A model generated the notes under the pieces. The model saw only the letters and a list, made by a program, of their open reading frames with translations, did no database searches and was not told the origin of the DNA. Of a stretch of 64,000 nt of DNA, positions 1 through 64,000 are shown one piece after another (position 1 is the stretch's first letter; every line of letters begins with the position of its first letter). The DNA comes from Bacillus sp. FJAT-22090 (lineage in GTDB: Bacteria; Bacillota; Bacilli; Bacillales_A; Planococcaceae), in assembly GCF_001278755.1 (NCBI RefSeq), contig NZ_CP012601.1:1240001-1304000 (forward strand), in the 5' to 3' direction. Position numbers and translations under genes: made by a program.

Positions 1-238
1 GCGAGGAATCGTGACTCTACGTGAACTAAAGTCAAACCCTCACAGAGTTTTCGCTGTTATATTGACGAATAAAGCAGATGAAATTGTTTTAGAAACAGAA
101 AAAGGTGTTCAAGAAGTTGTTCAAACGAATTCACTTCGTCCAACTGATCGCTATTCAAATGGATCCTTTATCGTAGATACAGAAAAAGACGGTCAACTTG
201 TTCGAGTTTGGAAACAACCAATTGAACAGAAAGAGTAA
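1..238 (+). CDS. parC: DNA topoisomerase IV subunit A, C-terminal end (partial)
   Basis: The frame is open from the window edge (position 2) to the TAA at 236-238, so this is the 3' end of a longer gene. The residues (LRELKSNPHRV, then DRYSNGSFIVD and a closing VRVW) resemble the last blade of the C-terminal beta-pinwheel of ParC/GyrA, and RYSNGSF is typical of the ParC tail in Bacillus relatives. ParC with ParE decatenates chromosomes. The internal GTG at 11 is not a real start because the frame continues upstream. A GyrA-type tail is the alternative; the upstream sequence would decide. Confidence 0.72.
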   Translation, partial: RGIVTLRELKSNPHRVFAVILTNKADEIVLETEKGVQEVVQTNSLRPTDRYSNGSFIVDTEKDGQLVRVWKQPIEQKE

Positions 239-247
239 GGGAATAAT

Positions 248-1432
248 ATGTGGAGAAATGCAAATGTTTGGATTGTGTTAGTAGGGGAAATGATTGCGGG
301 ACTTGGTCTTTGGAGTGGAGTCATTGGCAATCTAGAATTTATGCAAGAGAAAGTACCATCCGATTTTCATAAATCGTTAATCCTCGCAGGCGGTCTATTA
401 GCCGGTGTACTAATGGGCCCACTAGCAGGGAGGATAATTGATCAATCTAAGAAAAAAACAGTGTTAATAGTATCTAGTGTAGGTAGGATATTAAGTGTTC
501 TATTTATGTTCGTAGCAATTGCAACAGGATCTATTTGGTGGATGGTTTTATTCTTAATTAGTTTACAAATATCCGCTGCGTTTTATTTTCCTGCATTGCA
601 AGCTACATTACCAATGATAGTGAATGAGAAAGACTTGTTACAATTAAACAGTTGGCATATGAACATTGCTACAATTGCACGTGTAGCTGGTACAGCTATT
701 GCTGGCCTTGTTTTAGTCTATTGGTCGATCCAATATCTATATATTTTTTCCATGGTTGCATATGCTGGATTACTGGTATTTACGTGTATGCTCAAATTGG
801 AGGAGAAAGAAGCTGTCACTGTAAATGGGGAGAAAGTAAAAAGCGGATTTAAGGAAATTTTTCCAATGTTAAAGGATAATACTGCAGTTCTCATGACAGT
901 TATCTTAACTTTAATTCCATTATTGTTTTTGGGATCGTTTAATTTAATTGTCATTAATATTAGTGAAATTCAAGATTCCTCTTCCATCAAAGGTGCCATA
1001 TATGCAGTAGAAGGTTTTGCCTTCATGCTAGGTACGTTAGTCATTAAATATATTGGATCTAAGTGGAAAGTAAGTAATATTCTATTCAGCTTTGTAATAA
1101 TAATTGGACTTTCTGAGATATTACTATACTTTGCTGAAAGTCCTGCATTGACTCTAACGACTTTTGCTCTTTTTGGTTTTTCCATTGGATGTTTCTTTCC
1201 CACTGCAATGACGATCTTTCAAAAACAAGTACCCAAAGAGTTTCACGGAAGATTCTTTTCATTTCGAAATATGTTAGACCGTGTAGCATTTCAATTAGTA
1301 TTATTGTCAACTGGTGCACTTTTAGATATCATCGGATTGCAATATATGGTAGTTGTTTTTGGTCTAATTAGTGTTTCATTAACATGTATTTTCATGCTAC
1401 AAATGAAAAAAAGTAAATTAGCATTCAATTAA
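248..1432 (+). CDS. Major facilitator superfamily transporter
   Basis: A 394-residue protein with about twelve hydrophobic segments. It has the MFS loop 2-3 signature in the form GPLAGRIIDQSKKK (about residues 57-70) and a weaker repeat in the second half, as in MFS_3-type drug exporters. It starts 9 nt after the parC stop, with AGAAAGAGTAAGGG upstream, so it may be cotranscribed with parC. A hairpin terminator follows at 1438-1489. The substrate cannot be read from the sequence. Confidence 0.85.
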   Translation: MWRNANVWIVLVGEMIAGLGLWSGVIGNLEFMQEKVPSDFHKSLILAGGLLAGVLMGPLAGRIIDQSKKKTVLIVSSVGRILSVLFMFVAIATGSIWWMVLFLISLQISAAFYFPALQATLPMIVNEKDLLQLNSWHMNIATIARVAGTAIAGLVLVYWSIQYLYIFSMVAYAGLLVFTCMLKLEEKEAVTVNGEKVKSGFKEIFPMLKDNTAVLMTVILTLIPLLFLGSFNLIVINISEIQDSSSIKGAIYAVEGFAFMLGTLVIKYIGSKWKVSNILFSFVIIIGLSEILLYFAESPALTLTTFALFGFSIGCFFPTAMTIFQKQVPKEFHGRFFSFRNMLDRVAFQLVLLSTGALLDIIGLQYMVVVFGLISVSLTCIFMLQMKKSKLAFN

Positions 1433-1638
1433 GCAATATAAAAAGCATTTCCATCGGGTAATATACCTTGTTGGAAATGCTTTTTATGTTTGTTCTGATA
1501 CTGTTGTAATTTTTCCTTCTTTGTTTTCGTTTTTCGCACGTGCATACTAAATTCAACATCATTTCGGAAAGTTGTAACATCTTTACCAGTATTACGTAGT
1601 TGGTGAGAACGTTTTTTATGTGCTGCAGACTTAGCCAT
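1429..1638 (-). CDS. Small basic conserved protein of Bacillales, function unknown
   Basis: A 69-residue Lys/Arg/His-rich protein beginning MAKSAAHKKR, with a KTKTKKEKL stretch in the middle and NKHKKHF near the end. A clear AAGGAGTGG ribosome site lies 6 nt upstream of the ATG. Small basic proteins that open with M(A/G)KSAAHKK are common in Bacillus relatives and have no known role; a nucleic-acid-binding role is only a guess from composition. Its last codons overlap the terminator hairpin shared with the MFS gene. A second open frame on the same strand (1425-1646) is a shadow. Confidence 0.68.
   Translation of the reverse strand: MAKSAAHKKRSHQLRNTGKDVTTFRNDVEFSMHVRKTKTKKEKLQQYQNKHKKHFQQGILPDGNAFYIA
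1438..1489. terminator. Bidirectional hairpin terminator
   Basis: Inverted repeat with arms AAAAAGCATTTCC and GGAAATGCTTTTT. It ends the MFS gene on the plus strand and lies inside the last codons of the convergent small gene 1429-1638. Confidence 0.7.
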
Positions 1639-2190
<552 letters not shown>

Positions 2191-2318
2191 GGACAAGAAT
2201 GTCGGGACAATTTGGACAAGAATATTGGGACGTACCTCTTATATCATTAAAAAAGATTTTTTTAAGACAAGAATGTCGGGACATACTGTAATGTTTTTGG
2301 GACACAAATGTCGGGACA
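2191..2318. repeat. Four copies of a 19-bp GACA-rich motif
   Basis: Copies lie at 2191-2209, 2214-2232, 2265-2283 and 2300-2318. The consensus is GGACAAGAATGTCGGGACA and the first copy matches it exactly. Each copy has the internal inverted repeat GACA-AGAA-TGTC followed by a further GGGACA. The spacing is irregular (23, 51 and 35 nt). Related single copies occur at 26197-26215 and 54967-54985. Such clusters look like protein-binding arms, for example at a recombinase attachment site, but this is inference. Confidence 0.6.
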
Positions 2319-2534
2319 TTTAATCCTCTACCGATTTTGAAGAAAAAAATACTATTGTTATTTTGGCTAGTTATTTCATAGACAAATTTTTGTAGTATAC
2401 AATAGCTTTTTGTGCCAAATTACTGATTCCCATTTAAATCACTCTCAGTCCATATTCCATTCCCATTATTCTATTGAACAAGTAAATCCTCTTAATCAAT
2501 ACTCTTCAAATTCAACAAAAGATTGTACTTCTCC
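2319..2534. other. Non-coding stretch before the first array repeat
   Basis: About 215 nt, AT-rich, with no open frame and no RNA gene that I can recognise. Confidence 0.4.
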
Positions 2535-2672
2535 TTCTTCAACTAACCTGCCCCGTTAGTTTTAGTGTAACGTTTCACAATGGATCACCGAGATCTACTT
2601 GATGTTTCTGACAAAAAAATAGACCATCGAAATGATGGTCTTGTTTAACTAAAGCACCCGTTAGTGCAATAA
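2535..2672 (-). repeat. attC-like repeat 1 (long type, complete)
   Basis: Left-most member of the array repeat. On the plus strand the beta half (arms TTCAACTAA and GTTAGTT) is followed by the conserved long spacer (TGTAAC..TTTCACAATGG), a GACCATC/GATGGTC hairpin with an adjacent A-run (a leftward terminator), and the alpha half (arms TTTAACTAA and TTAGT around AGCACCCG). It sits just downstream of the pspC stop in gene orientation. Confidence 0.85.
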
Positions 2673-2684
2673 AGATTGGAAATA

Positions 2685-2867
2685 TTATAGCGATAGTTTG
2701 TCTTTTAAAACCCAAACAAGAAGTAGATATACCCATACAGATACTGAAGCAGTAAAGAAAAATATTATCCTTACAACAAAAGAAGATATGCCAAAAAATT
2801 CAGCTATTCCCCCACACACCCCATATAACACCTTATCAGTTGATGACTTCCTTAACCTTTGTGACAT
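2685..2867 (-). CDS. PspC domain protein
   Basis: A 60-residue protein that is almost entirely a PspC domain: a short basic N-terminus (SQRLRKSSTD), the motif YGVCGGIAEFFGI, then one long transmembrane segment (about residues 28-55). Stand-alone PspC proteins of this size are common in Bacillota and are linked to envelope stress. It is the left-most gene of the cassette-like array, flanked by repeats on both sides. Confidence 0.88.
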   Translation of the reverse strand: MSQRLRKSSTDKVLYGVCGGIAEFFGISSFVVRIIFFFTASVSVWVYLLLVWVLKDKLSL

Positions 2868-2935
2868 TAAAATCCCCCCTCGTTTAACATTCTCTTTTTA
2901 TACGAATGAAATTACAAAAAGTTACAATTCCATTC

Positions 2936-3012
2936 TTCAACTAAACTGCTGCTTTAGTTCAATAAGAAAAAAGGCTTTACTCCTTCTTGAAGTAAAGCAC
3001 CCGTTAGTTTAA
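2936..3012 (-). repeat. attC-like repeat 2 (GTAAAGC hairpin type, complete)
   Basis: Beta half, then a hairpin with arms GCTTTACT and AGTAAAGC, then the alpha half running into AAGTAC. The hairpin right arm overlaps the start of the alpha half. Confidence 0.85.
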
Positions 3013-3034
3013 GTACACTCCTTCACAAGTAGTT

Positions 3035-3448
3035 TTATTCACATTCACTCTCGTTTAATGAGTTATTAAAAATGCTTAGCATGAACGTTAAACCTGCAAC
3101 AATTTCAATCAAATTGGAGCTTAAAAGTTTTATTAACCAAATACTACCTGGTAAAGAAATTGGAAAAGTTGATGATAATGGCATAATTAACGAAAAGAGA
3201 AAACAAGGAATGAATACGGAAATAAGTAAAGGTAGGTTTATTTTAATTGACCATTTTTTTATAAAAATAAGTGATAGATAGAAACCCCATATAAAGAGAA
3301 GAATAAAATTAGTCCAATAAATCATTGAGAAATGGGAGCTATTTTTAATTAGAGTTTTAATATCAAAACTGATGATTGTTAATAAAAATAACCCAATAAC
3401 CCAAAATAATTTCCATATATAAGGTGACCACTTTTTAATGAACAACAC
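3035..3448 (-). CDS. Small multi-pass membrane protein, unknown function
   Basis: A 137-residue protein with four hydrophobic segments (about residues 12-27, 43-62, 71-92 and 108-127) and short basic loops (KKWS appears twice). I recognise no family. It has an AAGGGGG ribosome site and is flanked by array repeats, so it is a single-gene cassette. The small plus-strand frame inside it is a shadow. Confidence 0.7.
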   Translation of the reverse strand: MLFIKKWSPYIWKLFWVIGLFLLTIISFDIKTLIKNSSHFSMIYWTNFILLFIWGFYLSLIFIKKWSIKINLPLLISVFIPCFLFSLIMPLSSTFPISLPGSIWLIKLLSSNLIEIVAGLTFMLSIFNNSLNESECE

Positions 3449-3519
3449 CCCCTTAGCGTTTTATTTTTTATAATTATTAATACGTTTCAAAGCCTAAAGA
3501 GTTCCAAAATAATCCTCAG

Positions 3520-3610
3520 TTCAACTAACCTGCTGCTTTAGTTCAACAAGAAAAAGAGTTGCCTAAGCAACCCCTATGATCTTTACTAAAGCACCCGTTA
3601 GTTGAACAAG
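3520..3610 (-). repeat. attC-like repeat 3 (GTTGC/GCAAC hairpin type, complete)
   Basis: Beta half (GCTGCTTTA centre), hairpin AGTTGCCTAAGCAAC, then the alpha half ending GTTGAACAAG. Confidence 0.85.
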
Positions 3611-3616
3611 ATTTCT

Positions 3617-3862
3617 TTAGTCAGAGATAATGATTACATTTTCTGCAACTTGTTTCTGGTCAGTAGAATTTGGATTTTCAACTAAATCAAAGGATACTTT
3701 TTGACCTTGTTTAAGAAATCTGAATCCATCTCCAAATCTGTCTTTATCAAGCAAAATCGAACTAAAATGAACAAAAACATGATTTCCATCTTCACCGTCA
3801 AGCATAATTCGACCATAACCCTTTTCTTCTTTAAACCATTTAACGATTCCCTCTCGTTTCAT
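3617..3862 (-). CDS. Cold-shock-domain protein (divergent)
   Basis: An 81-residue single cold-shock domain. It starts [15 protein letters not shown], equivalent to the first strand and RNP1 of CspA-type proteins, and has VFVHFSS as RNP2. RNP1 normally reads KGFGFI; here KGYGRI replaces an RNA-stacking aromatic by Arg, so nucleic-acid binding may differ. The protein is longer than CspB (67 residues) because of an extra KDRFGDGF loop. The ribosome site is AAAGGAGG. It lies alone between two array repeats. Confidence 0.87.
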
Positions 3863-3890
3863 ATCTGTTCGACCTCCTTTCCATTTATTT

Positions 3891-3979
3891 ATTAAACTAA
3901 ACTGCCCCGTTAGTTCAATAAGAAAAAGCTACCCTTACTGGCAGCCACTTGCTTAACTAAAGCACCCGTTAGTTGAAAT
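3891..3979 (-). repeat. attC-like repeat 4 (GGCAGCCAC spacer type, complete)
   Basis: Beta half with a CTGCCCC centre, spacer with AAGCTACCCTTACTGGCAGC, then the alpha half. The A-run on the beta side becomes a T-run for leftward transcripts. Confidence 0.83.
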
Positions 3980-4001
3980 AGAAATATTTTATATTTTCAC
4001 T

Positions 4002-4325
4002 TTACTTGAAGCCATTTACCCAAAACCAATAACGACCAGTATTTTTTTTGTTGTTTGCGATAAACATTATAATAGGAATAATACATAATATAAGATATAA
4101 AGCGATAAATGTTGATGTTTGAAGAATTTTCTTCATCTCAACTATTGTCATACAAATCATTAACGTTCCTAAAAATAAATAAGGAAAAATTAACCCTTTC
4201 TGATAAGATTGAAACTTTTCCTCGCCTAAAAGAACTTTAGTTTTTTCAGGTAAAAAGTAGTCCTTTTTCATTAGGTGGCTAAACCCCATAATTAGCACTG
4301 AAATTCCAAAGAATATACTAAGCAT
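4002..4325 (-). CDS. Small membrane protein, unknown; a decayed paralogue lies at 23.3 kb
   Basis: A 107-residue protein with three hydrophobic segments (about 2-18, 46-63 and 71-91) and a short charged loop (LMKKDYFLPEKTKVLLGEEKF) after the first. It ends in the aromatic tail YWFWVNGFK. I do not recognise the family. The DNA of its C-terminal two thirds recurs in decayed form at 23293-23517, again next to an array repeat, so this cassette was probably present twice. Confidence 0.7.
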   Translation of the reverse strand: MLSIFFGISVLIMGFSHLMKKDYFLPEKTKVLLGEEKFQSYQKGLIFPYLFLGTLMICMTIVEMKKILQTSTFIALYLILCIIPIIMFIANNKKNTGRYWFWVNGFK

Positions 4326-4344
4326 TATTTAAATCCCCCCTTCT

Positions 4345-4423
4345 TTTGAATAACCAATAGCGTTAATTCAATAACAAAAAATTCCATTCCTTCTTAAAGT
4401 AAAGCACCCGTTAGTTGAATAAG
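4345..4423 (-). repeat. attC-like repeat 5 (diverged beta half)
   Basis: The beta half is degraded (TTGAATAACCAATAGCGTTAATTCAATAAC) but the hairpin remnant and a good alpha half (TTAGTTGAATAAG) are present. Confidence 0.7.
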
Positions 4424-4431
4424 AAAAGTTA

Positions 4432-5427
4432 CTAAATTTTGAATAATACACCTTTAGACAATAAGTATTCTTCAGCTTCATTTATTCTCTTTCCGTTGTG
4501 TTTTACAAAAAGTTCATAACGTCTCTTTAACCACTCAAACGATCTGTCTCGAATATGTGAATCATCAGCACCTTGTATTAAGGGAACCGTTTTAGTAAAT
4601 GAGTCAAAACTTGATAAGGCTTCAAAGCACTCCAAATGTTCAATTTTCTTGTTTGTGATGTTCTGATAAGCATCTAACATAGTTTCTTTGAAGCTAGTCC
4701 CGAACCACGAATATCCTAAGACAAGTGTATTCGCTATATCATAACGAGGGTCTCCTATAAAAGCTTTTTCCCAATCCAAAATATACAATGTATTTTCATT
4801 AGTTAATATTGTATTCCAAAAATGATAATCTCCGTGATTTAAAACTTCAGTAAATGAAACAGTCTTGAACATTTCAGAAATATTTAGAAGGCAATTTATA
4901 TATACAGGGTCTTCAAACTTCGCAACCCTATTTTTTAAACTCTCTATGTAGAAATTGATATATTCTTTTTGTCGTATATCGTTATCCGTAAAAAACTCAC
5001 GAACCGTATCAGTGCAAATTGAATGAACTTGTGCGAGCGTGACACCAAAATTTCTAAATGCTGACTGTATATCCTCTGGGTTTGCTAAGTAATATTTGTC
5101 CAGAGTAACTCCCTTTACTAGTTCCATCAACATTATTCTCTTTTCTTTATCTTCAAAATAAACAGTTGGAATATTAATGCACGAATTTACATCCTTACTC
5201 ATTAGAATATTTAATTCTTTATTAAACTTCACATTTTCACTAAATTCTTTTAAGACAACTTCCTTGGAGAATATATCCTCACCTTGAGAGTAAGTAAGAT
5301 GAAACATTGAAATGTCGTTACTAAATCCGTCTTTATTTTTTTGTAAGTTATTTATCGCAATTACAGTCTCTTTTCTTTTTGTTTTCTTTATCAGTTGTTC
5401 TACAGTTTTATAAATTTCTTCGCTCAA
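4432..5427 (-). CDS. Phosphotransferase of the aminoglycoside/choline kinase family
   Basis: A protein-kinase-like fold enzyme of about 331 residues. The catalytic loop reads NHGDYHFWNTIL and the metal-binding loop ILDWEKAFIGDPRYDIAN, as in APH/choline kinase enzymes. A Lys in the N-lobe (KEVVLKEFSE) could bind ATP. A TTG at 5427 has GGGGGCGG 9 nt upstream and is preferred over the ATG at 5451, which has no ribosome site. The acceptor could be a drug, sugar or small alcohol and cannot be read off. Single-gene cassette. Confidence 0.82.
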   Translation of the reverse strand: MSEEIYKTVEQLIKKTKRKETVIAINNLQKNKDGFSNDISMFHLTYSQGEDIFSKEVVLKEFSENVKFNKELNILMSKDVNSCINIPTVYFEDKEKRIMLMELVKGVTLDKYYLANPEDIQSAFRNFGVTLAQVHSICTDTVREFFTDNDIRQKEYINFYIESLKNRVAKFEDPVYINCLLNISEMFKTVSFTEVLNHGDYHFWNTILTNENTLYILDWEKAFIGDPRYDIANTLVLGYSWFGTSFKETMLDAYQNITNKKIEHLECFEALSSFDSFTKTVPLIQGADDSHIRDRSFEWLKRRYELFVKHNGKRINEAEEYLLSKGVLFKI

Positions 5428-5507
5428 TAGTGCCGCCCCCAGCTTTTGCATCTATTTTGTTAACCCATACCTTTCCATAGATATTCTGCAATTTGAAATA
5501 AAACCCT

Positions 5508-5590
5508 TCTTCAAATAACCTGCCCCGTTAGTTCAATAAGAATAAAGGCTTTACCCCCTCTTGAAGTAAAGCACCCGTTAGTTGAATAAG
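5508..5590 (-). repeat. attC-like repeat 6 (GTAAAGC hairpin type, complete)
   Basis: Beta half TTCAAATAACCTGCCCCGTT, hairpin GCTTTAC..GTAAAGC, alpha half ending GTTGAATAAG. Confidence 0.85.
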
Positions 5591-5594
5591 GTTA

Positions 5595-6434
5595 TTATAA
5601 CAATAGGCTTTGTAAAACACGCTTATATTCGAATTCTTCTTCTAAAAATGGATAATGGTTACTTTGTTCAAAGATATGTAGTGAAGCATCTGGAATTAAA
5701 TCGCTCATTTCAATAGAGAAGTCCACAGGACATTGAACATCATGTCTACCGCAAAGAATGATAGTTCTTGTTTTAATCTCTGACAATTTGCGAGTTACAT
5801 CAAAAATTAGTTGTTCTCTACTAAAAAAATTTAATCTGTTTGCAGATACTTTTTTCATGATATTTTTCGAAAAATATAGTTCATAGTTTTCAGGTTGGAA
5901 TAAGGATAACTTGGTTCTTTCTTTAGCCAGCTTATTCCGTTCATCTTCCTCTAGGCTTTTCATTTTTAAAAGTTCCATCAATTCTTGCATTCTTTTATAT
6001 TTTGGATGTCCCTCATTATAAATACACTTACTAGACGATGAGCTATATTCCCTTGCAGAAGAGCCTACAAGAATAAGGGATTTTAAAGAGGATGAAAAAT
6101 AAATTCCATATAACACCCCAATCATTCCACCTGTAGAATGTCCAGCAAATGTCCATGATGAGAAACCTTTCACTTTTCGAATCTCTTCAAGGTCAAGCAC
6201 TGCATCCACCATGCTTAATTCATAGCTACTCTGTGCTTTATCTGAGCTTCCTGCGTCCTTTAAGTTAACTAAAAAAACTTTCCATTTGTCTGTGAATGTT
6301 TCTGCAAAGTAGTCCCCAGACTCATTAAATTCCGAATAGTGATGAGTTATACAAACAGGTTCACCCTCTCCTTTTACAAAAACCTCAAAGCATCCGCGAG
6401 AAGTTTCAATTATCTCTCTTTTCCAATTCGGCAT
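5595..6434 (-). CDS. Alpha/beta-hydrolase fold protein
   Basis: About 279 residues. The nucleophile elbow GHSTGG, the acid-bearing CGRHDVQCP and the His in SNHYPFLEE give a complete Ser-Asp-His triad in the right order, and an oxyanion-type HHYSEF lies near the N-terminus. TTGGAGGAA precedes an ATG at 6434, so the longer reading from the TTG inside that ribosome site (6449) is unlikely. The substrate is unknown; proline iminopeptidase-like and esterase-like families look similar. Cassette gene. Confidence 0.84.
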   Translation of the reverse strand: MPNWKREIIETSRGCFEVFVKGEGEPVCITHHYSEFNESGDYFAETFTDKWKVFLVNLKDAGSSDKAQSSYELSMVDAVLDLEEIRKVKGFSSWTFAGHSTGGMIGVLYGIYFSSSLKSLILVGSSAREYSSSSSKCIYNEGHPKYKRMQELMELLKMKSLEEDERNKLAKERTKLSLFQPENYELYFSKNIMKKVSANRLNFFSREQLIFDVTRKLSEIKTRTIILCGRHDVQCPVDFSIEMSDLIPDASLHIFEQSNHYPFLEEEFEYKRVLQSLLL

Positions 6435-6467
6435 AATAGCTTCCTCCAATGTAAACCTATTATTTCT

Positions 6468-6498
6468 TGTTCAACTAAACTGCCCCGTTAGTTCAACA
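6468..6498 (-). repeat. attC-like repeat 7 (beta half only)
   Basis: Arms TTCAACTAA and GTTAGTTCAAC around CTGCCCC; no spacer or alpha half follows. The cupin stop lies 15 nt to the right. Confidence 0.75.
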
Positions 6499-6512
6499 GC
6501 ATCATTGAATGA

Positions 6513-6863
6513 TTACATTTGATTGTTACTCCCTTTTATATCATTACTTGCTTTTTCAAAACATAAATTAACTGTCCGTTCGTTTGAACGAGTTCGATGC
6601 ATTGTATTAGAGGGTACAGTAAATATTTCACCTGGTTTCAATGAAACTGTTTCATCGTTTTCTAAGTCTATGAAAAGTTCACCTTTTAATACAAAAAACA
6701 ACTCATCGCAATCCTCGTGTTTATGCCAATGAAATTCTCCATCTATCACAGCTATTCTAAGCGCATGGTCATTTACTTCACTTACAATAAAATTAGTGTA
6801 GTCCTTTTGGTCTTTTACTAATTCATTTAGGTTGAAAACCTCTAATTGTCCCTTTTTTTGCAT
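6513..6863 (-). CDS. Cupin domain protein
   Basis: A single cupin barrel of 116 residues. Motif 1 is WHKHEDCDELFFVLKGE (two His and a Glu in metal-ligand positions) and motif 2 is PGEIFTVPSNTMHRT. It resembles small mannose-6-phosphate isomerase-like cupins. AAGGAG lies 7 nt before the ATG at 6863; two upstream ATG codons sit in or before this ribosome site and were rejected. It is bounded by beta-only repeats on both sides. Confidence 0.85.
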   Translation of the reverse strand: MQKKGQLEVFNLNELVKDQKDYTNFIVSEVNDHALRIAVIDGEFHWHKHEDCDELFFVLKGELFIDLENDETVSLKPGEIFTVPSNTMHRTRSNERTVNLCFEKASNDIKGSNNQM

Positions 6864-6940
6864 TCTCATTCTCCTTATCATTTATCTAAACTTCTTTAAT
6901 TTACTAACTTCGACAATAGAACAAAATTACCTTTTCTTTT

Positions 6941-6985
6941 ATTCAACTAACCTGCTGCGTTAGTTTAAGTACATTCTTTCACAAT
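6941..6985 (-). repeat. attC-like repeat 8 (beta half plus the start of a spacer)
   Basis: Beta half (GCTGCGTTAGTTTAAG) followed by ACATTCTTTCACAA, the beginning of the long-type spacer, where the match stops. Its missing alpha half may be the orphan at 10828-10858 (see findings). Confidence 0.78.
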
Positions 6986-7471
6986 CTTTATAGTGATAGT
7001 AACATAATTTTCCAATTTGGGTTCTAAATTTTTCTTTATAGAATTGATAATAAATGATGCAAAACGATTACCTTGCTTTCTATGGTTTCAAGATAACTAG
7101 CAAAGGGTGACATTTTACTTGCAGGATATGTCGAATAAGTCCATTAGTAATGGGTATCAATAATGTAACGAAACTGCTGTTTGTACAGGCTGTTTCATTA
7201 AAAACACCCTAAACGTTGAGTAATCGCAATTAAACGATTCTACACACTTTAACCATTCCCCACTTGAATACACCTGACTAGCCCAACGAGACTAGCTAAC
7301 CACTACTTAAAATAATTTCATTTCATATTTTGTGAATACTACATTTAAAAAGAAAAATGTATGGTAAAACAATCGTTAAAGGTGTTTCAAATATAGAAAC
7401 TTTTTCTCTTTTTTTGAATTTTATTTCTCAACATTTTATTATGAATAACGTACGAAAGAGAGGTGAATCCA
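6986..7471. other. Intergenic region upstream of the iclR-like gene
   Basis: About 480 nt with no supported gene. It presumably holds the promoter of the rightward four-gene operon, but I could not pick a convincing sigma-A promoter. Confidence 0.45.
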
Positions 7472-8203
7472 TTGAAGCAATACGAAGTAGCTACATTGAA
7501 AAAAGGACTTCTAATTTTAGATGCTTTGCGAGAAAAAGATATGACACTTAGTGAAGTTATACAAAAATTTTTATTTAATAAATCAACAGCTTTTCGATTG
7601 TTATATACCCTTGAAAAAATGGGATATGTTAAAAAAATTGATAATTCGTATAGTCTTACTAATAAGATGGGATCTTTATCTACTTCCTTTAACTCAAAAG
7701 CAAATTGGTTATCAGTTCCTCCTTTATATGAGTTGAGTAGAGAAGTTGGAGAAACAGCCTATGTTGGAATCCTTTATGGTACGGAAGTAGTTACTGCACA
7801 AGTTGTTGATGGCACTCATTCTATGAGGGCACACTCGGAGGTTGGTGACCGGGCTTTTGTACATTTAAGCGCTCTAGGAAAAGTCATACTAGCGTTTTTA
7901 GATAAAACCAAACTCGAAGGAATCCTTAAAGAATTAACTTTAGTGCAAAATACCAAAAATACATTTGTAGACTTACACTTATTAAAAGAACACCTAAAGG
8001 TCATTCGTAAGCAAGGATACGCAGTAGATGACGAAGAGACGGAAATTGGCCTACGCTGTATTGCTGCTCCTGTCATCTTTGAGGGAAATATGATTTCAGC
8101 AGTTGCGATAGCTGGTCCAGCCCTTCGGTTGAATAAAAAATTAGATAAAACTTTTAGTAGAAAACTTATTCAATGTAGTTCTCGTATATCGAAAATGCTT
8201 TGA
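7472..8203 (+). CDS. IclR-family transcriptional regulator
   Basis: About 243 residues. An N-terminal winged helix (ATLKKGLLILDALREKDMTL, then KSTAFRLLYTLEKMGYV) is followed by an IclR effector domain with GETAYVGIL, HLSALGKVILAFL and GLRCIAAPVI. The TTG at 7472 is preceded by GAGAGGTG at 6 nt; the GTG at 7463 lies inside that ribosome site. It is the first gene of a rightward run with an MFS exporter, so it probably controls that run. None of the array repeats lies between these genes. Confidence 0.88.
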   Translation: MKQYEVATLKKGLLILDALREKDMTLSEVIQKFLFNKSTAFRLLYTLEKMGYVKKIDNSYSLTNKMGSLSTSFNSKANWLSVPPLYELSREVGETAYVGILYGTEVVTAQVVDGTHSMRAHSEVGDRAFVHLSALGKVILAFLDKTKLEGILKELTLVQNTKNTFVDLHLLKEHLKVIRKQGYAVDDEETEIGLRCIAAPVIFEGNMISAVAIAGPALRLNKKLDKTFSRKLIQCSSRISKML

Positions 8204-8241
8204 TGGAAAACACCCCAAAATTTGAGAAAGGAGAATAAATT

Positions 8242-9420
8242 ATGTCAACAAAAGTATACATTGCATTATTTTCTTTAGCCATTAGTGCTTTTGCCATTGG
8301 AACAACCGAGTTCGTCATTGTAGGCTTACTTCAAACAGTTGCTGATGATCTATCTATTTCGGTGACAAAAGCTGGCGCTTTAATTTCTGGTTATGCAGTA
8401 GCACTAGCTATTGGAACTCCAATTGTAACTGCTATTACAGGGCGTATTCCGAAAAAAGGATTTTTACTAATCTTAATGATAGTTTTCATTTTAGGTAACG
8501 CAATTTCGTCCATTGCAGAAACATATGAAGTATTAATGATTTCACGCGTTATTACTGCTATTGCACATGGTGTATTTTTTGCGATTGCAGCTACAGTCGC
8601 TGCCGATATCGTACCAGAAAACAAAAAAGGAACAGCTATTTCAATTATGTTTACCGGATTAACAGTAGCAACTATAGCTGGTGTTCCAATTGGGACTTAT
8701 ATTGGACAACAGTTTGGTTGGCGCGCTACATTCAGTGCGGTAGCTATACTCGGAATTATTGGGCTAATTGTAAATGTATTTGCGGTTGATAAAGTGAACA
8801 GACAAACGAATCCTCCTACTCTTAAAGATGTAGGGCAACTTGTGAAAAATCAACGAATTCTACTGGCACTATTAATGACCGCATTAGGTTTTGGTGGAAC
8901 TTTTTCATTATTTACCTACCTTGCTCCTATACTGGAAAAAATCAGTGGGTACTCAGCTGGCTCTATTTCATTGCTGCTTTTAGTTTATGGAGTTGCAGTT
9001 GCCATTGGAAATATAGTAGGTGGGAAAATTGCCAATCAGCATCCAGTTAAATCATTACGCTTCGTCTTTTTACTTCAAGGTATCGTACTTTTATTACAAG
9101 TGGTACTACTACCTAGTAAAGGATTAAGTATTTTATCTATTATTTTGCTAGGTTTATTTGCATTTATGATGTCTCCAGGAGTACAAGCGTACATTGTAAC
9201 GCTTGCCGAAAAATTGGTTCCTTCTGCAAAAGATATTGCATCTGCATTAAACATATCAGCCTTTAATATAGGGATCGCTGCAGGATCTACTTTAGGCGGA
9301 TTAGCAGTAGACTATTTAACGTATTTAGATACGGCATGGATTGGTGCAATTATGGTGGCATTCGCATTTCTTCTATCCGTACTGAATTATAAATTAGATA
9401 AGAAACAAAAATTATTTTAA
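8242..9420 (+). CDS. MFS exporter of the arabinose-efflux/drug-resistance type
   Basis: 392 residues and about twelve membrane segments. The N-terminus (AIGTTEFVIVGLL) is typical of the YdhP/AraJ subgroup of MFS exporters, and the second half has LYTYLAPIL-like and GGLAVD motifs. The ribosome site is AAAGGAG. Downstream genes start 15 nt and 16 nt apart, which indicates an operon with the IclR regulator. The substrate is not evident. Confidence 0.88.
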   Translation: MSTKVYIALFSLAISAFAIGTTEFVIVGLLQTVADDLSISVTKAGALISGYAVALAIGTPIVTAITGRIPKKGFLLILMIVFILGNAISSIAETYEVLMISRVITAIAHGVFFAIAATVAADIVPENKKGTAISIMFTGLTVATIAGVPIGTYIGQQFGWRATFSAVAILGIIGLIVNVFAVDKVNRQTNPPTLKDVGQLVKNQRILLALLMTALGFGGTFSLFTYLAPILEKISGYSAGSISLLLLVYGVAVAIGNIVGGKIANQHPVKSLRFVFLLQGIVLLLQVVLLPSKGLSILSIILLGLFAFMMSPGVQAYIVTLAEKLVPSAKDIASALNISAFNIGIAAGSTLGGLAVDYLTYLDTAWIGAIMVAFAFLLSVLNYKLDKKQKLF

Positions 9421-9434
9421 AGGGGAGTTTATTT

Positions 9435-9890
9435 ATGAACTTACAACAACTAGAAAACGTAGAAAAGGAATTACAATTTGAAACATTTACAAATGAAGAT
9501 GCATTAAATCTTGGTACGACATTAATTAATTATGCAAAAGAGAATAACAAAGCAGTAGCTATTCATATTGAGCGTAATCGAGTACCTTTATTCACCCATT
9601 TAATGGATGGTACTTCTGAAGAAAATGTTTTTTGGCTATATCGAAAAAAACGAGTAGTGGATCATTACAACAGAAGCTCACATTATATTGGAGCGAGATT
9701 CGAAAAACAAGGAACGACTCATGGTGAAAGCTCTCTTCTTCAATCAACTGATTATCAAGCTGTAGGCGGATCTTTCCCTATACGTATTAAAGACATAGGC
9801 GTAATTGGAAGTGTAACAGTAGCAGGGCTTTCACCTCAACTTGATCACGATTATGCTGTCGAGGGAGTAAAACGTTTCTTAAAAAAATAA
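9435..9890 (+). CDS. UPF0303/haem-degrading domain protein
   Basis: 151 residues matching the YBR137W/UPF0303 pattern: N-terminal helix LENVEKELQFETFTNEDAL, FTHLMDGTSEENVFWLYRK and the C-terminal GGSFPIRI...GSVTVAGLSPQLDH. The Pfam family is named haem-degrading, but enzymatic haem breakdown is not shown for most members. It lies third in the operon; the ribosome site is AAAGGGGAG. Confidence 0.85.
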   Translation: MNLQQLENVEKELQFETFTNEDALNLGTTLINYAKENNKAVAIHIERNRVPLFTHLMDGTSEENVFWLYRKKRVVDHYNRSSHYIGARFEKQGTTHGESSLLQSTDYQAVGGSFPIRIKDIGVIGSVTVAGLSPQLDHDYAVEGVKRFLKK

Positions 9891-9905
9891 GGAGTTTATA
9901 AACCA

Positions 9906-10205
9906 ATGGTTGTAGAACATGCCATGTTAATCATAAAAAAAGAGTTAGTAGAGGAATTTATAAAAACAATTAATGAAGCATTCCCTATTTTAAGCAGTTC
10001 TGAGGGGTACTTATCTCACAAACTGCTTCGAAATAAAGAGAATCCAACTCAATTTATACTCGTTGTCAATTGGAGAAATTTAGAAGATCATCTTGATGGC
10101 TTTGTAGGGAGTGCTAAATTCAAGAAATGGGACTCGATACTCAGTCGATTCTATGATAGTTATCCAAATGTCTTGCACTATACAGAAGTAACATACTGGG
10201 TATAA
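9906..10205 (+). CDS. Antibiotic biosynthesis monooxygenase (ABM) domain protein
   Basis: A 99-residue ferredoxin-like ABM-fold protein: hydrophobic first strand (VVEHAMLIIKK), helix EFIKTINEAFPIL, SEGYLSHKLLRN, the strand FILVVNWRNLEDHLDGF, and a closing YTEVTYWV. Related small proteins include monooxygenases and haem-degrading IsdG types. Last gene of the operon, followed by a strong terminator. Confidence 0.82.
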   Translation: MVVEHAMLIIKKELVEEFIKTINEAFPILSSSEGYLSHKLLRNKENPTQFILVVNWRNLEDHLDGFVGSAKFKKWDSILSRFYDSYPNVLHYTEVTYWV

Positions 10206-10253
10206 CTAAACATTTACCTATCAAATAGACAGTTATAAAAGTCTGTCTTTATC

Positions 10254-10293
10254 GGCATGGGTTCGGTATACAACCGGACTCATGCCTTTTTTT
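10254..10293 (+). terminator. Rho-independent terminator of the IclR operon
   Basis: Hairpin with GGCATG and CATGCC outer arms and inner CGGT/ACCG, followed by a run of seven T. Confidence 0.85.
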
Positions 10294-10570
10294 GCTTTGA
10301 AGTTTTATAGGATTGCTGAATGCTGCTCTTAAACCTTTTCCGCCGAGAACCATGATTTCAGTAATAAAAACTCAGGATTTTATTTATTCCACATTCTAGA
10401 ATTTTAATGGAATAAATTGTCTGTATTTTTCAAACAACTTTATTATGTTTTAAACGACTTTATTGTAAATAAAAGAACTATGTTGTCACTTAACTATTCC
10501 ATCATATTACTCGATTTTCAGTCGTTTTTGCGTTAATCTTTCTTTCTATAACTTTTAGATAAAATAAATA

Positions 10571-10608
10571 ACAACCAAAAACCTTGTTATATAAAGGTTT
10601 TGGTTGTT
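10571..10608. terminator. Hairpin, possible terminator
   Basis: Perfect arms ACAACCAAAACC-like and their complement around TTGTTATAT; no T-run of note. Confidence 0.5.
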
Positions 10609-10721
10609 TAAAGAACGTTCGTTAAAATTGTAACTGACTGTTCGTACACAACTCGGATCTACCCCATACAACTCAATCGTCCCCTAAAGCAATTTGTTTC
10701 AGTCAACTTAGTTGTGATAAA

Positions 10722-10751
10722 AAGCTGGTTAGTATACTAACCAGTTTTTTT
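10722..10751 (+). terminator. Hairpin followed by T-run
   Basis: Arms CTGGTTAGT and ACTAACCAG, then TTTTTTT: a textbook intrinsic terminator, though no gene directly precedes it. Confidence 0.6.
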
Positions 10752-10827
10752 ATTTGGGTTTGATAGTTAGTATTGTTGATAATTCAACAAAAAAATACCT
10801 AATTTAAGGACCATTTTTAATGTACTT

Positions 10828-10858
10828 GTTAAACTAAAGCACCCGTTAGTTGAATAAC
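10828..10858 (-). repeat. attC-like repeat 9 (alpha half only)
   Basis: Arms TTAAACTAA and TTAGTTGAATAAC around AGCACCCG. No beta half lies to its left; see repeat 8. Confidence 0.78.
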
Positions 10859-10863
10859 AATAA

Positions 10864-11400
10864 TTAATTACTGTAATTGATTTTTTCTTTCGTCTCTTGT
10901 TCCGATAAGACTTTATAATCAACAATATATTTAGAACGAGGAAGATAGTTAATTACAAACCAATTATCAGAAGAATTTTCTTGAATATCATTTGGCATAA
11001 AAAACTTAATATCATCCACTACAACTTCCCATCGCTCTGGATTATTCCTACCACTTCGCAATTCAAAGTCAGTGGGAACTCCTTCGGCAACTTTATAATC
11101 ATTTTTTAAGTAAGCAGGAATGTCCAACCATTCAGGACTATGAATTAACAAGGCAATCGTAGCAATCAAATATATAAGTCGTTCTGCAAATTTAAAATCC
11201 TTTTTTAAAATAATAACAACACAAGCAAAAGCAAGTATTAGTGTACTTATCGAAATAACCCAAAACATTTCTTTAAAAGGATATTTGTAACGCAACATTA
11301 TTCCAGCAGTTCCGACTGCAAAAGAAACAAACCAAATACGTTTCGTTAGTTTATTAAGAGGACTTACCAATGACTTTTCATTTTTGTTATTGTCTATCAT
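10864..11400 (-). CDS. Membrane protein with soluble C-terminal domain, unknown
   Basis: 178 residues. Three hydrophobic segments (about 22-37, 45-65 and 73-87) are followed by a roughly 90-residue polar domain (VPTDFELRSGRNNPERWEVVVDDIKFF) with no family I recognise. AAAGGA lies upstream of the ATG. The stop lies 5 nt from the alpha half-site, as in other cassettes. Confidence 0.7.
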   Translation of the reverse strand: MIDNNKNEKSLVSPLNKLTKRIWFVSFAVGTAGIMLRYKYPFKEMFWVISISTLILAFACVVIILKKDFKFAERLIYLIATIALLIHSPEWLDIPAYLKNDYKVAEGVPTDFELRSGRNNPERWEVVVDDIKFFMPNDIQENSSDNWFVINYLPRSKYIVDYKVLSEQETKEKINYSN

Positions 11401-11450
11401 AAAAAAATCCTTTCTAACGCTTAATTTCTTTTTAGCAACTTTATATCCAT

Positions 11451-11587
11451 CTTCAATTATCCTGCACCGTTAGTTTAAGTGTAACATTTCACAATGGTTC
11501 GCCAAAATCTACTTGATGTTTTGGGCATAAAAATAGACCATCGAAATGATGGTCTTATTTAATTAAAGCACCCGTTATTTGAGTAAC
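11451..11587 (-). repeat. attC-like repeat 10 (long type, complete)
   Basis: Beta half (GCACCGTTAG), long spacer with GTAACATTTCACAATGG, GACCATC/GATGGTC hairpin, then a slightly diverged alpha half (AATTAAAGCACCCGTTATTT). Confidence 0.84.
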
Positions 11588-11627
11588 ATTTTTAATTGTT
11601 TTGCAATGAAAAATTATAGCGATACTA

Positions 11628-12119
11628 TTAAGAATTTTTCTCAATCGTTTCTTCTACGTAAGTAAGAAAATTACTGTATGGGGAGTTCCCTTTCAAAAAT
11701 TGGGATACCAAATTCAAAGGTAATATCACTATATCTCTCTTCTTAGAATAAAGAACACTCTGTGTTTTGGTATTACTATACTCTCCGTCAAAATTGGGAG
11801 AATAATTGTATACAGAATCAGACTCATACCAGTAAAAGTCTTGTCTAATATTATTTTTGATAACCTCACCAATATATGCACCTATACGAATCACTAAATT
11901 ATCAAAATGCTTATTTAAAAGTTCAGCACCAAACCCCGTATTCATTAATCTTTTTGTATACATATCAATATAACGAACGCTTTCAATAGTGAAGTCTAAA
12001 TTTCTTTTAGTAAGGTTTTCTTTATCCCAGGAATCATCTGAAACATCCTGATACATTAATTTTGCAATGCCTTTTAAATCGTCTTTTTTTAATTTTGCTC
12101 TATTTGAGAAACCAAACAT
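11628..12119 (-). CDS. Uncharacterised cytosolic protein
   Basis: About 163 residues, starting MFGFSNRAKLKKDD. It is mixed alpha/beta by appearance, with no signal or membrane segment. Aromatic-rich region FYWYESDSVYNYSPNFDGEY at about residues 106-125, and VYIDMYTKRLMNTGF-like helix before it. AAAGGAG lies 12 nt upstream of the ATG; the TTG of the longer reading precedes that ribosome site. No family recognised; the compact size and context would suit an immunity-type or stand-alone cassette protein, but that is speculation. Confidence 0.62.
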   Translation of the reverse strand: MFGFSNRAKLKKDDLKGIAKLMYQDVSDDSWDKENLTKRNLDFTIESVRYIDMYTKRLMNTGFGAELLNKHFDNLVIRIGAYIGEVIKNNIRQDFYWYESDSVYNYSPNFDGEYSNTKTQSVLYSKKRDIVILPLNLVSQFLKGNSPYSNFLTYVEETIEKNS

Positions 12120-12178
12120 AAGATGGGATTTCTCCTTTATCAATTGTCTACGAGTACAGCTATGCTAATTATATTCCT

Positions 12179-12212
12179 TATTTCACTATCCTGCTGTTTA
12201 GTGCCATAAGAA
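12179..12212 (-). repeat. attC-like repeat 11 (degenerate beta half)
   Basis: TTTCACTATCCTGCTGTTTA then GTGCCATAAG: the beta pattern with several changes, followed by a short hairpin and T-run instead of an alpha half. Confidence 0.5.
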
Positions 12213-12248
12213 AAGGTTCTCAGCTGAGACTGACTTTTTTCAAACTAA

Positions 12249-12778
12249 TTACTTAGAATTTATATAGTAGATAAGATGGTCAGTCCACTCTTCGTTTTCA
12301 TATATAAACCCTTTACGAATACATTCATATTCCATTCCTATACTCTTTGCTGTATTAATAGAAGGTGTATTATCAAGGTTTATATGAGCTTCAATGCGAT
12401 GAAAATCGAGGTCTTTAAATGCTATGTTTACAGCTTCTTTAACTGCTTCTTTGCAGTAACCATTTTTCCAAAACTGATTATGAATACTGTACCCAATTCT
12501 AGCCCATTTAAAGACATCCCTAGCTAATGTAGAGAAGTCTACCATTCCCAAGTGAATCCCATCTTCTTTCCGAAAAATGCCGAATACGTGTGCTACATCA
12601 CTCAATGCTAATTCCTGGTGTTTTTTTACCAAATTATTAAACCATTCCTCAGTACATACACTCATATCCATTCTTCCTTTGTCGTGTCTATAATGTGAAG
12701 GGTGCCTGTTACTAAACTCATTAAACCAGTTTTGATAATCATCACTTTTACATCAAATATTTTTTCCTTCTTGTACAA
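12249..12778 (-). pseudogene. GNAT acetyltransferase (RimJ/RimL type), N-terminus frameshifted
   Basis: The open part (12249-12671, 140 residues) contains the acetyl-CoA-binding half of a RimJ-like GNAT: WARIGYSIHNQFWKNGYCKEAVKEA, and a TAKSIGMEYECIRKGF closing motif. Upstream in the same frame, residues DDYQNWFNEFSNRHPSHYRHDKGR (written in part) continue the fold to a TGA at about 12745. In another frame a TTG at 12778 with AAGGAGAG reads YKKEKIFDVK. A frameshift or small deletion near 12745-12755 therefore breaks the gene; a shortened product from 12671 is possible. Confidence 0.65.
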
Positions 12779-12890
12779 TGTGATATCTCTCCTTCATTAA
12801 ATCTATTCTGAAATACTTTGATATTCTTAATTTATTCATCTTAAGACATCACACCTTTCATAATCGATAGGAATATTATAGCAATACGGT

Positions 12891-12926
12891 TCTTATTAAA
12901 CTAACCTGCACCGTTAGTTGAACAAG
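12891..12926 (-). repeat. attC-like repeat 12 (single hybrid half)
   Basis: Beta left arm and centre (ACTAACCTGCACCG) joined to an alpha-like right arm (TTAGTTGAACAAG); spacer absent. Confidence 0.72.
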
Positions 12927-12932
12927 AATTGC

Positions 12933-13217
12933 TTAAAATTCAATTTTTTTCTTCGGAGAAATGTTTGGTTGATCTATTAATGCAGCAACCTTCTTTCCTT
13001 TTTTAAATCTAATGTGATTAAGCCAGTAAACCAGAGCTTCCGCATCGTAATTAACAATATATCCTGCCTCTTCATCGTATTTCCAATACTTATGATTATT
13101 CTTTCTATCAAAAAGCCAATCGAAAAATTCATTTTGAAGTTGACGAATATTTCTTCCTACTTTAGTAAGACATCGTACATATTGAGAATCAGGTCCTAAA
13201 GACACCTCTATAATCAT
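12933..13217 (-). CDS. Small uncharacterised protein
   Basis: 94 residues from the ATG at 13217, which has AAAGGAG 8 nt upstream; a longer reading from 13322 would run through the flanking repeat and is rejected. Features: NIRQLQNEFFDWLFDRKNNHKYW, then a Tyr-rich hairpin YDEEAGYIVNYDAEALVYWLNHIRF and a basic tail ending PKKKIEF. No signal peptide or membrane segment. Family not recognised. Confidence 0.68.
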   Translation of the reverse strand: MIIEVSLGPDSQYVRCLTKVGRNIRQLQNEFFDWLFDRKNNHKYWKYDEEAGYIVNYDAEALVYWLNHIRFKKGKKVAALIDQPNISPKKKIEF

Positions 13218-13265
13218 TTTTATTGCTCCTTTATGTTTTATTTTTATTCTATTTCTCATTATTCT

Positions 13266-13357
13266 TATTGAACTAACCTGCTTCTTTAGTTCAATAAAAA
13301 AAGAGCTGCCAAAGCAACTCATTGATCTTTAAACTAAAGCACCCGTTAGCTCAAAAA
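13266..13357 (-). repeat. attC-like repeat 13 (GCAAC hairpin type, complete)
   Basis: Beta half with CTTCTTTAG centre, hairpin GAGCTGCCAAAGCAACTC, alpha half ending GTTAGCTC. A weak extra alpha-like copy follows at 13387-13410. Confidence 0.8.
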
Positions 13358-13577
13358 GAAAATAGAGCTGTATAATTTAGCTATTTATTTCACTAAAGCA
13401 CTCAATTGTCGAAAATCGATATCACTATAATTGCTTTGAGTATCAATGGGGTCATTTTCAGTTGATATACAAACGTTCTTTAACTAACGCCACCTTTTAC
13501 TAATCAAAATGTTTAACTGCCCTCAAGTGTTTAAACTCTTTTTGGTAAAAGTTAAAAAAGTTGTCAAAACAATTTTT

Positions 13578-14939
13578 CTATTGTTGAGAAGGGCAAAAAG
13601 GAACAATTTTGCTTATCCATGCTAAGACTTGTAAACCATTGGTTTTTATTGTGCCATTCACAAATTCACTATGAAATTCTTCATGTGTCTCTTTCTTGTC
13701 ACCACTAATTCCAAATGATCCGAAACCAAGAAAGCTCACCCCACCACCGCCATTAATTGACTTTTCAATTAATACCTTATCCTCTTCAGTCCACTCACCC
13801 GTAATACTAATATCCCGAACAATTATAAACGATTGTGGTATAAGAGGCATGAGTGAATTTTTCTCAATAGAAGTTTTTAAGTCCCCACCAGAAATTTGTC
13901 CTTTCTCATAAGGAGGATAAACTTCCCAACCAGTAAATCGAAATAAGGAATAGTCTAACCATGGCCTTTCAATAGTTACTATTGCATAGTTTACCGTGAT
14001 ATTTATCTTCTCGGCTCCAACATGCCTGTGTTCTCTTTTAGTCTCACCGTCTACGTTTAAATCGACAACCCATAGACCTGCGGTAAAATCAGTTCCGCCA
14101 CCCAAATCAGTAAATCTAGTGGAATTAACATCATCATGGTTTTCTGATGAAATTGTTACACTCGTGAATCCTGTAGCGTCAGGAGCATACCAATTAGAAG
14201 GGTTTGCATAACAATAATGAAATTTATAATCAGGATCCACCACAGAATCAACAAAGGTTTCATCCCATAAAGTTTTATCCTTGGCTATTATTTCTGAAAG
14301 CGCCTTATTTTGTTTAGTTTTTACAGTATATAAAGCATTTTCAACATCTTCAAATATACCTTTAAAATCATCACGTGCACGTTTTAAAACAATCTCTAAT
14401 TTACCTTTTTCGCGATCCCACTTTTCCTTGTCTTCTGGCTTAGTCATATCAAGTAAAAGAAATAATGAATTAAAGGCTGCAACAGCATATAGATATGCAT
14501 CTTCCGATTTTTGATATGCTTGATAACGTTTAGTTTTTATGTTCTCATCTCTGTTAACCCAAAGTACCTTCAGAGCGTTATTGTACTCCTCTATTTCTGC
14601 GGGACTAGGTGATTCATCTTGAACAACATTAGCTAGCATCATTTGACCATAGATATTTTCAACATTTTCCAATGTACGCTCATATTTAGCACTAATTTTA
14701 GGAATAGCATTTACAAATCTAGAAAAGTTCTCACTTGAACCTGCATTTCCCTCAGGATTAGTTGGAGACTTCATATTCTCAAAATCTTTTGGATTGATCC
14801 CCATTCCTAATGGAACCAAATGCATAAGAGATGTTTCTTTGTCTATAATACCTCCCAACTCTGAGGGAGAGTACGTTAAAATCCCATACATAGTATCGTA
14901 CAGTGCCTTTAGAAAATTTAATTCTTTTTGTGAATCCAT
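13578..14939 (-). CDS. Large uncharacterised protein, helical N-half and beta-rich Gly C-half
   Basis: 453 residues without signal peptide or membrane helix. Residues 1-225 look helical (KISAKYERTLENVENIYGQM, and a charged coil around DREKGKLEIVLKRARDDFKG). Residues 230-453 look beta-rich, with many Trp/Tyr, and contain the glycine string NGGGGVSFLGFGSFGISG at about 407-424, followed by a His/Glu-rich turn. I know no firm family. The GGEDI-free, Gly-rich end recalls uncharacterised fungal and bacterial proteins, and a structural or toxin-like role is only a guess. The ribosome site is GGAGG. Confidence 0.72.
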   Translation of the reverse strand: MDSQKELNFLKALYDTMYGILTYSPSELGGIIDKETSLMHLVPLGMGINPKDFENMKSPTNPEGNAGSSENFSRFVNAIPKISAKYERTLENVENIYGQMMLANVVQDESPSPAEIEEYNNALKVLWVNRDENIKTKRYQAYQKSEDAYLYAVAAFNSLFLLLDMTKPEDKEKWDREKGKLEIVLKRARDDFKGIFEDVENALYTVKTKQNKALSEIIAKDKTLWDETFVDSVVDPDYKFHYCYANPSNWYAPDATGFTSVTISSENHDDVNSTRFTDLGGGTDFTAGLWVVDLNVDGETKREHRHVGAEKINITVNYAIVTIERPWLDYSLFRFTGWEVYPPYEKGQISGGDLKTSIEKNSLMPLIPQSFIIVRDISITGEWTEEDKVLIEKSINGGGGVSFLGFGSFGISGDKKETHEEFHSEFVNGTIKTNGLQVLAWISKIVPFCPSQQ

Positions 14940-15067
14940 CTCTAATCCTCCATTTCCAATACTTCAACAATTAATATTCTCTTCTAACATAATAGATAAT
15001 ATACAATTAAAATTGAGGTAATTTAAGACAATAAATTCGAGACAATGGATTTCATTAGCTCCTCCAG

Positions 15068-15160
15068 TTATTGAACTAACCTGCTGCGTTAGTTCAATAA
15101 GAAAAAGCTACCAATAAAGGCAGCCACTTGCTTAACTAAAGCACCCGTTAGTTGAATAAC
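15068..15160 (-). repeat. attC-like repeat 14 (GGCAGCCAC spacer type, complete)
   Basis: Beta half with CTGCTGCG centre, spacer AAGCTACCAATAAAGGCAGC, alpha half ending GTTGAATAAC. Confidence 0.85.
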
Positions 15161-15161
15161 G

Positions 15162-15635
15162 TTATTTCATTGACCTTGCAATTTCTAACATTTGTTCTTT
15201 CGATAATCTGGAACTATTCATTTCTACATAAGTGCCATCTTGAACCCAATTAAGTAAGCCACCAGTGATGGTGTCTCCATTTTTATCAACCTCGCCACTT
15301 TCTTCCCACTTCTGAAAATAACCTTTGTTTCCGTTTATATCAACTTTCTGACGATAAGGAAAATCGTCATCGGATAATCGAAATCCTTTTTTCAAATCAA
15401 TAGCGACTATCAACTTTGTGTCCTTGCTGTCCATATAATGTAGCATTATCCAAGGGGATGTTTTGGTGTCTAATGTCCAATCATCAGGAATCCTTTTTGG
15501 AGTTAAAACTGTAAAGTCAACTTCTTTCTGTATTTCGGATATAGTTTTGCTATTGTGATTATACTTTATTTCTTTAGCCATAATTATCATTGGGTAACAA
15601 TTTAGCAGGATTAGGACAATTACTAAACGTATCAA
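15162..15635 (-). CDS. Secreted DUF4367-like protein
   Basis: 157 residues. An N-terminal signal sequence (MIRLVIVLILLNCYPMIIMAK, split here for reading) is followed by a domain with FTVLTPKRIPDDWTL, VDINGNKGYFQKW, a LLNWVQDGTYVEM strand and the closing LSKEQMLEIARSMK. The W...DG..Y and L..E.L..IA.S pattern is typical of the DUF4367 domain found in sporulation and anti-sigma proteins. TTG start with TGAGGTAG. Cassette gene. Confidence 0.78.
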   Translation of the reverse strand: MIRLVIVLILLNCYPMIIMAKEIKYNHNSKTISEIQKEVDFTVLTPKRIPDDWTLDTKTSPWIMLHYMDSKDTKLIVAIDLKKGFRLSDDDFPYRQKVDINGNKGYFQKWEESGEVDKNGDTITGGLLNWVQDGTYVEMNSSRLSKEQMLEIARSMK

Positions 15636-15692
15636 TTTTCTACCTCAATTCTATTCGGAACTTCAGGTATTAGTATTTCCTACTTTTCACTT

Positions 15693-15775
15693 CTTATTAA
15701 ACAATCCTGCTCTTTAGTTCAATAAAAAAATGCTTTACTCCTTCTTGAAGTAAAGCACCCGTTAGTTGAATAAGA
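15693..15775 (-). repeat. attC-like repeat 15 (GTAAAGC hairpin type, complete)
   Basis: Beta half (ATCCTGCTCTTTAG), hairpin GCTTTACT..AGTAAAGC, alpha half. The alpha half supplies the last codons and the stop of the next gene. Confidence 0.85.
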
Positions 15776-16187
15776 AATCATTTTTTACTTTTGCAAAATC
15801 AGTCCATAAGTCAGTTTCATTTACATCATATTTTTCTTTTTTTAGTCTTGTAACCATAAGTCGCAATGCTTCTTCTAAATGATTTATGAGATATGACTTT
15901 ATTTCATTTTGGCTGACAAATTCCCATCTTGCACGTGGCATTCCAATATGAATTTCGATATAACGATGTTTCTTACTTAGTCGTAACCTTTGAAACCCTT
16001 CAAAATCCCAATGCCATAAGTCTCCGTCTACAAAAATAGCTGGTGCCATCTCATCTATTTCTTTGCAATAAACATTATTACAATACTTTTGAAGTAACTT
16101 ACTTATTTCAGGAAGTTGTAACCCGACTGCTTTATCAGACTGGGGGTCTCCCATTTGACCACCAAAGGTAATATATTGCGATTCCAT
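15762..16187 (-). CDS. Uncharacterised protein; stop codon lies in the array repeat
   Basis: 141 residues. A Trp/aromatic core (FVDGDLWHWDFEGFQRLRL, then YIEIHIGMPRARWEFV) and a helical C-terminus (LINHLEEALRLMVTRLKKEKYD). It resembles small immunity-type proteins (Imm12-like) in size and pattern; that label is tentative. The last residues FLFN and the TAA are encoded by the conserved alpha half CTTATTCAACTAA, so the reading frame was cut or joined exactly at the repeat. Confidence 0.66.
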   Translation of the reverse strand: MESQYITFGGQMGDPQSDKAVGLQLPEISKLLQKYCNNVYCKEIDEMAPAIFVDGDLWHWDFEGFQRLRLSKKHRYIEIHIGMPRARWEFVSQNEIKSYLINHLEEALRLMVTRLKKEKYDVNETDLWTDFAKVKNDFLFN

Positions 16188-16231
16188 TTGTATACACCTA
16201 CTTTTACGTATAATTATAAAACAATATTACT

Positions 16232-16362
16232 TGTTCAACTAACCTGCTGCGTTAGTTTAGGTGTAACATTTCACAATGGATCGCCGAAACCTACTTGATG
16301 TATTGGACATAAAAATAGACCATCCAAGTGATGGTCTTGTTTAACTAAAGCACCCATTTGAA
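16232..16362 (-). repeat. attC-like repeat 16 (long type, alpha half damaged)
   Basis: Beta half, long spacer (GTAACATTTCACAATGG), GACCATC/GATGGTC hairpin, then TTTAACTAAAGCACCC where the right arm TTAGTT is lost. Confidence 0.8.
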
Positions 16363-16385
16363 AAGCAATTTCAATTAAACTAGCA

Positions 16386-16583
16386 TCAACTCTTATTGTT
16401 AACATCTCTTTTTTTATATTTCTCAAGCACATCATCAATTGTTAAACTTTCATTTACTTTTTCCCCGTATTCTTTTTCTAGTAATTTCCCAATTATTGAA
16501 CTGTTAATTCCTTTTGTAACCGCTGCCTGAATTACAAAATAAAGTATCAACATTCCACCAAAGTAAAACACGATAAACTCCAT
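16386..16583 (-). CDS. Small membrane-anchored protein
   Basis: 65 residues from the ATG at 16583, which has GGGGAGGTG upstream; the longer reading from 16637 runs into the neighbouring repeat. One N-terminal transmembrane segment (MEFIVFYFGGMLILYFVIQA) is followed by a charged cytoplasmic tail with GKLLEKEYGEKVNESLTIDDVLEKYKKR, split here by eye into two helices. Function unknown. Confidence 0.66.
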   Translation of the reverse strand: MEFIVFYFGGMLILYFVIQAAVTKGINSSIIGKLLEKEYGEKVNESLTIDDVLEKYKKRDVNNKS

Positions 16584-16631
16584 ATTTATACACCTCCCCG
16601 ATGGAAATATAAGATATTTACTTTTAGCCAT

Positions 16632-16664
16632 TTTCAACTAAACTGCTTCGTTAGTTTTACAAGA
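16632..16664 (-). repeat. attC-like repeat 17 (beta half only)
   Basis: TTTTCAACTAAACTGCTTCG then TTAGTTTTACAAG; no spacer. Confidence 0.74.
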
Positions 16665-16713
16665 AAATTTATTGTGACCTATACATCTTCTAATTAAATA
16701 ACTCACTTTAGAT

Positions 16714-16803
16714 TTAAATGAATAATTTGGAAATTATACTTACTAATATTACTCCAACAATAAAACCAATAATACCTATAGAACGATTACTAATTTTACT
16801 CAT
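16714..16803 (-). CDS. Very small membrane peptide (29 aa)
   Basis: ATG at 16803 with TTGGGGGAG 6 nt upstream and a TAA at 16714-16716. The product opens MSKISNRSIGI and is then one hydrophobic helix (IGFIVGVILVSIISKLFI). It is bracketed by a beta half on the left and the next complete repeat on the right, like the larger cassette genes. It could be a truncated relic, but the good ribosome site and intact frame favour a real peptide. Confidence 0.55.
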   Translation of the reverse strand: MSKISNRSIGIIGFIVGVILVSIISKLFI

Positions 16804-16843
16804 AAAGTACTCCCCCAAAAAAAATAATTGTTTTAAATGCTCT

Positions 16844-16934
16844 TCTTCAACTAAACTGCACCGTTAGTTCAATAAGAAAAAAGAGTTGCCTAAGCAACCC
16901 ATGATCTTTAACTAAAGCACCCGTTAGTTTAAGT
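16844..16934 (-). repeat. attC-like repeat 18 (GCAAC hairpin type, complete)
   Basis: Beta half with TGCACCG centre, hairpin GAGTTGCCTAAGCAACCC, alpha half continuing into TTTAAGTG. Confidence 0.85.
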
Positions 16935-17055
16935 GAAATAATTCACAAACTTGTTTTATTACTATCTTATAAAAAGTACTACCAAAATCGAATAGAATAC
17001 AAGAACCTTTGTGAACCTTGTTTGGGTTATAAGTAAATCACTTTAAAATAGTATC

Positions 17056-18285
17056 TTAGAATATGTCTCTTTTATCATTCTGCAAAATCATCTTTCTTGC
17101 ACTCTCCAGACTATCTAGTCCTATTCTGTTTTTTACTGGTGCAAATTCGTTCTCCCTTACTACTTGTAATACAGACATGCTCTCAGCATATTGAAATATA
17201 TCGAAATAAAATTTTTCGAGCTTATATCCATTCGGCTTAATAATTTTGATTGTCTGACCAATTTCATTAACTGAGGGGATAACTTTATGAGCAAAGTGAT
17301 AAGGGAGTTTAACATCCATAGTTTTCTCAAGGAATGAAAGTTGAAAAAGATGAATACCTATGTTTGCATTTGTAAATTTTTCTCCCTCACTTTCTTCTTT
17401 ACTCATTTCAGAGTATTCGATAACCGAAGGCTTACCTTCAGATAAGCAAAAAACTCCTACTTTCTCACCTGGTTCTCTCTTTTTCACAGATTTACTGGAT
17501 ACTTCTGCACCTTTTAAATCAGCAAAACCAATAAACAATGGGTCTGCAACTTGAACAAGAGCATTGTCAATATTATTAAAAAACACCCACTTAATACCCT
17601 TCATCTTTAAGTCCTTAAGTATCCCACTTGACTTCATTGCAGCAAATACCCCTCCGTTTCCATTAGGGGACATAGAGATTTTTGATTTACTCTCAAGAAT
17701 TATTTTACCATTTGGAGTTAACGTTGGAATAAGGTCCTGTTTAAAGAAAAAAATCTGTTGCGGATTACAATTGAAATAATCGTTTTCTTTGAAAAACTTC
17801 TTTGTTTCCAATTCATTAATAGGGCTAGTCATAATATACCAGGGAATAATAGATTTAGTTTTTTCTTCAATCTTTCGCAGTCTCTCAGCTTGTAAAGCGA
17901 AAAGCGATTGATTGGAAGCAACGCCAATGCTAACGGTTCCTTTAGGTCCATCATGTCCAAGTCGAGTTCCCTGTCCTCCAGCGATGAGTACCACTGCTAC
18001 TTTCTTTTCTTTTAGAAGTTTAAGTCCGTGTTCTTCATACATGTTTCTTTTTGAGTCACTAAGGCTTAGGACAGATTCATATTCGATAGGTAAAATTTCT
18101 CGTTTACTATTGTTTGATGGAATAGAAAGTTGACTGGATGCTACTTCAATTTCTTCAAAATCAATTTCATTTATTTGATTTATTAAAGCTTCTTTCTCTT
18201 TTGGCATTAATACATTATAAAAGGAAAGAAGATGTCCTTGTCCAAAACGATTTATTTTTTCTCTTATATATTCAAGTCTTTCCAT
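17056..18285 (-). CDS. UDPGP-type nucleotide sugar pyrophosphorylase
   Basis: 409 residues of the eukaryote-like UDPGP family (UTP-glucose-1-phosphate or UDP-N-acetylhexosamine pyrophosphorylase). The nucleotide-binding signature is VVLIAGGQGTRLGHDGPKG at about residues 95-113. Further family motifs are SPNGNGGVFAAM, NNIDNALVQVADPLFIGF (metal/sugar site) and FYFDIFQYAE. It would make UDP-sugar from UTP and a sugar-1-phosphate; which sugar is open. AAGGAG precedes the ATG. One of the longest cassettes, and an unusual metabolic enzyme in this setting. Confidence 0.85.
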   Translation of the reverse strand: MERLEYIREKINRFGQGHLLSFYNVLMPKEKEALINQINEIDFEEIEVASSQLSIPSNNSKREILPIEYESVLSLSDSKRNMYEEHGLKLLKEKKVAVVLIAGGQGTRLGHDGPKGTVSIGVASNQSLFALQAERLRKIEEKTKSIIPWYIMTSPINELETKKFFKENDYFNCNPQQIFFFKQDLIPTLTPNGKIILESKSKISMSPNGNGGVFAAMKSSGILKDLKMKGIKWVFFNNIDNALVQVADPLFIGFADLKGAEVSSKSVKKREPGEKVGVFCLSEGKPSVIEYSEMSKEESEGEKFTNANIGIHLFQLSFLEKTMDVKLPYHFAHKVIPSVNEIGQTIKIIKPNGYKLEKFYFDIFQYAESMSVLQVVRENEFAPVKNRIGLDSLESARKMILQNDKRDIF

Positions 18286-18356
18286 GTCACTACTCCTTAA
18301 ATTATTTTCCTAAATGCCTCATCTGAATGTTATTCGTAACACATATACTGAATTCC

Positions 18357-18402
18357 TTCTTAAACTAAACTGCCCCGTTAGTTTAAGTGTAATATTTCAC
18401 GA
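18357..18402 (-). repeat. attC-like repeat 19 (beta half plus spacer start)
   Basis: TTAAACTAAACTGCCCCG, TTAGTTTAAG, then TGTAATATTTCAC, where the long-type spacer breaks off. The Lon-like gene follows on its right. Confidence 0.76.
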
Positions 18403-18449
18403 ACAATACTAAAACAACCCATAAACATAACCTTTAAAAAAGTATATTA

Positions 18450-19223
18450 TTAATATTTTTCGTTCAGGTAATTAATTTGTTCAACTGCTTCATCTACATG
18501 GTTTACATCAAAAATTTGGATATTTGTATCAAGTTCTTTTTGAAAAGTCTCTGCTTCTTTGCTATTTTCACTTGGGATGATCATGTATTGAAAACCTGAT
18601 TTTTCTGCGATTTGTATTTTTTCTTTGATGCCTCCCACAGCTGTTACTTCTCCTTTTCCATTTATGGCTCCAGTAACAGCTATTGGTAAGTGATTTTGAA
18701 AGGTTCCATTTATCATCAATTCAGTTAGTAATATCGCAAGCCCAGCACTATTTCCTATCGCTTGATCGTAATTAAAGTAGTCGGTAAGTCTTTGCTCTTC
18801 TTTCCCGAAATATTCTCTTAAATCCTCTCTCATCTTTTCTTTTGGAGATTTTTCATTTAGCCCCAACCAACCCAACAGAGTCCTATTTTTGTTGTTATAA
18901 CTCATTGGATTAGTTAATTTGATAATGGTTAAGACATCTTTATGCTCTTTTTTTAATTGCTCCTGAACCGCCTGTTTACTTTCCATATTATTTAATGTTT
19001 CAATTTCAATACTGATAATAAAAATTCCTGATCGTTCTACTGTCTCCCTTGGCTCAAAATATATATCTGCTATATGTGATTGTGGAGCGAACCCTATAAG
19101 GGGCAGCTCATAGCAAAATAACAGCAAGAGGATGGATAGCGAGATAGTCATTTTTCGTCTTACCGTACGTTTCTTTCCGAATACCACGATAGAGATGGAC
19201 AAGATCAGTAAGCTAATAAGCAA
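18450..19223 (-). CDS. Membrane-anchored Lon-type (S16) protease-like protein, copy 1
   Basis: 257 residues as drawn: N-terminal hydrophobic segments, then a Lon-like proteolytic domain. The Ser box GNSAGLAILL and the Lys box VTAVGGIKEKI keep both catalytic residues of the Ser-Lys dyad, and the AVTGAINGKGEV strand between them is typical. No ATPase domain. Coding similarity to copy 2 (29000-29863) continues upstream in frame to about 19349 (FYLLFLFLYLQNVIDE), but only ATA or ATT codons sit where copy 2 has its ATG, so the start is either an internal TTG (19223) or has decayed. Confidence 0.74.
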   Translation of the reverse strand: MLISLLILSISIVVFGKKRTVRRKMTISLSILLLLFCYELPLIGFAPQSHIADIYFEPRETVERSGIFIISIEIETLNNMESKQAVQEQLKKEHKDVLTIIKLTNPMSYNNKNRTLLGWLGLNEKSPKEKMREDLREYFGKEEQRLTDYFNYDQAIGNSAGLAILLTELMINGTFQNHLPIAVTGAINGKGEVTAVGGIKEKIQIAEKSGFQYMIIPSENSKEAETFQKELDTNIQIFDVNHVDEAVEQINYLNEKY

Positions 19224-19532
19224 GATAGCTAGGTATGAAATTTCATCAATAACATTTTGAAGATATAAGAAAAGAAATAGAAGATAAAAAAGAAGTGTGA
19301 AAGAAATATGTAATATAGTAGAAAAACATTTTGCTTTTTGAATGTTTATCAGCCCTCTCTTAATTTAAGTAACTCGGAAGTCTTTAATATCTAAGCAAAT
19401 ATTCTTTATGTAGTTCTACGTCTAAAGTAAAAAGAGGTTTCAAGTTATTTACATTTCACAATTCCTATCTATACCTCAATATTAATCTGTAGCGATAAAA
19501 GGCACTGTAAAATGAAGGTTTTAGACAGTAAA

Positions 19533-19566
19533 AAGGCTCAGTCCATCTGAACTAAGCCTTATCTTT
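19533..19566 (-). terminator. Hairpin terminator
   Basis: Arms AAGGCTCAGT and ACTAAGCCTT; A-run on the left gives a T-run for leftward transcripts from the gene at 19614-19829, T-rich on the right as well. Confidence 0.65.
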
Positions 19567-19575
19567 TATTTTCCT

Positions 19576-19609
19576 TCCTCAACTAAAGCACCCGTTAGCT
19601 TAATAAGAA
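19576..19609 (-). repeat. attC-like repeat 20 (alpha half only)
   Basis: TCAACTAAAGCACCCG then TTAGCTTAATAAG. Its beta partner may be repeat 19, with the Lon-like gene between them. Confidence 0.75.
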
Positions 19610-19613
19610 CTTT

Positions 19614-19829
19614 TTATATTTTACCTTCTTTTATCCATGTCCAAATTCGGTAACTTCCGAAAACTGATACTAAGAAAAGTAAAAGCATAAATATAACGTA
19701 AAGTGATAATCTATTGACTTCTTGTAACCCTTCGTCGTTAGCCACCGTCCAAATGGATAATCCAAATAGCATCAAGTAACAAAATACATTAGGAATAATC
19801 CATGCGATTCTTAACTTTGTATTTTTCAA
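19614..19829 (-). CDS. Small two-helix membrane protein
   Basis: 71 residues with two transmembrane segments (about 8-27 and 43-62) and a TWIKEGKI tail. TTG start with GAGGGGGG upstream. Function unknown; single-gene cassette. Confidence 0.68.
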   Translation of the reverse strand: MKNTKLRIAWIIPNVFCYLMLFGLSIWTVANDEGLQEVNRLSLYVIFMLLLFLVSVFGSYRIWTWIKEGKI

Positions 19830-19892
19830 AAATATTCCCCCCTCGGACTATATACGAATATCAGCATGAATAGATTCCAAATAAGTATTTCC

Positions 19893-19976
19893 TTCTTAAA
19901 CTAAACTGCCGCTTTAGTTCAATAAGAAAAAGGCTTTACCCCTTATTGAAGTAAAGCACGACGTTAATTGAAAAAG
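19893..19976 (-). repeat. attC-like repeat 21 (GTAAAGC hairpin type, complete)
   Basis: Beta half with TGCCGCTT centre, GCTTTAC/GTAAAGC hairpin, and an alpha half altered to GCACGACGTTAATTGAA. Confidence 0.78.
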
Positions 19977-19983
19977 AACCTAA

Positions 19984-20394
19984 TTACCAATCTGGTCCAT
20001 CATTAATATCACCCACTTTAAGTTTAAATGCATTAGAATCTAGATTATTCTTTTTAACTATCTCAAAGAAAGTTGATTTTACCTTTTCTTGTTCGGATTC
20101 AGTAGCGTCTTTATTGTTTAAGACATATTTCACATGTACATCATCCACAGAATTTGTCATAACCAAAGTCTGAAATTCATAACCTTTTTTCACTAATTCA
20201 TCATCTACTTGTTTAAGTATTCCTCTATCTCCGTAGAGGAAATTTTCAATCTCAGCCGTTTTTTCTGCTTGTTCCTGGGGACTTAATATAGGTGGCACTT
20301 CAGATGTATCTCCTTTTGACGAGGTGTTATTGATAAATAGAAAGGTTATAACAAATAAAATTACAATGGTCCCAGTGACTTTCCTCTTTTTCAG
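19984..20394 (-). CDS. Secreted/anchored small protein, probable CTG start
   Basis: The frame from the GTG at 20298 gives 104 residues (ending KVGDINDGPDW) but lacks an N-terminus. In the same frame upstream, from a CTG at 20394, residues KKRKVTGTIVILFVITFLFI form a normal signal/anchor sequence, and AAGGAAGTG sits 5 nt before that CTG. No ATG, GTG or TTG is available there. A CTG start giving a 136-residue protein is the best reading; a mutated start codon is the alternative. Function unknown. Confidence 0.62.
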   Translation of the reverse strand: MKKRKVTGTIVILFVITFLFINNTSSKGDTSEVPPILSPQEQAEKTAEIENFLYGDRGILKQVDDELVKKGYEFQTLVMTNSVDDVHVKYVLNNKDATESEQEKVKSTFFEIVKKNNLDSNAFKLKVGDINDGPDW

Positions 20395-20460
20395 TTGTAC
20401 ACTTCCTTTTTAATTTTAGTATATGCCTGTATAAGAGTTCGAAAACCACTTAACACGATT

Positions 20461-20537
20461 TATTGAATCAAACTGCTTGCTTTACTTCAAAAAGGCTTTA
20501 CTCCTTTTTGAAGTAAAGCACCTGTTAGTTGAATAAG
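20461..20537 (-). repeat. attC-like repeat 22 (GTAAAGC hairpin type, beta half diverged)
   Basis: Beta half reduced to TTGAATCAAACTGCTTGC, intact GCTTTACTC..AAGTAAAGC hairpin, alpha half CACCTGTTAGTTGAATAAG. Confidence 0.76.
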
Positions 20538-20666
20538 GAAAATTATTATTTTATAGACTATTTTCCCAAAGATAGATGTTTTCGTGAAATAATGACCTTC
20601 TTAAATTTAGAAATTTCCGTTAAAATTATTAAAACTACAATAATAGGAGTGGGGAGTGGTAAAAGA

Positions 20667-21218
20667 ATGAAGATAGAGTATTTTATTGGAATTGTCCCAC
20701 CAAAAGAATATTTAGAACGAATTGAACATTTTCAAAGTAGATGGATTAACAAATTAGGTGTAGAACCTCATATAACTTTGAAAGCACAAGGAGGATTAAC
20801 TCCAGATAAAAAGTGGATAGACAAAATACAAAAAGTATGTGAAAATTTCAAACCTTTTCAAATATCATTAGATAAACCAAAGTATTTTGGAGAAAACATT
20901 TTATATTTGAGTGTTATCTCAAATAAATTACATGATTTGCACGAAAAAATAGTGCAAGAAATTTCACCATCAGAAGACTTAATAACACAGTATTTTGAAC
21001 TTGGTGCCTTTACACCACACTTAACTTTAGGGAAAGAACAGTACGGCGGAGACATTTCTACTGGACTTTCAAAAAAAGAACTAAAAGATATGGAGCAACT
21101 AGCAGATAAAGAATTGATACCCTATCCCGTCTTTGAAGTGAATTTTATTAGAGTTTATGAATTGAACATTGAAAAGCAAAGATATGAAAAATATTTAGAT
21201 ATCTCTTTAAACAATTGA
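20667..21218 (+). CDS. 2'-5' RNA ligase/cyclic phosphodiesterase (LigT-like) family protein
   Basis: 183 residues from the ATG at 20667 (GGGGAGTGG upstream); the longer frame from 20529 starts in the repeat and is rejected. Two H-x-T motifs, EPHITLK (about residue 33) and TPHLTLG (about 118), are the paired catalytic histidines of the 2H phosphoesterase fold, here in a YjcG/LigT-like arrangement. It would act on 2',3'-cyclic phosphate or related RNA/nucleotide ends. It is one of the few rightward genes in the array and carries its own terminator. Confidence 0.84.
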   Translation: MKIEYFIGIVPPKEYLERIEHFQSRWINKLGVEPHITLKAQGGLTPDKKWIDKIQKVCENFKPFQISLDKPKYFGENILYLSVISNKLHDLHEKIVQEISPSEDLITQYFELGAFTPHLTLGKEQYGGDISTGLSKKELKDMEQLADKELIPYPVFEVNFIRVYELNIEKQRYEKYLDISLNN

Positions 21219-21242
21219 CCTCACAAAAATGAGGTCTTTTTA
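21217..21242 (+). terminator. Terminator of the LigT-like gene
   Basis: GACCTC/GAGGTC hairpin around ACAAAAAT, then six T. Confidence 0.8.
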
Positions 21243-21256
21243 AAAAGATGGTCTTA

Positions 21257-21284
21257 TTTAACTAAAGCACCCGTTAGTGAAACA
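21257..21284 (-). repeat. attC-like repeat 23 (alpha half with end of long spacer)
   Basis: GATGGTCTTATTTAACTAA, AGCACCCG, TTAGTGAAAC: the right end of a long-type repeat. Confidence 0.76.
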
Positions 21285-21291
21285 AAGAGTC

Positions 21292-21459
21292 TTATTTATT
21301 TTCTGTTTCTAATTCCGATATTAACTTACAGAGATAGCCAACGATGTAATCTCTTTGTGTACTTTCTTCAATATCATTATTTTCCACAAGGTCATCTATA
21401 CCATTATTTATAACTGCCCATAAAGGTGTATTTTCAAATTTTTTATATGGATGCGACAT
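21292..21459 (-). CDS. Small uncharacterised protein (55 aa)
   Basis: Starts MSHPYKKFENTPLW at 21459 with TGGGAGGTAA upstream; a GTG/ATG 18 nt earlier lies in the ribosome site. The middle (AINNGIDDLVENNDIEES) and end (RDYIVGYLCKLISELE) look helical. Similar 55-65 residue proteins with HPYKK.ENT..W occur widely in bacteria without known function. Cassette gene. Confidence 0.7.
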   Translation of the reverse strand: MSHPYKKFENTPLWAVINNGIDDLVENNDIEESTQRDYIVGYLCKLISELETENK

Positions 21460-21521
21460 AGAAAAATTACCTCCCAAAACATCGGTTTACACTCAAATTT
21501 AATTTATAATATATTTTCTTT

Positions 21522-21551
21522 GTTCTGCTAAAGCACCCGTTAGTTAAACAA
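21522..21551 (-). repeat. attC-like repeat 24 (alpha half only)
   Basis: TGCTAAAGCACCCG then TTAGTTAAACAAC; no beta half nearby. Confidence 0.7.
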
Positions 21552-21684
21552 CATTATATTTTTAAAATTTTAGATTCTATTTTGACATGTATTCTAAAAA
21601 CTTTTATTTAAAATTAGAATGTAATTCTAAATTCTTAGTGTGATTTCATCACACTATAACTCGCTTTGAACCAACAGTACTTTT

Positions 21685-22215
21685 TCATTTTATAAACTGT
21701 TTTAAAAATGGCTCAATACCCGGATAGCTTTCATCCAGTATGATGCGGTGTACTTGCATAGCGTCGACGATATTGTGCGTCGATAACTGACTTAGCGCTA
21801 TCGCTAAACAGCTTAGGGCCGGCATTTCTTCAACTTGATTCGTTCTTGACTTCAATAATACCATTACTTTAAAATACTGTTCTTCCTCGGCTAAGGTAAG
21901 CACGGTATCATCTATTTTTTTCTCTTGTACGAGAATCTGTAGAGCTAGGAGCAAGCACCTTTTTTGCGCCTGCAATTTTGCCTCAGTTATTATGGGATTA
22001 ACATGGACGTTACTCATTTCTCCAAACTGTATCGCACTGCCGCAATGCGTACAAACTGCCGTATAGTTTGCTTGGATGCCGGCATACATCTCGGGTTCTA
22101 CCTCATTTTTGTACGTCACATATGGAATAAATACATCATGCTCGCAGAAAAGACAATTAATAGGTCGGTCCAAAATAGCGATGTGACTTTCCTCAAGGTT
22201 TAAATCTTTTGCCAT
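21685..22215 (-). CDS. Protein with N-terminal CxxC zinc-ribbon-like pair, second of a two-gene cassette
   Basis: About 176 residues from the ATG at 22215 (AGGTAG 8 nt upstream, overlapping the end of the previous gene). CLFCEHD and CTHCGSA form a probable zinc ribbon (about residues 20-60), followed by an all-helical C-terminal part (LLLALQILVQEKK, LSCLAIALSQL). It starts 2 nt after the stop of the 22218-22481 gene, so the two are translationally coupled. Role unknown. Confidence 0.7.
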   Translation of the reverse strand: MAKDLNLEESHIAILDRPINCLFCEHDVFIPYVTYKNEVEPEMYAGIQANYTAVCTHCGSAIQFGEMSNVHVNPIITEAKLQAQKRCLLLALQILVQEKKIDDTVLTLAEEEQYFKVMVLLKSRTNQVEEMPALSCLAIALSQLSTHNIVDAMQVHRIILDESYPGIEPFLKQFIK

Positions 22216-22217
22216 AT

Positions 22218-22481
22218 CTAATCTACCTGTTTGCAAACGATATTCGTTTCCATACCTTTCGTCAGTTGTTGGAACTGCTGGATATTATAACAGTCGTTGC
22301 AAGTGAAAGACTGTAGTACCAATTGCTCCGGAGGATCTTCATTAAACGGGTCCACATCAACATTTGGTGACACTATATCAAGATATACTTCCCGATGACT
22401 AAAAATAGCACTATCGCAGTGGGGGCAGCGTAGCGGTTTGCCTATAATCTGTACTTCGTAATTACTATGTTTTCTGTCCAA
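22218..22481 (-). CDS. Small zinc-ribbon protein, first of a two-gene cassette
   Basis: 87 residues with CPHCDSA near residue 19 and CNDCYN near residue 60, a four-cysteine zinc ribbon, separated by an acidic loop (NVDVDPFNEDPPEQ). The same Cys spacing plan as its downstream neighbour suggests that the pair act together or arose together. Its TTG/ATG start has GGGAGG upstream. Family not recognised. Confidence 0.7.
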   Translation of the reverse strand: MDRKHSNYEVQIIGKPLRCPHCDSAIFSHREVYLDIVSPNVDVDPFNEDPPEQLVLQSFTCNDCYNIQQFQQLTKGMETNIVCKQVD

Positions 22482-22560
22482 TTTACGACATCCTCCCTTT
22501 TTTAAGTTTCGATAATATCCAAATCCCGCCCTCTGATTAACAACTGACTATACATACCTC

Positions 22561-22643
22561 TTCTTCAACTAAACTGCTGCGTTAGTTCAATAAGAAAAAA
22601 GCTTTACTCCTTCTTGAAGTAAAGCACCCGTTAGCTTAATAGG
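22561..22643 (-). repeat. attC-like repeat 25 (GTAAAGC hairpin type, complete)
   Basis: Beta half with TGCTGCG centre, GCTTTACTCC/AGTAAAGC hairpin, alpha half ending TTAGCTTAATAGG. Confidence 0.84.
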
Positions 22644-22656
22644 AATTGCTGTTTAA

Positions 22657-23139
22657 CTACTTATAATTCGTCTTTTTAACCATTGTCATAAATTCTGCAA
22701 AATCGGTGCTAAATTCGTCTTTCTTAACAAAACCAAGCTTTTCATATAGATGGATAGCTCTTTGATTGAACTTTGCCACAGTTAATCGAATTGGAGTATC
22801 TTCATAGTTTTTTTCAATATAACGAAGAATAAAAGAGCAAAATTCAAAACCGTTACCTTTGCCCACAAAATTAGGGTTCATACCTACTCCCATATCAATT
22901 GAGTCATCTGAATAAACACCACTTCTTTTCCCAACAGGAACTTGAGCATTCTCTCCAGTGCAAAAAAATCCAAATATTTCTTTGTTATCATTAACAAGTG
23001 CAAAGTATGAACCATCAAGTTTTTCCTTCATATCTTCATCAGTTAATTCATTATTGTAGAAATCATATGGTTTTTCATATTCCCAGCTAAGTATATCTTT
23101 TGCTATTTCTTCATTCATATTTTCTATAAATAATTTCAC
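22657..23139 (-). CDS. GNAT-family N-acetyltransferase
   Basis: 160 residues. Motif A is MGVGMNPNFVGKGNGFEFCSFILRY (acetyl-CoA pyrophosphate loop, split here), motif B is AIHLYEKLGFVKKDEF. The N-terminal half carries YDFYNNELTDEDMKEKLDGSYFALV, as in ribosomal-protein-alanine or aminoglycoside-type GNATs. GTG start with AAGGGGTG. The substrate is unknown. Cassette gene. Confidence 0.83.
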   Translation of the reverse strand: MKLFIENMNEEIAKDILSWEYEKPYDFYNNELTDEDMKEKLDGSYFALVNDNKEIFGFFCTGENAQVPVGKRSGVYSDDSIDMGVGMNPNFVGKGNGFEFCSFILRYIEKNYEDTPIRLTVAKFNQRAIHLYEKLGFVKKDEFSTDFAEFMTMVKKTNYK

Positions 23140-23189
23140 ATTCTACACCCCTTCTCATATATCAATTCGATAATCTTGGAGGATAATCC

Positions 23190-23274
23190 TTCTTCAACTA
23201 AACTGCTTCGTTAGTTCAATAAGATAAAAGGCTTTACTCCTTCTTGAAGTAAAGCACCCGTTAGTTGAATAAGA
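23190..23274 (-). repeat. attC-like repeat 26 (GTAAAGC hairpin type, complete)
   Basis: Beta half with TGCTTCG centre, GCTTTACTCC/AGTAAAGC hairpin, perfect alpha half ending TTAGTTGAATAAG. Confidence 0.86.
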
Positions 23275-23292
23275 AATATTTTCCTTCTCCAC

Positions 23293-23517
23293 TTTATTTA
23301 AATGTCTTTTACGCAAAACCAATATCGACCAGTGTTTTTTTATTAATTGCAATCAACAATATTACACGGATAATGCCTGATATAATATATATAGTAATAT
23401 ATATAGTAATAAAGATTGATGTTTGTAGAATTCCCATATTCTCAACTATTCACATACAAATCATTAAAGTTCCTGAAAATAAATAAGGAAAAACTAATCC
23501 TTTCTGATTTTTAACTT
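23293..23517 (-). pseudogene. Decayed copy of the membrane-protein gene at 4002-4325
   Basis: The DNA aligns by eye along its length with 4005-4215: CGCAAAACCAATA.CGACCAGT, TTGATGTTTG.AGAATT, CTCAACTATT..CATACAAATCATTAA.GTTCCT..AAATAAATAAGGAAAAA (given in pieces), and CCTTTCTGAT. It has frameshifts, a duplicated TATATATAGTAA block (about 23386-23415) and no start, so it encodes nothing intact. It sits next to a perfect repeat, as its parent does. Confidence 0.75.
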
Positions 23518-23527
23518 TCATGGGAGT

Positions 23528-24469
23528 TTAATGATTATTTGAAATAAACTTGGAAATCGTTTGTTTCTCAAGTTCGTCCCAATGGGGGGTTCCAATGTTT
23601 AATTGTTGTTTCAACTTATCGAACGAATCAAACAAAGCTGCAATTTCGCTGTACGATCCATTCATCAATTTCATAAACGGTAATTTATGCACTATTTTTA
23701 GACCATAGTATACACTCTGTCTATGTTTTCGAATAAAGTTAACTTGATTTGCAGGAGTGATAGTATAACCTAATATTTCTAGTATTTGAAACCCCTCGTC
23801 CATTACTGATATAGCTTGCTTTAATAACTTCTTGTCCTTAGATACTTTTTTTAAATCACCATCGTAAAGGTACCCAACAGAACTCAAAGCTACTATCGTG
23901 ACGATATGACTTTTGAGCCAAGCATCAATATCATCATGATAAGCTAATTTAAACTTAACATGTTTAAACGCATTTTCTAGTAAAGGCTTTATTGTGATCT
24001 CGCCGTCAAGACTGCCAAGTAGCAGTTGGCCACCTCCGCGTAGGCAAATAATGCGACCACTCTCTTCTCGGAGTCCTCCGCTAAGCTGAAATCCGAAGGT
24101 TACATTTTTTGTCATGGCGCTCTTTTCCTGAAGAATATTTTGCATCCCATGGGCATCGGCATTATTACCGACAAGAACAATATTCTGACTCTGATTCTCC
24201 GCTAGAATAGGAAGCACGGACGGGAAATCATTGTATTTCATTACAACAAAAATGAGATCATAAAGATCATCAGGTTGAAGCTCATGGATGACTTTTACTT
24301 CATCGATAGTGTTTTTATGCTGGAAATAATGGCGAATGACAAGTCCGTGTTTCTTCAATTGTTCAGCACGCTTCCCTCTGGCAAGTACTGTAACATCATT
24401 ACTCCCGCGCACTAGGGTATGAGCGAGATAACTTCCTTGAACTCCGGCGCCAAAAACTAATATTCTCAT
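23528..24469 (-). CDS. Ketopantoate reductase-like (ApbA/PanE family) dehydrogenase
   Basis: 313 residues. The N-terminal Rossmann motif is ILVFGAGVQGSYLA, followed by the NADP-typical VLARGKRAEQL and the family LVGNNADAHGM, LSGGLREESGRI and LRGGGQLLLG stretch. The helical C-domain contains NGSYSEIAAL, which corresponds to the S/K..SM..D region but lacks the usual catalytic pattern of true PanE. It is therefore probably a relative acting on another keto substrate. It is divergent from a TetR-type gene, 160 nt away. Confidence 0.82.
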   Translation of the reverse strand: MRILVFGAGVQGSYLAHTLVRGSNDVTVLARGKRAEQLKKHGLVIRHYFQHKNTIDEVKVIHELQPDDLYDLIFVVMKYNDFPSVLPILAENQSQNIVLVGNNADAHGMQNILQEKSAMTKNVTFGFQLSGGLREESGRIICLRGGGQLLLGSLDGEITIKPLLENAFKHVKFKLAYHDDIDAWLKSHIVTIVALSSVGYLYDGDLKKVSKDKKLLKQAISVMDEGFQILEILGYTITPANQVNFIRKHRQSVYYGLKIVHKLPFMKLMNGSYSEIAALFDSFDKLKQQLNIGTPHWDELEKQTISKFISNNH

Positions 24470-24631
24470 TGTTATAACCCCTCTACTTTTTTTAACGATT
24501 GTTGTATTTTGACCATTTGTTCAATAAAATAAGATTACCAACATCTCTAACAAGTATCTATAGCTAGATTTATCGGTTTTGTCGGTTTTTCAACAGAATA
24601 CAATGTATTGTTTAAAAAAGGGGTGTCTCAC

Positions 24632-25198
24632 ATGGATAGAAGAATAAAAAAAAACCAAACAGCCATTATGAATGCATTAATACATTTGATAGGAGAAAAA
24701 GATTTCGAAAAAATAACGATTAATGAAATCGCAGAACGTGCTGATGTAAATCGAGGCACCATCTATTCTCATTACTCTGACAAATACGATCTATTGGATA
24801 AGTGCCTAGAGGTTCATCTGTACCATTTGATCGAAAGTTGCTACTCAGTGGATGAAACAGAACCTTATCCATCTAAGTCTTCATTGCTACGTACACTTGG
24901 TCAAATGGAGAAGAATGCTCTCTTTTATAGGAATGTATTAAGCAACAAAGGCATTCCTTCTTTCAGAAACCACTTACAAAAAATGATGAGTAATCAAGTA
25001 ATGGATCAAATCGTTGAAACCAATTTAAGCCTAAATGAGTTGAGTAAAGATATATTAGTACAATTTTTGAGTTCGGCGATTGTCGGAGTGATTGAATGGT
25101 GGTTAACCCAACCAATGCCCTGTTCTGTAGAAGAGATAACTGAACAGTTATGGTCACTGTTTGAACAGAATCAGATGATTGTCCATTCTGAATCTTAA
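24632..25198 (+). CDS. TetR/AcrR-family regulator
   Basis: 188 residues from the ATG at 24632, which has AAGGGGTG 8 nt upstream. N-terminal HTH: KNQTAIMNALIHLIGEKDFEKITINEIAERADVNRGTIYSHYSDKYDLL (residues about 6-54, shown to identify the helix-turn-helix). The C-domain is of the TetR_C type with the FLSSAIVGVIEWWL helix. It probably regulates itself or the divergent reductase gene. Confidence 0.87.
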   Translation: MDRRIKKNQTAIMNALIHLIGEKDFEKITINEIAERADVNRGTIYSHYSDKYDLLDKCLEVHLYHLIESCYSVDETEPYPSKSSLLRTLGQMEKNALFYRNVLSNKGIPSFRNHLQKMMSNQVMDQIVETNLSLNELSKDILVQFLSSAIVGVIEWWLTQPMPCSVEEITEQLWSLFEQNQMIVHSES

Positions 25199-25342
25199 TT
25201 ACGTGGATTATTCTTTTTCTTCCAACCAATCGTCGGGAGCTTTTTAGGTTGGCTATTGTTGGGCGAAACGATTGGTATTTCATTTTGGATAGGTACAATT
25301 TTAATTTTTAGTGGTGTTTTTATAGTTATAAAAGACGAGTAA
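25199..25342 (+). pseudogene. C-terminal remnant of an EamA/DMT transporter
   Basis: In the same frame as tetR and directly after its stop, 47 codons read FFFFQPIVGSFLGWLLLGE and FWIGTILIFSGVFIVIKDE, the last two helices of an EamA-family drug/metabolite transporter. The rest of the gene is missing. TetR genes next to DMT transporters are common, so a deletion probably joined the two. Confidence 0.72.
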
Positions 25343-25350
25343 TATTTGGT

Positions 25351-25391
25351 AAGTGCGTTTCTTTTTTTTATAGAGACGCACTTTCTTTTTT
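25351..25391 (+). terminator. Terminator after the EamA remnant
   Basis: Arms AAGTGCGT and ACGCACTT with T-rich loop and T7 tail. Confidence 0.8.
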
Positions 25392-25443
25392 TATCTGCTT
25401 AATATGAAAAATGTGTCAAATGCGAAATAAAAAATCCTATTAT

Positions 25444-25540
25444 CTTCTTCAACTAAACTGCCGCGTTAGTTCAATAAGAAAAAAAAGTTGCTTACGCAAC
25501 CCATGATCTTCAACTAAAGCACCCGTTACTTTAAGTACAT
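25444..25540 (-). repeat. attC-like repeat 27 (GCAAC hairpin type, complete)
   Basis: Beta half with TGCCGCG centre, hairpin GTTGCTTACGCAAC, alpha half with right arm altered to TTACTTTAAG. Confidence 0.83.
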
Positions 25541-25553
25541 TCGAAACCGACAG

Positions 25554-25775
25554 TTATCCATGAAACCACCAACCAACAAGAGATATAGCCCCTACTCCCC
25601 AAGCAGTGGTACCACATATCCACCAAATTACAGATTTAGCTTTTGATAAATTTTCCCCGTCTTCCATATTTGATTTTATAAAAGCGACCTTACTTTCCAT
25701 ACCTTTTTTCATAGAAACGAGAACAACTAATCCGATTAGCATGAAACCAGTAGTTATCCAGAGTAATAAGTCCAC
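25554..25775 (-). CDS. Small two-helix membrane protein
   Basis: 73 residues, two membrane segments (about 4-21 and 49-70) around a polar loop (KSNMEDGENLSKAKS). GTG start with AAAGGAGG. Function unknown; cassette gene. Confidence 0.7.
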   Translation of the reverse strand: MDLLLWITTGFMLIGLVVLVSMKKGMESKVAFIKSNMEDGENLSKAKSVIWWICGTTAWGVGAISLVGWWFHG

Positions 25776-25828
25776 CTTCTATACCTCCTTTTTTTATGAA
25801 TTACTTTCCTTTCCTTTCAATCTTCTTT

Positions 25829-25974
25829 ATTCATTTAACCTGCTGCTTTACTTTAATACGTTTGAAACAAATAGATGTTCCAATTTTATATAAATTTTCC
25901 ATTTATAATAAGTAAAAATCTATATGGCTTATTGAACTAAACTGCTGCGTTAGTTTAAGTGTAACCTTTCACAA
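25829..25974 (-). repeat. attC-like repeat 28 (two successive beta halves)
   Basis: A beta variant ending in TACTTTAATACGTTTG (25829-25866), a 60-nt AT-rich gap, then a regular beta half (25927-25974) with TGTAACCTTTCACAA, the start of the long spacer. The same compound arrangement, including TACTTTAATACGTTTG and the gap, recurs at 29901-30031. Confidence 0.72.
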
Positions 25975-26073
25975 ATAGTATATAGTACCACCTTTTGAAT
26001 ATTATCCACTTATCTAACACTTTGAACTACCAGAGAAGTCTTTAAGTATTATTATGTCATCTTGCGATTACTG

Positions 26074-26113
26074 CAGTATAATTGTGTCAATATTTGGTGA
26101 CACAATTATACTG
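26074..26113. repeat. Perfect 16-bp inverted repeat
   Basis: Arms CAGTATAATTGTGTCA and TGACACAATTATACTG around ATATTTGG. No run of T follows, so it does not look like a terminator; an operator or recombination end is possible. Confidence 0.7.
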
Positions 26114-26126
26114 AAAATAAATAAAA

Positions 26127-26148
26127 AAATCCTGAATTTTCAGGATTT
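26127..26148. terminator. Short hairpin, possible terminator
   Basis: AAATCCTG/CAGGATTT around AATTTT, preceded by seven A, so it would act on leftward transcripts from 26328-26909. Confidence 0.55.
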
Positions 26149-26327
26149 GAGGTTTCAGTATTGCTATGTCACTCAAAAGCATAACTTGGGTTATATGGAC
26201 AAGAACTTCCATACAAGATCAAAATAACGAAAATTGATTATGCAGCAACTACTAACCTATATGAGATTCTGGTCCATGTTTAACTCTAAACTGATGTGCT
26301 TTTACAATATATCTAACACAAATCACA

Positions 26328-26909
26328 TCATAAGTTTTCTATCTTCGCACGCTCACTCGCCTTCTCTCTTAAAAAGGCTTTATAAACTTTATGAAATTGA
26401 GGTTTACTTTCAATAAAATAAGCTACTGTTTTTTCATCACTACCATAATATTCAGATGTGGCAATACAAATTTTTTCGTCTTTTTGAGTAAGCATATGAA
26501 GAATATCTGTAATGCTTTGGGTTGAAGGTGAAATCATGAGTTTCCACGCAGGGACATAAGCTCTTGCATAGCCAGGAATTGAATCGCCGCTTTCTACCAC
26601 TTCAAAACCGGATTGTTTTATTACATGTATAAGATTCCATAAAGAACCTATTATAAATTCATTTTCTCTTGAATAATCCTTTAATCTCATAATTTCTATT
26701 CTTTGTTGCCGAAGAATAGTGTCTGATAGAGGGGCAATATTAATCTCATATTTATGAATATCAAAAAAACCTGCCTTAAAACATTCTTCTATAAACCACA
26801 TTTCGGATGCATAAACAGTTTGTCTATTAGGGTTATATAATGCTTTTATATTAAAATGCTTAGGCAATGCTACTTCATTGCAGAATATTTGGCTCCAATT
26901 TTGGTTCAC
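26328..26909 (-). CDS. Uncharacterised cytosolic protein (193 aa)
   Basis: GTG start with AAGGTGAG upstream. No signal peptide or membrane helix. The middle resembles a small two-layer domain (FEVVESGDSIPGYARAYVPAWKLMI, split by eye) and the end is basic (YKAFLREKASERAKIENL). Family not recognised. It lies in the segment between two half-repeats (25974 and 27741) together with 27145-27444, and unlike the array cassettes has no repeat at its stop. Confidence 0.62.
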   Translation of the reverse strand: MNQNWSQIFCNEVALPKHFNIKALYNPNRQTVYASEMWFIEECFKAGFFDIHKYEINIAPLSDTILRQQRIEIMRLKDYSRENEFIIGSLWNLIHVIKQSGFEVVESGDSIPGYARAYVPAWKLMISPSTQSITDILHMLTQKDEKICIATSEYYGSDEKTVAYFIESKPQFHKVYKAFLREKASERAKIENL

Positions 26910-27104
26910 TGTTTCTCACCTTTTAGTTCTATAATATTACCGAACATTATAATTCCTCCATGCTTTTATTTTTTATTAGTATTGGAGTATGACTTTGATT
27001 TTAAACCGGGGAAACCATTAAATAGTAGGTCCTTATGGGATATATTTAAATTAACCAATATGAATTTGTACAAGGACAAAACTATACACGTACAATTAAA
27101 AAAT

Positions 27105-27138
27105 ACATACAAACTCATTCTGTGTTGAGTTTGTATGT
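27105..27138 (-). terminator. Terminator of 27145-27444
   Basis: Perfect 12-nt arms ACATACAAACTC and GAGTTTGTATGT; in the leftward sense it is followed by ATTTTTT. Confidence 0.82.
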
Positions 27139-27144
27139 ACGTTA

Positions 27145-27444
27145 TTAATCTACTCTTCTTATTTTCTCTTTATAATAATCATAGTAGTTTTTGTTCTTTG
27201 TTATCGTTTCTTCTATAATTCGTGAAATTGCACCTTTTAAAAACATTTCCATTGAACCTGCTGTCGTCGGTAAAGCTTTTAGTAAAGATAAAATCCTTCT
27301 AGCACCGCCCCTTTCAGAGACAGCGATTAAATATTCATCTACATTTAGTGAATACCCCTTGAAGGAAAATACCGAATCCTTACTTATACCATGTTGTTTT
27401 TCATATACTATTTTTGCTAACTGTTCATATCCCAGATCCAACAC
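27145..27444 (-). CDS. Small uncharacterised protein (99 aa)
   Basis: Begins LDLGYEQLAKIVYEKQHG, with a TTG/GTG start beside AAGGGAG. Helical look, with SERGGARRILSLLKALPTTAGSMEMFLKGA in the centre and a basic end KYYDYYKEKIRR-like. No family recognised. Strong terminator directly after the stop. Confidence 0.6.
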   Translation of the reverse strand: MLDLGYEQLAKIVYEKQHGISKDSVFSFKGYSLNVDEYLIAVSERGGARRILSLLKALPTTAGSMEMFLKGAISRIIEETITKNKNYYDYYKEKIRRVD

Positions 27445-27740
27445 TCCCTTAACTCTTTATAAATCAATAGTTTCCATTTTTAATAGTTTTTATACATTGA
27501 AGTAAATGCAGCATAATTAAGATGGATTTTTATTTCTCATTAAGGGAGCGATGAAATGAGTAAAAATGATAGAATTTTTTACTTAGGAAAAGAGTGACTT
27601 ACTCCCCTACCATACCGTCATTATCATTATCTTTCATATGCGGGTACAACCAATGTTATATTTAGGTTAAATTAGTAAAATAGTTGATAATAAAAGGACC
27701 ATACATTTTAGATATGTCTAATATGGTGGTCGTAATTTAT
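27445..27740. other. Gene-free stretch
   Basis: About 295 nt. A 13-codon frame with a good ribosome site (AAGGGAGCG, ATG at 27556) may be a gene relic. A weak GACCAT..ATGGTGGTC hairpin lies before the next half-repeat. Confidence 0.4.
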
Positions 27741-27777
27741 TTCTTCTTCAACTAAAGCACCCGTTAGTTGAATAAGA
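27741..27777 (-). repeat. attC-like repeat 29 (alpha half only)
   Basis: TTCTTCAACTAA, AGCACCCG, TTAGTTGAATAAG: left arm of beta type, centre and right arm of alpha type. Confidence 0.78.
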
Positions 27778-27781
27778 ATAC

Positions 27782-28012
27782 TTATTTTAGTAGGTTTTTT
27801 AATTCCTCTATTACCACTAATGTTTTTCGATAGTAGTCTATTTCTTTCTCGGTAAACCGGATTATTTCTAACTCATTTATAATTTCATCCTGAAAATCAC
27901 TTAAATGTTCTGGGAAGTTAGCTGTTCCCATTCTACTTTGAAATTCAATAAGACCATATTCTTTTTTTATAAACTTCTCACATAAGAGGAGTAATCTATT
28001 ATTATCAGTCAT
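27782..28012 (-). CDS. Small helical protein (76 aa), unknown
   Basis: Opens MTDNNRLLLLCEKFIKKEYG, followed by FPEHLSDFQDEIINELEIIRFTEKEIDYYRK; entirely helical by appearance. The ribosome site is GAGGT. Proteins of this pattern are common in Bacillus genomes as lone genes. Its stop is 4 nt from the alpha half-site. Confidence 0.68.
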   Translation of the reverse strand: MTDNNRLLLLCEKFIKKEYGLIEFQSRMGTANFPEHLSDFQDEIINELEIIRFTEKEIDYYRKTLVVIEELKNLLK

Positions 28013-28047
28013 TTTTTACCTCACTTAATTAAATTCTTATGTCGTAC

Positions 28048-28135
28048 ACTTAAGTAACTGCACCGTTAGTTCAATTAGAAAAAGCCACCCTTACAGCAGC
28101 CACTTTTAACTAAAGTACCCGTTAGCTTAATAAGA
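28048..28135 (-). repeat. attC-like repeat 30 (GGCAGCCAC spacer type, complete, diverged)
   Basis: Beta half TTAAGTAACTGCACCG, TTAGTTCAATTAG; spacer AAAGCCACCCTTACAGCAGC; alpha half TTTAACTAAAGTACCC, GTTAGCTTAATAAG. Confidence 0.78.
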
Positions 28136-28274
28136 CTTAGCTTTAATTCTTAATTAAGGACCCTCAAGTAGTAAAGTGAAGTTCTTCGTCAAAAGTATAC
28201 ATATAACCTTTTAATTGAATAATACGTATAAAGATTTCACAATTTCAATAAAATTTTGAGTATGTTTATTAATA

Positions 28275-28721
28275 TTAATTCTCATTTGAACTATGCATTC
28301 TAAATTCCCCAATTATAGTTTTACAATCTGATTTATACAGCGGGATTGATACGTAACCGATAGCTTGAATGGCTTCTTGGTGAGCTAAAGCTTCTTTCGG
28401 AGATGAAAAATTAGATGTTAAATCAATTGCTTTAACATATCCAACTAACCCATTTTCACCTTTTGTCTTAATTAAGTCTGGCTCATAACCTGCTTCACCA
28501 GGACCAGAAGGTATGATTGGAGTTCCATAAGTTTGTCCCTGCTCATTGATAGGAAACTCAGTATTATTTTCATTCTCCGAAATTTTATCGGTATCAGATA
28601 TAGGCTTAACTTCTACTGTTTGTCCATGAGTCAAACCTTTAGTCGTTTCTTCATTTGCTTTACACGCTGCTAAAATGATAGTTCCAAGTAAAACCCCTGT
28701 ATATAAATATTTTTTCAACAT
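28275..28721 (-). CDS. Lipoprotein, unknown function
   Basis: About 148 residues. A lipoprotein signal peptide with lipobox LAAC (MLKKYLYTGVLLGTIILAAC) is followed by a Thr/Glu-rich linker and a small domain with GENGLVGYVKAIDLTS and GYVSIPLYKSDCKTIIGEF. The ATG at 28721 is 5 nt from GGAG. The domain resembles peptidase inhibitor-like or YycP-like tails in size only. Probably anchored on the outer face of the membrane. Confidence 0.76.
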   Translation of the reverse strand: MLKKYLYTGVLLGTIILAACKANEETTKGLTHGQTVEVKPISDTDKISENENNTEFPINEQGQTYGTPIIPSGPGEAGYEPDLIKTKGENGLVGYVKAIDLTSNFSSPKEALAHQEAIQAIGYVSIPLYKSDCKTIIGEFRMHSSNEN

Positions 28722-28832
28722 CCTCACTCCACTAATTTTATTAAAAACATAATTATAGCAATATTATAGAAATTTTGAGAACGAATATCTATTCTTCTTC
28801 ATAAGGACCATATCACTGAATTTTATATAAAC

Positions 28833-28936
28833 TTCTTGAACTAACCTGCTTCTTTATTGAAAAAAAGCTTTACTCCTTATTGACCATAAAAATTCAATTC
28901 CTTGTTCAACTAAACTGCTGCGTTAGTTCAATAAGT
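28833..28936 (-). repeat. attC-like repeat 31 (truncated repeat followed by a beta half)
   Basis: Beta half with TGCTTCTTTA (28833-28860), the first part of a GTAAAGC hairpin (GCTTTACTCC) that breaks off, then a second beta half (28902-28936, TGCTGCG centre). Confidence 0.72.
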
Positions 28937-28999
28937 TCATATATAAATAGCGATAATCCCTTCCAAATCAATTCCCTATAATTGAATCAAAAACTCATT

Positions 29000-29863
29000 T
29001 TAATATTTTTCATTTAAGTCATTAATTATTTGAAGAGCCTCATCTACATTTGATACATCAAAAATTTCCACGTTTGCCTTTAGTTCATTTTGGACATTCG
29101 CTACTTCACCAGCATTTTCACTAGGAATAATCATAAATGGAATGCCAGATCTTTCAGTGATTTGTATCTTTTCTTTCATATACTCAACATGAAAGACATC
29201 TCCCTTGTCATTAATTGCTCCAGTAACAGCAATTGGTATTTCATTTTTAAAATTGCCTCGTTTGTATAATCCATTCAGCACTAAGTTAAGCCCTGCACTA
29301 TCACCACTAATTTGTTCTCGATTAAAAAAATTATTGAGCCATTCATCTTCTTGTCCTAAATATTTTTTCACATTATCTTCACTCTCTTCAATTAATGCTT
29401 TTTGAAACCAAGATAATATTTGTCTGTTTTTATATCCATAAATCTTACGATTATTAAGTTTAGTAATAGTTAATACATCACCATTTCTTGTTGTTAAAAT
29501 TTCCTTCAGTTCATGTTTGTTCCTTATGGTTATTTCCTGAACCGGCAACAAAAATATTCCTGAATCTTCTATCGCTTCTGTTGGTTCTACATACAAGTTG
29601 ATCAAATGTGATGGTGTTGTATATCCTAAAAGTAAAAACTCATAGCTAAATAGAAGAATTAAAATGATTAAGGCGATTGAAATTTTCCCTTTGCACGCAT
29701 TTTTTTTTCGCAATACGATCAATCTAAGTAACATAGTTATTAAGCTGATAAACAATATACATAGAAACATCCATTCATTAATAACATCTTGAAGATAAAA
29801 TAATAGAACTACAAGATAGAAAAGAATAGATAAAATACCCGTAACGATACTTGATTTATTCAT
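29000..29863 (-). CDS. Membrane-anchored Lon-type (S16) protease-like protein, copy 2
   Basis: 287 residues: two N-terminal membrane segments (about 8-26 and 31-51), a third around 63-82, then a Lon proteolytic-like domain. The Ser box SGDSAGLNLVL and the Lys box YMKEKIQITERSG keep the Ser-Lys dyad, with AVTGAINDKGDV between. It is about half identical by eye to copy 1 at 18450. The ATG has GGGGGCATGG upstream. Like copy 1, its stop faces a beta half rather than an alpha half. Confidence 0.82.
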   Translation of the reverse strand: MNKSSIVTGILSILFYLVVLLFYLQDVINEWMFLCILFISLITMLLRLIVLRKKNACKGKISIALIILILLFSYEFLLLGYTTPSHLINLYVEPTEAIEDSGIFLLPVQEITIRNKHELKEILTTRNGDVLTITKLNNRKIYGYKNRQILSWFQKALIEESEDNVKKYLGQEDEWLNNFFNREQISGDSAGLNLVLNGLYKRGNFKNEIPIAVTGAINDKGDVFHVEYMKEKIQITERSGIPFMIIPSENAGEVANVQNELKANVEIFDVSNVDEALQIINDLNEKY

Positions 29864-29900
29864 TTAGTAACCATGCCCCCTTAATGTCTGTTATGTATTC

Positions 29901-30096
29901 TTCTCCAACTAATCTGCTGTTTTACTTTAATACGTTTGCAATGAATAGAAGTTCCAATATTAAATAAATTTTCCATAAGAAATTACAAAAAATTCATTTT
30001 GCTTATTGAACTAAACTGCCCCGTTAGTTCAATAAGGAAAATGAGCTGTCTGAACAGCTCAACAATTTTTGCTAAAGCACCATTTATTTTAAATAC
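29901..30096 (-). repeat. attC-like repeat 32 (compound)
   Basis: Beta variant with TACTTTAATACGTTTG (29901-29940), AT-rich gap, regular beta half (30004-30035), hairpin GAGCTGTCTGAACAGCTC, then a worn alpha half (GCTAAAGCACCATTTATTT). Confidence 0.72.
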
Positions 30097-30102
30097 ATTA
30101 GT

Positions 30103-30389
30103 TCACAAAGACTTTTTATAAGTAACAAGAAAAGGTGCCAACAGAGAACCAATTATAAAAATAAAAATAGCTATGCAAAGTGTCACAAGACCATTGCTAA
30201 AAGGAGACAGAAAATAACCGAAGATGAGCATTGGGAGAATAGTAAAAGAGACAAAAATTAACCTGCTTGGGTTTGTTATCTTATGATTGTATCGCATTCG
30301 TTACATTTAATAGGTTTATAATTCAACCAGAAGGATTCATAGATTTTACTCTAACTAAAATGTGTATTGCATTTCTCGCATTTTTGCAA
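30103..30389 (-). pseudogene. Decayed zinc-ribbon membrane protein, paralogue of 30590-30877
   Basis: The open part (30103-30297) codes for the two-helix membrane half (PSRLIFVSFTILPMLIFGYFL). Upstream, a TTG at 30389 with GGAGG reads QKCEKCNTHFS, then TAG, then KIYESFWLNYKPIKCNECDT, matching residues 4-38 of the intact neighbour, which has Trp where this copy has TAG. A further frameshift joins it to the membrane half. One nonsense mutation and one frameshift thus inactivate the full gene. Confidence 0.78.
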
Positions 30390-30434
30390 AGCTAATAACC
30401 TCCATTATTATTTCTGAATTTTCTAAGGCGTTGA

Positions 30435-30566
30435 TTTATTAACCTGCCGCTTAAGTTCAATAAGAAAATAGATTTTACTCCTTCTTGAAGTAAAGCACCC
30501 GTTAGTTGAATAAGAAAAAAGAATTGCTTATGGCAACTCATGAGCTTAAACTAAACATCTATTAAT
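30435..30566 (-). repeat. attC-like repeat 33 (complete, plus an extra half)
   Basis: Beta half with TGCCGCTT, GTAAAGC hairpin, good alpha half ending TTAGTTGAATAAG, then a further AAAGAATTGCTTATGGCAAC hairpin and a worn alpha half (AAACTAAACATCTATTAAT). Confidence 0.78.
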
Positions 30567-30589
30567 ATAATTTTTCGATTTATTTTGCT

Positions 30590-30877
30590 TTAAGTTCTCT
30601 CATACTTCACTAAAAATGGAGAAAACATAGAACCTATAATAGCAATGCTGATACTTATCATTATTGTTGCAAATCCATTGAATGGCGTCAAAAAATAAGC
30701 GAATATAAACATTGGTAAAATAGTTAGACCTACTACTATTAATCTAGAGGTAAAAGTTAATTTATGTTCGGTACTACATTTAATGCATTGAATAGGTTTA
30801 TAACCATTTAACAATGACAAATAAATAATTTTCCATTTAAAATTGGTATTACAAGAATCACATTTTTGAATACTCAT
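30590..30877 (-). CDS. Zinc-ribbon membrane protein
   Basis: 95 residues. An N-terminal four-cysteine ribbon (CDSCNTNF and CIKCSTEH, about residues 6-38) is followed by two transmembrane segments (about 47-64 and 70-88) and a short basic tail. TAGGAGG precedes the ATG. The layout resembles YqaE-unrelated TIGR04104-type putative zinc ribbon proteins; the role is unknown. A decayed paralogue lies next door. Confidence 0.75.
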   Translation of the reverse strand: MSIQKCDSCNTNFKWKIIYLSLLNGYKPIQCIKCSTEHKLTFTSRLIVVGLTILPMFIFAYFLTPFNGFATIMISISIAIIGSMFSPFLVKYERT

Positions 30878-30981
30878 CTTTACCTCCTATAAAACAATTT
30901 ACTCTTGAAGTACAATCATTCACACACTCTTATCATTACTCTGCATGTTGTGGTTCAATTCCACTTTCTTCTACCGATGTG

Positions 30982-31164
30982 CTACTTCTTGTTTTCTTTG
31001 ATAACTTGCAATGAATTAGCTACCCAAAAAAGTATTGTAATGATTACAATAATAAATATGTTTGGTTCTATATTTGAAATAATTGTATATAAAATCAAAA
31101 ACCCAAGAAACATAGTCATACTACTAATATTTGTACTTGTAAAAAGTTTAGAAAAAACTTTCAA
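30982..31164 (-). CDS. Small membrane protein (61 aa)
   Basis: TTG at 31164 with TTGGAG at 8 nt. Two hydrophobic segments (about residues 15-30 and 35-52) and a charged QVIKENKK end. Function unknown. A worn half-repeat (AAGTACAATCATTCACACA, 30907-30925) follows its stop. Confidence 0.58.
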   Translation of the reverse strand: MKVFSKLFTSTNISSMTMFLGFLILYTIISNIEPNIFIIVIITILFWVANSLQVIKENKK

Positions 31165-31211
31165 TACCAACACTCCAATCTAGTGATTTACTTGATGTTG
31201 ACTTTAACTTT

Positions 31212-31240
31212 TTGTTCAACTAACCAGTTACTTGAATAGC
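31212..31240 (-). repeat. attC-like repeat 34 (degenerate half)
   Basis: TGTTCAACTAACCAGTTACTT then GAATAGC. Confidence 0.5.
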
Positions 31241-31286
31241 TTTTCTTATATTAACTACTTCGATGTCCTTCCAAATTCACCTTCTT

Positions 31287-31380
31287 GTTGAACTAAACTG
31301 CCCCGTTAGTTGAACAAGAAAAAAGAGCCGTCTATGCAGCTCATTGATCTTTTACTAAACGCACCCGTTAGTCCAAGAAG
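31287..31380 (-). repeat. attC-like repeat 35 (GCAGC hairpin type, complete)
   Basis: Beta half with CTGCCCCG and right arm TTAGTTGAACAAG, hairpin GAGCCGTCTATGCAGCTC, alpha half with one extra base (ACTAAACGCACCCGTTAGT). Confidence 0.82.
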
Positions 31381-31865
31381 GTTTGTTCTTTGTTAGGTTT
31401 GTTGTATAAATCAATTCTTTCTTTAGCACTTTCACTCTTACCCCGCCATTCAACAATCATGTAAATATTATTTATTTCGGTTAATGTAATAGGGGTTCCA
31501 TCTTCGTTCAGATATGTCCCACCTTCAATTGCGCCAGTTGATTCCTCTGTAATATCAATTCCAGCACTAGTTACTGCACCAGTATGCACTACTACGTCTT
31601 TATCGTTAATAACTACGTGTGTTTCGAAAGAAAAAGAGTCTGCAATAGATTTATTTCCATTTTTCACATGTAAAGTTCCATTACCTGCTTTAAAACTTTC
31701 TGGTGTTATCACAACTTCGTATCCAGTTAAATTCCAAGTCTGACTTTCTCCCATTAATGATAAATAGTAATTACTAACTGACTTCTCATTACCATTACAT
31801 CCTGAAAGTAAAACAACAAGTAATAAAAAAAGCATATAAAAAATTCTTTTACTTTTCAGTATCAT
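31368..31865 (-). CDS. Lipoprotein; stop codon lies in the array repeat
   Basis: 165 residues. Lipobox LLSGC after a 22-residue signal peptide, then a beta-rich domain (WNLTGYEVVITPESFKAGNGTL, INNIYMIVEWRGKSE, shown in part). The last residues TFLD and the TAA fall inside the alpha half. The domain recalls small extracellular beta-sandwich lipoproteins of Bacillus; no family is certain. The ribosome site is AGGGGGTC. Confidence 0.74.
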   Translation of the reverse strand: MILKSKRIFYMLFLLLVVLLSGCNGNEKSVSNYYLSLMGESQTWNLTGYEVVITPESFKAGNGTLHVKNGNKSIADSFSFETHVVINDKDVVVHTGAVTSAGIDITEESTGAIEGGTYLNEDGTPITLTEINNIYMIVEWRGKSESAKERIDLYNKPNKEQTFLD

Positions 31866-31923
31866 AATGACCCCCTTTTTTCTACTATAATTGTATCATT
31901 CTAACTTTTATAAAGGTGCTTTC

Positions 31924-32062
31924 ATCTTACACTAAACTGCTGCGTTAGTTTAAGTGTAACATTTCACGATGTATCGCCGAAATCTTCTTGATGTTTTGAA
32001 CATAAAAATAGACCATCAAATTGATGGTCATGTTTAACTAAAGCACCCGTTAGTTCAATAAG
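31924..32062 (-). repeat. attC-like repeat 36 (long type, complete)
   Basis: Beta half with TGCTGCG, long spacer with GTAACATTTCACGATG, GACCATC/GATGGTC hairpin, perfect alpha half ending TTAGTTCAATAAG. Confidence 0.85.
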
Positions 32063-32066
32063 CGAT

Positions 32067-32138
32067 TTATTTCTTATGAACTTTTACATATACACTTCCA
32101 ACTAGTCTATCTCCAATATAAGCTTCTGACTTCCACGC
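32067..32138 (-). pseudogene. Short gene-end relic in frame after the next gene's stop
   Basis: Directly after the TAA of the 32139 gene and in the same frame, 23 codons read AWKSEAYIGDRLVGSVYVK and VHKK, then TAA. The composition is protein-like. It is either a former C-terminus lost by a stop mutation or a relic of another cassette. Confidence 0.4.
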
Positions 32139-33014
32139 TTAATTACATTGTCGATACTTCACAAGTGTCAGATGTTCCCACTCTCTATAAAGTTGCTCTT
32201 TCGAAAGTATCTTCCAAGGGTTAAACATCGTTTGCCCATGTTTATTAAAATATAATTCTTCCCCAATATAATAAGCAGCATGTTGAATGATAGCATTTTC
32301 ATCTTTCCAAATTACAATATCTCCTTGGTGTAGTCCTTCATCTAGAAACTCCTCATAGTGATACTGTTTCAATTTTTCAAGAAATGTTTTTTGATGTATC
32401 CATTCATAAATAAACCACTCTTGTTTCCCTTTTGAAATAGCAAACAAAACTGCCGCTAAGCAATTTGCACCTTGGAGATGACCAAAAGTATTGGCAAATG
32501 GTTTTAGATAACTAGGTAAGGACTTTGGTGATTCCTCACATTCTCCCTTATCCCACCATTCATAAACCATTGTTGTAAGTAGCTGTTCTTTAAATGAATC
32601 GTCAAGCTTTTCCCACATGGAACGCTGAATGACAACGTGCTCGTTCACCACATAACTTGAAGGTATTTTTTCTATCTCCTGTATAAATGTAACGGGTAGT
32701 ACAAGCCCTCTTTCACTTTGCACTTGTGAATTTAAAATTATTTGTTTTTCCGCTTCGGATATACTTTCAATCCATTCTTTTTTAGCAATGATTACGTATT
32801 GAGCGTTCTTTATATTCCAGTACTCATAGCCATTTACATAATTTAATTGTCCATACGTACTATGATTATAAAACTCATCTATGGGCATTAATAACACATC
32901 TGTAAAGTCAATTTCATTATTAAGATGTTCTCTAGATAGGAAAAATAAATCTTTTTCTGGTACATAACTATCCATCCATGAAAGTAAGACTTTTTTTGTC
33001 GGCTTTATTCTCAT
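32139..33014 (-). CDS. Uncharacterised protein with NlpC/P60-like C-terminal region
   Basis: About 291 residues from the ATG at 33014 (TTGGAGGAA upstream; the earlier TTG lies in the ribosome site). No signal peptide. The C-terminal part has a Cys in GANCLAAVLFAISKG, LHQGDIVIW, and a His in QHAAYYIGEELYFNKHG, the order expected of a papain-fold NlpC/P60-like enzyme. Similar 290-residue proteins occur in Bacillus without assigned role. The assignment to a peptidase fold is moderate. Confidence 0.68.
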   Translation of the reverse strand: MRIKPTKKVLLSWMDSYVPEKDLFFLSREHLNNEIDFTDVLLMPIDEFYNHSTYGQLNYVNGYEYWNIKNAQYVIIAKKEWIESISEAEKQIILNSQVQSERGLVLPVTFIQEIEKIPSSYVVNEHVVIQRSMWEKLDDSFKEQLLTTMVYEWWDKGECEESPKSLPSYLKPFANTFGHLQGANCLAAVLFAISKGKQEWFIYEWIHQKTFLEKLKQYHYEEFLDEGLHQGDIVIWKDENAIIQHAAYYIGEELYFNKHGQTMFNPWKILSKEQLYREWEHLTLVKYRQCN

Positions 33015-33051
33015 TATGTATTCCTCCAAGTTAAATTTAGCTGCACATTGT

Positions 33052-33108
33052 TTAAATAACTCTATTTACATTAACCACGATTCCTCTGTAATTTAAATTC
33101 CTTTTCAT
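33052..33108 (-). CDS. Possible 18-aa peptide upstream of 32139
   Basis: ATG at 33108 with a perfect GAGGAGG 8 nt upstream, 18 codons (MKRNLNYRGIVVNVNRVI), stop at 33052. It sits between the repeat and the large gene, so it may be a leader peptide or a truncated cassette gene. Confidence 0.32.
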   Translation of the reverse strand: MKRNLNYRGIVVNVNRVI

Positions 33109-33158
33109 GTTCTGCCTCCTCATATGAGACTATATTCAATGAAATAGAACAAAAATCC

Positions 33159-33250
33159 TTGTTCAACTAAACTGCCCCGTTAGTTGAACAAGAAAAAAAG
33201 AGCTGCCTTGCAACTCAGTGATCTTCAACCAAAGCACCCGTTAGTAAGCA
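33159..33250 (-). repeat. attC-like repeat 37 (GCAAC hairpin type, complete)
   Basis: Beta half with CTGCCCCG and right arm TTAGTTGAACAAG, hairpin GAGCTGCCTTGCAACTC, alpha half cut short (GCACCCGTTAGTAAG). Confidence 0.83.
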
Positions 33251-33292
33251 GAAAAGGGTCATATCCTGTTAATGTATCACTATTACTTTAGT

Positions 33293-33520
33293 TCATTTAT
33301 TTAATTTCATATTAGACTTTAAATTTAAGATAAACTCGTACCCAAAAGCTACTAACAATCCAGTCCAAAAAATTACAATGGAAGTAAAAGGCTCAATTCC
33401 ATATATTAGAGAGTAAATATAGTTTATAAATAATAGCAACATATAGGTGTAAAAACCAAGTATTACTCCTTTTCTCAAATTAATTGACTCAATTTTAGAC
33501 ATCTTTCTGAAGAATTTCAT
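33293..33520 (-). CDS. Small two-helix membrane protein
   Basis: 75 residues from the ATG at 33520 (TGGAGGG upstream). Basic N-terminus (MKFFRKMSK), two membrane segments (about 14-33 and 40-62) and a basic end. Function unknown; single-gene cassette. Confidence 0.66.
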   Translation of the reverse strand: MKFFRKMSKIESINLRKGVILGFYTYMLLLFINYIYSLIYGIEPFTSIVIFWTGLLVAFGYEFILNLKSNMKLNK

Positions 33521-33600
33521 TTTACCCTCCATTATATAAATTTACTCTTACTATTCTATTAATGCTTTATTCACCATACTATACCTGAATTATGATACCT

Positions 33601-33737
33601 TCTTTCGCTAACCTGTTGCGTTAGTTTAAGTGTAACATTTCACAATTGATTTCTGAGATCTACTTTATGTTTCGGATAAAAAATAGACCATCCAAATGAT
33701 GGTCTTGTTTAACTAAAGCACCCGTTAGTTGAATAAC
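33601..33737 (-). repeat. attC-like repeat 38 (long type, complete)
   Basis: Beta half with TGTTGCG, long spacer (GTAACATTTCACAATTG), GACCATC/GATGGTC hairpin, perfect alpha half ending GTTGAATAAC. Confidence 0.85.
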
Positions 33738-33742
33738 TAAGC

Positions 33743-34075
33743 TTATTTGTGATCCTCAATAGTTTCAATATCACTAAGAAAAATTAAACCATTTCTTTTT
33801 ATCGTGTATCTTACGAAGTATGTCTTATCTTTCTGAATTAAATTCATTACCATTGGTCCCCTAACAATTACTTTAATCTCTTCTTGATGTCCCACTGGGG
33901 CATTGGGGTTAAATCCCTTTATCCATGCTTCATTGTTATCGTTAGAATACCCTTTTTCAGTGACAGTAAAATCAGTTACAGTTAACACAGACGAAAAAGA
34001 ATTATAAATTAAAAAAACAATCAAAAAGGCAACAGAAATTGTTATAGCCGACAATAAAATTCTTTTACTCTTCAT
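33743..34075 (-). CDS. Membrane-anchored small protein
   Basis: 110 residues. One N-terminal transmembrane anchor (LLSAITISVAFLIVFLIY) and an extracellular beta-rich domain (VTDFTVTEKGYS, then EEIKVIVRGPMVMNLIQ). GAAGG precedes the ATG. No family recognised. Confidence 0.7.
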   Translation of the reverse strand: MKSKRILLSAITISVAFLIVFLIYNSFSSVLTVTDFTVTEKGYSNDNNEAWIKGFNPNAPVGHQEEIKVIVRGPMVMNLIQKDKTYFVRYTIKRNGLIFLSDIETIEDHK

Positions 34076-34089
34076 AAAATTCCCCTTCC

Positions 34090-34223
34090 TTCACTATCCT
34101 GCACCGTTAGTTTAAGTGTAACATTTCACAATGGATTTCTGAGATCTACTTGAAGTTTTGGATAAATAAATAGACCATCTAAATGATGGTCTTGTTTCAC
34201 TAAAGCACCCGTTAGTTGAACAA
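34090..34223 (-). repeat. attC-like repeat 39 (long type, complete)
   Basis: Beta half TTCACTATCCTGCACCG, long spacer (GTAACATTTCACAATGG), GACCATC/GATGGTC hairpin, alpha half ending GTTGAAC. Confidence 0.84.
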
Positions 34224-34322
34224 AGGAATAAAACTAACATTTCCCTTAGTTATATAAGTTCCATCAAAAAAGGCAAAAGTCCATACAGGATTAGCGTTCG
34301 TAGAGTTAATTATATGATGCAA
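34212..34322 (-). pseudogene. Gene-end relic terminating in the repeat
   Basis: An open stretch reads HHIINSTNANPVWTFAFF, DGTYITKGNVSF and IPLFN, then TAA inside the alpha half. The composition is protein-like (Trp, Gly-Thr-Tyr turn) but there is no start with a ribosome site. It looks like the tail of a lost secreted cassette protein. Confidence 0.42.
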
Positions 34323-34400
34323 AAGCGAAAAAAGTTAATAGTTGAAACTTTATAATTTCACACAAACTATAATCATTTTGACCTAACAACATATCAATTC

Positions 34401-35402
34401 CTACCGGAGCAAATCACTATATTTACTACCCTTTAAGATTTCCTTTGCACTCTTTTTTGTCCATTCCAATATAGAAATATCAGGATTATTATCAATGAAG
34501 CTTTCATTAATTTGATAACCTATTTTGTAATTCGAGAATTTCGGAATTTCTTTACGTGTATTGCCGTAAACCAAATTATTGTAAATACTAAAATCCATAG
34601 ATTCGCCATTTACGCTTATTTCTTCTAACACCTTAGCCTCTTCATCATCTGATAGAGGCTCTGTCAAATAGACTTTTGTTTCAGGGTATACAATACTAGC
34701 AAAGGAATCTGCTTTGCCTTCTATCATGATTAAATCTAAAATATTATAATAGATTGGTACGCCATCATGCAAAAAATTAACTGTGTGATGATACTCGTGA
34801 GCCACCGTATATTTAAGCATTTCTTCTGAGACGGATGGGTCAATCATAAGTAAAAAATTACTTTCTGAAAATGTCATCCCACTTATTCCTTCTGCACTAT
34901 TAATGAGAAACCATTCTTCAGGATTAACTGGAAAGATATAAATATTTGTATCTTTTCCAGTTAACAGTTCTGCCGATTCCATTATGGCTTCCTCTATCCA
35001 ATTATTTATTTGTTCTTGATTTTCAAGTAGCTCATTCGTCTTTTTTTCTAACTGTTCTATTTCCCAAGATGGTGAAAGAGGGTCGCCTAATGTTATATCA
35101 TTAATGGAGGATTGCTCTTTAAATGGTTCTAATACATGCTCTGTATAGATAGCTTTTTTATCAAGTTCAGGATTCTCACTAATTGTTCTTGCGTATTCCA
35201 ACACTTCATCAAAAAATGATATAATTTTAAACTCCTGTCCTTTATATGAAAAATGGTAAGTAGTTTCATTAGAACTATTGTCACCATCCACTATCTCATG
35301 ATCCTCTTCCTCTATTCCTTTATTGTGTTCTTTAACCTCTGTACAACCCCATATGAACATTACAAATAACAGTAAAATTGATAAGTTTTTAAAACGTCTC
35401 AT
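34401..35402 (-). CDS. Lipoprotein with DUF2268-type putative zinc protease domain
   Basis: 333 residues. Lipobox IWGC (residue 20), a Glu/Asp-rich linker, then a domain with the zinc motif VAHEYHHTVNFL (HExxH) and, about 25 residues on, IEGKADSFAS with the Glu expected as third ligand. This is the DUF2268 arrangement (predicted Zn-dependent protease). Probably an extracellular membrane-bound peptidase; substrate unknown. The ribosome site is GGGGGATAG. Confidence 0.83.
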   Translation of the reverse strand: MRRFKNLSILLLFVMFIWGCTEVKEHNKGIEEEDHEIVDGDNSSNETTYHFSYKGQEFKIISFFDEVLEYARTISENPELDKKAIYTEHVLEPFKEQSSINDITLGDPLSPSWEIEQLEKKTNELLENQEQINNWIEEAIMESAELLTGKDTNIYIFPVNPEEWFLINSAEGISGMTFSESNFLLMIDPSVSEEMLKYTVAHEYHHTVNFLHDGVPIYYNILDLIMIEGKADSFASIVYPETKVYLTEPLSDDEEAKVLEEISVNGESMDFSIYNNLVYGNTRKEIPKFSNYKIGYQINESFIDNNPDISILEWTKKSAKEILKGSKYSDLLR

Positions 35403-35410
35403 TCTATCCC

Positions 35411-35596
35411 CCAGACTGAAAGTAAAGCACTCCTTGAGTTCAATAATTTACATATATTAACTTATTCAACTCGATTGCAAAAAAACCTTCTTATTCAACT
35501 AAACTTCCCCTTTAGTTCAATAAGAAAAAGAACTGCTTAAGCAACCCATGATCTCCAACTAAAGCACCCGTTAGATTAAGTACATTATTTCACAAA
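35411..35596 (-). repeat. attC-like repeat 40 (compound, left part duplicated at 40.6 kb)
   Basis: An alpha-like half (GTAAAGCACTCCTTGAG, TTCAATAA) at 35419-35447, a spacer, then a beta half (TCCCCTTTAG), hairpin AACTGCTTAAGCAAC and alpha half to 35596. Positions 35411-35515 nearly repeat 40602-40706. Confidence 0.75.
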
Positions 35597-35853
35597 CTCT
35601 TGATTTCCTTTCAGTTATTACAGGAATGCTGCTCTTAGCGAAATAACAAAAAGGACTCTTATAATTAAGAACCACCCCCATAAAAGACACTGATAGAGCA
35701 TTTTTATAGCTATTGGTTTTTTATACTTTTTTCATTTACTTTATCGTTTAATCAATCGAATTCAAGGGGAAACCAACAGTTTACACCCTTGCAACTATAC
35801 GGTTCTTTAGTTTTTTAGTGCAAATAAATATAATGAGTATAGGAGTTGATCAT

Positions 35854-36297
35854 ATGTTTTCTTCAAAAATAAAAGAAGAACGTCAAAAGCATAATATGTC
35901 ACAACAACAGCTTGGAGAAAAGCTAAATATTAGTAGACAATCTATTTCCAAATGGGAACGTGGAGAAAGTTACCCTAGTATTGAATTGTTAATTAAGATA
36001 AGTGACATATTTGATATTACTCTTGATGAATTAGTAAAGGGGGATAATTCTTTGAAAGAGAAACTCATAAAAGATAGCCAAAAATTAGTCCATCCAAGGT
36101 GGAAATTATTTTTTGATATTCTTCTAATGATTGGATTTTTAATCATACTAGCTAAGATATTCATTATAATAGGTAATAAGTTATTTGATTTAAATATTGT
36201 GTTCTTACAGGATTCTCTGTTATTTCAAATTGGACCGTTTTTTATGACTATCATTGGAGCGATTGGCAGCGAATCTCTAGCCAAAAAATACAAATAA
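35854..36297 (+). CDS. Xre-family HTH protein with membrane domain
   Basis: 148 residues from the ATG at 35854 (TAGGAG upstream; the frame continues further back without a good ribosome site). The HTH is FSSKIKEERQKHNMSQQQLG and LNISRQSISKWERGESYPS, followed by two membrane segments (about 95-115 and 124-140). Xre regulators with a C-terminal membrane part often sense envelope signals. Own terminator at 36336-36369. Rightward gene within the array. Confidence 0.86.
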   Translation: MFSSKIKEERQKHNMSQQQLGEKLNISRQSISKWERGESYPSIELLIKISDIFDITLDELVKGDNSLKEKLIKDSQKLVHPRWKLFFDILLMIGFLIILAKIFIIIGNKLFDLNIVFLQDSLLFQIGPFFMTIIGAIGSESLAKKYK

Positions 36298-36335
36298 TCA
36301 TTTTGGATTTAGATTTATATACTAATTATATAGGA

Positions 36336-36369
36336 AAGTCCCCTCAAACTATCTGAAGGGACTTTTTTC
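36336..36369 (+). terminator. Terminator of the Xre gene
   Basis: Arms AAGTCCC and GGGACTT, then six T. Confidence 0.85.
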
Positions 36370-36379
36370 AGTATATATC

Positions 36380-36472
36380 TTCTTCAACAAAACTGCTGCG
36401 TTAGTTCAATAAGAAAAAGCTACCCTTACAGGCAGCCACTTACTTAACTAAAGCACCCGTTAGTTGAAGAAG
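36380..36472 (-). repeat. attC-like repeat 41 (GGCAGCCAC spacer type, complete)
   Basis: Beta half TTCAACAAAACTGCTGCG, spacer AAGCTACCCTTACAGGCAGC, perfect alpha half ending GTTGAAGAAG. Confidence 0.84.
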
Positions 36473-36525
36473 CTTAAATTTCATTTTCCATTTATTAGAC
36501 CACTAAATTACTATTACTCTTGTAA

Positions 36526-36975
36526 TTAACTCTTTTGACTTTTCCTAAAATAAACTCTCAAAATCTCGTCCATACCCCACCCAATGATTGAGATAAGGGT
36601 GGATGCAACTAAGAAGTATGTGTCACTAGCATTGAAATCTGTCAAAATAAACCTTGATTCAAGAGTCAACATAAATATAATTACAAAACTGGTGCCAAAA
36701 AATAAATGGACAATTAATGAAGAGAATACTCGTTTTTTACCAGAAAAATGCTTGTTCATTTTATCAGATAGAATAGATAAAGGAATCCCCCAAAAAAGAA
36801 TAAAAGGAATTGTATACATACTAGTAAAAGCAACCAACGCTGGTACTTCCTTTATTGTACTTCCTTCTATAAGCATAAAAAACAATCCTATAATTGGTGC
36901 AGCTATTATAACTGTGAAAATAAAAGCCAATATTTTTCTTTTAATCACTTCATCCCTCCTTAGATTCTTCCCCAT
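36526..36975 (-). CDS. Four-helix membrane protein, unknown
   Basis: 149 residues from the ATG at 36975 (TTGGAG upstream). Four hydrophobic segments (about 14-34, 44-66, 83-101 and 114-134) and charged ends. Function unknown; cassette gene. Confidence 0.68.
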   Translation of the reverse strand: MGKNLRRDEVIKRKILAFIFTVIIAAPIIGLFFMLIEGSTIKEVPALVAFTSMYTIPFILFWGIPLSILSDKMNKHFSGKKRVFSSLIVHLFFGTSFVIIFMLTLESRFILTDFNASDTYFLVASTLISIIGWGMDEILRVYFRKSQKS

Positions 36976-37019
36976 AATTAATACCACTCCAAAAGATTAA
37001 GCAGACAGCAGTTCAAATT

Positions 37020-37112
37020 TATTGAACTAACCTGCTGCTTTAGTTGAAGAAGAAAAAAGAGTTGCCTAAGCAACTCATTCATCTTTAACTAAAGCCCCCG
37101 TTGCTTAATAAC
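37020..37112 (-). repeat. attC-like repeat 42 (GCAAC hairpin type, complete)
   Basis: Beta half with TGCTGCTTTAG, hairpin GAGTTGCCTAAGCAACTC, alpha half AAGCCCCCGTTGCTTAATAAC (slightly worn). Confidence 0.82.
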
Positions 37113-37185
37113 TATTTCATTTTGATTTTTATAAAAAAGTTTGATCATTTTCTGCCTATATTATTTCATTCTTTGGTCAAACACC

Positions 37186-37842
37186 CTACAAGTAATCCAG
37201 ACTATTAAAAATTAGGATGAGTCCAACAATACACATTATCCACGAAAGAGCCGATCCTGTATTATTAGCTATTTTCACCCGAAGCTTCTTAAGAGGTTTT
37301 TGCATCTTCCGACCAATCAAGAGATAGAAGAGAAATAACAAGAGGGAAGGCAGCACCATGATAAAATTGTATCCAGCTAAAATAGAAGACCATTCCATCC
37401 ATGATAGATTAGAAGTAGTCATTATGCCGATTGCTGCAAAATAAGGAAATGCTGTACCTACTTCTATTAATGAAGTAGTGAATCCCAGAGCAACCATTGA
37501 AAGAATGCTTTTTGATTTTGGTGAAGGTAGGTCTGAATTTTTCTTTGTTGGAACATAAAAACTTGCGATGACCAAGATTGCTCCAATAATAAAGACTGTC
37601 CAGCTTACGATTCGATTTTGAAATACGCCAGAAATAATCTCAAGTAAAAAAACTAATCCTAACATGAGTGAAACTCCAATAGCAAAATAAAATCCTGCTA
37701 CCGTCAATAAATAAACCAATAAACGTTTGGTAAGTTTCTCTTTATCTGTTAAAAGTAGAAAAACTGTTACCCCTAATGTGGCAGGGCTTAGCGTATCCAG
37801 TAGAGCCAACCCCCCTATCAGGAGAAGTAGTTCTGTACTCAC
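37186..37842 (-). CDS. GAP/Sap-type multi-pass membrane protein
   Basis: 218 residues from the GTG at 37842 (AAGGGGG upstream). Six hydrophobic segments; the first contains LALLDTLSPATLGVTVFLL, the pattern of the GAP (Sap) family related to LysE-like exporters. It starts 13 nt after the merR-type gene, so the two form an operon. Substrate unknown. No array repeat lies between the two genes. Confidence 0.78.
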   Translation of the reverse strand: MSTELLLLIGGLALLDTLSPATLGVTVFLLLTDKEKLTKRLLVYLLTVAGFYFAIGVSLMLGLVFLLEIISGVFQNRIVSWTVFIIGAILVIASFYVPTKKNSDLPSPKSKSILSMVALGFTTSLIEVGTAFPYFAAIGIMTTSNLSWMEWSSILAGYNFIMVLPSLLLFLFYLLIGRKMQKPLKKLRVKIANNTGSALSWIMCIVGLILIFNSLDYL

Positions 37843-37855
37843 TATTTTTTCCCCC

Positions 37856-38614
37856 TTAATCTGGGTGAGGATTATGCTTTTCAGCCATGAAAAATACATA
37901 AGCCTGATTCATAAACTCAAGTACATCCTGATCAATCGGATATAATCCCAGTTTCTCTGACTGCTTTGGCGACATCCGTATTTCCCACAACTTATCTAAA
38001 AATTCATGCTCACCATCAAATTCTTCTAAACGCTTTTCATCCATTCTTCTAATGATATTTTGTACTTTGGTTGCTTTTGGACCGTCCTTCATATATCGCT
38101 TTAACTGACCTATCAGAGCAATCCATTCCAGTGAATCAGAACTGTCACTTGTCAAATTGGGAACCTTTTCCCATAGCTTTATTTCTCTTTCTTTAAATAT
38201 AGATTCGCGATAGTACTGCTGTATTTCTTTATCTTTACTGGATAATTGCATGATCTTCTGAATCGCAATCCAGTTTTCTTCTCCTTCTATAGCAATTCCA
38301 TGTATCAATTCCCGTAAGGACAACTCTATTTTCTTTAAGTTATCCTGTTCTTTTATTACAAAAGCTAATTGACTCTTTAAACTATCCGACCAATCCCACT
38401 CATTGGAAGCGAGCATATCATTAATTTCATTTAAGCGAAATCCAATCTTTTTTAAAAATTGAATCTGCTGTAGTTTTTTTATTTCTTTATTCGTGTATAA
38501 ACGATGGCCACCTTCTGTTTTGGATGTTGGTTTTAATAATCCGATTTTATCGTAGTGACGAAGTGTTCTTACTGTAACACCTGTCAGCTCTCCCACCTTG
38601 TTAATGTGTATCAA
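37856..38614 (-). CDS. MerR-family transcriptional regulator
   Basis: 252 residues. N-terminal MerR HTH (INKVGELTGVTVRTLRHYDKIGLL, then GGHRLYTNKEIKKL), a dimerisation helix, and a C-terminal helical effector domain of the TipA-like size. TTG start with AGGAAGG. Probably controls the downstream GAP gene, and perhaps the DUF4097 gene, whose promoter has the 19-nt spacer and a central palindrome typical of MerR targets. Confidence 0.88.
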   Translation of the reverse strand: MIHINKVGELTGVTVRTLRHYDKIGLLKPTSKTEGGHRLYTNKEIKKLQQIQFLKKIGFRLNEINDMLASNEWDWSDSLKSQLAFVIKEQDNLKKIELSLRELIHGIAIEGEENWIAIQKIMQLSSKDKEIQQYYRESIFKEREIKLWEKVPNLTSDSSDSLEWIALIGQLKRYMKDGPKATKVQNIIRRMDEKRLEEFDGEHEFLDKLWEIRMSPKQSEKLGLYPIDQDVLEFMNQAYVFFMAEKHNPHPD

Positions 38615-38679
38615 CTGATAAACCTACCTTCCTGTACGTTGTGACCTTCTCGTTAACAACTGTTTTATTCATTCTACTC

Positions 38680-38823
38680 TTATTCTTCTTTACGGAAAAA
38701 AGTTTTAAGTAAGTACCCTGCTCCCAAGCCAATAAGTACACCAGGAAATGCATTATCCAGAGTCAGTCCTATACCTGCACCTATAATGACACATCCATAA
38801 ATAATAATATCTCCCTGTTTCAT
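38680..38823 (-). CDS. Small membrane protein (47 aa)
   Basis: ATG at 38823 with GGAGG 8 nt upstream, TAA at 38680. It reads MKQGDIIIYGCVIIGAGIGL, then a LGAGYLLKTFFRKEE end, with one or two Gly-rich hydrophobic segments. It lies between the merR operon and the DUF4097 gene. Not assigned to a family. Confidence 0.62.
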   Translation of the reverse strand: MKQGDIIIYGCVIIGAGIGLTLDNAFPGVLIGLGAGYLLKTFFRKEE

Positions 38824-38950
38824 CTAAAAACCTCCTATTTTCTACTCTTATATCTATATATTGCTAAAAAGTAGTTACTAAACAGTATACAAAATGACGT
38901 TGCGTAAGCTTCAAGTTTTTTAGACTTTTATTAATTAATCTTTATTAAAC

Positions 38951-38981
38951 TTGAAATTGACGAGACGTCACCTTCTATAAT
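38951..38981 (+). promoter_or_regulatory. MerR-type promoter of the DUF4097 gene
   Basis: TTGAAA (-35) at 38951-38956 and TATAAT (-10) at 38976-38981 are 19 nt apart, and the spacer holds the palindrome TGACG-AGA-CGTCA (38958-38970). This geometry is the mark of MerR-activated promoters; the MerR gene itself lies 340 nt away. Confidence 0.68.
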
Positions 38982-39007
38982 GGTATCCAAAGAGAGGAAT
39001 GGTGAAA

Positions 39008-39676
39008 ATGAATAAATACCTTAAGGTTTTGTTGGTTATTCTTACTGTAATGTTGTTAAATGCCTGTGCGGGAGGGGAAGAAAGAGAAGACATTCAAATG
39101 GCTTCCCTTAAAGATATAGATAGCATTTACTTAGAAAATGGAAGCATCAATATAGATGTAGTATCAGCGGAAATAGAAGAATTGGAAGCATACTTACTTT
39201 TATACGACAATGGTCCGGGAATTGTAATGGAAAAAGGGAAACAAAAATTAACGATTCGATTAAAAAATGATATAACCCGTCTATTTAAAATCGACCGGAT
39301 GCCTCATTTGGAAGTTCGAATTCCTACTGAATTCAAAGGGGAAATCATTGTTAATGGCTCTTCTGGTAACGTCGTTGGTAAGGATCTGCAAACGCACGAT
39401 CTCCAAGTTAATGGTAGCAGTGGTAACGTAAAACTTGACTTCCTTGACTTTCATAGTGAGGTTCACGTTACTACAACAAGTGGAAATGTGGACATTTCAT
39501 TGAATGAGGATGAACCTGATGCAACGCTCCTTCTCAAATCCAACAGCGGAAGACGTTCAGTAGGCATTGTATTAAATAATCATCAACAAAGCAAAAAAGA
39601 AACAAAAGGAACGTCTGAGAGTGGAGATTATAAAGTGCAGGTGGAAACTTCCTCAGGAAATATATCCTTGAAATAA
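39008..39676 (+). CDS. DUF4097-family lipoprotein
   Basis: About 222 residues. Lipobox LLNAC, then repeated beta-helix-like elements of the DUF4097 type: GEIIVNGSSGNVVGKDL, LQVNGSSGNVKLDFL, VTTTSGNVDISL and VETSSGNISLK. Such domains are thought to form adhesin-like beta-solenoids. The ATG at 39008 is preferred over 38999 from its spacing to AGAGAGG. Confidence 0.83.
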   Translation: MNKYLKVLLVILTVMLLNACAGGEEREDIQMASLKDIDSIYLENGSINIDVVSAEIEELEAYLLLYDNGPGIVMEKGKQKLTIRLKNDITRLFKIDRMPHLEVRIPTEFKGEIIVNGSSGNVVGKDLQTHDLQVNGSSGNVKLDFLDFHSEVHVTTTSGNVDISLNEDEPDATLLLKSNSGRRSVGIVLNNHQQSKKETKGTSESGDYKVQVETSSGNISLK

Positions 39677-39770
39677 ATACAGGTTCTACTTCAAAGTAAA
39701 TAAATTGTCTAGCTTTGTAAAATTGTTTGTTCAAAAACACTTCGCAAACCCATATTCTAAGACAAACAAA

Positions 39771-39811
39771 AAGAAGGCATTTTGAAAATAGTTTGATCAA
39801 AATGGCTTCTT
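39771..39811. terminator. Hairpin after the DUF4097 gene
   Basis: AAGAAGGCATTTTGA against TGATCAAAATGGCTTCTT; large stem, weak T-run. Confidence 0.55.
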
Positions 39812-39870
39812 AGTTTGTAATTTGGTATTCCGTTTTTATAAAGATGTTTAATCATTTTTTAGTGTTACTT

Positions 39871-39902
39871 ATTAAACTAAAGCACCCGTTATCTTAACAA
39901 GT
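39871..39902 (-). repeat. attC-like repeat 43 (alpha half only)
   Basis: TTAAACTAA, AGCACCCG, TTATCTTAACAAG. Confidence 0.72.
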
Positions 39903-39907
39903 AAACA

Positions 39908-40486
39908 CTAATTTTCAACTATTTTGTTCTCTGTTCCATTTACAATTCTCTTTATATTTTGTCGATGTAGAATGATTATTGATACGCTTATTAGTAGAGA
40001 AAGTGCTATGATAACTTTATCTTCAAATATAAGACTGTAAATGAATAATGCTATACTAGCCAACATTGAACTTAGTGATACATACTTAGTAAATAGCAAA
40101 GTTAAGACAAACATAACAAAACCAACAAAAACACCTAAAGGAGTCAAAAACAAGAAAACTCCAGTTGCTGTCGCAACAGCCTTTCCACCTTTAAAACTAG
40201 CAAAAACAGAAAATATGTGCCCTAGTATGGCTAATAAACCACATACAATAGGGTTAACTGTAGAACCAAGTATTAGGGGAAGTAAACAAGCAAATGTACC
40301 TTTTAATATATCAGCAATTGCAACAATTACTCCTGCTTTTATGCCTAAAACTCTATAAGCATTAGTTGCACCAAGATTACCACTACCATAATCACGAATA
40401 TCTTTTTTATAAAATATTTTACCGATTACTAAAGCAAATGAGATTGAGCCAATTAAATAACTTAGAATCAAAGTTAAAATGTTCAA
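39908..40486 (-). CDS. plsY: Acyl-phosphate glycerol-3-phosphate acyltransferase
   Basis: 192 residues and five membrane segments. All three PlsY motifs are present: GSGNLGATNAYR (about 34-45), GHIFSVFASFKGGKAVAT (about 89-106) and the HRQNIKRIVNGTE loop near the end. It transfers acyl from acyl-phosphate to glycerol-3-phosphate, the first step of membrane lipid synthesis in Bacillota. It is in the array with an alpha half at its stop, so it is probably a second, acquired copy. TTG start with AAGGAG. Confidence 0.9.
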   Translation of the reverse strand: MNILTLILSYLIGSISFALVIGKIFYKKDIRDYGSGNLGATNAYRVLGIKAGVIVAIADILKGTFACLLPLILGSTVNPIVCGLLAILGHIFSVFASFKGGKAVATATGVFLFLTPLGVFVGFVMFVLTLLFTKYVSLSSMLASIALFIYSLIFEDKVIIALSLLISVSIIILHRQNIKRIVNGTENKIVEN

Positions 40487-40555
40487 AGTATTATCTCCTT
40501 ACATAGTTTGTTAAGTAAGTATTTCTATTTATTGCACATGATTTTCTGCAAACCT

Positions 40556-40716
40556 TCTTACATTAACCTGCCCCGTTAGTTCAAGAGAAAAGTGCCACCC
40601 CCCAGACTTAAAGTAAAGTACTCCTTGAGTTCAATAATTTACATATATTAACTTATTCAATTCGATTGCAAAAAAACCTTCTTTTTCAACTAAACTGCAC
40701 CGTTAGTTTAAGAAGC
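40556..40716 (-). repeat. attC-like repeat 44 (compound: beta, alpha-like, beta)
   Basis: Beta half (40556-40588), a CCACC spacer, an alpha-like half with GTAAAGTACTCCTTGAG (40611-40640), an AT-rich linker, and a second beta half (40684-40716, TGCACCG). 40602-40706 nearly equals 35411-35515. Confidence 0.76.
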
Positions 40717-40725
40717 TTAATAAAA

Positions 40726-40753
40726 GAACGTTAATCCGTTAAGATTAACGTTC
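40726..40753 (-). terminator. Terminator of the sigma/anti-sigma operon
   Basis: Perfect arms GAACGTTAATC and GATTAACGTTC; leftward T-run TTTTATT. Confidence 0.8.
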
Positions 40754-40769
40754 TACAGTTTGACTTATT

Positions 40770-41804
40770 TTATCGTGGAATTTTAACATTAAAGCTGTCG
40801 AATTTGTAGTTCTTATTCTCGTAAATTTTCATATCTACTTTTTCCTTCGGAAGGTCAATAAACGGTGTTATGGTCAATTCATCTACCGTATCATTAATAG
40901 GCTCATAAACGATTTTTCCATCTCCGTCGTTCACGCTTCCTTCGAGTATTTTTAGTTCTTTACCTGATGAATCCACCACTCGGAATTTTAGAAACATCTC
41001 CAAATGACCTATTTCCCAACTTCTAGCCTCATAGCTGAGTAGCAGACCACTTGGACCAAGTATTACTTTGTTTACCGTGAATCTAAAGTCCCCTCTTTTT
41101 TCTGAATGACCAATATCGATTTCTTTATTATTCTGTTTCGTAACTGCAGTAGTAAAACTCCATTGTTCGCCTGACTGACCTTTAAAGGCCAATTCCAAAT
41201 TTAGTTCTTCAGGTTGTGGCTTCTCCTTCCAAAAATGATCGAACTGTAAGAACCCTACTGTTTCTGTTGGGGTTTCGATAATATTATTTATTCCAATTCC
41301 ACCTTGACCCAATTGCTTATCTATTGTGTACCCAGGTATTTCAATGTATTGTTCAACGATTGGTTTTTCCGAAACGATCGAATAGCTAATATTAAACCTT
41401 GTGCCATCATAGAATATTTCCCCTAGACTAATGGTAATCCCATTGACCGTTTTGGATTGTCCTACAACTTCTGTTAAATCCAGTTCAGATACATTTTTTT
41501 GTCCCGAATCACCTAGATAGCTAAAAATAGAGCTTATCCCGGGAATAGAAGACAAAACTGTAGCCATTGCTGGAGACACCATCGAAGAAGCTACTAATAA
41601 TCCAAAAGCCAAGACTGCTGCCCCAATGCCATAACCCCACTTTTTTCGAGTTAATTGTTTTCTCATATGATGTGACTGGTTCTTTTCAATTGATTGCTTT
41701 AATTTTGCCTTTACACGTGCCTGTTCGACTTCATTTACTTCCATTTCTTCAAAATCTTCATCATCCAGCTTGAGATTATTTAATTGCTCAAAGATATCTT
41801 TCAT
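40770..41804 (-). CDS. DUF4179-type membrane anti-sigma factor
   Basis: 344 residues. A cytoplasmic N-terminus with a Lys/Glu-rich helix (about 1-55), one transmembrane segment (WGYGIGAAVLAFGLLVASS, about 57-75), then an extracellular domain with the DUF4179 start SIPGISSIFSYLGDSG and VNGITISLGEIFYDGT. Its ATG overlaps the sigma-factor stop (ATGA at 41801-41804), so the two are coupled. It presumably sequesters the upstream sigma factor. Confidence 0.88.
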   Translation of the reverse strand: MKDIFEQLNNLKLDDEDFEEMEVNEVEQARVKAKLKQSIEKNQSHHMRKQLTRKKWGYGIGAAVLAFGLLVASSMVSPAMATVLSSIPGISSIFSYLGDSGQKNVSELDLTEVVGQSKTVNGITISLGEIFYDGTRFNISYSIVSEKPIVEQYIEIPGYTIDKQLGQGGIGINNIIETPTETVGFLQFDHFWKEKPQPEELNLELAFKGQSGEQWSFTTAVTKQNNKEIDIGHSEKRGDFRFTVNKVILGPSGLLLSYEARSWEIGHLEMFLKFRVVDSSGKELKILEGSVNDGDGKIVYEPINDTVDELTITPFIDLPKEKVDMKIYENKNYKFDSFNVKIPR

Positions 41805-42376
41805 GCAAAATCCCCCCCTAATTTACTATTAGTCCGTTGTAGTTTTAGTCTTTTCTTTCCACGGTAAATGCGATTATCGACTGCAGCTTTCGTTAAACCA
41901 ATATTTTTAGCAATTTCTTCACTTGTCATGTCCAAGAAAAATCTCATCATGAAAATATCTCGGTCAATCACTTCAAACCCACACATTAACTTTAATATTT
42001 CATATTTATTTTCTGTAACGAGAACTTCGCTTTCTACAGAGAGACTACTACCTACATCTAAATCATTCGTACCAACAATTTCAACTTCAACACGTTTGTT
42101 TGCTATCCGATAGGTATCAATTGCTTTAAATTTTGTGACAACACAGAGCCATTTCCGAAAATCATCCGTGTCCCCTTCAAACTGATTTGCGTGATGCCAA
42201 ATAGTTAAAAAAACATCATTTATACATTCATCAATAAGACCAGGGTTTCCTAATGGTGACAATACTTTATAGGTAATCCCCTTAACTAACGGTAAATATT
42301 TATCCACTGCATATTCTAAAGCATCTTCTTTTTGCCGTTTAAGCCGTTTTATAAAATTATGGTCGGTAGATCTCAT
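41801..42376 (-). CDS. ECF-type RNA polymerase sigma factor
   Basis: About 191 residues from the ATG at 42376 (AAGGGGA upstream). Region 2: LEYAVDKYLPLVKGITYKVL, then DECINDVFLTIWHHANQFEG and FRKWLCVVTKFKAIDTYR. Region 4: RDIFMMRFFLDMTSEEIAKNIGLTKAAVDNRIYRGKKRL (given in part). Together with the DUF4179 gene it forms a classical sigma/anti-sigma operon. Targets unknown. No repeat separates the two genes, so it is a two-gene unit. Confidence 0.88.
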   Translation of the reverse strand: MRSTDHNFIKRLKRQKEDALEYAVDKYLPLVKGITYKVLSPLGNPGLIDECINDVFLTIWHHANQFEGDTDDFRKWLCVVTKFKAIDTYRIANKRVEVEIVGTNDLDVGSSLSVESEVLVTENKYEILKLMCGFEVIDRDIFMMRFFLDMTSEEIAKNIGLTKAAVDNRIYRGKKRLKLQRTNSKLGGDFA

Positions 42377-42521
42377 AAGAATTGTCCCCTTACTTTTTGT
42401 AAAATCCCTCACACTATATACAACGTAACATATACACTTTTTTTCTCACATTTAATAAAATTTGTTTTCAAAATTAATCATAAAGCCGTAATACCTTTCC
42501 CTTTGTTTCTTAAACTACAAC

Positions 42522-42548
42522 AAAAAAACCTGCCAAAGACAGGTCTTT
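42522..42548 (-). terminator. Hairpin terminator upstream of the sigma gene
   Basis: ACCTGCC/GACAGGT hairpin; leftward T-run of seven. It would end transcripts from the DUF4190 gene before the sigma operon. Confidence 0.72.
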
Positions 42549-42589
42549 TCGGTTTCAAAAAAATTAAATTATTGGTGTTCATTAGAAAA

Positions 42590-42628
42590 TTCTTATTCAA
42601 CTAAACTGCCCCGTTAGTTGAATAAGAA
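42590..42628 (-). repeat. attC-like repeat 45 (perfectly symmetric single site)
   Basis: Arms TTCTTATTCAACTAA and TTAGTTGAATAAGAA are perfect 15-nt complements around ACTGCCCCG. Left arm and centre are of beta type, right arm of alpha type. Confidence 0.85.
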
Positions 42629-42637
42629 CCCGAGATA

Positions 42638-42904
42638 CTAAACTTCATTTGTTAGAAAATAGAAAGCGATAATACCCACTACTGCAAAGATTTGAATCGT
42701 AATTCCCACTACACTACAAATTAAACCAGAAGTAGCTAATCCACTGCCCCCTTGATTTGTTATTACAAGTTCTTTTGCCGCTTTTCTTGAAACTACAACT
42801 CCTATACCACCAAGAATTAAACCGACAAATGGTATTAGGATTGAAAGAATACCAAGAGTTAAAGAAATTACCGAATTACTGTTTGTATGAGTTTTTTCAA
42901 CCAT
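42638..42904 (-). CDS. DUF4190 membrane protein, first gene after the integrase
   Basis: 88 residues. Two hydrophobic segments (about 12-37 and 57-83) separated by VSRKAAKELVITNQGGSGLATSGL; this is the DUF4190 pattern (GI..GP..IG.IL..AGK). GGGGGAAAT precedes the ATG. If the array is integron-like, this is the cassette nearest to the integrase and thus the most recently acquired. Confidence 0.82.
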   Translation of the reverse strand: MVEKTHTNSNSVISLTLGILSILIPFVGLILGGIGVVVSRKAAKELVITNQGGSGLATSGLICSVVGITIQIFAVVGIIAFYFLTNEV

Positions 42905-42943
42905 TTACATTTCCCCCTTATATATTCTCTCAATTCACATTAC

Positions 42944-42970
42944 CTATTCAACTGCTTCGTTATTAAAATC
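42944..42970 (-). repeat. attC-like repeat 46 (degenerate; attI-like position)
   Basis: ATTCAACTGCTTCGTTATTAA lies between the first cassette and the integrase start, where an integron carries attI. It shares ATTCAAC and the TGCTTCGTTA centre with the beta halves, but the right arm is lost. Confidence 0.6.
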
Positions 42971-43045
42971 AATTAATCATTATGTCTATAATTCTATTAA
43001 GTTGGCAATAATCCCTTTAAGAGTACTATTTTAGGGGGAATGGAA

Positions 43046-43885
43046 TTGAAACTGTCAAAAGCATGGTCTTCCTTTGAAGCAGATAAACGTATAGAAGGCT
43101 TTTCGAAGCAAACGTTGAAAGCCTACCAGTTACAGTCTTTGCTACTAATTGGTTATTTTAAGGATGTTGAGATGGAATCACTGGATACAATTCAACTGAA
43201 GGAATATCTTGCTATATCGGGCAAGCATTTAAAACCAGCCAGTCTTGCACATCGAATCCGCTTTATAAAATCGTTTTTTCGTTGGTCTCATGAAGAAGGA
43301 TACCTGAGTAAGAATCCAACTTCCAAGATTAAAGAGCCAAAAGTAGGGAAGCGGATACCCAAGTATTTAACCGAACGGGAGATTGAACACCTTCGTGAAT
43401 CCTGTCATTCCCCAATGGAAAAAGCGATTTTTGAATTTATGTTTTCTACCGGTTGTAGAATTGGAGAAATAGTTGCGTTAGAAAAGAACCATATCAATTG
43501 GTCCAACCAGTCTGCAATCGTTAGAGGAAAAGGTGATAAGGAAAGGGAAGTATATTTTAATACACGTTGCGACATATGGCTTAAACGCTATATGGAATGC
43601 CGTAATGACCATAATCCTGCTATCTTTGTAACTGCAAGGCAGCCACATAAAATGAGTGTCGCCCAAATGCGATACATCATCAAGCGGATCTCCAATCGTG
43701 CTGAAATCAATAAAGAGATTCATCCACACCAACTTAGGCACAGCTACGCAACTCATTTGTTGAATAACGGGGCTCCTATTGAAGTCATACAAAGTCTTAT
43801 GGGGCATGAGAAAAGTGAAACCACCAAGATCTACGCTCAATTAAGCGGGAGGCTAAGGAAAGAGTATTATCAAAAGTACTTTTAA
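43046..43885 (+). CDS. Tyrosine recombinase, candidate integrase of the cassette array
   Basis: About 280 residues, XerC/D-sized. SAM-like N-domain (about 5-85), then the catalytic domain with Arg in TGCRIGEIVAL, Lys in GKGDKEREV, HPHQLRHSYATHLL (H-x-x-R), His in SLMGHEKSETT and Tyr in KIYAQL. The extra helix insert of classical IntI proteins is absent. The TTG at 43046 has AGGGGGA 7 nt upstream; the ATG at 43040 is too close. It is transcribed away from the array, the integron plan. A chromosomal Xer role is less likely because it is one of five such genes here and sits at the array end. Confidence 0.86.
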   Translation: MKLSKAWSSFEADKRIEGFSKQTLKAYQLQSLLLIGYFKDVEMESLDTIQLKEYLAISGKHLKPASLAHRIRFIKSFFRWSHEEGYLSKNPTSKIKEPKVGKRIPKYLTEREIEHLRESCHSPMEKAIFEFMFSTGCRIGEIVALEKNHINWSNQSAIVRGKGDKEREVYFNTRCDIWLKRYMECRNDHNPAIFVTARQPHKMSVAQMRYIIKRISNRAEINKEIHPHQLRHSYATHLLNNGAPIEVIQSLMGHEKSETTKIYAQLSGRLRKEYYQKYF

Positions 43886-43892
43886 ATGTAAA

Positions 43893-43922
43893 AGTAGCAA
43901 CGTCATGAAAGACGTTGCTACT
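43893..43922. terminator. Hairpin after the integrase gene
   Basis: Perfect 12-nt arms AGTAGCAACGTC and GACGTTGCTACT around ATGAAA. Confidence 0.7.
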
Positions 43923-44303
43923 CGATTGAAAATTACCTTATCTTGGCTTTTTTCTTCTTTTTTGGTCGATTTTCACTCGTTTTTGCGTTAATCCTTCTTA
44001 CCTCAACGGCCTTATTAGCTCAATCTGAAAAACTATATACAGAGTTCTTTGTTGTTTGTGAATTACTTTATTTATAAAGGAATTGTTATACTATTTACAT
44101 GCTTCTATTTTAAAACGTTACTTATCTTTATCTATTTATATTATGGTTTGTGACCAATTTAATTAATCAAATGATTGGTACACGATTGGTACTCAAATAT
44201 TAAATCAGAAGTTTTCCACAAAAAAATAAAGCATAAACATTCCAAATGGAAAATTTATACTTTATGTCACAACGTTAAATGAAACTCTATGAATTTAGTA
44301 TTT
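43923..44303. other. Gene-free stretch
   Basis: About 380 nt. It holds the segment 43966-44001 that nearly repeats 10511-10546, and a direct repeat of ATTGGTAC near 44173-44195. No gene recognised. Confidence 0.45.
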
Positions 44304-44337
44304 TGGAGTCGGCGGGATTTGAACCCGCGTCCAGAAA
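44304..44337 (-). other. 3' end of tmRNA (ssrA), probable attachment-site remnant
   Basis: On the minus strand the sequence ends GGACGCGGGTTCAAATCCCG then CCGACTCCA, a T-arm plus acceptor 3' strand. The U at acceptor position 70 (CTCC) and the preceding TTTTTTCT match the 3' end of tmRNA of Bacillus type. The rest of ssrA (tag codons, pseudoknots) is absent at higher coordinates, so only the att core is here. It marks the edge of an element that lies to the right. Confidence 0.72.
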
Positions 44338-44513
44338 AAATAAGATGTTTTCTAATCTCAGTTATATCAATGGTTTAAGCAACATGCGATTACTACATTT
44401 TACAAACATAGTTCGTAATCAACCTGCTATCACCAATTATAATGGAAGATTTCCCCTTGTCAATCGTTATGTCGTATACTCCAATTTGAACAACTATAAT
44501 TCCAGTTTGAACC

Positions 44514-45044
44514 TTATCTAATCTTATAAGTTTTCCCTTCAATTGCAATTTCTTTATTTATGGTTAAGTATTGAAGATTCTTTTCATTCCTCTGTACCTT
44601 CGCTTTTAATCCATTTGCAATAGTAAGAAATACTCCACTCTTTAAAGCAGAACCTACTCTATCGAATCCTAATACAGATGGTACATCAAAGTATTGAATT
44701 GTATGCTTATACATAGGTCTATTAAAATCATCAAATCCAATAATTTCACTTATCGTTTCCCCTGGAACTGTTAGATTCATATTGCAATGCACCATGATGT
44801 TTTTATACTTGTTATGACGTTTACTCATGGATTCGGTTATAACTAGATATTTGTTTCCTTCAAGTAACACTAAATCCCCTTGTTTTACTTTATCAATGGT
44901 ATGAAGATGTTTGGATTCCTGTTCATCTAACTTGTTTAACGCTCCATTGGTTACGATTGCAGAAATGGACTTATCATTTATTTTAATTTCCTTTGCTACT
45001 GAATTGAACACATCATTTAAAGTTGTTTCATCAAATAAATTCAT
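44514..45044 (-). CDS. Phage-type protein, unknown
   Basis: About 176 residues from the ATG at 45044 (GAGGTGGGG upstream). Central HTIDKVKQGDLVLLEGNKYLVI and VQRNEKNLQYLTINKEIAIEGKTYKI; beta-rich. It overlaps the upstream small gene by 4 nt before start trimming and is part of the prophage-like run ending at the tmRNA scar. No firm family. Confidence 0.62.
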   Translation of the reverse strand: MNLFDETTLNDVFNSVAKEIKINDKSISAIVTNGALNKLDEQESKHLHTIDKVKQGDLVLLEGNKYLVITESMSKRHNKYKNIMVHCNMNLTVPGETISEIIGFDDFNRPMYKHTIQYFDVPSVLGFDRVGSALKSGVFLTIANGLKAKVQRNEKNLQYLTINKEIAIEGKTYKIR

Positions 45045-45055
45045 ATTTCCCCACC

Positions 45056-45391
45056 TCACAAATACAACATGAAAATATCAGAATTAGATGATTGATCGGT
45101 TTTCATTTGTCTAATCGTTTTATACAATCGGTCAAAACGTGACTGAAAATTATCATGAAAATCTGAAACTGTCATATCATCAAGACGAATTGTTTTCATT
45201 ATAGAGGGATTGTTTGCTACTGATTCCAGTATAGATAATGCAGTTTGATATATGGCTTTAATATTATCCTGTGAAGTTGCGTTGTATTCATCATGTGGCT
45301 TTAATCCATTCTCCTGTAAGTAGAAGATTAATTCCTGTTGGTCTAATTCAATCCCCTTTGTTTCCATTTGTAAGCGTTGAATGTTATTCAT
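45056..45391 (-). CDS. Small phage protein, unknown
   Basis: 111 residues from the ATG at 45391 (GAGAGGAATG upstream). Helical: MNNIQRLQMETKGIELDQQE, and FHDNFQSRFDRLYKTIRQMK. Such proteins lie beside holins in Bacillus and Listeria prophages. The longer reading into the holin gene is rejected. Confidence 0.62.
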   Translation of the reverse strand: MNNIQRLQMETKGIELDQQELIFYLQENGLKPHDEYNATSQDNIKAIYQTALSILESVANNPSIMKTIRLDDMTVSDFHDNFQSRFDRLYKTIRQMKTDQSSNSDIFMLYL

Positions 45392-45395
45392 ATGC

Positions 45396-45809
45396 TCATT
45401 CCTCTCTGTTTGTCGGTATTTCCTCTTTAGATAGTTGTTCAATATATTTAATTATTCCTTTAGGTAAAGGAATACCTATGTGACCTAAATTTTCTACTAT
45501 ACTTAATCCTTCCATTCCTATATAAAAGAACACAGCCATTGTTCTAAATACAGGTACACCAGAAGCAGTTAGTAAATCTAATAAATTAGCAATGATGATA
45601 ACTAACATAATTGACGTTTTCTTTAAGAAACCTCTATAGGATACTTTTGAATTTAATTTTTTCTGTATCGCTGCTTTAATTAGTCCTGTAACAATATCGA
45701 TAACCATAAATGCTACAAGGATTGTTAATGATATGTGCCATCCACCTATAAGGAACGCAAAGATTGTTCCAAAGAAGGTGAAGCCGAATAATAATTTTTC
45801 TATAAACAC
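45396..45809 (-). CDS. Phage holin
   Basis: 137 residues of the phage_holin_4 (phi105/toxin-secretion holin) type: two to four membrane segments, with LVAFMVIDIVTGLIKAAIQKKLNSK (family core, cited in part), YRGFLKKTSIMLVIIIANLLD and YIGMEGLSIVENLG. It makes membrane lesions for endolysin release. No endolysin gene is seen in this window, so the phage is a remnant. The ribosome site is AGGAGG. Confidence 0.87.
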   Translation of the reverse strand: MFIEKLLFGFTFFGTIFAFLIGGWHISLTILVAFMVIDIVTGLIKAAIQKKLNSKVSYRGFLKKTSIMLVIIIANLLDLLTASGVPVFRTMAVFFYIGMEGLSIVENLGHIGIPLPKGIIKYIEQLSKEEIPTNREE

Positions 45810-45837
45810 CTCCTATGATGTGAAATTTGGGCAAATG

Positions 45838-45867
45838 AAAAAGCACACTCTATTGAGCATGCTTTTA
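45838..45867 (-). terminator. Hairpin between phage genes
   Basis: AAAAAGCA..TGCTTTTA arms around CACTCTATTGAGCA. Confidence 0.6.
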
Positions 45868-45876
45868 GTACAGAAT

Positions 45877-46200
45877 CTATATTTTTTTAATTCCGTCAAT
45901 ATACAAAGTAGAAACATCTATTACTCTTTTTTTATCTACATCGTATAAATGTATCCATTTAGATTTACTTCCTTCTTCAAGACCGTTATCACGATCATGA
46001 TTAATTGTGTGTTGAACGTACTTCCATTGACGGTTAGTATCTTCTTTTAAAAATAATGAGAGTGTATTATACAATTCACCATTAACAACCTCTTTACAAT
46101 AACTCCCACTAATTACAAAATAGTTCTCATCTGTGTTTTCAATAAAATAACATTTTTCTTTTATGCGATGTTTTATTAATTCCTCAATTGTCATTTCCAT
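45877..46200 (-). CDS. Uncharacterised protein (107 aa)
   Basis: Begins MEMTIEELIKHRIKEKCYF; later LYNTLSLFLKEDTNRQWKYVQ and a DVSTLYIDGIKKI end. GAGGTGAG precedes the ATG. Shares a 37-nt upstream element with the next gene (see the direct repeat at 46222/46769). Probably part of the prophage remnant. Confidence 0.64.
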   Translation of the reverse strand: MEMTIEELIKHRIKEKCYFIENTDENYFVISGSYCKEVVNGELYNTLSLFLKEDTNRQWKYVQHTINHDRDNGLEEGSKSKWIHLYDVDKKRVIDVSTLYIDGIKKI

Positions 46201-46221
46201 TTTATCTCACCTCTCTATCTG

Positions 46222-46258
46222 CTCAATTCGACAAATAGGAGGGTGATTCCTTTTATGG
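46222..46258 (-). repeat. Direct repeat copy 1 (upstream of 45877-46200)
   Basis: About 34 of 37 nt match 46769-46805; in gene orientation both precede the ribosome site. The shared core is CTCAATTCGACAA, TAGGA, TTCCTTTTATGG. Confidence 0.72.
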
Positions 46259-46288
46259 TAATAAAATAACACTTTCTAATAAAGGTGT

Positions 46289-46741
46289 TTAATCTATAGT
46301 TTTAGATAATTTCCTTACATTAAAATATATATCTAGGTTCTCACCGATAAATTCACCATCATCAACAATACTTGCTTTTGATGAAACGTAGATACATTCA
46401 TAAATCTCGTCTTTGATTTCTAATGATAAAGAATCTGTTGTTTTGAGTAATTGTAATAAATCAACATGATTTTTTCTTTCATACTCATAAAACATTTCGT
46501 TACTAGCGTTGTCGTAAAACCTCATTGTACCGAAGTCATAGTAATCTTTATCTTCTTCTAAGATTACTAAAAAATCGTTATGCTCACCACTATCTGGAAA
46601 AGGAATTATTGAATTTAATTTGTAACCTTCCTCTTCTTGATGATAATTGACATAATCATTAATATCTGTTGCTTTTTTATCAACTAATTTAAAAGGTTCA
46701 TCACCACCAGTAGTTGAATATCTTTCTATAATATATTTCAT
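46289..46741 (-). CDS. Uncharacterised acidic protein (150 aa)
   Basis: ATG at 46741 with GGAAGGTGG upstream. Asp/Glu-rich: IINSIIPFPDSGEHNDFLVIL-like strand (LNSIIPFPDSGEHNDF), EEDKDYYDFGTMRFYDN and a beta-rich end (EFIGENLDIYFNVRKL). No family recognised. Possibly a phage or immunity-type protein. Confidence 0.62.
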   Translation of the reverse strand: MKYIIERYSTTGGDEPFKLVDKKATDINDYVNYHQEEEGYKLNSIIPFPDSGEHNDFLVILEEDKDYYDFGTMRFYDNASNEMFYEYERKNHVDLLQLLKTTDSLSLEIKDEIYECIYVSSKASIVDDGEFIGENLDIYFNVRKLSKTID

Positions 46742-46768
46742 AATTTCATCCACCTTCCTTTATAACTA

Positions 46769-46805
46769 CTCAATTCGACAAGTAGGAAGGTAATTCCTTT
46801 TATGG
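46769..46805 (-). repeat. Direct repeat copy 2 (upstream of 46289-46741)
   Basis: Second copy of the 37-nt element described at 46222-46258, in the same position relative to its gene. Confidence 0.72.
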
Positions 46806-46863
46806 ATAATACCCATAATAAAAAGCCACACTGATTATTTTTTAACAACTTATTTAGAAAAGA

Positions 46864-47409
46864 TTAAACCTCATAATACTTATTTGTAGTTTTATTAGAA
46901 TATATAATTAATTCTTCAGCAAATTCTTGTTCTACAATTTTAAAGATAATTTCTGAGCAATAATTTCTGTGATCTAAGGTCGTATAATATAGCCACAGTT
47001 TAAAGTAATCTTTATTCTCAAAGTCATCAATAACACTTATACTTATAGAACTTTCTCTATACTCCTGATGATCAAAGGATTCAATAGATTCTTCCACACC
47101 ATAATTAGTAACCACTATTTTATTTGTATTATGATTAATAATTTCAAATGATATAAAGTCCCTTCTACTTATGAAATTTGAAACTTTAAAAATTGGTAAA
47201 AAACTCTTTTCTCTTTCTTCTTTTTGTTCTATATACATTTTATAATTTAAATCTGTTGCTTCCTTGGTAATTTTGGCAGTTTTTGCAACATATATAACGG
47301 AAACAAGAACTATAATCGGTGATATTACAGATACTCCTATCATCATCCAATCTGTCCAATCTCTATTATTCATAGTGCTTAATATCTCAATCCAATCCTC
47401 TTTTTTCAC
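46864..47409 (-). CDS. Membrane-anchored protein (181 aa), unknown
   Basis: GTG start with AGGTAGG. One transmembrane segment (MMIGVSVISPIIVLVSVIYV, about 22-41), then a short coil (AKITKEATDLNYKMYIEQKEE) and a soluble domain with FKVSNFISRRDFISFEIINHN. The layout recalls small phage- or defence-linked membrane proteins; nothing firm. Confidence 0.66.
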   Translation of the reverse strand: MKKEDWIEILSTMNNRDWTDWMMIGVSVISPIIVLVSVIYVAKTAKITKEATDLNYKMYIEQKEEREKSFLPIFKVSNFISRRDFISFEIINHNTNKIVVTNYGVEESIESFDHQEYRESSISISVIDDFENKDYFKLWLYYTTLDHRNYCSEIIFKIVEQEFAEELIIYSNKTTNKYYEV

Positions 47410-48146
47410 TTCTAATAACCTACCTTTTTATCATATATAATTATATATTACCATAGGTATTTTACATTTACAGGATAAAGAAGGAAATTTTATGTGCGTG
47501 AAAAAAGTGATATGGTAGGGGAACTTTTTAAAATTTAGGGGTATCACGTATCTATTTGGATATTAATTACAACAAGGTATTAGAACTGTGGTTCAACTCT
47601 TATCTAAGTATTGATTGATTTATCGGCTATTGTTCCATAATTACTATTATAATACCGAAGAAGCATTATTATAAAATCAATTTCATCTTCACCAAACTTT
47701 GTTATTTTATCATCCATTTCCTTAGCAGTTGCACGAATATTACTTTTCACAAATTCTTAAAGAGATGGTTCTAGTTTTGATGTTTCACTACTGGGGAAAG
47801 TCATTCTACTTTTTCTTTCTTTTTGATAACTTCTACTTAAATCGTTAATTTAAGATTAGCAATTGAAATATGGAAAGAATCAATTAACACTAATATGTGC
47901 CTTTAAAAAAACTCTAACGTGTGTTATAAGTTTTTTTCAAATTAATTATTGATAAAAAGGAATATTTAGCTATTCACAAAAAAGGCTCTTACTATAAATA
48001 GCAAGAGTAATTTTATTGTTAACTCACTAAAATTCATAAATTAACTAAACATTTATACCAAAATAATACAATTGAGAACAATAAAAGTTCTTTTTTCCAT
48101 CCTTTAAAAATCGGAAATTTAGAATTCTTATCCTTTAATGAAATTA
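47410..48146. other. Mostly non-coding stretch
   Basis: About 740 nt between the phage remnant and the recombinase cluster. Apart from the decayed frame at 47604-47804 nothing is recognised. Confidence 0.45.
47604..47804 (-). pseudogene. Small decayed gene with an internal stop
   Basis: Frame from ATG 47804: MTFPSSETSKLEPSL, TAA (47757-47759), then EFVKSNIRATAKEMDDKITK, FGEDEIDFIIMLLRYYNSNY and GTIADKSINT, TAG. The continued protein-like reading past the TAA suggests a nonsense mutation. No good ribosome site was found. Confidence 0.45.
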
Positions 48147-49271
48147 TTAATAGAGTAAATTTTTTTCTATTAGTTTTAGAGCAATTTTGGGATGTTTATC
48201 CAACAATCTTAAAATTTCTTCTTCCGATAAGTGTATTTTTTCCAAATTTTTTATTTCGTTTGATTCATAGATATTTTTAGTAGACACTTCCCTATTTCTA
48301 TCTTCATTCAAATTTTTGTTTTCTAAGGCTTCGGAAATCTCCTCCTCAATTTTATTTAACTCTATTCGCAGACGTTCTATCTTATGTTTATCTCTTCGTA
48401 AGTAATAATTGACAGTATCTTTATTACTGTGACCAAGAAGATATTTTATATCTGAAATATTGACCCCCCTCTCATCCAGGAGACTTGCAATCGTTGCTCT
48501 GAATCCGTGAGGTGTCACACGTTCTGCTCCTTTCCAGTCTAGATAATCACAAATCTTATCCGTGATGCGATTTAATTGTTTATTCTGAAGGGGAAGTCCT
48601 TTCAATCCAAACAATAGAGAATCCTCAGGTATTAACTGGTAATTCTGTATATGTTGTTTTAATAGAGTTAATAAACGAGGTGGTAATGGGAAAAATTGAA
48701 CTTTATGCTTGCTATTAACAATCCCTGATTCATAATGTAATAGCTCCTGCTCATACAATACATTTTTCACCTTCAGTTTTGTTAAAGCCTCATTGCGAAG
48801 TCCTGTATAAAGCATAACTTTAACAGTTAATTCAACATCAATATTTTCTTGTTTAAAAGTATTTATAACTTGATGAACTTCTACCAATTGTTCAAAATTC
48901 ATGATTGGTGAATGATACTCTGTAGCACCTACAGGAACACTGATGGCTTTGAAGACATTTGAATGGATGACTCCTAAATCTTTATAAAATTCCGTTATAC
49001 TAGATAAACTTGCTATTCGCCTTTTTATTGTTGCATATGAAATCTTTTCTTCCCCTTGATCTTTAATCCATTTCTGAATGAAATGTAATTTTGTTTGTCC
49101 AAGTGTAGGTTCAATTTTTTGATTTAGACAATATTTTTCATATGCATGTACATCATTAAGGTAACTTTGAAAGGTAGTTTCAGACCAATTCCTAAACGGC
49201 TTCATCAAATGTAAAGACTCTCTAAATAAACTTGTAGGATGTATTAAAATTTCATCCGATATACTATTCAA
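48147..49271 (-). CDS. Tyrosine recombinase/integrase
   Basis: 374 residues. N-terminal core-binding domain (NWSETTFQSYLNDVHAYEKY), then the catalytic set: Arg in YTGLRNEALTKLKV, TPHGFRATIASLLDERG (H-x-x-R), LLGHSNKDTVNYYLRR (His and Tyr). A 60-residue charged C-terminal extension with coiled-coil look follows. TTG start with GGAGG. It points away from the recombinase trio and from its neighbour regulator-like gene; all may form one element. Confidence 0.85.
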   Translation of the reverse strand: MNSISDEILIHPTSLFRESLHLMKPFRNWSETTFQSYLNDVHAYEKYCLNQKIEPTLGQTKLHFIQKWIKDQGEEKISYATIKRRIASLSSITEFYKDLGVIHSNVFKAISVPVGATEYHSPIMNFEQLVEVHQVINTFKQENIDVELTVKVMLYTGLRNEALTKLKVKNVLYEQELLHYESGIVNSKHKVQFFPLPPRLLTLLKQHIQNYQLIPEDSLLFGLKGLPLQNKQLNRITDKICDYLDWKGAERVTPHGFRATIASLLDERGVNISDIKYLLGHSNKDTVNYYLRRDKHKIERLRIELNKIEEEISEALENKNLNEDRNREVSTKNIYESNEIKNLEKIHLSEEEILRLLDKHPKIALKLIEKNLLY

Positions 49272-49399
49272 TTAATTTTGTCCTCCTTTATTCTTATATT
49301 TTTTCCTTCATTTTTTCTATTACGTACAACTTTCAAACTCTTCCCCCACAATTGGGGTAAAATTAATTTCTTTGGTATTAACAGCCCTAGTAAAAAAAC

Positions 49400-49430
49400 A
49401 AAAGGGAAACCAAATGATGGTCTCCCTTTA
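49400..49430 (-). terminator. Terminator of 49434-50231
   Basis: AAAGGGAAACCA..TGGTCTCCCTTT hairpin; leftward T-run of TTTTGTTTTTTT. Confidence 0.75.
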
Positions 49431-49433
49431 ATC

Positions 49434-50231
49434 TTATTTATTATATTGAATTTTATAGATTGGATTTACAAAAGGAAATTCATTTTTAATAAGTGAATCC
49501 TTGATATCTTCATCATTATACCCGACAAATATCTTGAAGTAATAATAGGGTACAACAGATGGATATAAAAAACTTACCCATTGATAATCATTTTGTTCAA
49601 AAATACTTAATAGAGATTGTTCATTCCTAGTGTTTGGATTTACTAAATCTACAATTACTATATTGCTCCTATTTTCTATTCTCAAATATAAAAGATTACC
49701 TTGTATGTTTACGACATCCCCCTGAATTCTCCTCTCAGAAGTAAAAATAATTTTTTCTTTAAATCTGTCTACATCGTTTTTATTATTTTGATTACGATCA
49801 TCTAAGTGATCAAAGTTATGACTATCCCATTTATTGATCACTTGATCTTTTTTTACCCAAGAAAATGGAACGCGATGAATTATTCCAAACAAAGCTAATG
49901 TTTCAACTCCAATTCTTCGAGTTGAAGGATGTAGCAAATCAGTTATGGTCGATTTTCCACATTCTAAAAGTTTCATCAGTTCGTCTTGAGTAAATCTCAT
50001 CGATTGAAATAAAGCCATTCTACGATTTGTAGCACTAAGCTTATAAAGTAACTTTGAAAAAAGTTGACGATTATTTAGATATAGCCAGACCGATTCCGGC
50101 CACGTGACTACTTTGCCTCTTTTATCATGCTTTTCCACAAATTCATGTTCTGTGATTTTGCTATCTAAGAATTTATTCACTTCATTCATTAAATATAGAG
50201 CACTTTCATTAGTTACTGGTTTTTTCGGCAT
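49434..50231 (-). CDS. Uncharacterised protein with HTH-like segment, linked to the recombinase trio
   Basis: 265 residues. Residues about 87-115 (RFTQDELMKLLECGKSTITDLL) look like a helix-turn-helix. The second half is beta-rich (GDVVNIQGNLLYLRIENRSNIVIVDLV, cited in part). It is divergent from the recombinase operon and its upstream region has a perfect operator palindrome (50280-50301), so a regulator or accessory recombination factor is plausible. No family recognised. Confidence 0.66.
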   Translation of the reverse strand: MPKKPVTNESALYLMNEVNKFLDSKITEHEFVEKHDKRGKVVTWPESVWLYLNNRQLFSKLLYKLSATNRRMALFQSMRFTQDELMKLLECGKSTITDLLHPSTRRIGVETLALFGIIHRVPFSWVKKDQVINKWDSHNFDHLDDRNQNNKNDVDRFKEKIIFTSERRIQGDVVNIQGNLLYLRIENRSNIVIVDLVNPNTRNEQSLLSIFEQNDYQWVSFLYPSVVPYYYFKIFVGYNDEDIKDSLIKNEFPFVNPIYKIQYNK

Positions 50232-50279
50232 TATTTATCACCAGTAATATCATATAAAGTGTCCATGTTTCAGAACTAC

Positions 50280-50301
50280 TTTAGACCAAGTTTGGTCTAA
50301 A
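50280..50301. promoter_or_regulatory. Perfect operator-like palindrome
   Basis: TTTAGACCAA-GT-TTGGTCTAAA: two perfect 10-nt arms, about 50 nt upstream of the divergent gene 49434-50231 and 255 nt before the trio. Confidence 0.65.
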
Positions 50302-50555
50302 ATCCACCACAATAATGGTGCTTTCTAATATATATCTCCATATCCTCGCTGACAAAAAGACTATATGTGGGGCATACGTTTGATTGTTTGTCATAATTGA
50401 GCACAATTGTATCAAAGAAAAAAATATTATTCATTCACCCCACCCCCTTTCAATTTTGATAGGAATAGGGATAAAAAAGAATTCAGATTGATTTTCCTTA
50501 GTATTTAACATCCATGTTTTTTAATAATTTCACAACGAAAAGGAGTTATACAATA

Positions 50556-52043
50556 ATGTCCAATAGAAACAATTTTAGTAAAAATCAAGAGTTTATTAAT
50601 TATATATTCGATAGTAATTTTGAAAGAAATATGAAAGATCTTTCATGGAATGCTTCTTCCATGACAAATTTGTCACAAAAAAGTATAAATTCTCCACCTT
50701 CTAGCTACACTGATATTAAGTCCTATTCAACAGAAAGTATGGTAGTCATATTGAACACGTTATATCAAATAGAGTGGAAAAAGCACCAACATTACGAATA
50801 TATAGGTCCTGTTGGAATAAACGAATTAATCCTACAAAAAGTACTAAATTCAATTGGACCTAATACACTAATTAATTATTTGAAGGCAAAAAAGCAAATT
50901 GATCCTAAGACCTTTTTTCTTCATTACAAACTAGTAAGTGAATTTCTTGAACATTGTTCATTTTGCCTAAATAAGGCACCTTCAAACATCAATGATTCTG
51001 ATTTGTATGACATAAGTCTTTTCACGGAATTTGTTTCAAAAAAGAAATTACCAAATTTTAAGATTAAACAGCTTAGGATAATTTACCAACAGATTTTTCC
51101 ATACGAAGATAAATTGTGTTCCTTAAATCCAGTTAAAAAATCTGAGAAATTTAATCACGTTCTCTTAATTCGCCACTTAGACGAACTAAGTAAATGTATT
51201 ACTAAAGAACATCTAAGAAGAAGAAAACGAGATTATCTTAATTTTTTTAATTGGTTAATTTCTGTTTATTATGAGTTTGAAAGTTATTGTATAAATTCCA
51301 TCCCGATTCATTTGATTACTAAGAATCATCTAGAAGCGTATAAAGAATTTCTAATAAGACAATCTAAGGAAGGTTTTTATAAAAAGCACACCATAAGTGA
51401 TACATTCTATAATATTCGTTCCCTGTTTGCATCTTTATATCAGATGAAACTGCTGCCACAAAATATTACTAGTGATTTAAATGGAATTAAATACGAAAAT
51501 TATAAATACCGTGATTTACCAAGTAATAAACATTTATCTGATTTTTTCAATGCAGTGATGATTTATACACCTGATCCTATAAAATTTCAGATAGCCTACA
51601 AATTAATGCTTTATTTAGGGCTCAGAATAAAAGAAGTTGCATTTTTAGAGATATCAAATATTAATTTAGCTACTCAAACTGTATCTTGTAGAGGAAAAGG
51701 CGGTAAATATGATATTCTCCCCTTACCCAAGCCGTTGTTAGATGATTTAAATTCCATTACTAATCTCAATGAAAAATATCTTTTTTGTGATAAACCTTTA
51801 TCATTCAAAGCTAACTTGTATCATTATTACAAATTGATAAGCTTTGTTCTAGACTGGGACTTCCCAGGCGGTGTTCATATATTTCGTCATCTGTATATAA
51901 CTAAATTATCTCTATTTCCTAATCTTCCACCACAGATCATTCAGGCATTAAGCCGACACGTTCGAACAGAAACAACAAGTTTATATATCCATCGAAATAA
52001 TAATTCTTTAAATAATGCAATAAATAATCTTAATTATTTTTAA
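50556..52043 (+). CDS. Tyrosine recombinase 1 of the trio (largest)
   Basis: About 495 residues from the ATG at 50556 (AAAAGGAG upstream). A long N-terminal domain (about 1-315) precedes the catalytic part: Arg in MLYLGLRIKEVAFLEI, Lys in CRGKGGKYDILPL, HIFRHLYITKL (H-x-x-R) and LSRHVRTETTSLYIHR (His, Tyr). Followed after 8 nt by the second recombinase. The three together match the plan of recombinase-in-trio (RIT) elements. Confidence 0.85.
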   Translation: MSNRNNFSKNQEFINYIFDSNFERNMKDLSWNASSMTNLSQKSINSPPSSYTDIKSYSTESMVVILNTLYQIEWKKHQHYEYIGPVGINELILQKVLNSIGPNTLINYLKAKKQIDPKTFFLHYKLVSEFLEHCSFCLNKAPSNINDSDLYDISLFTEFVSKKKLPNFKIKQLRIIYQQIFPYEDKLCSLNPVKKSEKFNHVLLIRHLDELSKCITKEHLRRRKRDYLNFFNWLISVYYEFESYCINSIPIHLITKNHLEAYKEFLIRQSKEGFYKKHTISDTFYNIRSLFASLYQMKLLPQNITSDLNGIKYENYKYRDLPSNKHLSDFFNAVMIYTPDPIKFQIAYKLMLYLGLRIKEVAFLEISNINLATQTVSCRGKGGKYDILPLPKPLLDDLNSITNLNEKYLFCDKPLSFKANLYHYYKLISFVLDWDFPGGVHIFRHLYITKLSLFPNLPPQIIQALSRHVRTETTSLYIHRNNNSLNNAINNLNYF

Positions 52044-52057
52044 AGGAGTAAATGATT

Positions 52058-53182
52058 ATGCCCATCAGAAAACCAGAAGGATCCCCTATCAACAATGCTA
52101 GAGTTGAACTCCAGATGATTCTAAGTAATTATGGTCCCGAATTACTTGAACGTATTGTCAATGAAATGGGACTTGCTAAAGAAGTATCTAAAGTAAATAT
52201 AAAAGAAAATGCAACTTTAGAAGAAGCTATCGAATTTTACCATTCTAGTTCATCATTTCTTAGATTAAGCAAATCATCTAAGGAAACATATGCATCAGAA
52301 TTAGAGCAATTCAAATCATTCGTCACAAAAGAACTTAAAAAAAATGTAACTCTCCAAAATTCTGCAGAGCCAATAGTATTAGTAAAATATTTACGTGCCT
52401 TTAAATCTTCTAATACTAAAGCAAAGAAGTCTGCATTCCTTCGTTCTTTTTTTAGATGTGTATTTAAACAGTTCTTAAACCAAGATATAACATCTATTAA
52501 AGAAGTTTTAAAGTTAAAATGGACAAGTGACAACTTGCCAAGAGCATTTACAAAGGTTCAACTAGCTGAAATTATTGGCTTGTCTCAACTTTTTAGTAAT
52601 GAACTTCGAAACTACACTATCCTATGGACCTTTTTAGGAACAGGAATTCGTTTAAATGAACTGATAAATCTTCAGATTAAAGATATTGATGCGAATACTC
52701 AAACAATAAAAGTTATACCAAAAGGGCATGAGGGTAATAAAATGGAAAGGAAAATCAGTCGGATCGCTCTGCTCATTTTATTAGATTATATAAAATTCAA
52801 GTACGATTATTTATATAGTAGTCTGACCGAAACTAAATATAAAAATCTGTACATTTTTTCAACAACTAATGGTAGTACTGCAATAAATAAAAGAACCATA
52901 CAACATATGATGAAGAAATTAATTGATAAAGCAAGTTCAATACCACAAAATGAGAAAAACCGTTACAGTGTTCATACTCTAAGGCATTGTTTTGCTATTT
53001 TTGGATTAGATTCTGGTATTGATATTTATACATTATCCAAACTTCTAGGTCATGAATCAATAAACTCTACATCTGTTTATTTAAAACTATTTGATAATCA
53101 ATTGGTTGAAGCGATAGAAAAGCATCCATTTGCTCAAGAAGAAAAAATAAAAATACAAAAAAGGATCAGCAATGAATTATGA
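52058..53182 (+). CDS. Tyrosine recombinase 2 of the trio
   Basis: About 374 residues. Catalytic set: Arg in FLGTGIRLNELINLQI, a Lys near VIPKGHEGNKMERK, VHTLRHCFAIFGLDSG (H-x-x-R) and LLGHESINSTSVYLKL (His, Tyr). Two ATG codons (52052 and 52058) follow AAAGGAG; spacing favours the second. Its last codons overlap the next gene by 4 nt (ATGA). Confidence 0.85.
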   Translation: MPIRKPEGSPINNARVELQMILSNYGPELLERIVNEMGLAKEVSKVNIKENATLEEAIEFYHSSSSFLRLSKSSKETYASELEQFKSFVTKELKKNVTLQNSAEPIVLVKYLRAFKSSNTKAKKSAFLRSFFRCVFKQFLNQDITSIKEVLKLKWTSDNLPRAFTKVQLAEIIGLSQLFSNELRNYTILWTFLGTGIRLNELINLQIKDIDANTQTIKVIPKGHEGNKMERKISRIALLILLDYIKFKYDYLYSSLTETKYKNLYIFSTTNGSTAINKRTIQHMMKKLIDKASSIPQNEKNRYSVHTLRHCFAIFGLDSGIDIYTLSKLLGHESINSTSVYLKLFDNQLVEAIEKHPFAQEEKIKIQKRISNEL

Positions 53183-54132
53183 AACAAATATTACTGGATT
53201 CAGAATATTATAAATCATGGGAGAAATATTCTTACCTAAAGCCTATTTCAATTCGTACGTACACTGTAGAGCTAAAGAAATTTGAACAATACTTGAGTAA
53301 CTGTGGTTACCAAGGAGATTTAGATTTTGATAATTTTTTCTTCTTTGAAGAGTCTAATGAGTATGCTCCTATTGATAAAGAGTTTATTGATAATTATCTT
53401 GATTACTTGAGAGATGAGCTAAGTGCTAGCAATCATATTTTATATGATAATATCGTATACCTGAGAAATTTCTTCGGATTCCTAAAAAGTATGAATAAAA
53501 TTAAATCTAATCCTATGGCTTATTATAAAAATAATTACTATGAGAGAAAATTAGTAGATCGATCTTTGTCAATTAATGAATGCAAAAATGTTTTAAGAGC
53601 TGCATTAAAAAATGATCCCTTTTTTAGACAAGACTATACTTTATTACTTTTAATGATGACAACAGGATTACGAAATAGAGAAGTTAGATATATTTGTCTA
53701 GATCAAATTTGTTTTGAAAGAGGTGTAATCATAGTTGATCGAGGGCAAAAAAAATCTGCCAACGTAGTTTATATGCCAACCTCACTCAAAAATGAGCTTA
53801 ACCGTTACCTATCACACCCTACTTTTAAGGAGTGGTCAAAAAACGGAAACCAACTTATCTTTTTCAAAGATTCAAAAATGTTAAGTTATGATAAATTAAA
53901 TAATTTAATTAAAAAAATCTCACAAGATGCAGGAATAACTAGAAATGTTTCCACTCACACATTTAGACATACAACGGCTTACCTTATGCAAACAGCTGGG
54001 ATTGACATCTCCATAATCCAAAGGCAACTAAGACACGTTTCAATTGCTACCACACTTAGATATTTACCCCCAATGAGACAATTCAATACCTTAGTAAATG
54101 AAAATGCATCAGATACAGAGGTAGAAGATTAA
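53179..54132 (+). CDS. Tyrosine recombinase 3 of the trio
   Basis: 317 residues. Catalytic set: Arg in MMTTGLRNREVRYI, THTFRHTTAYLMQTAG (H-x-x-R) and QLRHVSIATTLRYLPP (His, Tyr). Start overlaps the stop of recombinase 2, so the two are translationally coupled. Last gene of the trio; nothing clearly coding follows for 1.3 kb. Confidence 0.86.
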   Translation: MKQILLDSEYYKSWEKYSYLKPISIRTYTVELKKFEQYLSNCGYQGDLDFDNFFFFEESNEYAPIDKEFIDNYLDYLRDELSASNHILYDNIVYLRNFFGFLKSMNKIKSNPMAYYKNNYYERKLVDRSLSINECKNVLRAALKNDPFFRQDYTLLLLMMTTGLRNREVRYICLDQICFERGVIIVDRGQKKSANVVYMPTSLKNELNRYLSHPTFKEWSKNGNQLIFFKDSKMLSYDKLNNLIKKISQDAGITRNVSTHTFRHTTAYLMQTAGIDISIIQRQLRHVSIATTLRYLPPMRQFNTLVNENASDTEVED

Positions 54133-55472
<1,340 letters not shown>

Positions 55473-55697
55473 TTAACTTTGAATTGACTGTAAAACTCTT
55501 CCTTCCTTTAATTTTTCAATAGCTAATAAAAAATTACAGTAACTTTCTTTTCCGTACACTTCTTTACTACTTTTAAAAAAGTTGTTGAACATATAGGTTT
55601 TTGCTTGTTCTAAAGAATAAGATCTAGCTTCCATAACCAGTTTTAGATAAGAAATAAAATATTCTTTAGACAAATTAGACCCATTATTTACAGTCAA
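55473..55697 (-). CDS. Small helical protein next to the arsenic flavoprotein
   Basis: 74 residues: MTVNNGSNLSKEYFISYLKL, then SLEQAKTYMFNNFFKSSKE and LLAIEKLKEGRVLQSIQS. TTG start with AGGGGTG, 12 nt after the flavoprotein stop, so cotranscribed with it. No family recognised; the position suggests an accessory role in the arsenic island. Confidence 0.66.
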   Translation of the reverse strand: MTVNNGSNLSKEYFISYLKLVMEARSYSLEQAKTYMFNNFFKSSKEVYGKESYCNFLLAIEKLKEGRVLQSIQS

Positions 55698-55709
55698 ATA
55701 GCTTCACCC

Positions 55710-57092
55710 CTAACATTTAGACGCTTCCGTTCCGCAACATGATTGAGAAGAACTTTGTGGAGTTAAATTAATACTACATACACCAGTTTCCGGTAGATCA
55801 AGTTCAACCTTTTTAGCTGATTCAATGTCACCCGAAAGATGAGCCACAATAGATCTCACTTGCTCATAACCGGTAGCCATTAAGAATGTTGGAGCTCGAC
55901 CATAACTTTTCATTCCAACTATATAGAAGTCTTTTTCTGGCTGTCTTAATACCTCTTCACCATGAGGTCGTACTGTTCCGCAACTGTGAAGGTTGGGATC
56001 AATTAATGGAGCAAGTTCTTCCACGCTCTCTGTAGCAGTATCTATACTAAGTCTGATTTCTCTTATAAATGAAAAGTCTGGACGGCTGCCTGTATTTGCA
56101 ATGATTTCATCAACTGGAGAAATTGTTACTGCACTGCCTTCTGATTCCCCAGCAATTCCGATTCCATCGTTTGTCTTAGTTAATTGGTGAATAAGAAAAG
56201 GAGAATAGACTTTTACATGACCAGCATCAACCAATTGATGTATGCGACTACCTAATTCACCTCTTGCTTCAAGAGCATCTTTATCTTCTCCGCCGTACGC
56301 ATCTTTTACGTTTTTCTTTCTCATTATCCAAGTAATTTCCACTTCATCATTTAACTGTGATAATTCTAAAATTGTGTTAATGGCTGAATGACCGCCACCT
56401 ACAACTGCAACTTTTTTGCCTTTGTATCTTTCCTTATGCTCTCCCTTAATATCAGGAATTCCATAATAAATGTGTTGTTTTAATTCTCTTTCTTCTTTTG
56501 TCCAAATACTATCAGCATTTATTGGATTTGGTTGTGACCAAGTTCCTGTAGCATCTATGATTGCCCTTGCTTCTATTCTTTTTGACATCCCATTCTGTTC
56601 AATGTATATAACAAAGGCCGAATTTTCACGATTTGCAGTCTTCATTTTATCTAACCCTTTTTTACTAATCGAAACAACTCTTGTATTCAGTGATAAAAAA
56701 GGGTGTATTTCAGGTAAATTTGCTAACGGGTTTAAATACTTGTTTACTAATTCACTTCCTAATGGAAGTTGATCTAAAACAGGTGCAATCCAACCATGAT
56801 TTTCTAGAGTTTTTTTAGCTATCTTATCGATGTTGTATTGCCATGGTGAAAATAACCGCACATGTCCCCAGTTTAGAATATTGCTACCAACACTATCACC
56901 TGACTCCAGTAGAATAAACCGTTCACCTTTATTAGCTAGATGGGCAGCAGTTGCTAAACCTACAGGGCCGGCACCTATAATAGCTATTGGTAATTCCTTG
57001 TTTGAAGATGTTGTTACATCTACATTTGTTTTTGCAGCGGGTGCGCAGCATCCCCCAGTGTTTACTTGTTTCAGTTCAATGTTATTCATTCT
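55710..57092 (-). CDS. FAD/NAD(P)-binding flavoprotein of the arsenic island
   Basis: About 460 residues from MNNIELKQV (AGAGGTAAG-type site upstream). The FAD motif is IAIIGAGPVGLATAAHL and the NAD(P) motif VAVVGGGHSAINTILEL, as in flavin monooxygenase and ArsO-like proteins; GTGSRPDFSF-like NTGSRPDF follows. Cys-rich ends are unusual: GGCCAPA near residue 14 and SCCGTEASKC at the C-terminus, which could bind As(III) or pass electrons. The gene has the TTGCA-N3-TGCAA operator upstream. Its exact reaction is unknown. Confidence 0.82.
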   Translation of the reverse strand, partial: RMNNIELKQVNTGGCCAPAAKTNVDVTTSSNKELPIAIIGAGPVGLATAAHLANKGERFILLESGDSVGSNILNWGHVRLFSPWQYNIDKIAKKTLENHGWIAPVLDQLPLGSELVNKYLNPLANLPEIHPFLSLNTRVVSISKKGLDKMKTANRENSAFVIYIEQNGMSKRIEARAIIDATGTWSQPNPINADSIWTKEERELKQHIYYGIPDIKGEHKERYKGKKVAVVGGGHSAINTILELSQLNDEVEITWIMRKKNVKDAYGGEDKDALEARGELGSRIHQLVDAGHVKVYSPFLIHQLTKTNDGIGIAGESEGSAVTISPVDEIIANTGSRPDFSFIREIRLSIDTATESVEELAPLIDPNLHSCGTVRPHGEEVLRQPEKDFYIVGMKSYGRAPTFLMATGYEQVRSIVAHLSGDIESAKKVELDLPETGVCSINLTPQSSSQSCCGTEASKC

Positions 57093-57144
57093 CTTACCTC
57101 CATAAATTTTTAGTTGTATTACCAAATATTAAATTGTTTATTAA

Positions 57145-57157
57145 TTGCATTTTGCAA
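57145..57157. promoter_or_regulatory. TTGCA-N3-TGCAA operator 1
   Basis: TTGCA-TTT-TGCAA with a flanking AGTAA, 50 nt upstream of the flavoprotein gene. Same motif at 57676 and 59464. Confidence 0.65.
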
Positions 57158-57193
57158 GTAATGTATATTTTTTTAAGCAAGACTTACTCTTGC

Positions 57194-57640
57194 TTAAAGT
57201 AGAGGTGTACAGCAAACGCTTGATTTGGACATAGCTTGATTTAGTAATTTAATAGAACGAATTACGGTTTCTCTTTCAAATTCGTTCATATGGGAGAATA
57301 CTTCCTCTAAATAAGCATTCATCGATTCGTCAATGGTTGTAGCTACAAATTTCCCTTGTACTGTAAGAGATAAAATATATACTCTTTTGTCAGTTGAGGA
57401 AGGAGTTTTCTTTACTAATTCCATTTTTATGAGTGTCTGGATTTGTCGACTAAAAGTCGTTATATCCATTGCTATCGTTTCAGCAATTTGTTGCATGGAT
57501 GGTGATGTTTGTTTATCTATTTCATAAAGAATGTGACTTTGTACGGATGATATTTCCACGGCTCCGATTGAACAACAATTTTTATTAAGAAGTCCAAACC
57601 TACGAGTAAGCAATTGAAATAGTTCACGTTTGTTTTCCAT
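57194..57640 (-). CDS. MarR-family regulator, Cys-containing, of the arsenic island
   Basis: 148 residues from the ATG at 57640 (AGAGGTG upstream). The winged helix is SMQQIAETIAMDITTFSRQIQTL, wing KTPSSTDKRVYILSLT. Cys pairs NCCSIG near residue 21 and VCCTPLL at the extreme C-terminus are unusual for MarR and could sense arsenite or antimonite, in place of ArsR. An operator palindrome lies just upstream, so autoregulation is likely. Confidence 0.82.
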   Translation of the reverse strand: MENKRELFQLLTRRFGLLNKNCCSIGAVEISSVQSHILYEIDKQTSPSMQQIAETIAMDITTFSRQIQTLIKMELVKKTPSSTDKRVYILSLTVQGKFVATTIDESMNAYLEEVFSHMNEFERETVIRSIKLLNQAMSKSSVCCTPLL

Positions 57641-57675
57641 GTTTTCACCTCTTATATAATATATACAACATTTAC

Positions 57676-57688
57676 TTGCAATGTGCAA
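57676..57688. promoter_or_regulatory. TTGCA-N3-TGCAA operator 2
   Basis: TTGCA-ATG-TGCAA between the divergent regulator and the ArsN-like acetyltransferase; preceded by TTAC as in the other two. Confidence 0.68.
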
Positions 57689-57746
57689 CAAATAACTTTA
57701 AAATTTCATTAAATACTTTTTATTATTTAAATTGGGGGAATCGGAC

Positions 57747-58256
57747 ATGACTATTTTGGTTAGAAATGCTAAAAAGGATGATTGGGATGAAATTAAATAT
57801 ATTTATGAAGCTGGGATTTCCACAGGTTTAGCTACATTTGAAACCAAAGCCCCCACCACTTATGAACAATGGGTCATAAAAGCTCATCCTAATTGTATTC
57901 TAATTGCACATGACGAAAATAAAGTTTTAGGTTGGTGCAAAATTACACCGATTTCAGATCGTTTGGCTTATGCAGGAGTAGGCGAAGTTAGTGTCTATGT
58001 TCATCCTATTGCACAAGGCAAAGGTGTTGGTAATTTCCTCTTGAAAAATTTGATTACTCTATCTGAAGAGCAAGGTTACTGGACTTTACAGGCTTCAATT
58101 TTTAGGGAAAATAATAGCAGCGTTTATTTACACAAGAAAAATGGTTTTAGAGAAGTAGGAATACGAGAAAAAATAGGGAAATTAAATGGTAAATGGAGAG
58201 ATAATGTATTATTAGAGAGAAGAAGCAATTTAGTCGGATTAGAAGAAAATTATTAA
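57747..58256 (+). CDS. GNAT acetyltransferase of the ArsN1/phosphinothricin acetyltransferase type
   Basis: 169 residues from the ATG at 57747 (TTGGGGGAA upstream). Typical PAT-family features: VRNAKKDDWDEIKYIYEAGI, GLATFETKAPT, VLGWCKITPISDRLAYAGVGEVSVYVHP (cited in part), QGKGVGNFLL (acetyl-CoA loop), ASIFRENNSSVYLHKKNGF. In this island the likely substrate is arsinothricin, as for ArsN1; phosphinothricin-like substrates are possible. Divergent from the MarR gene and sharing its operator region. Confidence 0.85.
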   Translation: MTILVRNAKKDDWDEIKYIYEAGISTGLATFETKAPTTYEQWVIKAHPNCILIAHDENKVLGWCKITPISDRLAYAGVGEVSVYVHPIAQGKGVGNFLLKNLITLSEEQGYWTLQASIFRENNSSVYLHKKNGFREVGIREKIGKLNGKWRDNVLLERRSNLVGLEENY

Positions 58257-58381
58257 GTTATTTTCACAAACCAATAAAGTATAAGAATTTCTGCTGAATT
58301 AAAAGAAAAGAATCCATTATGGGCTAACTTAAATGGATTCTTTTTTTAGTTTAATAACTCCAGAATAGAACACTTTGCAAT

Positions 58382-59443
58382 TTAATTTAAACGATCAAGA
58401 TAATGCAATAACTTTTTCACAACATACTGCGCGTCTTTCCCCACCCCTCTTAAGGTGGCAGAAGCAAAGGAACGTTGCCCTTCCATCCCCACATAATAGA
58501 GACCGGGAACTTCGCTTATTCCCGCTACATGTGACGGCTTTCCTTCCACATCCAATGCTCCAATGGCTTGAAGATATGGAAACTGTGGTCTGAATCCCGT
58601 AGCGTATATTACTGTATCAACCGCTTCTTTTATTCCGTTTGGCCATATAACGCCATCTTCATAAAAAGAAATAAACATTTGATGTTGATCTGGTTTTCCT
58701 TCAGCTAATTGCTGTTTGTATTGGCCTGTATCGTTCACAGCGCTTGAACTTGGTCCAGTTTTTCTAAACCTCCAAAATGGAAAGGTATCAAAACCGATTA
58801 GTTTTATCCAAAAATGCAAATCCATGCCCAATACACGTTGTTTAACAAACTGTACAGGTCGTAATACAGCTAAGGACACTTGACTCACCTCTGCTAGCTC
58901 AACTGCAATTTGAATAGCAGAATTACCACGCCCCACAACAACAACTCTTTGATTTATAAATGGCTCTGAATTTCTGTATTCGGAGGAGTGAAGAGTTAGA
59001 CCTTTAAATGCATCCTGCCCAGCTATATTTGGTATGAATGAATTGTTAAACGAGCCAGTTGCATTAATGATAGTTCGTGAATGAAATGTATCCCCTATCA
59101 TCGTACGAATCGTAAATCCTTCTCTATCTTTTTCAACAGATTCAACACGTTGGTTGGTTTCAACTTTTAATTGAAATCTCCTCTTGTATTCTTGTAAATA
59201 ACGAACTACCTCATCTCTCCTCGGATAACGATCTTGTTCTCCTGGGAATTTCATACCTGGCATTGAGGAATATACTGCCGGTGAGAATAGTTTAAGGCTA
59301 TCGTAATAACGTGGCCACGAACCACCTACCTGATTGCCTGCTTCCAAAATTAGATATCGTAACCCTTTTTTCTGTAAATGATAGCCAGAAGCAAGACCTG
59401 CTTGCCCTCCTCCAATGACAATAGAATCTAATATACCTTTCAC
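58382..59443 (-). CDS. ArsO-like flavin-dependent monooxygenase
   Basis: 353 residues. FAD motif IVIGGGQAGLASGYHL at the N-terminus, then LILEAGNQVGGSWPRYYDSLKLFSPA (class B FMO pattern, cited in part), NAD(P) motif VVVVGRGNSAIQIAVEL and the closing ATGFRPQFPYL and YVGMEGQRSFASATLRGVG. This is the ArsO-type protein often beside ars genes. Its own operator copy lies at 59464-59476. Confidence 0.84.
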   Translation of the reverse strand: MKGILDSIVIGGGQAGLASGYHLQKKGLRYLILEAGNQVGGSWPRYYDSLKLFSPAVYSSMPGMKFPGEQDRYPRRDEVVRYLQEYKRRFQLKVETNQRVESVEKDREGFTIRTMIGDTFHSRTIINATGSFNNSFIPNIAGQDAFKGLTLHSSEYRNSEPFINQRVVVVGRGNSAIQIAVELAEVSQVSLAVLRPVQFVKQRVLGMDLHFWIKLIGFDTFPFWRFRKTGPSSSAVNDTGQYKQQLAEGKPDQHQMFISFYEDGVIWPNGIKEAVDTVIYATGFRPQFPYLQAIGALDVEGKPSHVAGISEVPGLYYVGMEGQRSFASATLRGVGKDAQYVVKKLLHYLDRLN

Positions 59444-59463
59444 ATAGACACTCTCCTTTTTAT

Positions 59464-59476
59464 TTGTATTTTACAA
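59464..59476. promoter_or_regulatory. TTGTA-N3-TACAA operator 3
   Basis: TTGTA-TTT-TACAA with flanking AGTAA, 21 nt upstream of the ArsO-like start; a one-base-per-arm variant of operators 1 and 2. Confidence 0.6.
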
Positions 59477-59725
59477 GTAATTTAAAAGAGAATTAATGTA
59501 TAACATTTGAGCAATGGTGTTATTTTAAAATAATTTGATATAGTGTAAAGAGGCAGGTGAGCGATATTTTTATTTATTACAGGGCTTTAAACTAATATCT
59601 ATTTAAAAATAACTATGCTATCAATTTTTCTCTTAAGATATTTATACTTCATTTATTTGCATTATACAATAATTCGTTATAAATAATAAGATTGATTGGA
59701 TGTATTTACAATTAAAATTAATAGA
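59477..59725. other. Gene-free stretch
   Basis: About 250 nt, AT-rich, no gene recognised. Confidence 0.45.
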
Positions 59726-59758
59726 AATGAGCTGGGAAATATATCTCCAAGCTCATTG
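59726..59758 (-). terminator. Hairpin terminator before the isolated half-repeat
   Basis: AATGAGCTGGG/CCAAGCTCATT arms around AAATATATCT. Confidence 0.7.
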
Positions 59759-59773
59759 TAATTCCCTGTCCGT

Positions 59774-59806
59774 TATTTACTAAAGCACTCGTTAGTTGAA
59801 GAAGAT
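59774..59806 (-). repeat. attC-like repeat 47 (alpha half only)
   Basis: TTTACTAAAGCACTCG then TTAGTTGAAGAAG, downstream of the GNAT gene as in the main array. Confidence 0.74.
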
Positions 59807-59844
59807 AATGACTATACTACCTATTGATAAAAGAAAAACCGTAT

Positions 59845-60258
59845 TCAGTCATTAAAAATCCACATATTAAATTCCTCATTTTGTTCTTGTAAATACCATC
59901 CTGATTTATAATAATAATCATTTAAATAGGTATCAGTCGGACATAGTGAAATGATAGGTACATCATTTATCGTTTTTAACATCTTTTTTAATAACCCTTG
60001 ACCGCGATAAATTTCACTAATCGCAAATTGGTATAAAGATATTTTTTTTTGTGTTTTTTTTCGGTAAAACCGAAATGCCCCTACTACTTGACCTTCTACT
60101 ATTGCCACTATCATTTGCTTTCTTCTTATGGCTGCTATAACTCCAAGAGGACATAAAAACTCTTCAGAATAAACCGCACTGTTATTGCGGTCTAAATTTT
60201 CGTTGAAGAACGACACAACTTCAGATATATGAGTTGGATTTGCTAAGGCTATCTGCAT
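59845..60258 (-). CDS. GNAT-family N-acetyltransferase
   Basis: 137 residues. The acetyl-CoA loop ISEIYRGQGLLKKMLKTI and the preceding strand ISLYQFAI are typical; the C-terminal YLNDYYYKSGWYLQEQNEEF is less usual. GGGAGAG precedes the ATG. It begins 22 nt after the stop of the serine hydrolase gene, so the two are one transcription unit and a two-gene cassette candidate. Confidence 0.8.
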   Translation of the reverse strand: MQIALANPTHISEVVSFFNENLDRNNSAVYSEEFLCPLGVIAAIRRKQMIVAIVEGQVVGAFRFYRKKTQKKISLYQFAISEIYRGQGLLKKMLKTINDVPIISLCPTDTYLNDYYYKSGWYLQEQNEEFNMWIFND

Positions 60259-60280
60259 ATTTCTCTCCCATTACCGCTTT

Positions 60281-61318
60281 TTAAGACAAAAGAGATTTAT
60301 ATATTTCTCCTATAATACCTTCCAATTGATGAACACCCAATTCTGCATTCGTCATTATGACCGCACCTTTCCCTAAATACGGAAACGCCACCATCATACA
60401 TTGAAATCCCACACCCCAACCGAGAGAGGTAATTTCTAATTCTTTTTCAGAGCCCTCAAGAAACATTCCTAATCCAGTCCAACTTTTACCTCTTTGTGGG
60501 GTTATCATCCCCTTTGCTAAACTTTCCGAAATGCCAACCTTGCTTTCACCTTTTACAGCATTCATTAACTCTAGAACTAATGCAGCTAAATCCAAAGAAG
60601 TTGTCCATAAACCAGATGCAGCAGGATAAGGATATATAGGATATTTCCCCTCTACTAATTCACCGTTTTTGTTATGACCACAAGAAACATTTTGTCTATC
60701 CACTTCTAACATTGTTGTATGGAATTGGCTATTTGCCATTCCTAATGGTTCAAATATTTGCTCATTCATAACTTGATGAAACGGTTTTTCCGTAACATCT
60801 TCTATCAGTTGCTGAATGATACAAAAACCTGCATCTGAGTAGTGGAATTCACTCTCTGGTTCGCACTTCACGTCAATAGGAACTTTACAGTAAGGAGTTT
60901 TCCCCTCAAATATTTCAACCATCGAAGGAATCCCTATATTGGAATTCAGTTCAAAAAAACTACCTTCAGGGTCTTTAATTCCAGACTGATGACTTAGTAA
61001 GTTTCTCAATGTAACTTTTTTATTTTTAGTAAAATCATTTACTGGCACTTTCCACGATACAAGACTTTCATTTGCATCAATATCTAAATTAAAAAGTCCT
61101 TCCTCTACTAACTTCATAGCAAGCATCCCTGTTAAGAACTTACTAATCGAACACGCACTAAAACTAGAATCTTCATTTACTTTTCTATTGCTTTCCACTT
61201 CTAATAAGCCATAATTTTCTGTTCCACTAATTTTACAGCCCTCAAGCAATGTGATACTTAAACCTGGGACATTATAATGTTTCATTCGTTCTTCAATGTT
61301 AATGTTCTTTAATTTCAC
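60281..61318 (-). CDS. Serine hydrolase of the class C beta-lactamase/penicillin-binding family
   Basis: 345 residues, no signal peptide. SxxK is SISK in SFSACSISKFLTGML (about residue 57), the second motif is YSDAGFCIIQQLIEDV (Tyr present), and VTLRNLLSHQSGI is the usual family stretch. GTG start with AAGGGGG. Cytosolic members act as esterases or peptidases rather than as drug-destroying beta-lactamases. In an operon with the GNAT gene. Confidence 0.86.
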   Translation of the reverse strand: MKLKNINIEERMKHYNVPGLSITLLEGCKISGTENYGLLEVESNRKVNEDSSFSACSISKFLTGMLAMKLVEEGLFNLDIDANESLVSWKVPVNDFTKNKKVTLRNLLSHQSGIKDPEGSFFELNSNIGIPSMVEIFEGKTPYCKVPIDVKCEPESEFHYSDAGFCIIQQLIEDVTEKPFHQVMNEQIFEPLGMANSQFHTTMLEVDRQNVSCGHNKNGELVEGKYPIYPYPAASGLWTTSLDLAALVLELMNAVKGESKVGISESLAKGMITPQRGKSWTGLGMFLEGSEKELEITSLGWGVGFQCMMVAFPYLGKGAVIMTNAELGVHQLEGIIGEIYKSLLS

Positions 61319-61399
61319 AATTATCCCCCTTGTTAGTATTATGAAATAAATTATAACACGAATATATGTTCTATTATAACTATTTGAAAAATTAATTTT

Positions 61400-61531
61400 T
61401 CTTCATGCTGCGTTAGTTCAAGTGTAACATTTCATACTGGATCACCGAAATCTACTTAATATTTTCCACATAAAAATAGACCATCGAAAAATGGTCTATT
61501 TTTACAAAAGCATTCGTTAGTTGAATAAGAA
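61400..61531 (-). repeat. attC-like repeat 48 (long type, complete)
   Basis: Beta half (CATGCTGCG, TTAGTTCAAG), long spacer with GTAACATTTCATACTGG, GACCATC/GATGGTC hairpin, alpha half GCATTCG, TTAGTTGAATAAG. It lies inside the arsenic island, 18 kb from the main array. Confidence 0.84.
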
Positions 61532-61535
61532 TAAT

Positions 61536-62001
61536 TTATAAATCGGGTGAAGGTTGAAATTCAATTGATTTTGCTTGATACATTTTGTCACGATATTCAT
61601 ACACAATTTCAAGTTGACCAACAAAGCCAGCTGGAGAAATTTGAGCTGAGATTGTAGCAGTAAGGAGTTGGTCTATTACTTCATACTTAATAGAACTTCC
61701 AAAAGAAATGTCTTGAAATAAGTTAGTAGTTTTTACTTCTAAAGGTTTTAATGTCTTCGTAAAATATTTGTGGGGCATAAGTAATATTATTAGCTACGTT
61801 TATCCAAAAAGGTCTAGAGTAAACCTCCCCCTTGAAATCTAGTTTGAAATCATAATATAAATCATTCATTTTTTTAGCATATAAGGTTATATTCTCTTTA
61901 TTTGATTTTGCAACAATATCATATCCTTCATTTTCTGCCCTAGCGTTATTATGAATAATAACTAGAAGAAATGCCATTATAAAAGTAATGTATCTTTTCA
62001 T
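61536..62001 (-). pseudogene. Secreted-protein gene split by a frameshift
   Basis: Two overlapping frames make one protein: 61723-62001 gives the signal peptide (MKRYITFIMAFLLVIIHNNA) and SRPFWINVANNITYAPQIF, while 61536-61778 gives KTLKPLEVKTTNLFQDISF through SIEFQPSPDL. Each lacks what the other has, so a one-base indel near 61755-61775 splits it. Stop lies 5 nt from repeat 48. Family not recognised. Confidence 0.68.
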
Positions 62002-62037
62002 TAGTTCAACACCTCATTTTAGTGTTCCCTAAGTTGG

Positions 62038-62076
62038 TTTCTTATTCAACTAATCTGCCTCTTTAGTTTAAGTAGA
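62038..62076 (-). repeat. attC-like repeat 49 (beta half only)
   Basis: TTCTTATTCAACTAA, TCTGCCTC, TTTAGTTTAAG: last copy on the right, just past the arsC terminator. Confidence 0.74.
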
Positions 62077-62095
62077 TATTGAATTCTAGTGAAAA

Positions 62096-62123
62096 GAGAA
62101 CCAAGAGAATTTTCTCTTGGTTC
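62096..62123 (-). terminator. Terminator of the arsB-arsC run
   Basis: Perfect stem AGAACCAAGAGAA/TTCTCTTGGTTCT directly after the arsC stop. Confidence 0.82.
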
Positions 62124-62130
62124 TGTTATA

Positions 62131-62550
62131 TTATTTGCCGGTGTCAGAAAAATGCTTGATTCTTTCTCCAATTTCATCACGAACTCGTTGGAAGGTAGAC
62201 CATTTTTCTTCATCAGTTCCTTGTGCTTTAGCAGGGTCGTCAAAGCCCCAATGATCCCGTTTCACATGAGTTGGTGTCATTGGACATTTATCCGCAGCGT
62301 CCCCACAAAGTGTAACTACAAAATCCGCATTATTTAATGTTTCCATATCAATGATATCTGAAGTTTGATCAGAAATGTCAATTCCAACCTCATTCATCGC
62401 TTTAACAGCATTAGGATTCAAGCCATGTGCTTCAATTCCTGCACTTAGAACCTCCCACTCATCGCCTAAGTATTTTTTTCCCCAAGCTTCTGCCATTTGG
62501 CTTCTGCATGAATTTCCTGTGCATAAAAAGTAAATTGTTTTTTTAGTCAT
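62131..62550 (-). CDS. arsC: Thioredoxin-coupled arsenate reductase
   Basis: 139 residues of the low-molecular-weight phosphatase type. P-loop [14 protein letters not shown] (Cys10 and Cys15), then [14 protein letters not shown] with Cys82 and Cys89, the pair that passes electrons to thioredoxin in Bacillus/Staphylococcus Ars[11 protein letters not shown] is also family-typical. It reduces arsenate to arsenite for export by ArsB. It is downstream of arsB with about 100 nt between. Confidence 0.94.
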
Positions 62551-62651
62551 TTCTAAGTAGTCTCCTTTGTACTATGCTTTAAATAATTTTCAAAATTTAT
62601 ATTACTGTTCTGCTATTATCGGTATAAAGATGGTTAATCAATTTCTCTCCA

Positions 62652-63947
62652 TTAGAAAAATAATAATGAAATATATAAACCTAGAAGTGTAAGGAATAGG
62701 ATTGGAATTGTTAGGATAATTCCAGTTTTAAAATAAGTGCCCCACGAGATTTTTACGCCTTTTTGAGATAAAACATGAAGCCAAACTAATGTTGCAAGTG
62801 AACCAATCGGTGTAATTTTTGGACCTAAATCAGATCCAATGATATTGGCATAAATAAGTGCTTCACGGATAGTTCCAGAAGTATTTGTTTCTGCAATTGC
62901 TAAAGCATCTATCATAACGGTTGGCATGTTATTCATAAGGGAGGATAGGAAGGCAGCAATGAATCCCATTGACATCGTAGCCACGAATAACCCTTGTTCT
63001 GCAGCCACTTCAATTACGCCAGCTAATGCATTCGTTAGTCCTGCATTTCCTAATCCGTATACGACAACATACATACCAATGGAAAAAAACACAATATTCC
63101 ATGGAGCTCCTTTTATAACAGTTTTTGTGTCAACGACGTTACTTCTTCTTGCCATTATTATAAAGAAAATTGCTATAATTCCAGCAACAATTGAAACAGG
63201 AATGTTGATGAATTCACTACTAAAGTAACCAACAACCAATATAGCAAGAACATACCATGAAAGGTGAAACATTTTTATATCTTTAATTGCTTCTTTTGGT
63301 TCTCGTAGTTTAGATAAATCATATGTCCTTGGAATGCTTTTTCTAAAATAAAATAGTAAAACACTAATAGTTGCTATCAGTGAAAATATATTAGGAATAA
63401 TCATTCTCGAAGCATATTCCACGAAGCCAATATTAAAGAAATCCGCTGATACAATGTTAACTAGGTTACTTACCACGAATGGTAGCGATGTTGTATCCGC
63501 TATAAATCCACTCGCCATAATGAATGGAAAAATCATTTTTTCTTGGAAATTCAAATTACGTACCATTGCTAGGACAATTGGTGTTAATATTAATGCTGCT
63601 CCATCATTGGCGAAAAATGCAGCAACAATTGCTCCTAAAATACTTATATAAATGAACATTTTAATACCATTACTTTTTGCAGCCCTTGCCATATGTAATG
63701 CTGCCCATTCAAATAATCCAATCTCGTCTAAAATTAGAGATATAAGGATTATTGCAATAAAGGATAATGTTGCATTCCAAGTGATGTCTACTACTTCCAT
63801 TACATCATTAAAATCTACAACACCTACTAATAAGGCAATAACTGCTCCTCCACAGGCAGACCAACCTATGTTCAAACCTTTTGGCTGCCAAATAACGAAA
63901 ACAAGCGTTACTATGAAAATAATTGAAGCTAAAATAATTGGCGACAA
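62652..63947 (-). CDS. arsB: Arsenite efflux permease
   Basis: About 431 residues and roughly twelve membrane segments. The N-terminus [20 protein letters not shown] and the middle [39 protein letters not shown] and [17 protein letters not shown] are diagnostic of ArsB. TTG at 63947 with GGAGG 7 nt upstream is preferred; the ATG at 63962 lies in front of that ribosome site. An arsR gene is expected further right, outside the window. Confidence 0.93.
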
Positions 63948-64000
63948 AGTGCTAACCTCCATTAATCACACGAGATACGTAATCCCTGTGCTTCTAATTC

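Follow-up and report, generated by a model that had tools for sequence, protein, structure and literature searches.

The 64,000-nt stretch of DNA analysed here (the window) holds an array of repeats and mostly leftward genes beside a divergent recombinase gene. We consider it probable, on the strength of sequence comparison, that this array belongs to a cassette capture and shuffling system made of its own parts, which would be integron-like and run by an XerA-like recombinase acting on simple sites. Comparison among genomes showed the architecture, the attI-like border, cassette-wise exchange at half-sites and the decoupling of terminators from genes, and we infer that this recombinase catalyses the exchange.

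Repeats and cargo of the array

In the direction of the genes, the composite repeat consists of [CTTNTTCAACTAACGGGTGCTTTAGTTNAAG], a hairpin segment and [CTTATTGAACTAAMGNNGCAGKTTAGTTNAANAAG], and measures 79-140 nt including flanks. The window contains 28 complete two-half copies, all oriented leftward, plus lone half-sites, and at least 145 such repeats are present in the whole genome. The closest named relatives of the source genome belong to Psychrobacillus. A half-site pattern search yielded 25 paired composites in the window, and four more were picked by eye, three of which were confirmed by a covariance model. This model was built from 22 of the 28 window composites (the other six, the 140-nt class, were left out), and its structure was drawn up manually from folds of single copies because RNAalifold gave no structure on the raw alignment. 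Among the matches listed, it returned 28 on the minus strand at E ≤ 0.01, in agreement with the roughly 28 complete copies counted in the sequence-only reading. A few composites also match the plus strand with a lower score, as they are near-palindromic. A loose half-site pattern (up to nine mismatches) gave 84 merged plus-strand hits, some of them doubtful, versus 0-2 hits in five first-order Markov sequences. An Rfam scan gave five weak matches, none over a listed site.

All sites that follow are on the minus strand. Composites identified by pattern search and covariance model are located at 33158..33253, 30430..30514, 30002..30096, 25444..25538, 23189..23273, 22560..22643, 20459..20537, 15067..15160, 5506..5590, 3888..3981, 3516..3610 and 2932..3016, with two degenerate copies at 28044..28134 and 4341..4423. 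The terminator scan also detected those at 37018..37113 (with a terminator hairpin), 36379..36472, 35490..35583 and 16842..16936. The 140-nt class, found by pattern and covariance model, comprises 34085..34224, 33599..33737, 31923..32062, 16230..16369, 11448..11587 and the array's last composite, 2534..2673. The three picked by eye and matched by the covariance model are 31284..31380, 19892..19976 and 15693..15774, and the pattern search and chain analysis located, at 13264..13417, a composite in tandem with another, dissimilar terminator module. By pattern search, lone A half-sites were localized to 42592..42626, where one follows the first cassette gene (42638-42904), and to 40681..40715, 28901..28935, 18356..18390, 12892..12926, 6938..6972 and 6466..6500; a lone B half-site lies at 27743..27776.

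The reported array of repeats among leftward genes was confirmed, with corrections: it includes a rightward block devoid of half-sites (7463-10205) and several ORFs that read rightward, and further weak half-sites were seen at 59771-62075. Pfam matches were obtained for 11 of the 20 window ORFs submitted, namely cold-shock, APH-type phosphotransferase, alpha/beta hydrolase, cupin, two GNAT, UDPGP, two Lon_C, ApbA and DUF2268; the other nine had none. The cargo had been described as functionally unrelated, and Pfam agrees on the cold-shock, APH-type, hydrolase, cupin and GNAT genes.

The recombinase, its adjacent site and their distribution

The divergent tyrosine recombinase anticipated at the right end of the array is a 281-aa ORF at 43040..43885 on the plus strand (Pfam Phage_integrase, PF00589, 5.5e-39). 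Its score against the NCBIfam model of the XerA group, NF040815, is 222.4 bits, barely over the cut-off of 220. With the IntI model TIGR02249 it scored 91.9 bits, far under the cut-off of 265; the sole match over that cut-off in 299 Bacillota genomes reached 375 bits. The IntI-specific insert was found neither in the window recombinase nor in a clade II protein when compared with one IntI comparator (L171), consistent with the XerC/D-like integrase lacking the insert that had been proposed. Among 31 aligned proteins R138, H228 and Y263 are invariant and R231 and H254 nearly so; we take these five residues to be the RHRHY motif of tyrosine recombinases. The best solved relatives by sequence are 4a8e, 1a0p and 5hxy. 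A tree of 25 proteins placed the recombinase group on a long branch, with an uncertain position among Xer and IntI proteins. The AlphaFold2 model was poor (pLDDT 70.5, pTM 0.45), and the best Foldseek match obtained with it, XerA 5hxy at TM 0.29, was given no weight.

A lone half-site with a seemingly shortened right arm is located at 42944..42966 (minus strand), approximately 80 bp from the integrase start. It is the attI equivalent of this locus, which would serve as the insertion site. Of 27 loci, 25 had a lone A half-site about 75 bp upstream of the recombinase gene, and none had a composite there, in a count for which a looser limit, 6 mismatches in 21, applied near the recombinase and which includes some loci from the same genome; the remaining two loci, L051 and L096, had no site near the recombinase. 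In 29 of the 32 loci listed, conservation on the recombinase side, judged by eye, runs to ACTAAC(G) and then gives way to variable sequence. The stretch between integrase and attI site (42967..43039) is conserved among clade I loci and contains overlapping divergent promoter-like hexamers. One such element, TTGCCA-18-CATAAT, faces the array at 43008-42979, and its second hexamer is not retained in relatives; promoter-like matches in this stretch numbered 6 versus 4.8 in shuffles, not clearly above. The attI copy of the window looks damaged, hence the window locus may no longer be active.

The occurrence in Bacillales that had been put forward was confirmed. Within one family of 261 genomes, no fewer than 41 have the recombinase; it is also present on plasmids and in further Bacillales genera, Metabacillus, Neobacillus and Peribacillus among them, and genomes carry several integrase copies. 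Three or more composites were counted in each of the 41 family genomes that have a clade I recombinase gene or a fragment of one, and in 31 of the other 220; clade labels were assigned by hand from the matches listed, with at most 16 candidates scored per genome. Formally, one finding that the sequence-only reading had named as counting against it, repeats in genomes lacking a homologue of the recombinase, does occur: in 12 of the 261 genomes there were ten or more composites, while a clade I/II recombinase was absent at E ≤ 1e-40, a threshold that would miss short fragments. Such genomes resemble the integrase-less attC clusters (CALIN).

These data also bear on whether host XerC/XerD might move the modules at dif-like sites, as in pdif modules, making a dedicated enzyme unneeded. 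The half-sites do have inverted arms and a 6-7 nt spacer like dif, and the enzyme is Xer-like. However, pdif modules are bounded by inversely oriented, alternating dif-like sites, whereas 28/28 window composites have their best score on the minus strand and point in the same direction; the enzyme shares 30-34% identity with the three other Xer-like proteins encoded in this genome, two of which are taken, by their neighbours, as putative XerC and XerD; and it tracks the sites across genomes. We consider host-driven movement highly improbable.

Exchange of cassettes and of terminators

Among 446 non-redundant composites, 47 pairs had only the upstream flank in common, 39 only the downstream flank and six both. 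One case of the cassette-wise exchange suggested in the sequence-only reading is a 110-aa cassette (gene at 33743..34075, minus strand) bounded by the composites 34085..34224 on its 5' side and 33599..33737 on its 3' side. It is 97-99% identical across four contexts in three genomes of three species, versus 69-79% for a housekeeping region, and identity breaks inside half-sites at both sides. The gene end before composite 16230..16369 recurs elsewhere in the source genome, with 100% identity over 292 nt and another neighbour, and near-identical cassettes are common to different genera. Two near-identical genomes of the Paenisporosarcina group were compared; of 37 block ends, 27 lay 25 nt or less from a half-site and ten did not. 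In each genome 6.5-7.3% of positions are this close, and since nearness was scored in either genome, chance would account for up to approximately 14%; the regions had been chosen for holding sites, and hits below 180 bp or 95% as well as record ends were excluded. A gene swap in this pair has both junctions within half-sites. It appears from these sequences that the single half-site is the basic exchange site. The two variable nucleotides of the spacer are tied to neither flanking side (10/47 and 12/39 pairs, against a background of 22%), which is not predicted by a one-crossover model.

TTTT occurs on the coding strand in 458 of 505 composites and AAAA in 107; terminator-like sites in two scans numbered 27 versus 9.1 and 26 versus 7.7 in shuffles. 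The hairpin was common to 11 of the 47 upstream-sharing pairs and 6 of the 39 downstream-sharing pairs, in a comparison that kept 440 of the 446 composites, including all of these pairs. By these comparisons, the repeat centred on the terminator is usually not carried along with its gene. Upstream-only pairs, 536 in number, included 43 of a composite with a lone site and 430 of the A/A type, most of the latter being taken to be the recombinase side of attI. Two clear cases of tandem terminator modules were present among seven B-B-A chains, and none at attI (0/25); modules moving freely as cassettes should appear at attI and more often in tandem, and their mode of movement may differ from that of cassettes. 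The possibility of longer leaders after composites, with room for own promoters, was rejected, the median being 79.5 nt versus 77 nt after lone sites (358/505 composite and 265/384 lone sites usable).

A terminator at the centre of the composite, and the 12 of 261 composite-rich genomes in which a clade I/II recombinase is absent at E ≤ 1e-40, would suit mobile or amplified terminator elements of the REP/BIME kind, with genes shuffled by homologous recombination and the recombinase a bystander. This is improbable given that edges in the compared cassettes fall within a site of about 20 nt between otherwise unrelated flanks, that a fixed lone site stands beside the enzyme in 25/27 loci, that clade I recombinase and composites are associated in 41/41 genomes, and that, among upstream-only pairs, lone sites without a terminator are exchanged too.

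Relation to integrons and proposed mechanism

A true integron with an unusual integrase, in which composites would be attC sites recombined as folded single strands, is the less likely reading, yet one with several points in its favour. AACTAAC and KTTAGTT agree with the integron core-box consensus, RYYYAAC / GTTRRRY, at six of seven letters; each composite has two simple sites and a length of 79-140 nt; many single copies fold as a hairpin; and the attI position, with A halves alone there, would suit recombination of attI with attC through the outer half. Against it, pairing between halves equals shuffled pairing, at 77.2 versus 77.1% in 22 copies and, in 505 composites, at 0.709 versus 0.708 (outer) and 0.691 versus 0.696 (inner), which is a test of co-variation, not of activity. 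The hairpin is common to only 11/47 pairs with the same upstream gene, and the IntI score and missing insert described above are further points against. The idea of an ordinary integron with attC at each cassette end was not supported, given this lack of co-variation and a repeat that usually does not go with the upstream gene. In its cassette exchange and architecture, as read from sequence, the system operates as an integron does; judged on the features tested, it is not one: its enzyme is XerA-like, scores far under the IntI cut-off and lacks the insert, the halves do not co-vary and the repeat is usually not bound to its gene.

In the mechanism we favour, the XerA-like recombinase would recognize simple sites of the form AACTAAM - 6 or 7 nt spacer - KTTAGTT, and DNA would be exchanged within the spacer, presumably on double-stranded sites. 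A cassette would be one gene plus one simple site, probably entering at the fixed attI equivalent about 75 bp upstream of the recombinase and then joining the one-way array. About half of the internal sites in the loci compared (46 of 98) are composites, in which two simple sites 30-130 nt apart surround an intrinsic terminator that may insulate adjacent cassettes and could itself be exchanged or left behind, at times as two in tandem.

Superintegrons of the Vibrio type have a divergent integrase, a fixed site and long one-way cassette arrays. The Bacillales system resembles such sedentary chromosomal integrons in having a divergent integrase by a fixed site, long arrays that run one way and hold mostly single, unrelated genes, exchange cassette by cassette, elements that combine two simple sites in about the length of an attC, and arrays in genomes without integrase. 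It differs in that the enzyme is not IntI and has no IntI insert, no co-varying attC was seen, the element is often not gene-borne and has a terminator at its centre, and several integrase copies per genome, plasmid copies and Bacillales hosts are found. With XerA/Xer and dif it shares the enzyme family, by NF040815 score, and half-sites of inverted arms and a 6-7 nt spacer; unlike these, its enzyme belongs to a group of its own, long-branched and uncertainly placed, adjoins gene arrays and is present in several copies. Short Xer-type sites bounding exchangeable genes are also a property of the pdif modules of Acinetobacter plasmids, but here the sites are unidirectional, the recombinase is dedicated and has an attI-like site, and the arrays are of chromosome scale.

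According to published accounts, integrons are common in Gamma- and Betaproteobacteria, whereas Firmicutes very rarely have them; for the latter a 2022 survey gives one complete integron and a few integrase-less clusters. No published description of this Bacillales system was found in the literature searched; it is a new, integron-like variant that is widespread in Bacillales. Whether it represents a second, independent origin of the integron lifestyle, with an XerA-like enzyme, double-stranded simple sites and terminators as separate mini-modules between cassettes, is a question on which we are evenly divided. The system would in any case provide these Gram-positive bacteria with a gene-capture platform of their own, account for a large accessory gene pool and allow an independent check on which features of integrons are indispensable.

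The two-half repeat and its array

The array occupies positions 2534–42966 of the window and consists of mostly leftward genes with a repeat in between, while the XerA-like tyrosine recombinase gene (43040–43885, plus strand) points away from it. In gene direction, each complete repeat (composite) starts with a B half (CTTNTTC AACTAAC GGGTGC TTTAGTT NAAG) and closes with an A half (CTTATTG AACTAAM GNNGCAG KTTAGTT NAANAAG); the segment between them contains a hairpin. Both halves have two inverted 7-nt boxes with a 6- or 7-nt spacer in the middle, and the half-cores of composites are spaced 30–130 nt apart (30–50 or 80–90 in most). The window contains 28 complete copies besides lone A and lone B halves; scanning for half-sites with a loose pattern gave 84 merged hits, some of them doubtful, and 0–2 in five Markov sequences.

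Within the leftward array, a rightward block of four ORFs without repeat sites was observed at 7463–10205. Two Lon_C-domain genes in different cassettes (18450–19223 and 29000–29863) have a 180-nt stretch in common that is 73% identical. The TTGTGAAATGTTACACTTAAACTAAC at the end of long-class composites (140 nt, e.g., 33599–33737) is similar to the attI equivalent's arm on the integrase side; possibly, attI remnants have been captured there. Weak half-sites right of the integrase, at 59771–62075, are perhaps leftovers of a further array.

Many single copies fold like attC and some do not, the attC-like fold arising because each half is palindromic. Pairing between the halves did not exceed that of shuffled sequences (77.2 vs. 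77.1%; in a second test, 0.709 vs. 0.708 and 0.691 vs. 0.696). Pairing at the shuffled level makes single-strand recombination less likely.

Distribution and the attI-like border

A covariance model (R1) was built from 22 of the 28 complete window copies. It identified at least 145 composites at E≤0.01 in the source genome (4.21 Mb, single contig), a lower bound because 150 of 4721 candidates were scored. Most lie in four stretches: 785–1194 kb (plus), 1242–1278 kb (minus; inside the window, which spans 1240001–1304000), 2676–2707 kb (minus) and 3443–3496 kb (both strands). The same genome has two other close recombinase copies (95%), one of them without the N-terminus, and one fragment.

Among 261 Planococcaceae genomes, 91 had a recombinase match (E≤1e-40) and 101 had composites (E≤1e-5). 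By identity, the close recombinase relatives were assigned to clade I (≥77%, counting fragments) or clade II (52–68%). At least three composites were present in 41/41 clade I genomes vs. 31/220 others, and 11 of 34 clade II genomes had any; 12 of the 261 genomes possessed at least 10 composites and no recombinase of either clade at E≤1e-40. The named contigs include Psychrobacillus, Lysinibacillus, Sporosarcina, Paenisporosarcina, Solibacillus, Viridibacillus, Metabacillus, Litchfieldia, Domibacillus, Neobacillus, Peribacillus and others. Copies of the recombinase also occur on the plasmids pSP10-266k of Sporosarcina psychrophila (94%) and pSHB26 of Peribacillus simplex (63%), in both cases close to one or more composites. 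At locus L167, on a S. psychrophila plasmid, the array side of the clade I recombinase holds metallopeptidase, IS110 transposase and merR/merA genes.

In 29 of 32 loci inspected by eye, conservation on the upstream side of the recombinase runs from its start codon as far as ACTAAC(G), with differing cassettes beyond; the remaining three (L003, L031, L037) are truncated or the border is absent. A scripted check of 27 loci, some from one genome, located a site within 140 nt of the recombinase in 25, and in 25/25 this was a lone A half, mostly 69–80 nt from the start codon. The next site in this set was A in nine loci, B in six and composite in eight; 46 of all 98 later sites were composite. In the window, the right arm of the attI-like site (42944–42966) is seemingly ~5 nt short, with TTGAATAG directly after GCAG, and the locus may therefore be inactive.

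In clade II loci the composites are on the recombinase strand and the recombinase lies at the far end of the array. In seven clade II loci (L079, L080, L081, L084, L090, L106, L116; 63–66% identical), the conserved recombinase side lies across the same AACTAAC|G border, and any composites there point the same way as the recombinase; the arrangement is inverted.

Cassette movement and the terminator module

Among 446 non-redundant composites, flanks shared at ≥85% identity and extending to the site were found upstream only in 47 pairs, downstream only in 39 and on both sides in six (187, 212 and 8 without the edge filter). A 110-aa cassette (33743–34075) occurs in four contexts: two arrays of the source genome, one of them that of the window, as well as G139 (a further species of the Psychrobacillus group) and Solibacillus palustris. 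Its identity (97–99% across 292 nt) begins at NN|GCAGGATAGTG and stops after AACTAACGGGTGCTTTA; deoB-xerD identity is 79% and 69% in G139 and S. palustris.

When Paenisporosarcina sp. HGH0030 (G075) was compared with a near-identical genome of the same genus (G076), 27/37 block ends were ≤25 nt from a half-site in either genome, positions that near making up 6.5% and 7.3%. The family search (E≤1e-40) gave no recombinase match in G076. In one swap, a gene with a lone A half on one side and a composite on the other has other ORFs in its place; both junctions fall within half-sites, and the G076 segment is present elsewhere in G075 (99.5%).

On the coding strand, T comes after the hairpin (TTTT in 458 of 505 composites, AAAA in 107), and terminator-like sites are about threefold above shuffles. 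This terminator is separate from the gene. Pairs with the same upstream gene have the flank before box 1 in common in 44/47 cases and the hairpin in 11/47; where the downstream gene is the same, 29/39 pairs have the flank following box 4 in common and 6/39 the hairpin. The NN letters agree in 10/47 and 12/39 pairs, respectively, near the 22% background. A gene end that occurs at two places with 292 identical nt precedes a composite at the first and a lone A half at the second. Modules also occur in tandem, as an identical pair (Viridibacillus L063) or a differing pair (window 13264–13417). A proposed recombination of A halves with B halves would account for tandem modules and for cassettes made of a gene only, as well as for lone sites.

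Recombinase identity and relation to integrons

The window recombinase belongs to Pfam Phage_integrase and scores 222.4 bits against the XerA-type NCBIfam model NF040815 (cut-off 220), and 91.9 against the integron integrase model TIGR02249 (cut-off 265), which one of 299 sampled Bacillota genomes matched over cut-off. The IntI insert is absent by comparison with a single IntI from another Bacillota genome, and IntI4 aligns across just 69 residues. By sequence, the closest solved structures are archaeal Xer (4a8e), XerD (1a0p) and XerA (5hxy).

At 50514–54132, three rightward tyrosine recombinase ORFs (509, 376 and 317 aa) lie in a row; all three match the window recombinase query, and the set resembles a recombinase-in-trio element. 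Directly after the integrase is a tmRNA-like fragment (44301–44424, minus; 24.3 bits, under the gathering score of 47), a possible scar of island insertion in ssrA.

No description of such a system in Bacillales was found among the matches listed in the open-access literature (titles and abstract openings). The IntegronFinder 2.0 paper (PMC9024848) gives Firmicutes with one complete integron (Limnochorda pilosa) and a few CALIN (attC clusters without integrase); a list of phyla is given in The Natural History of Integrons (PMC8618304). By the features tested, the system lies outside the IntI integron family, and it works like an integron.
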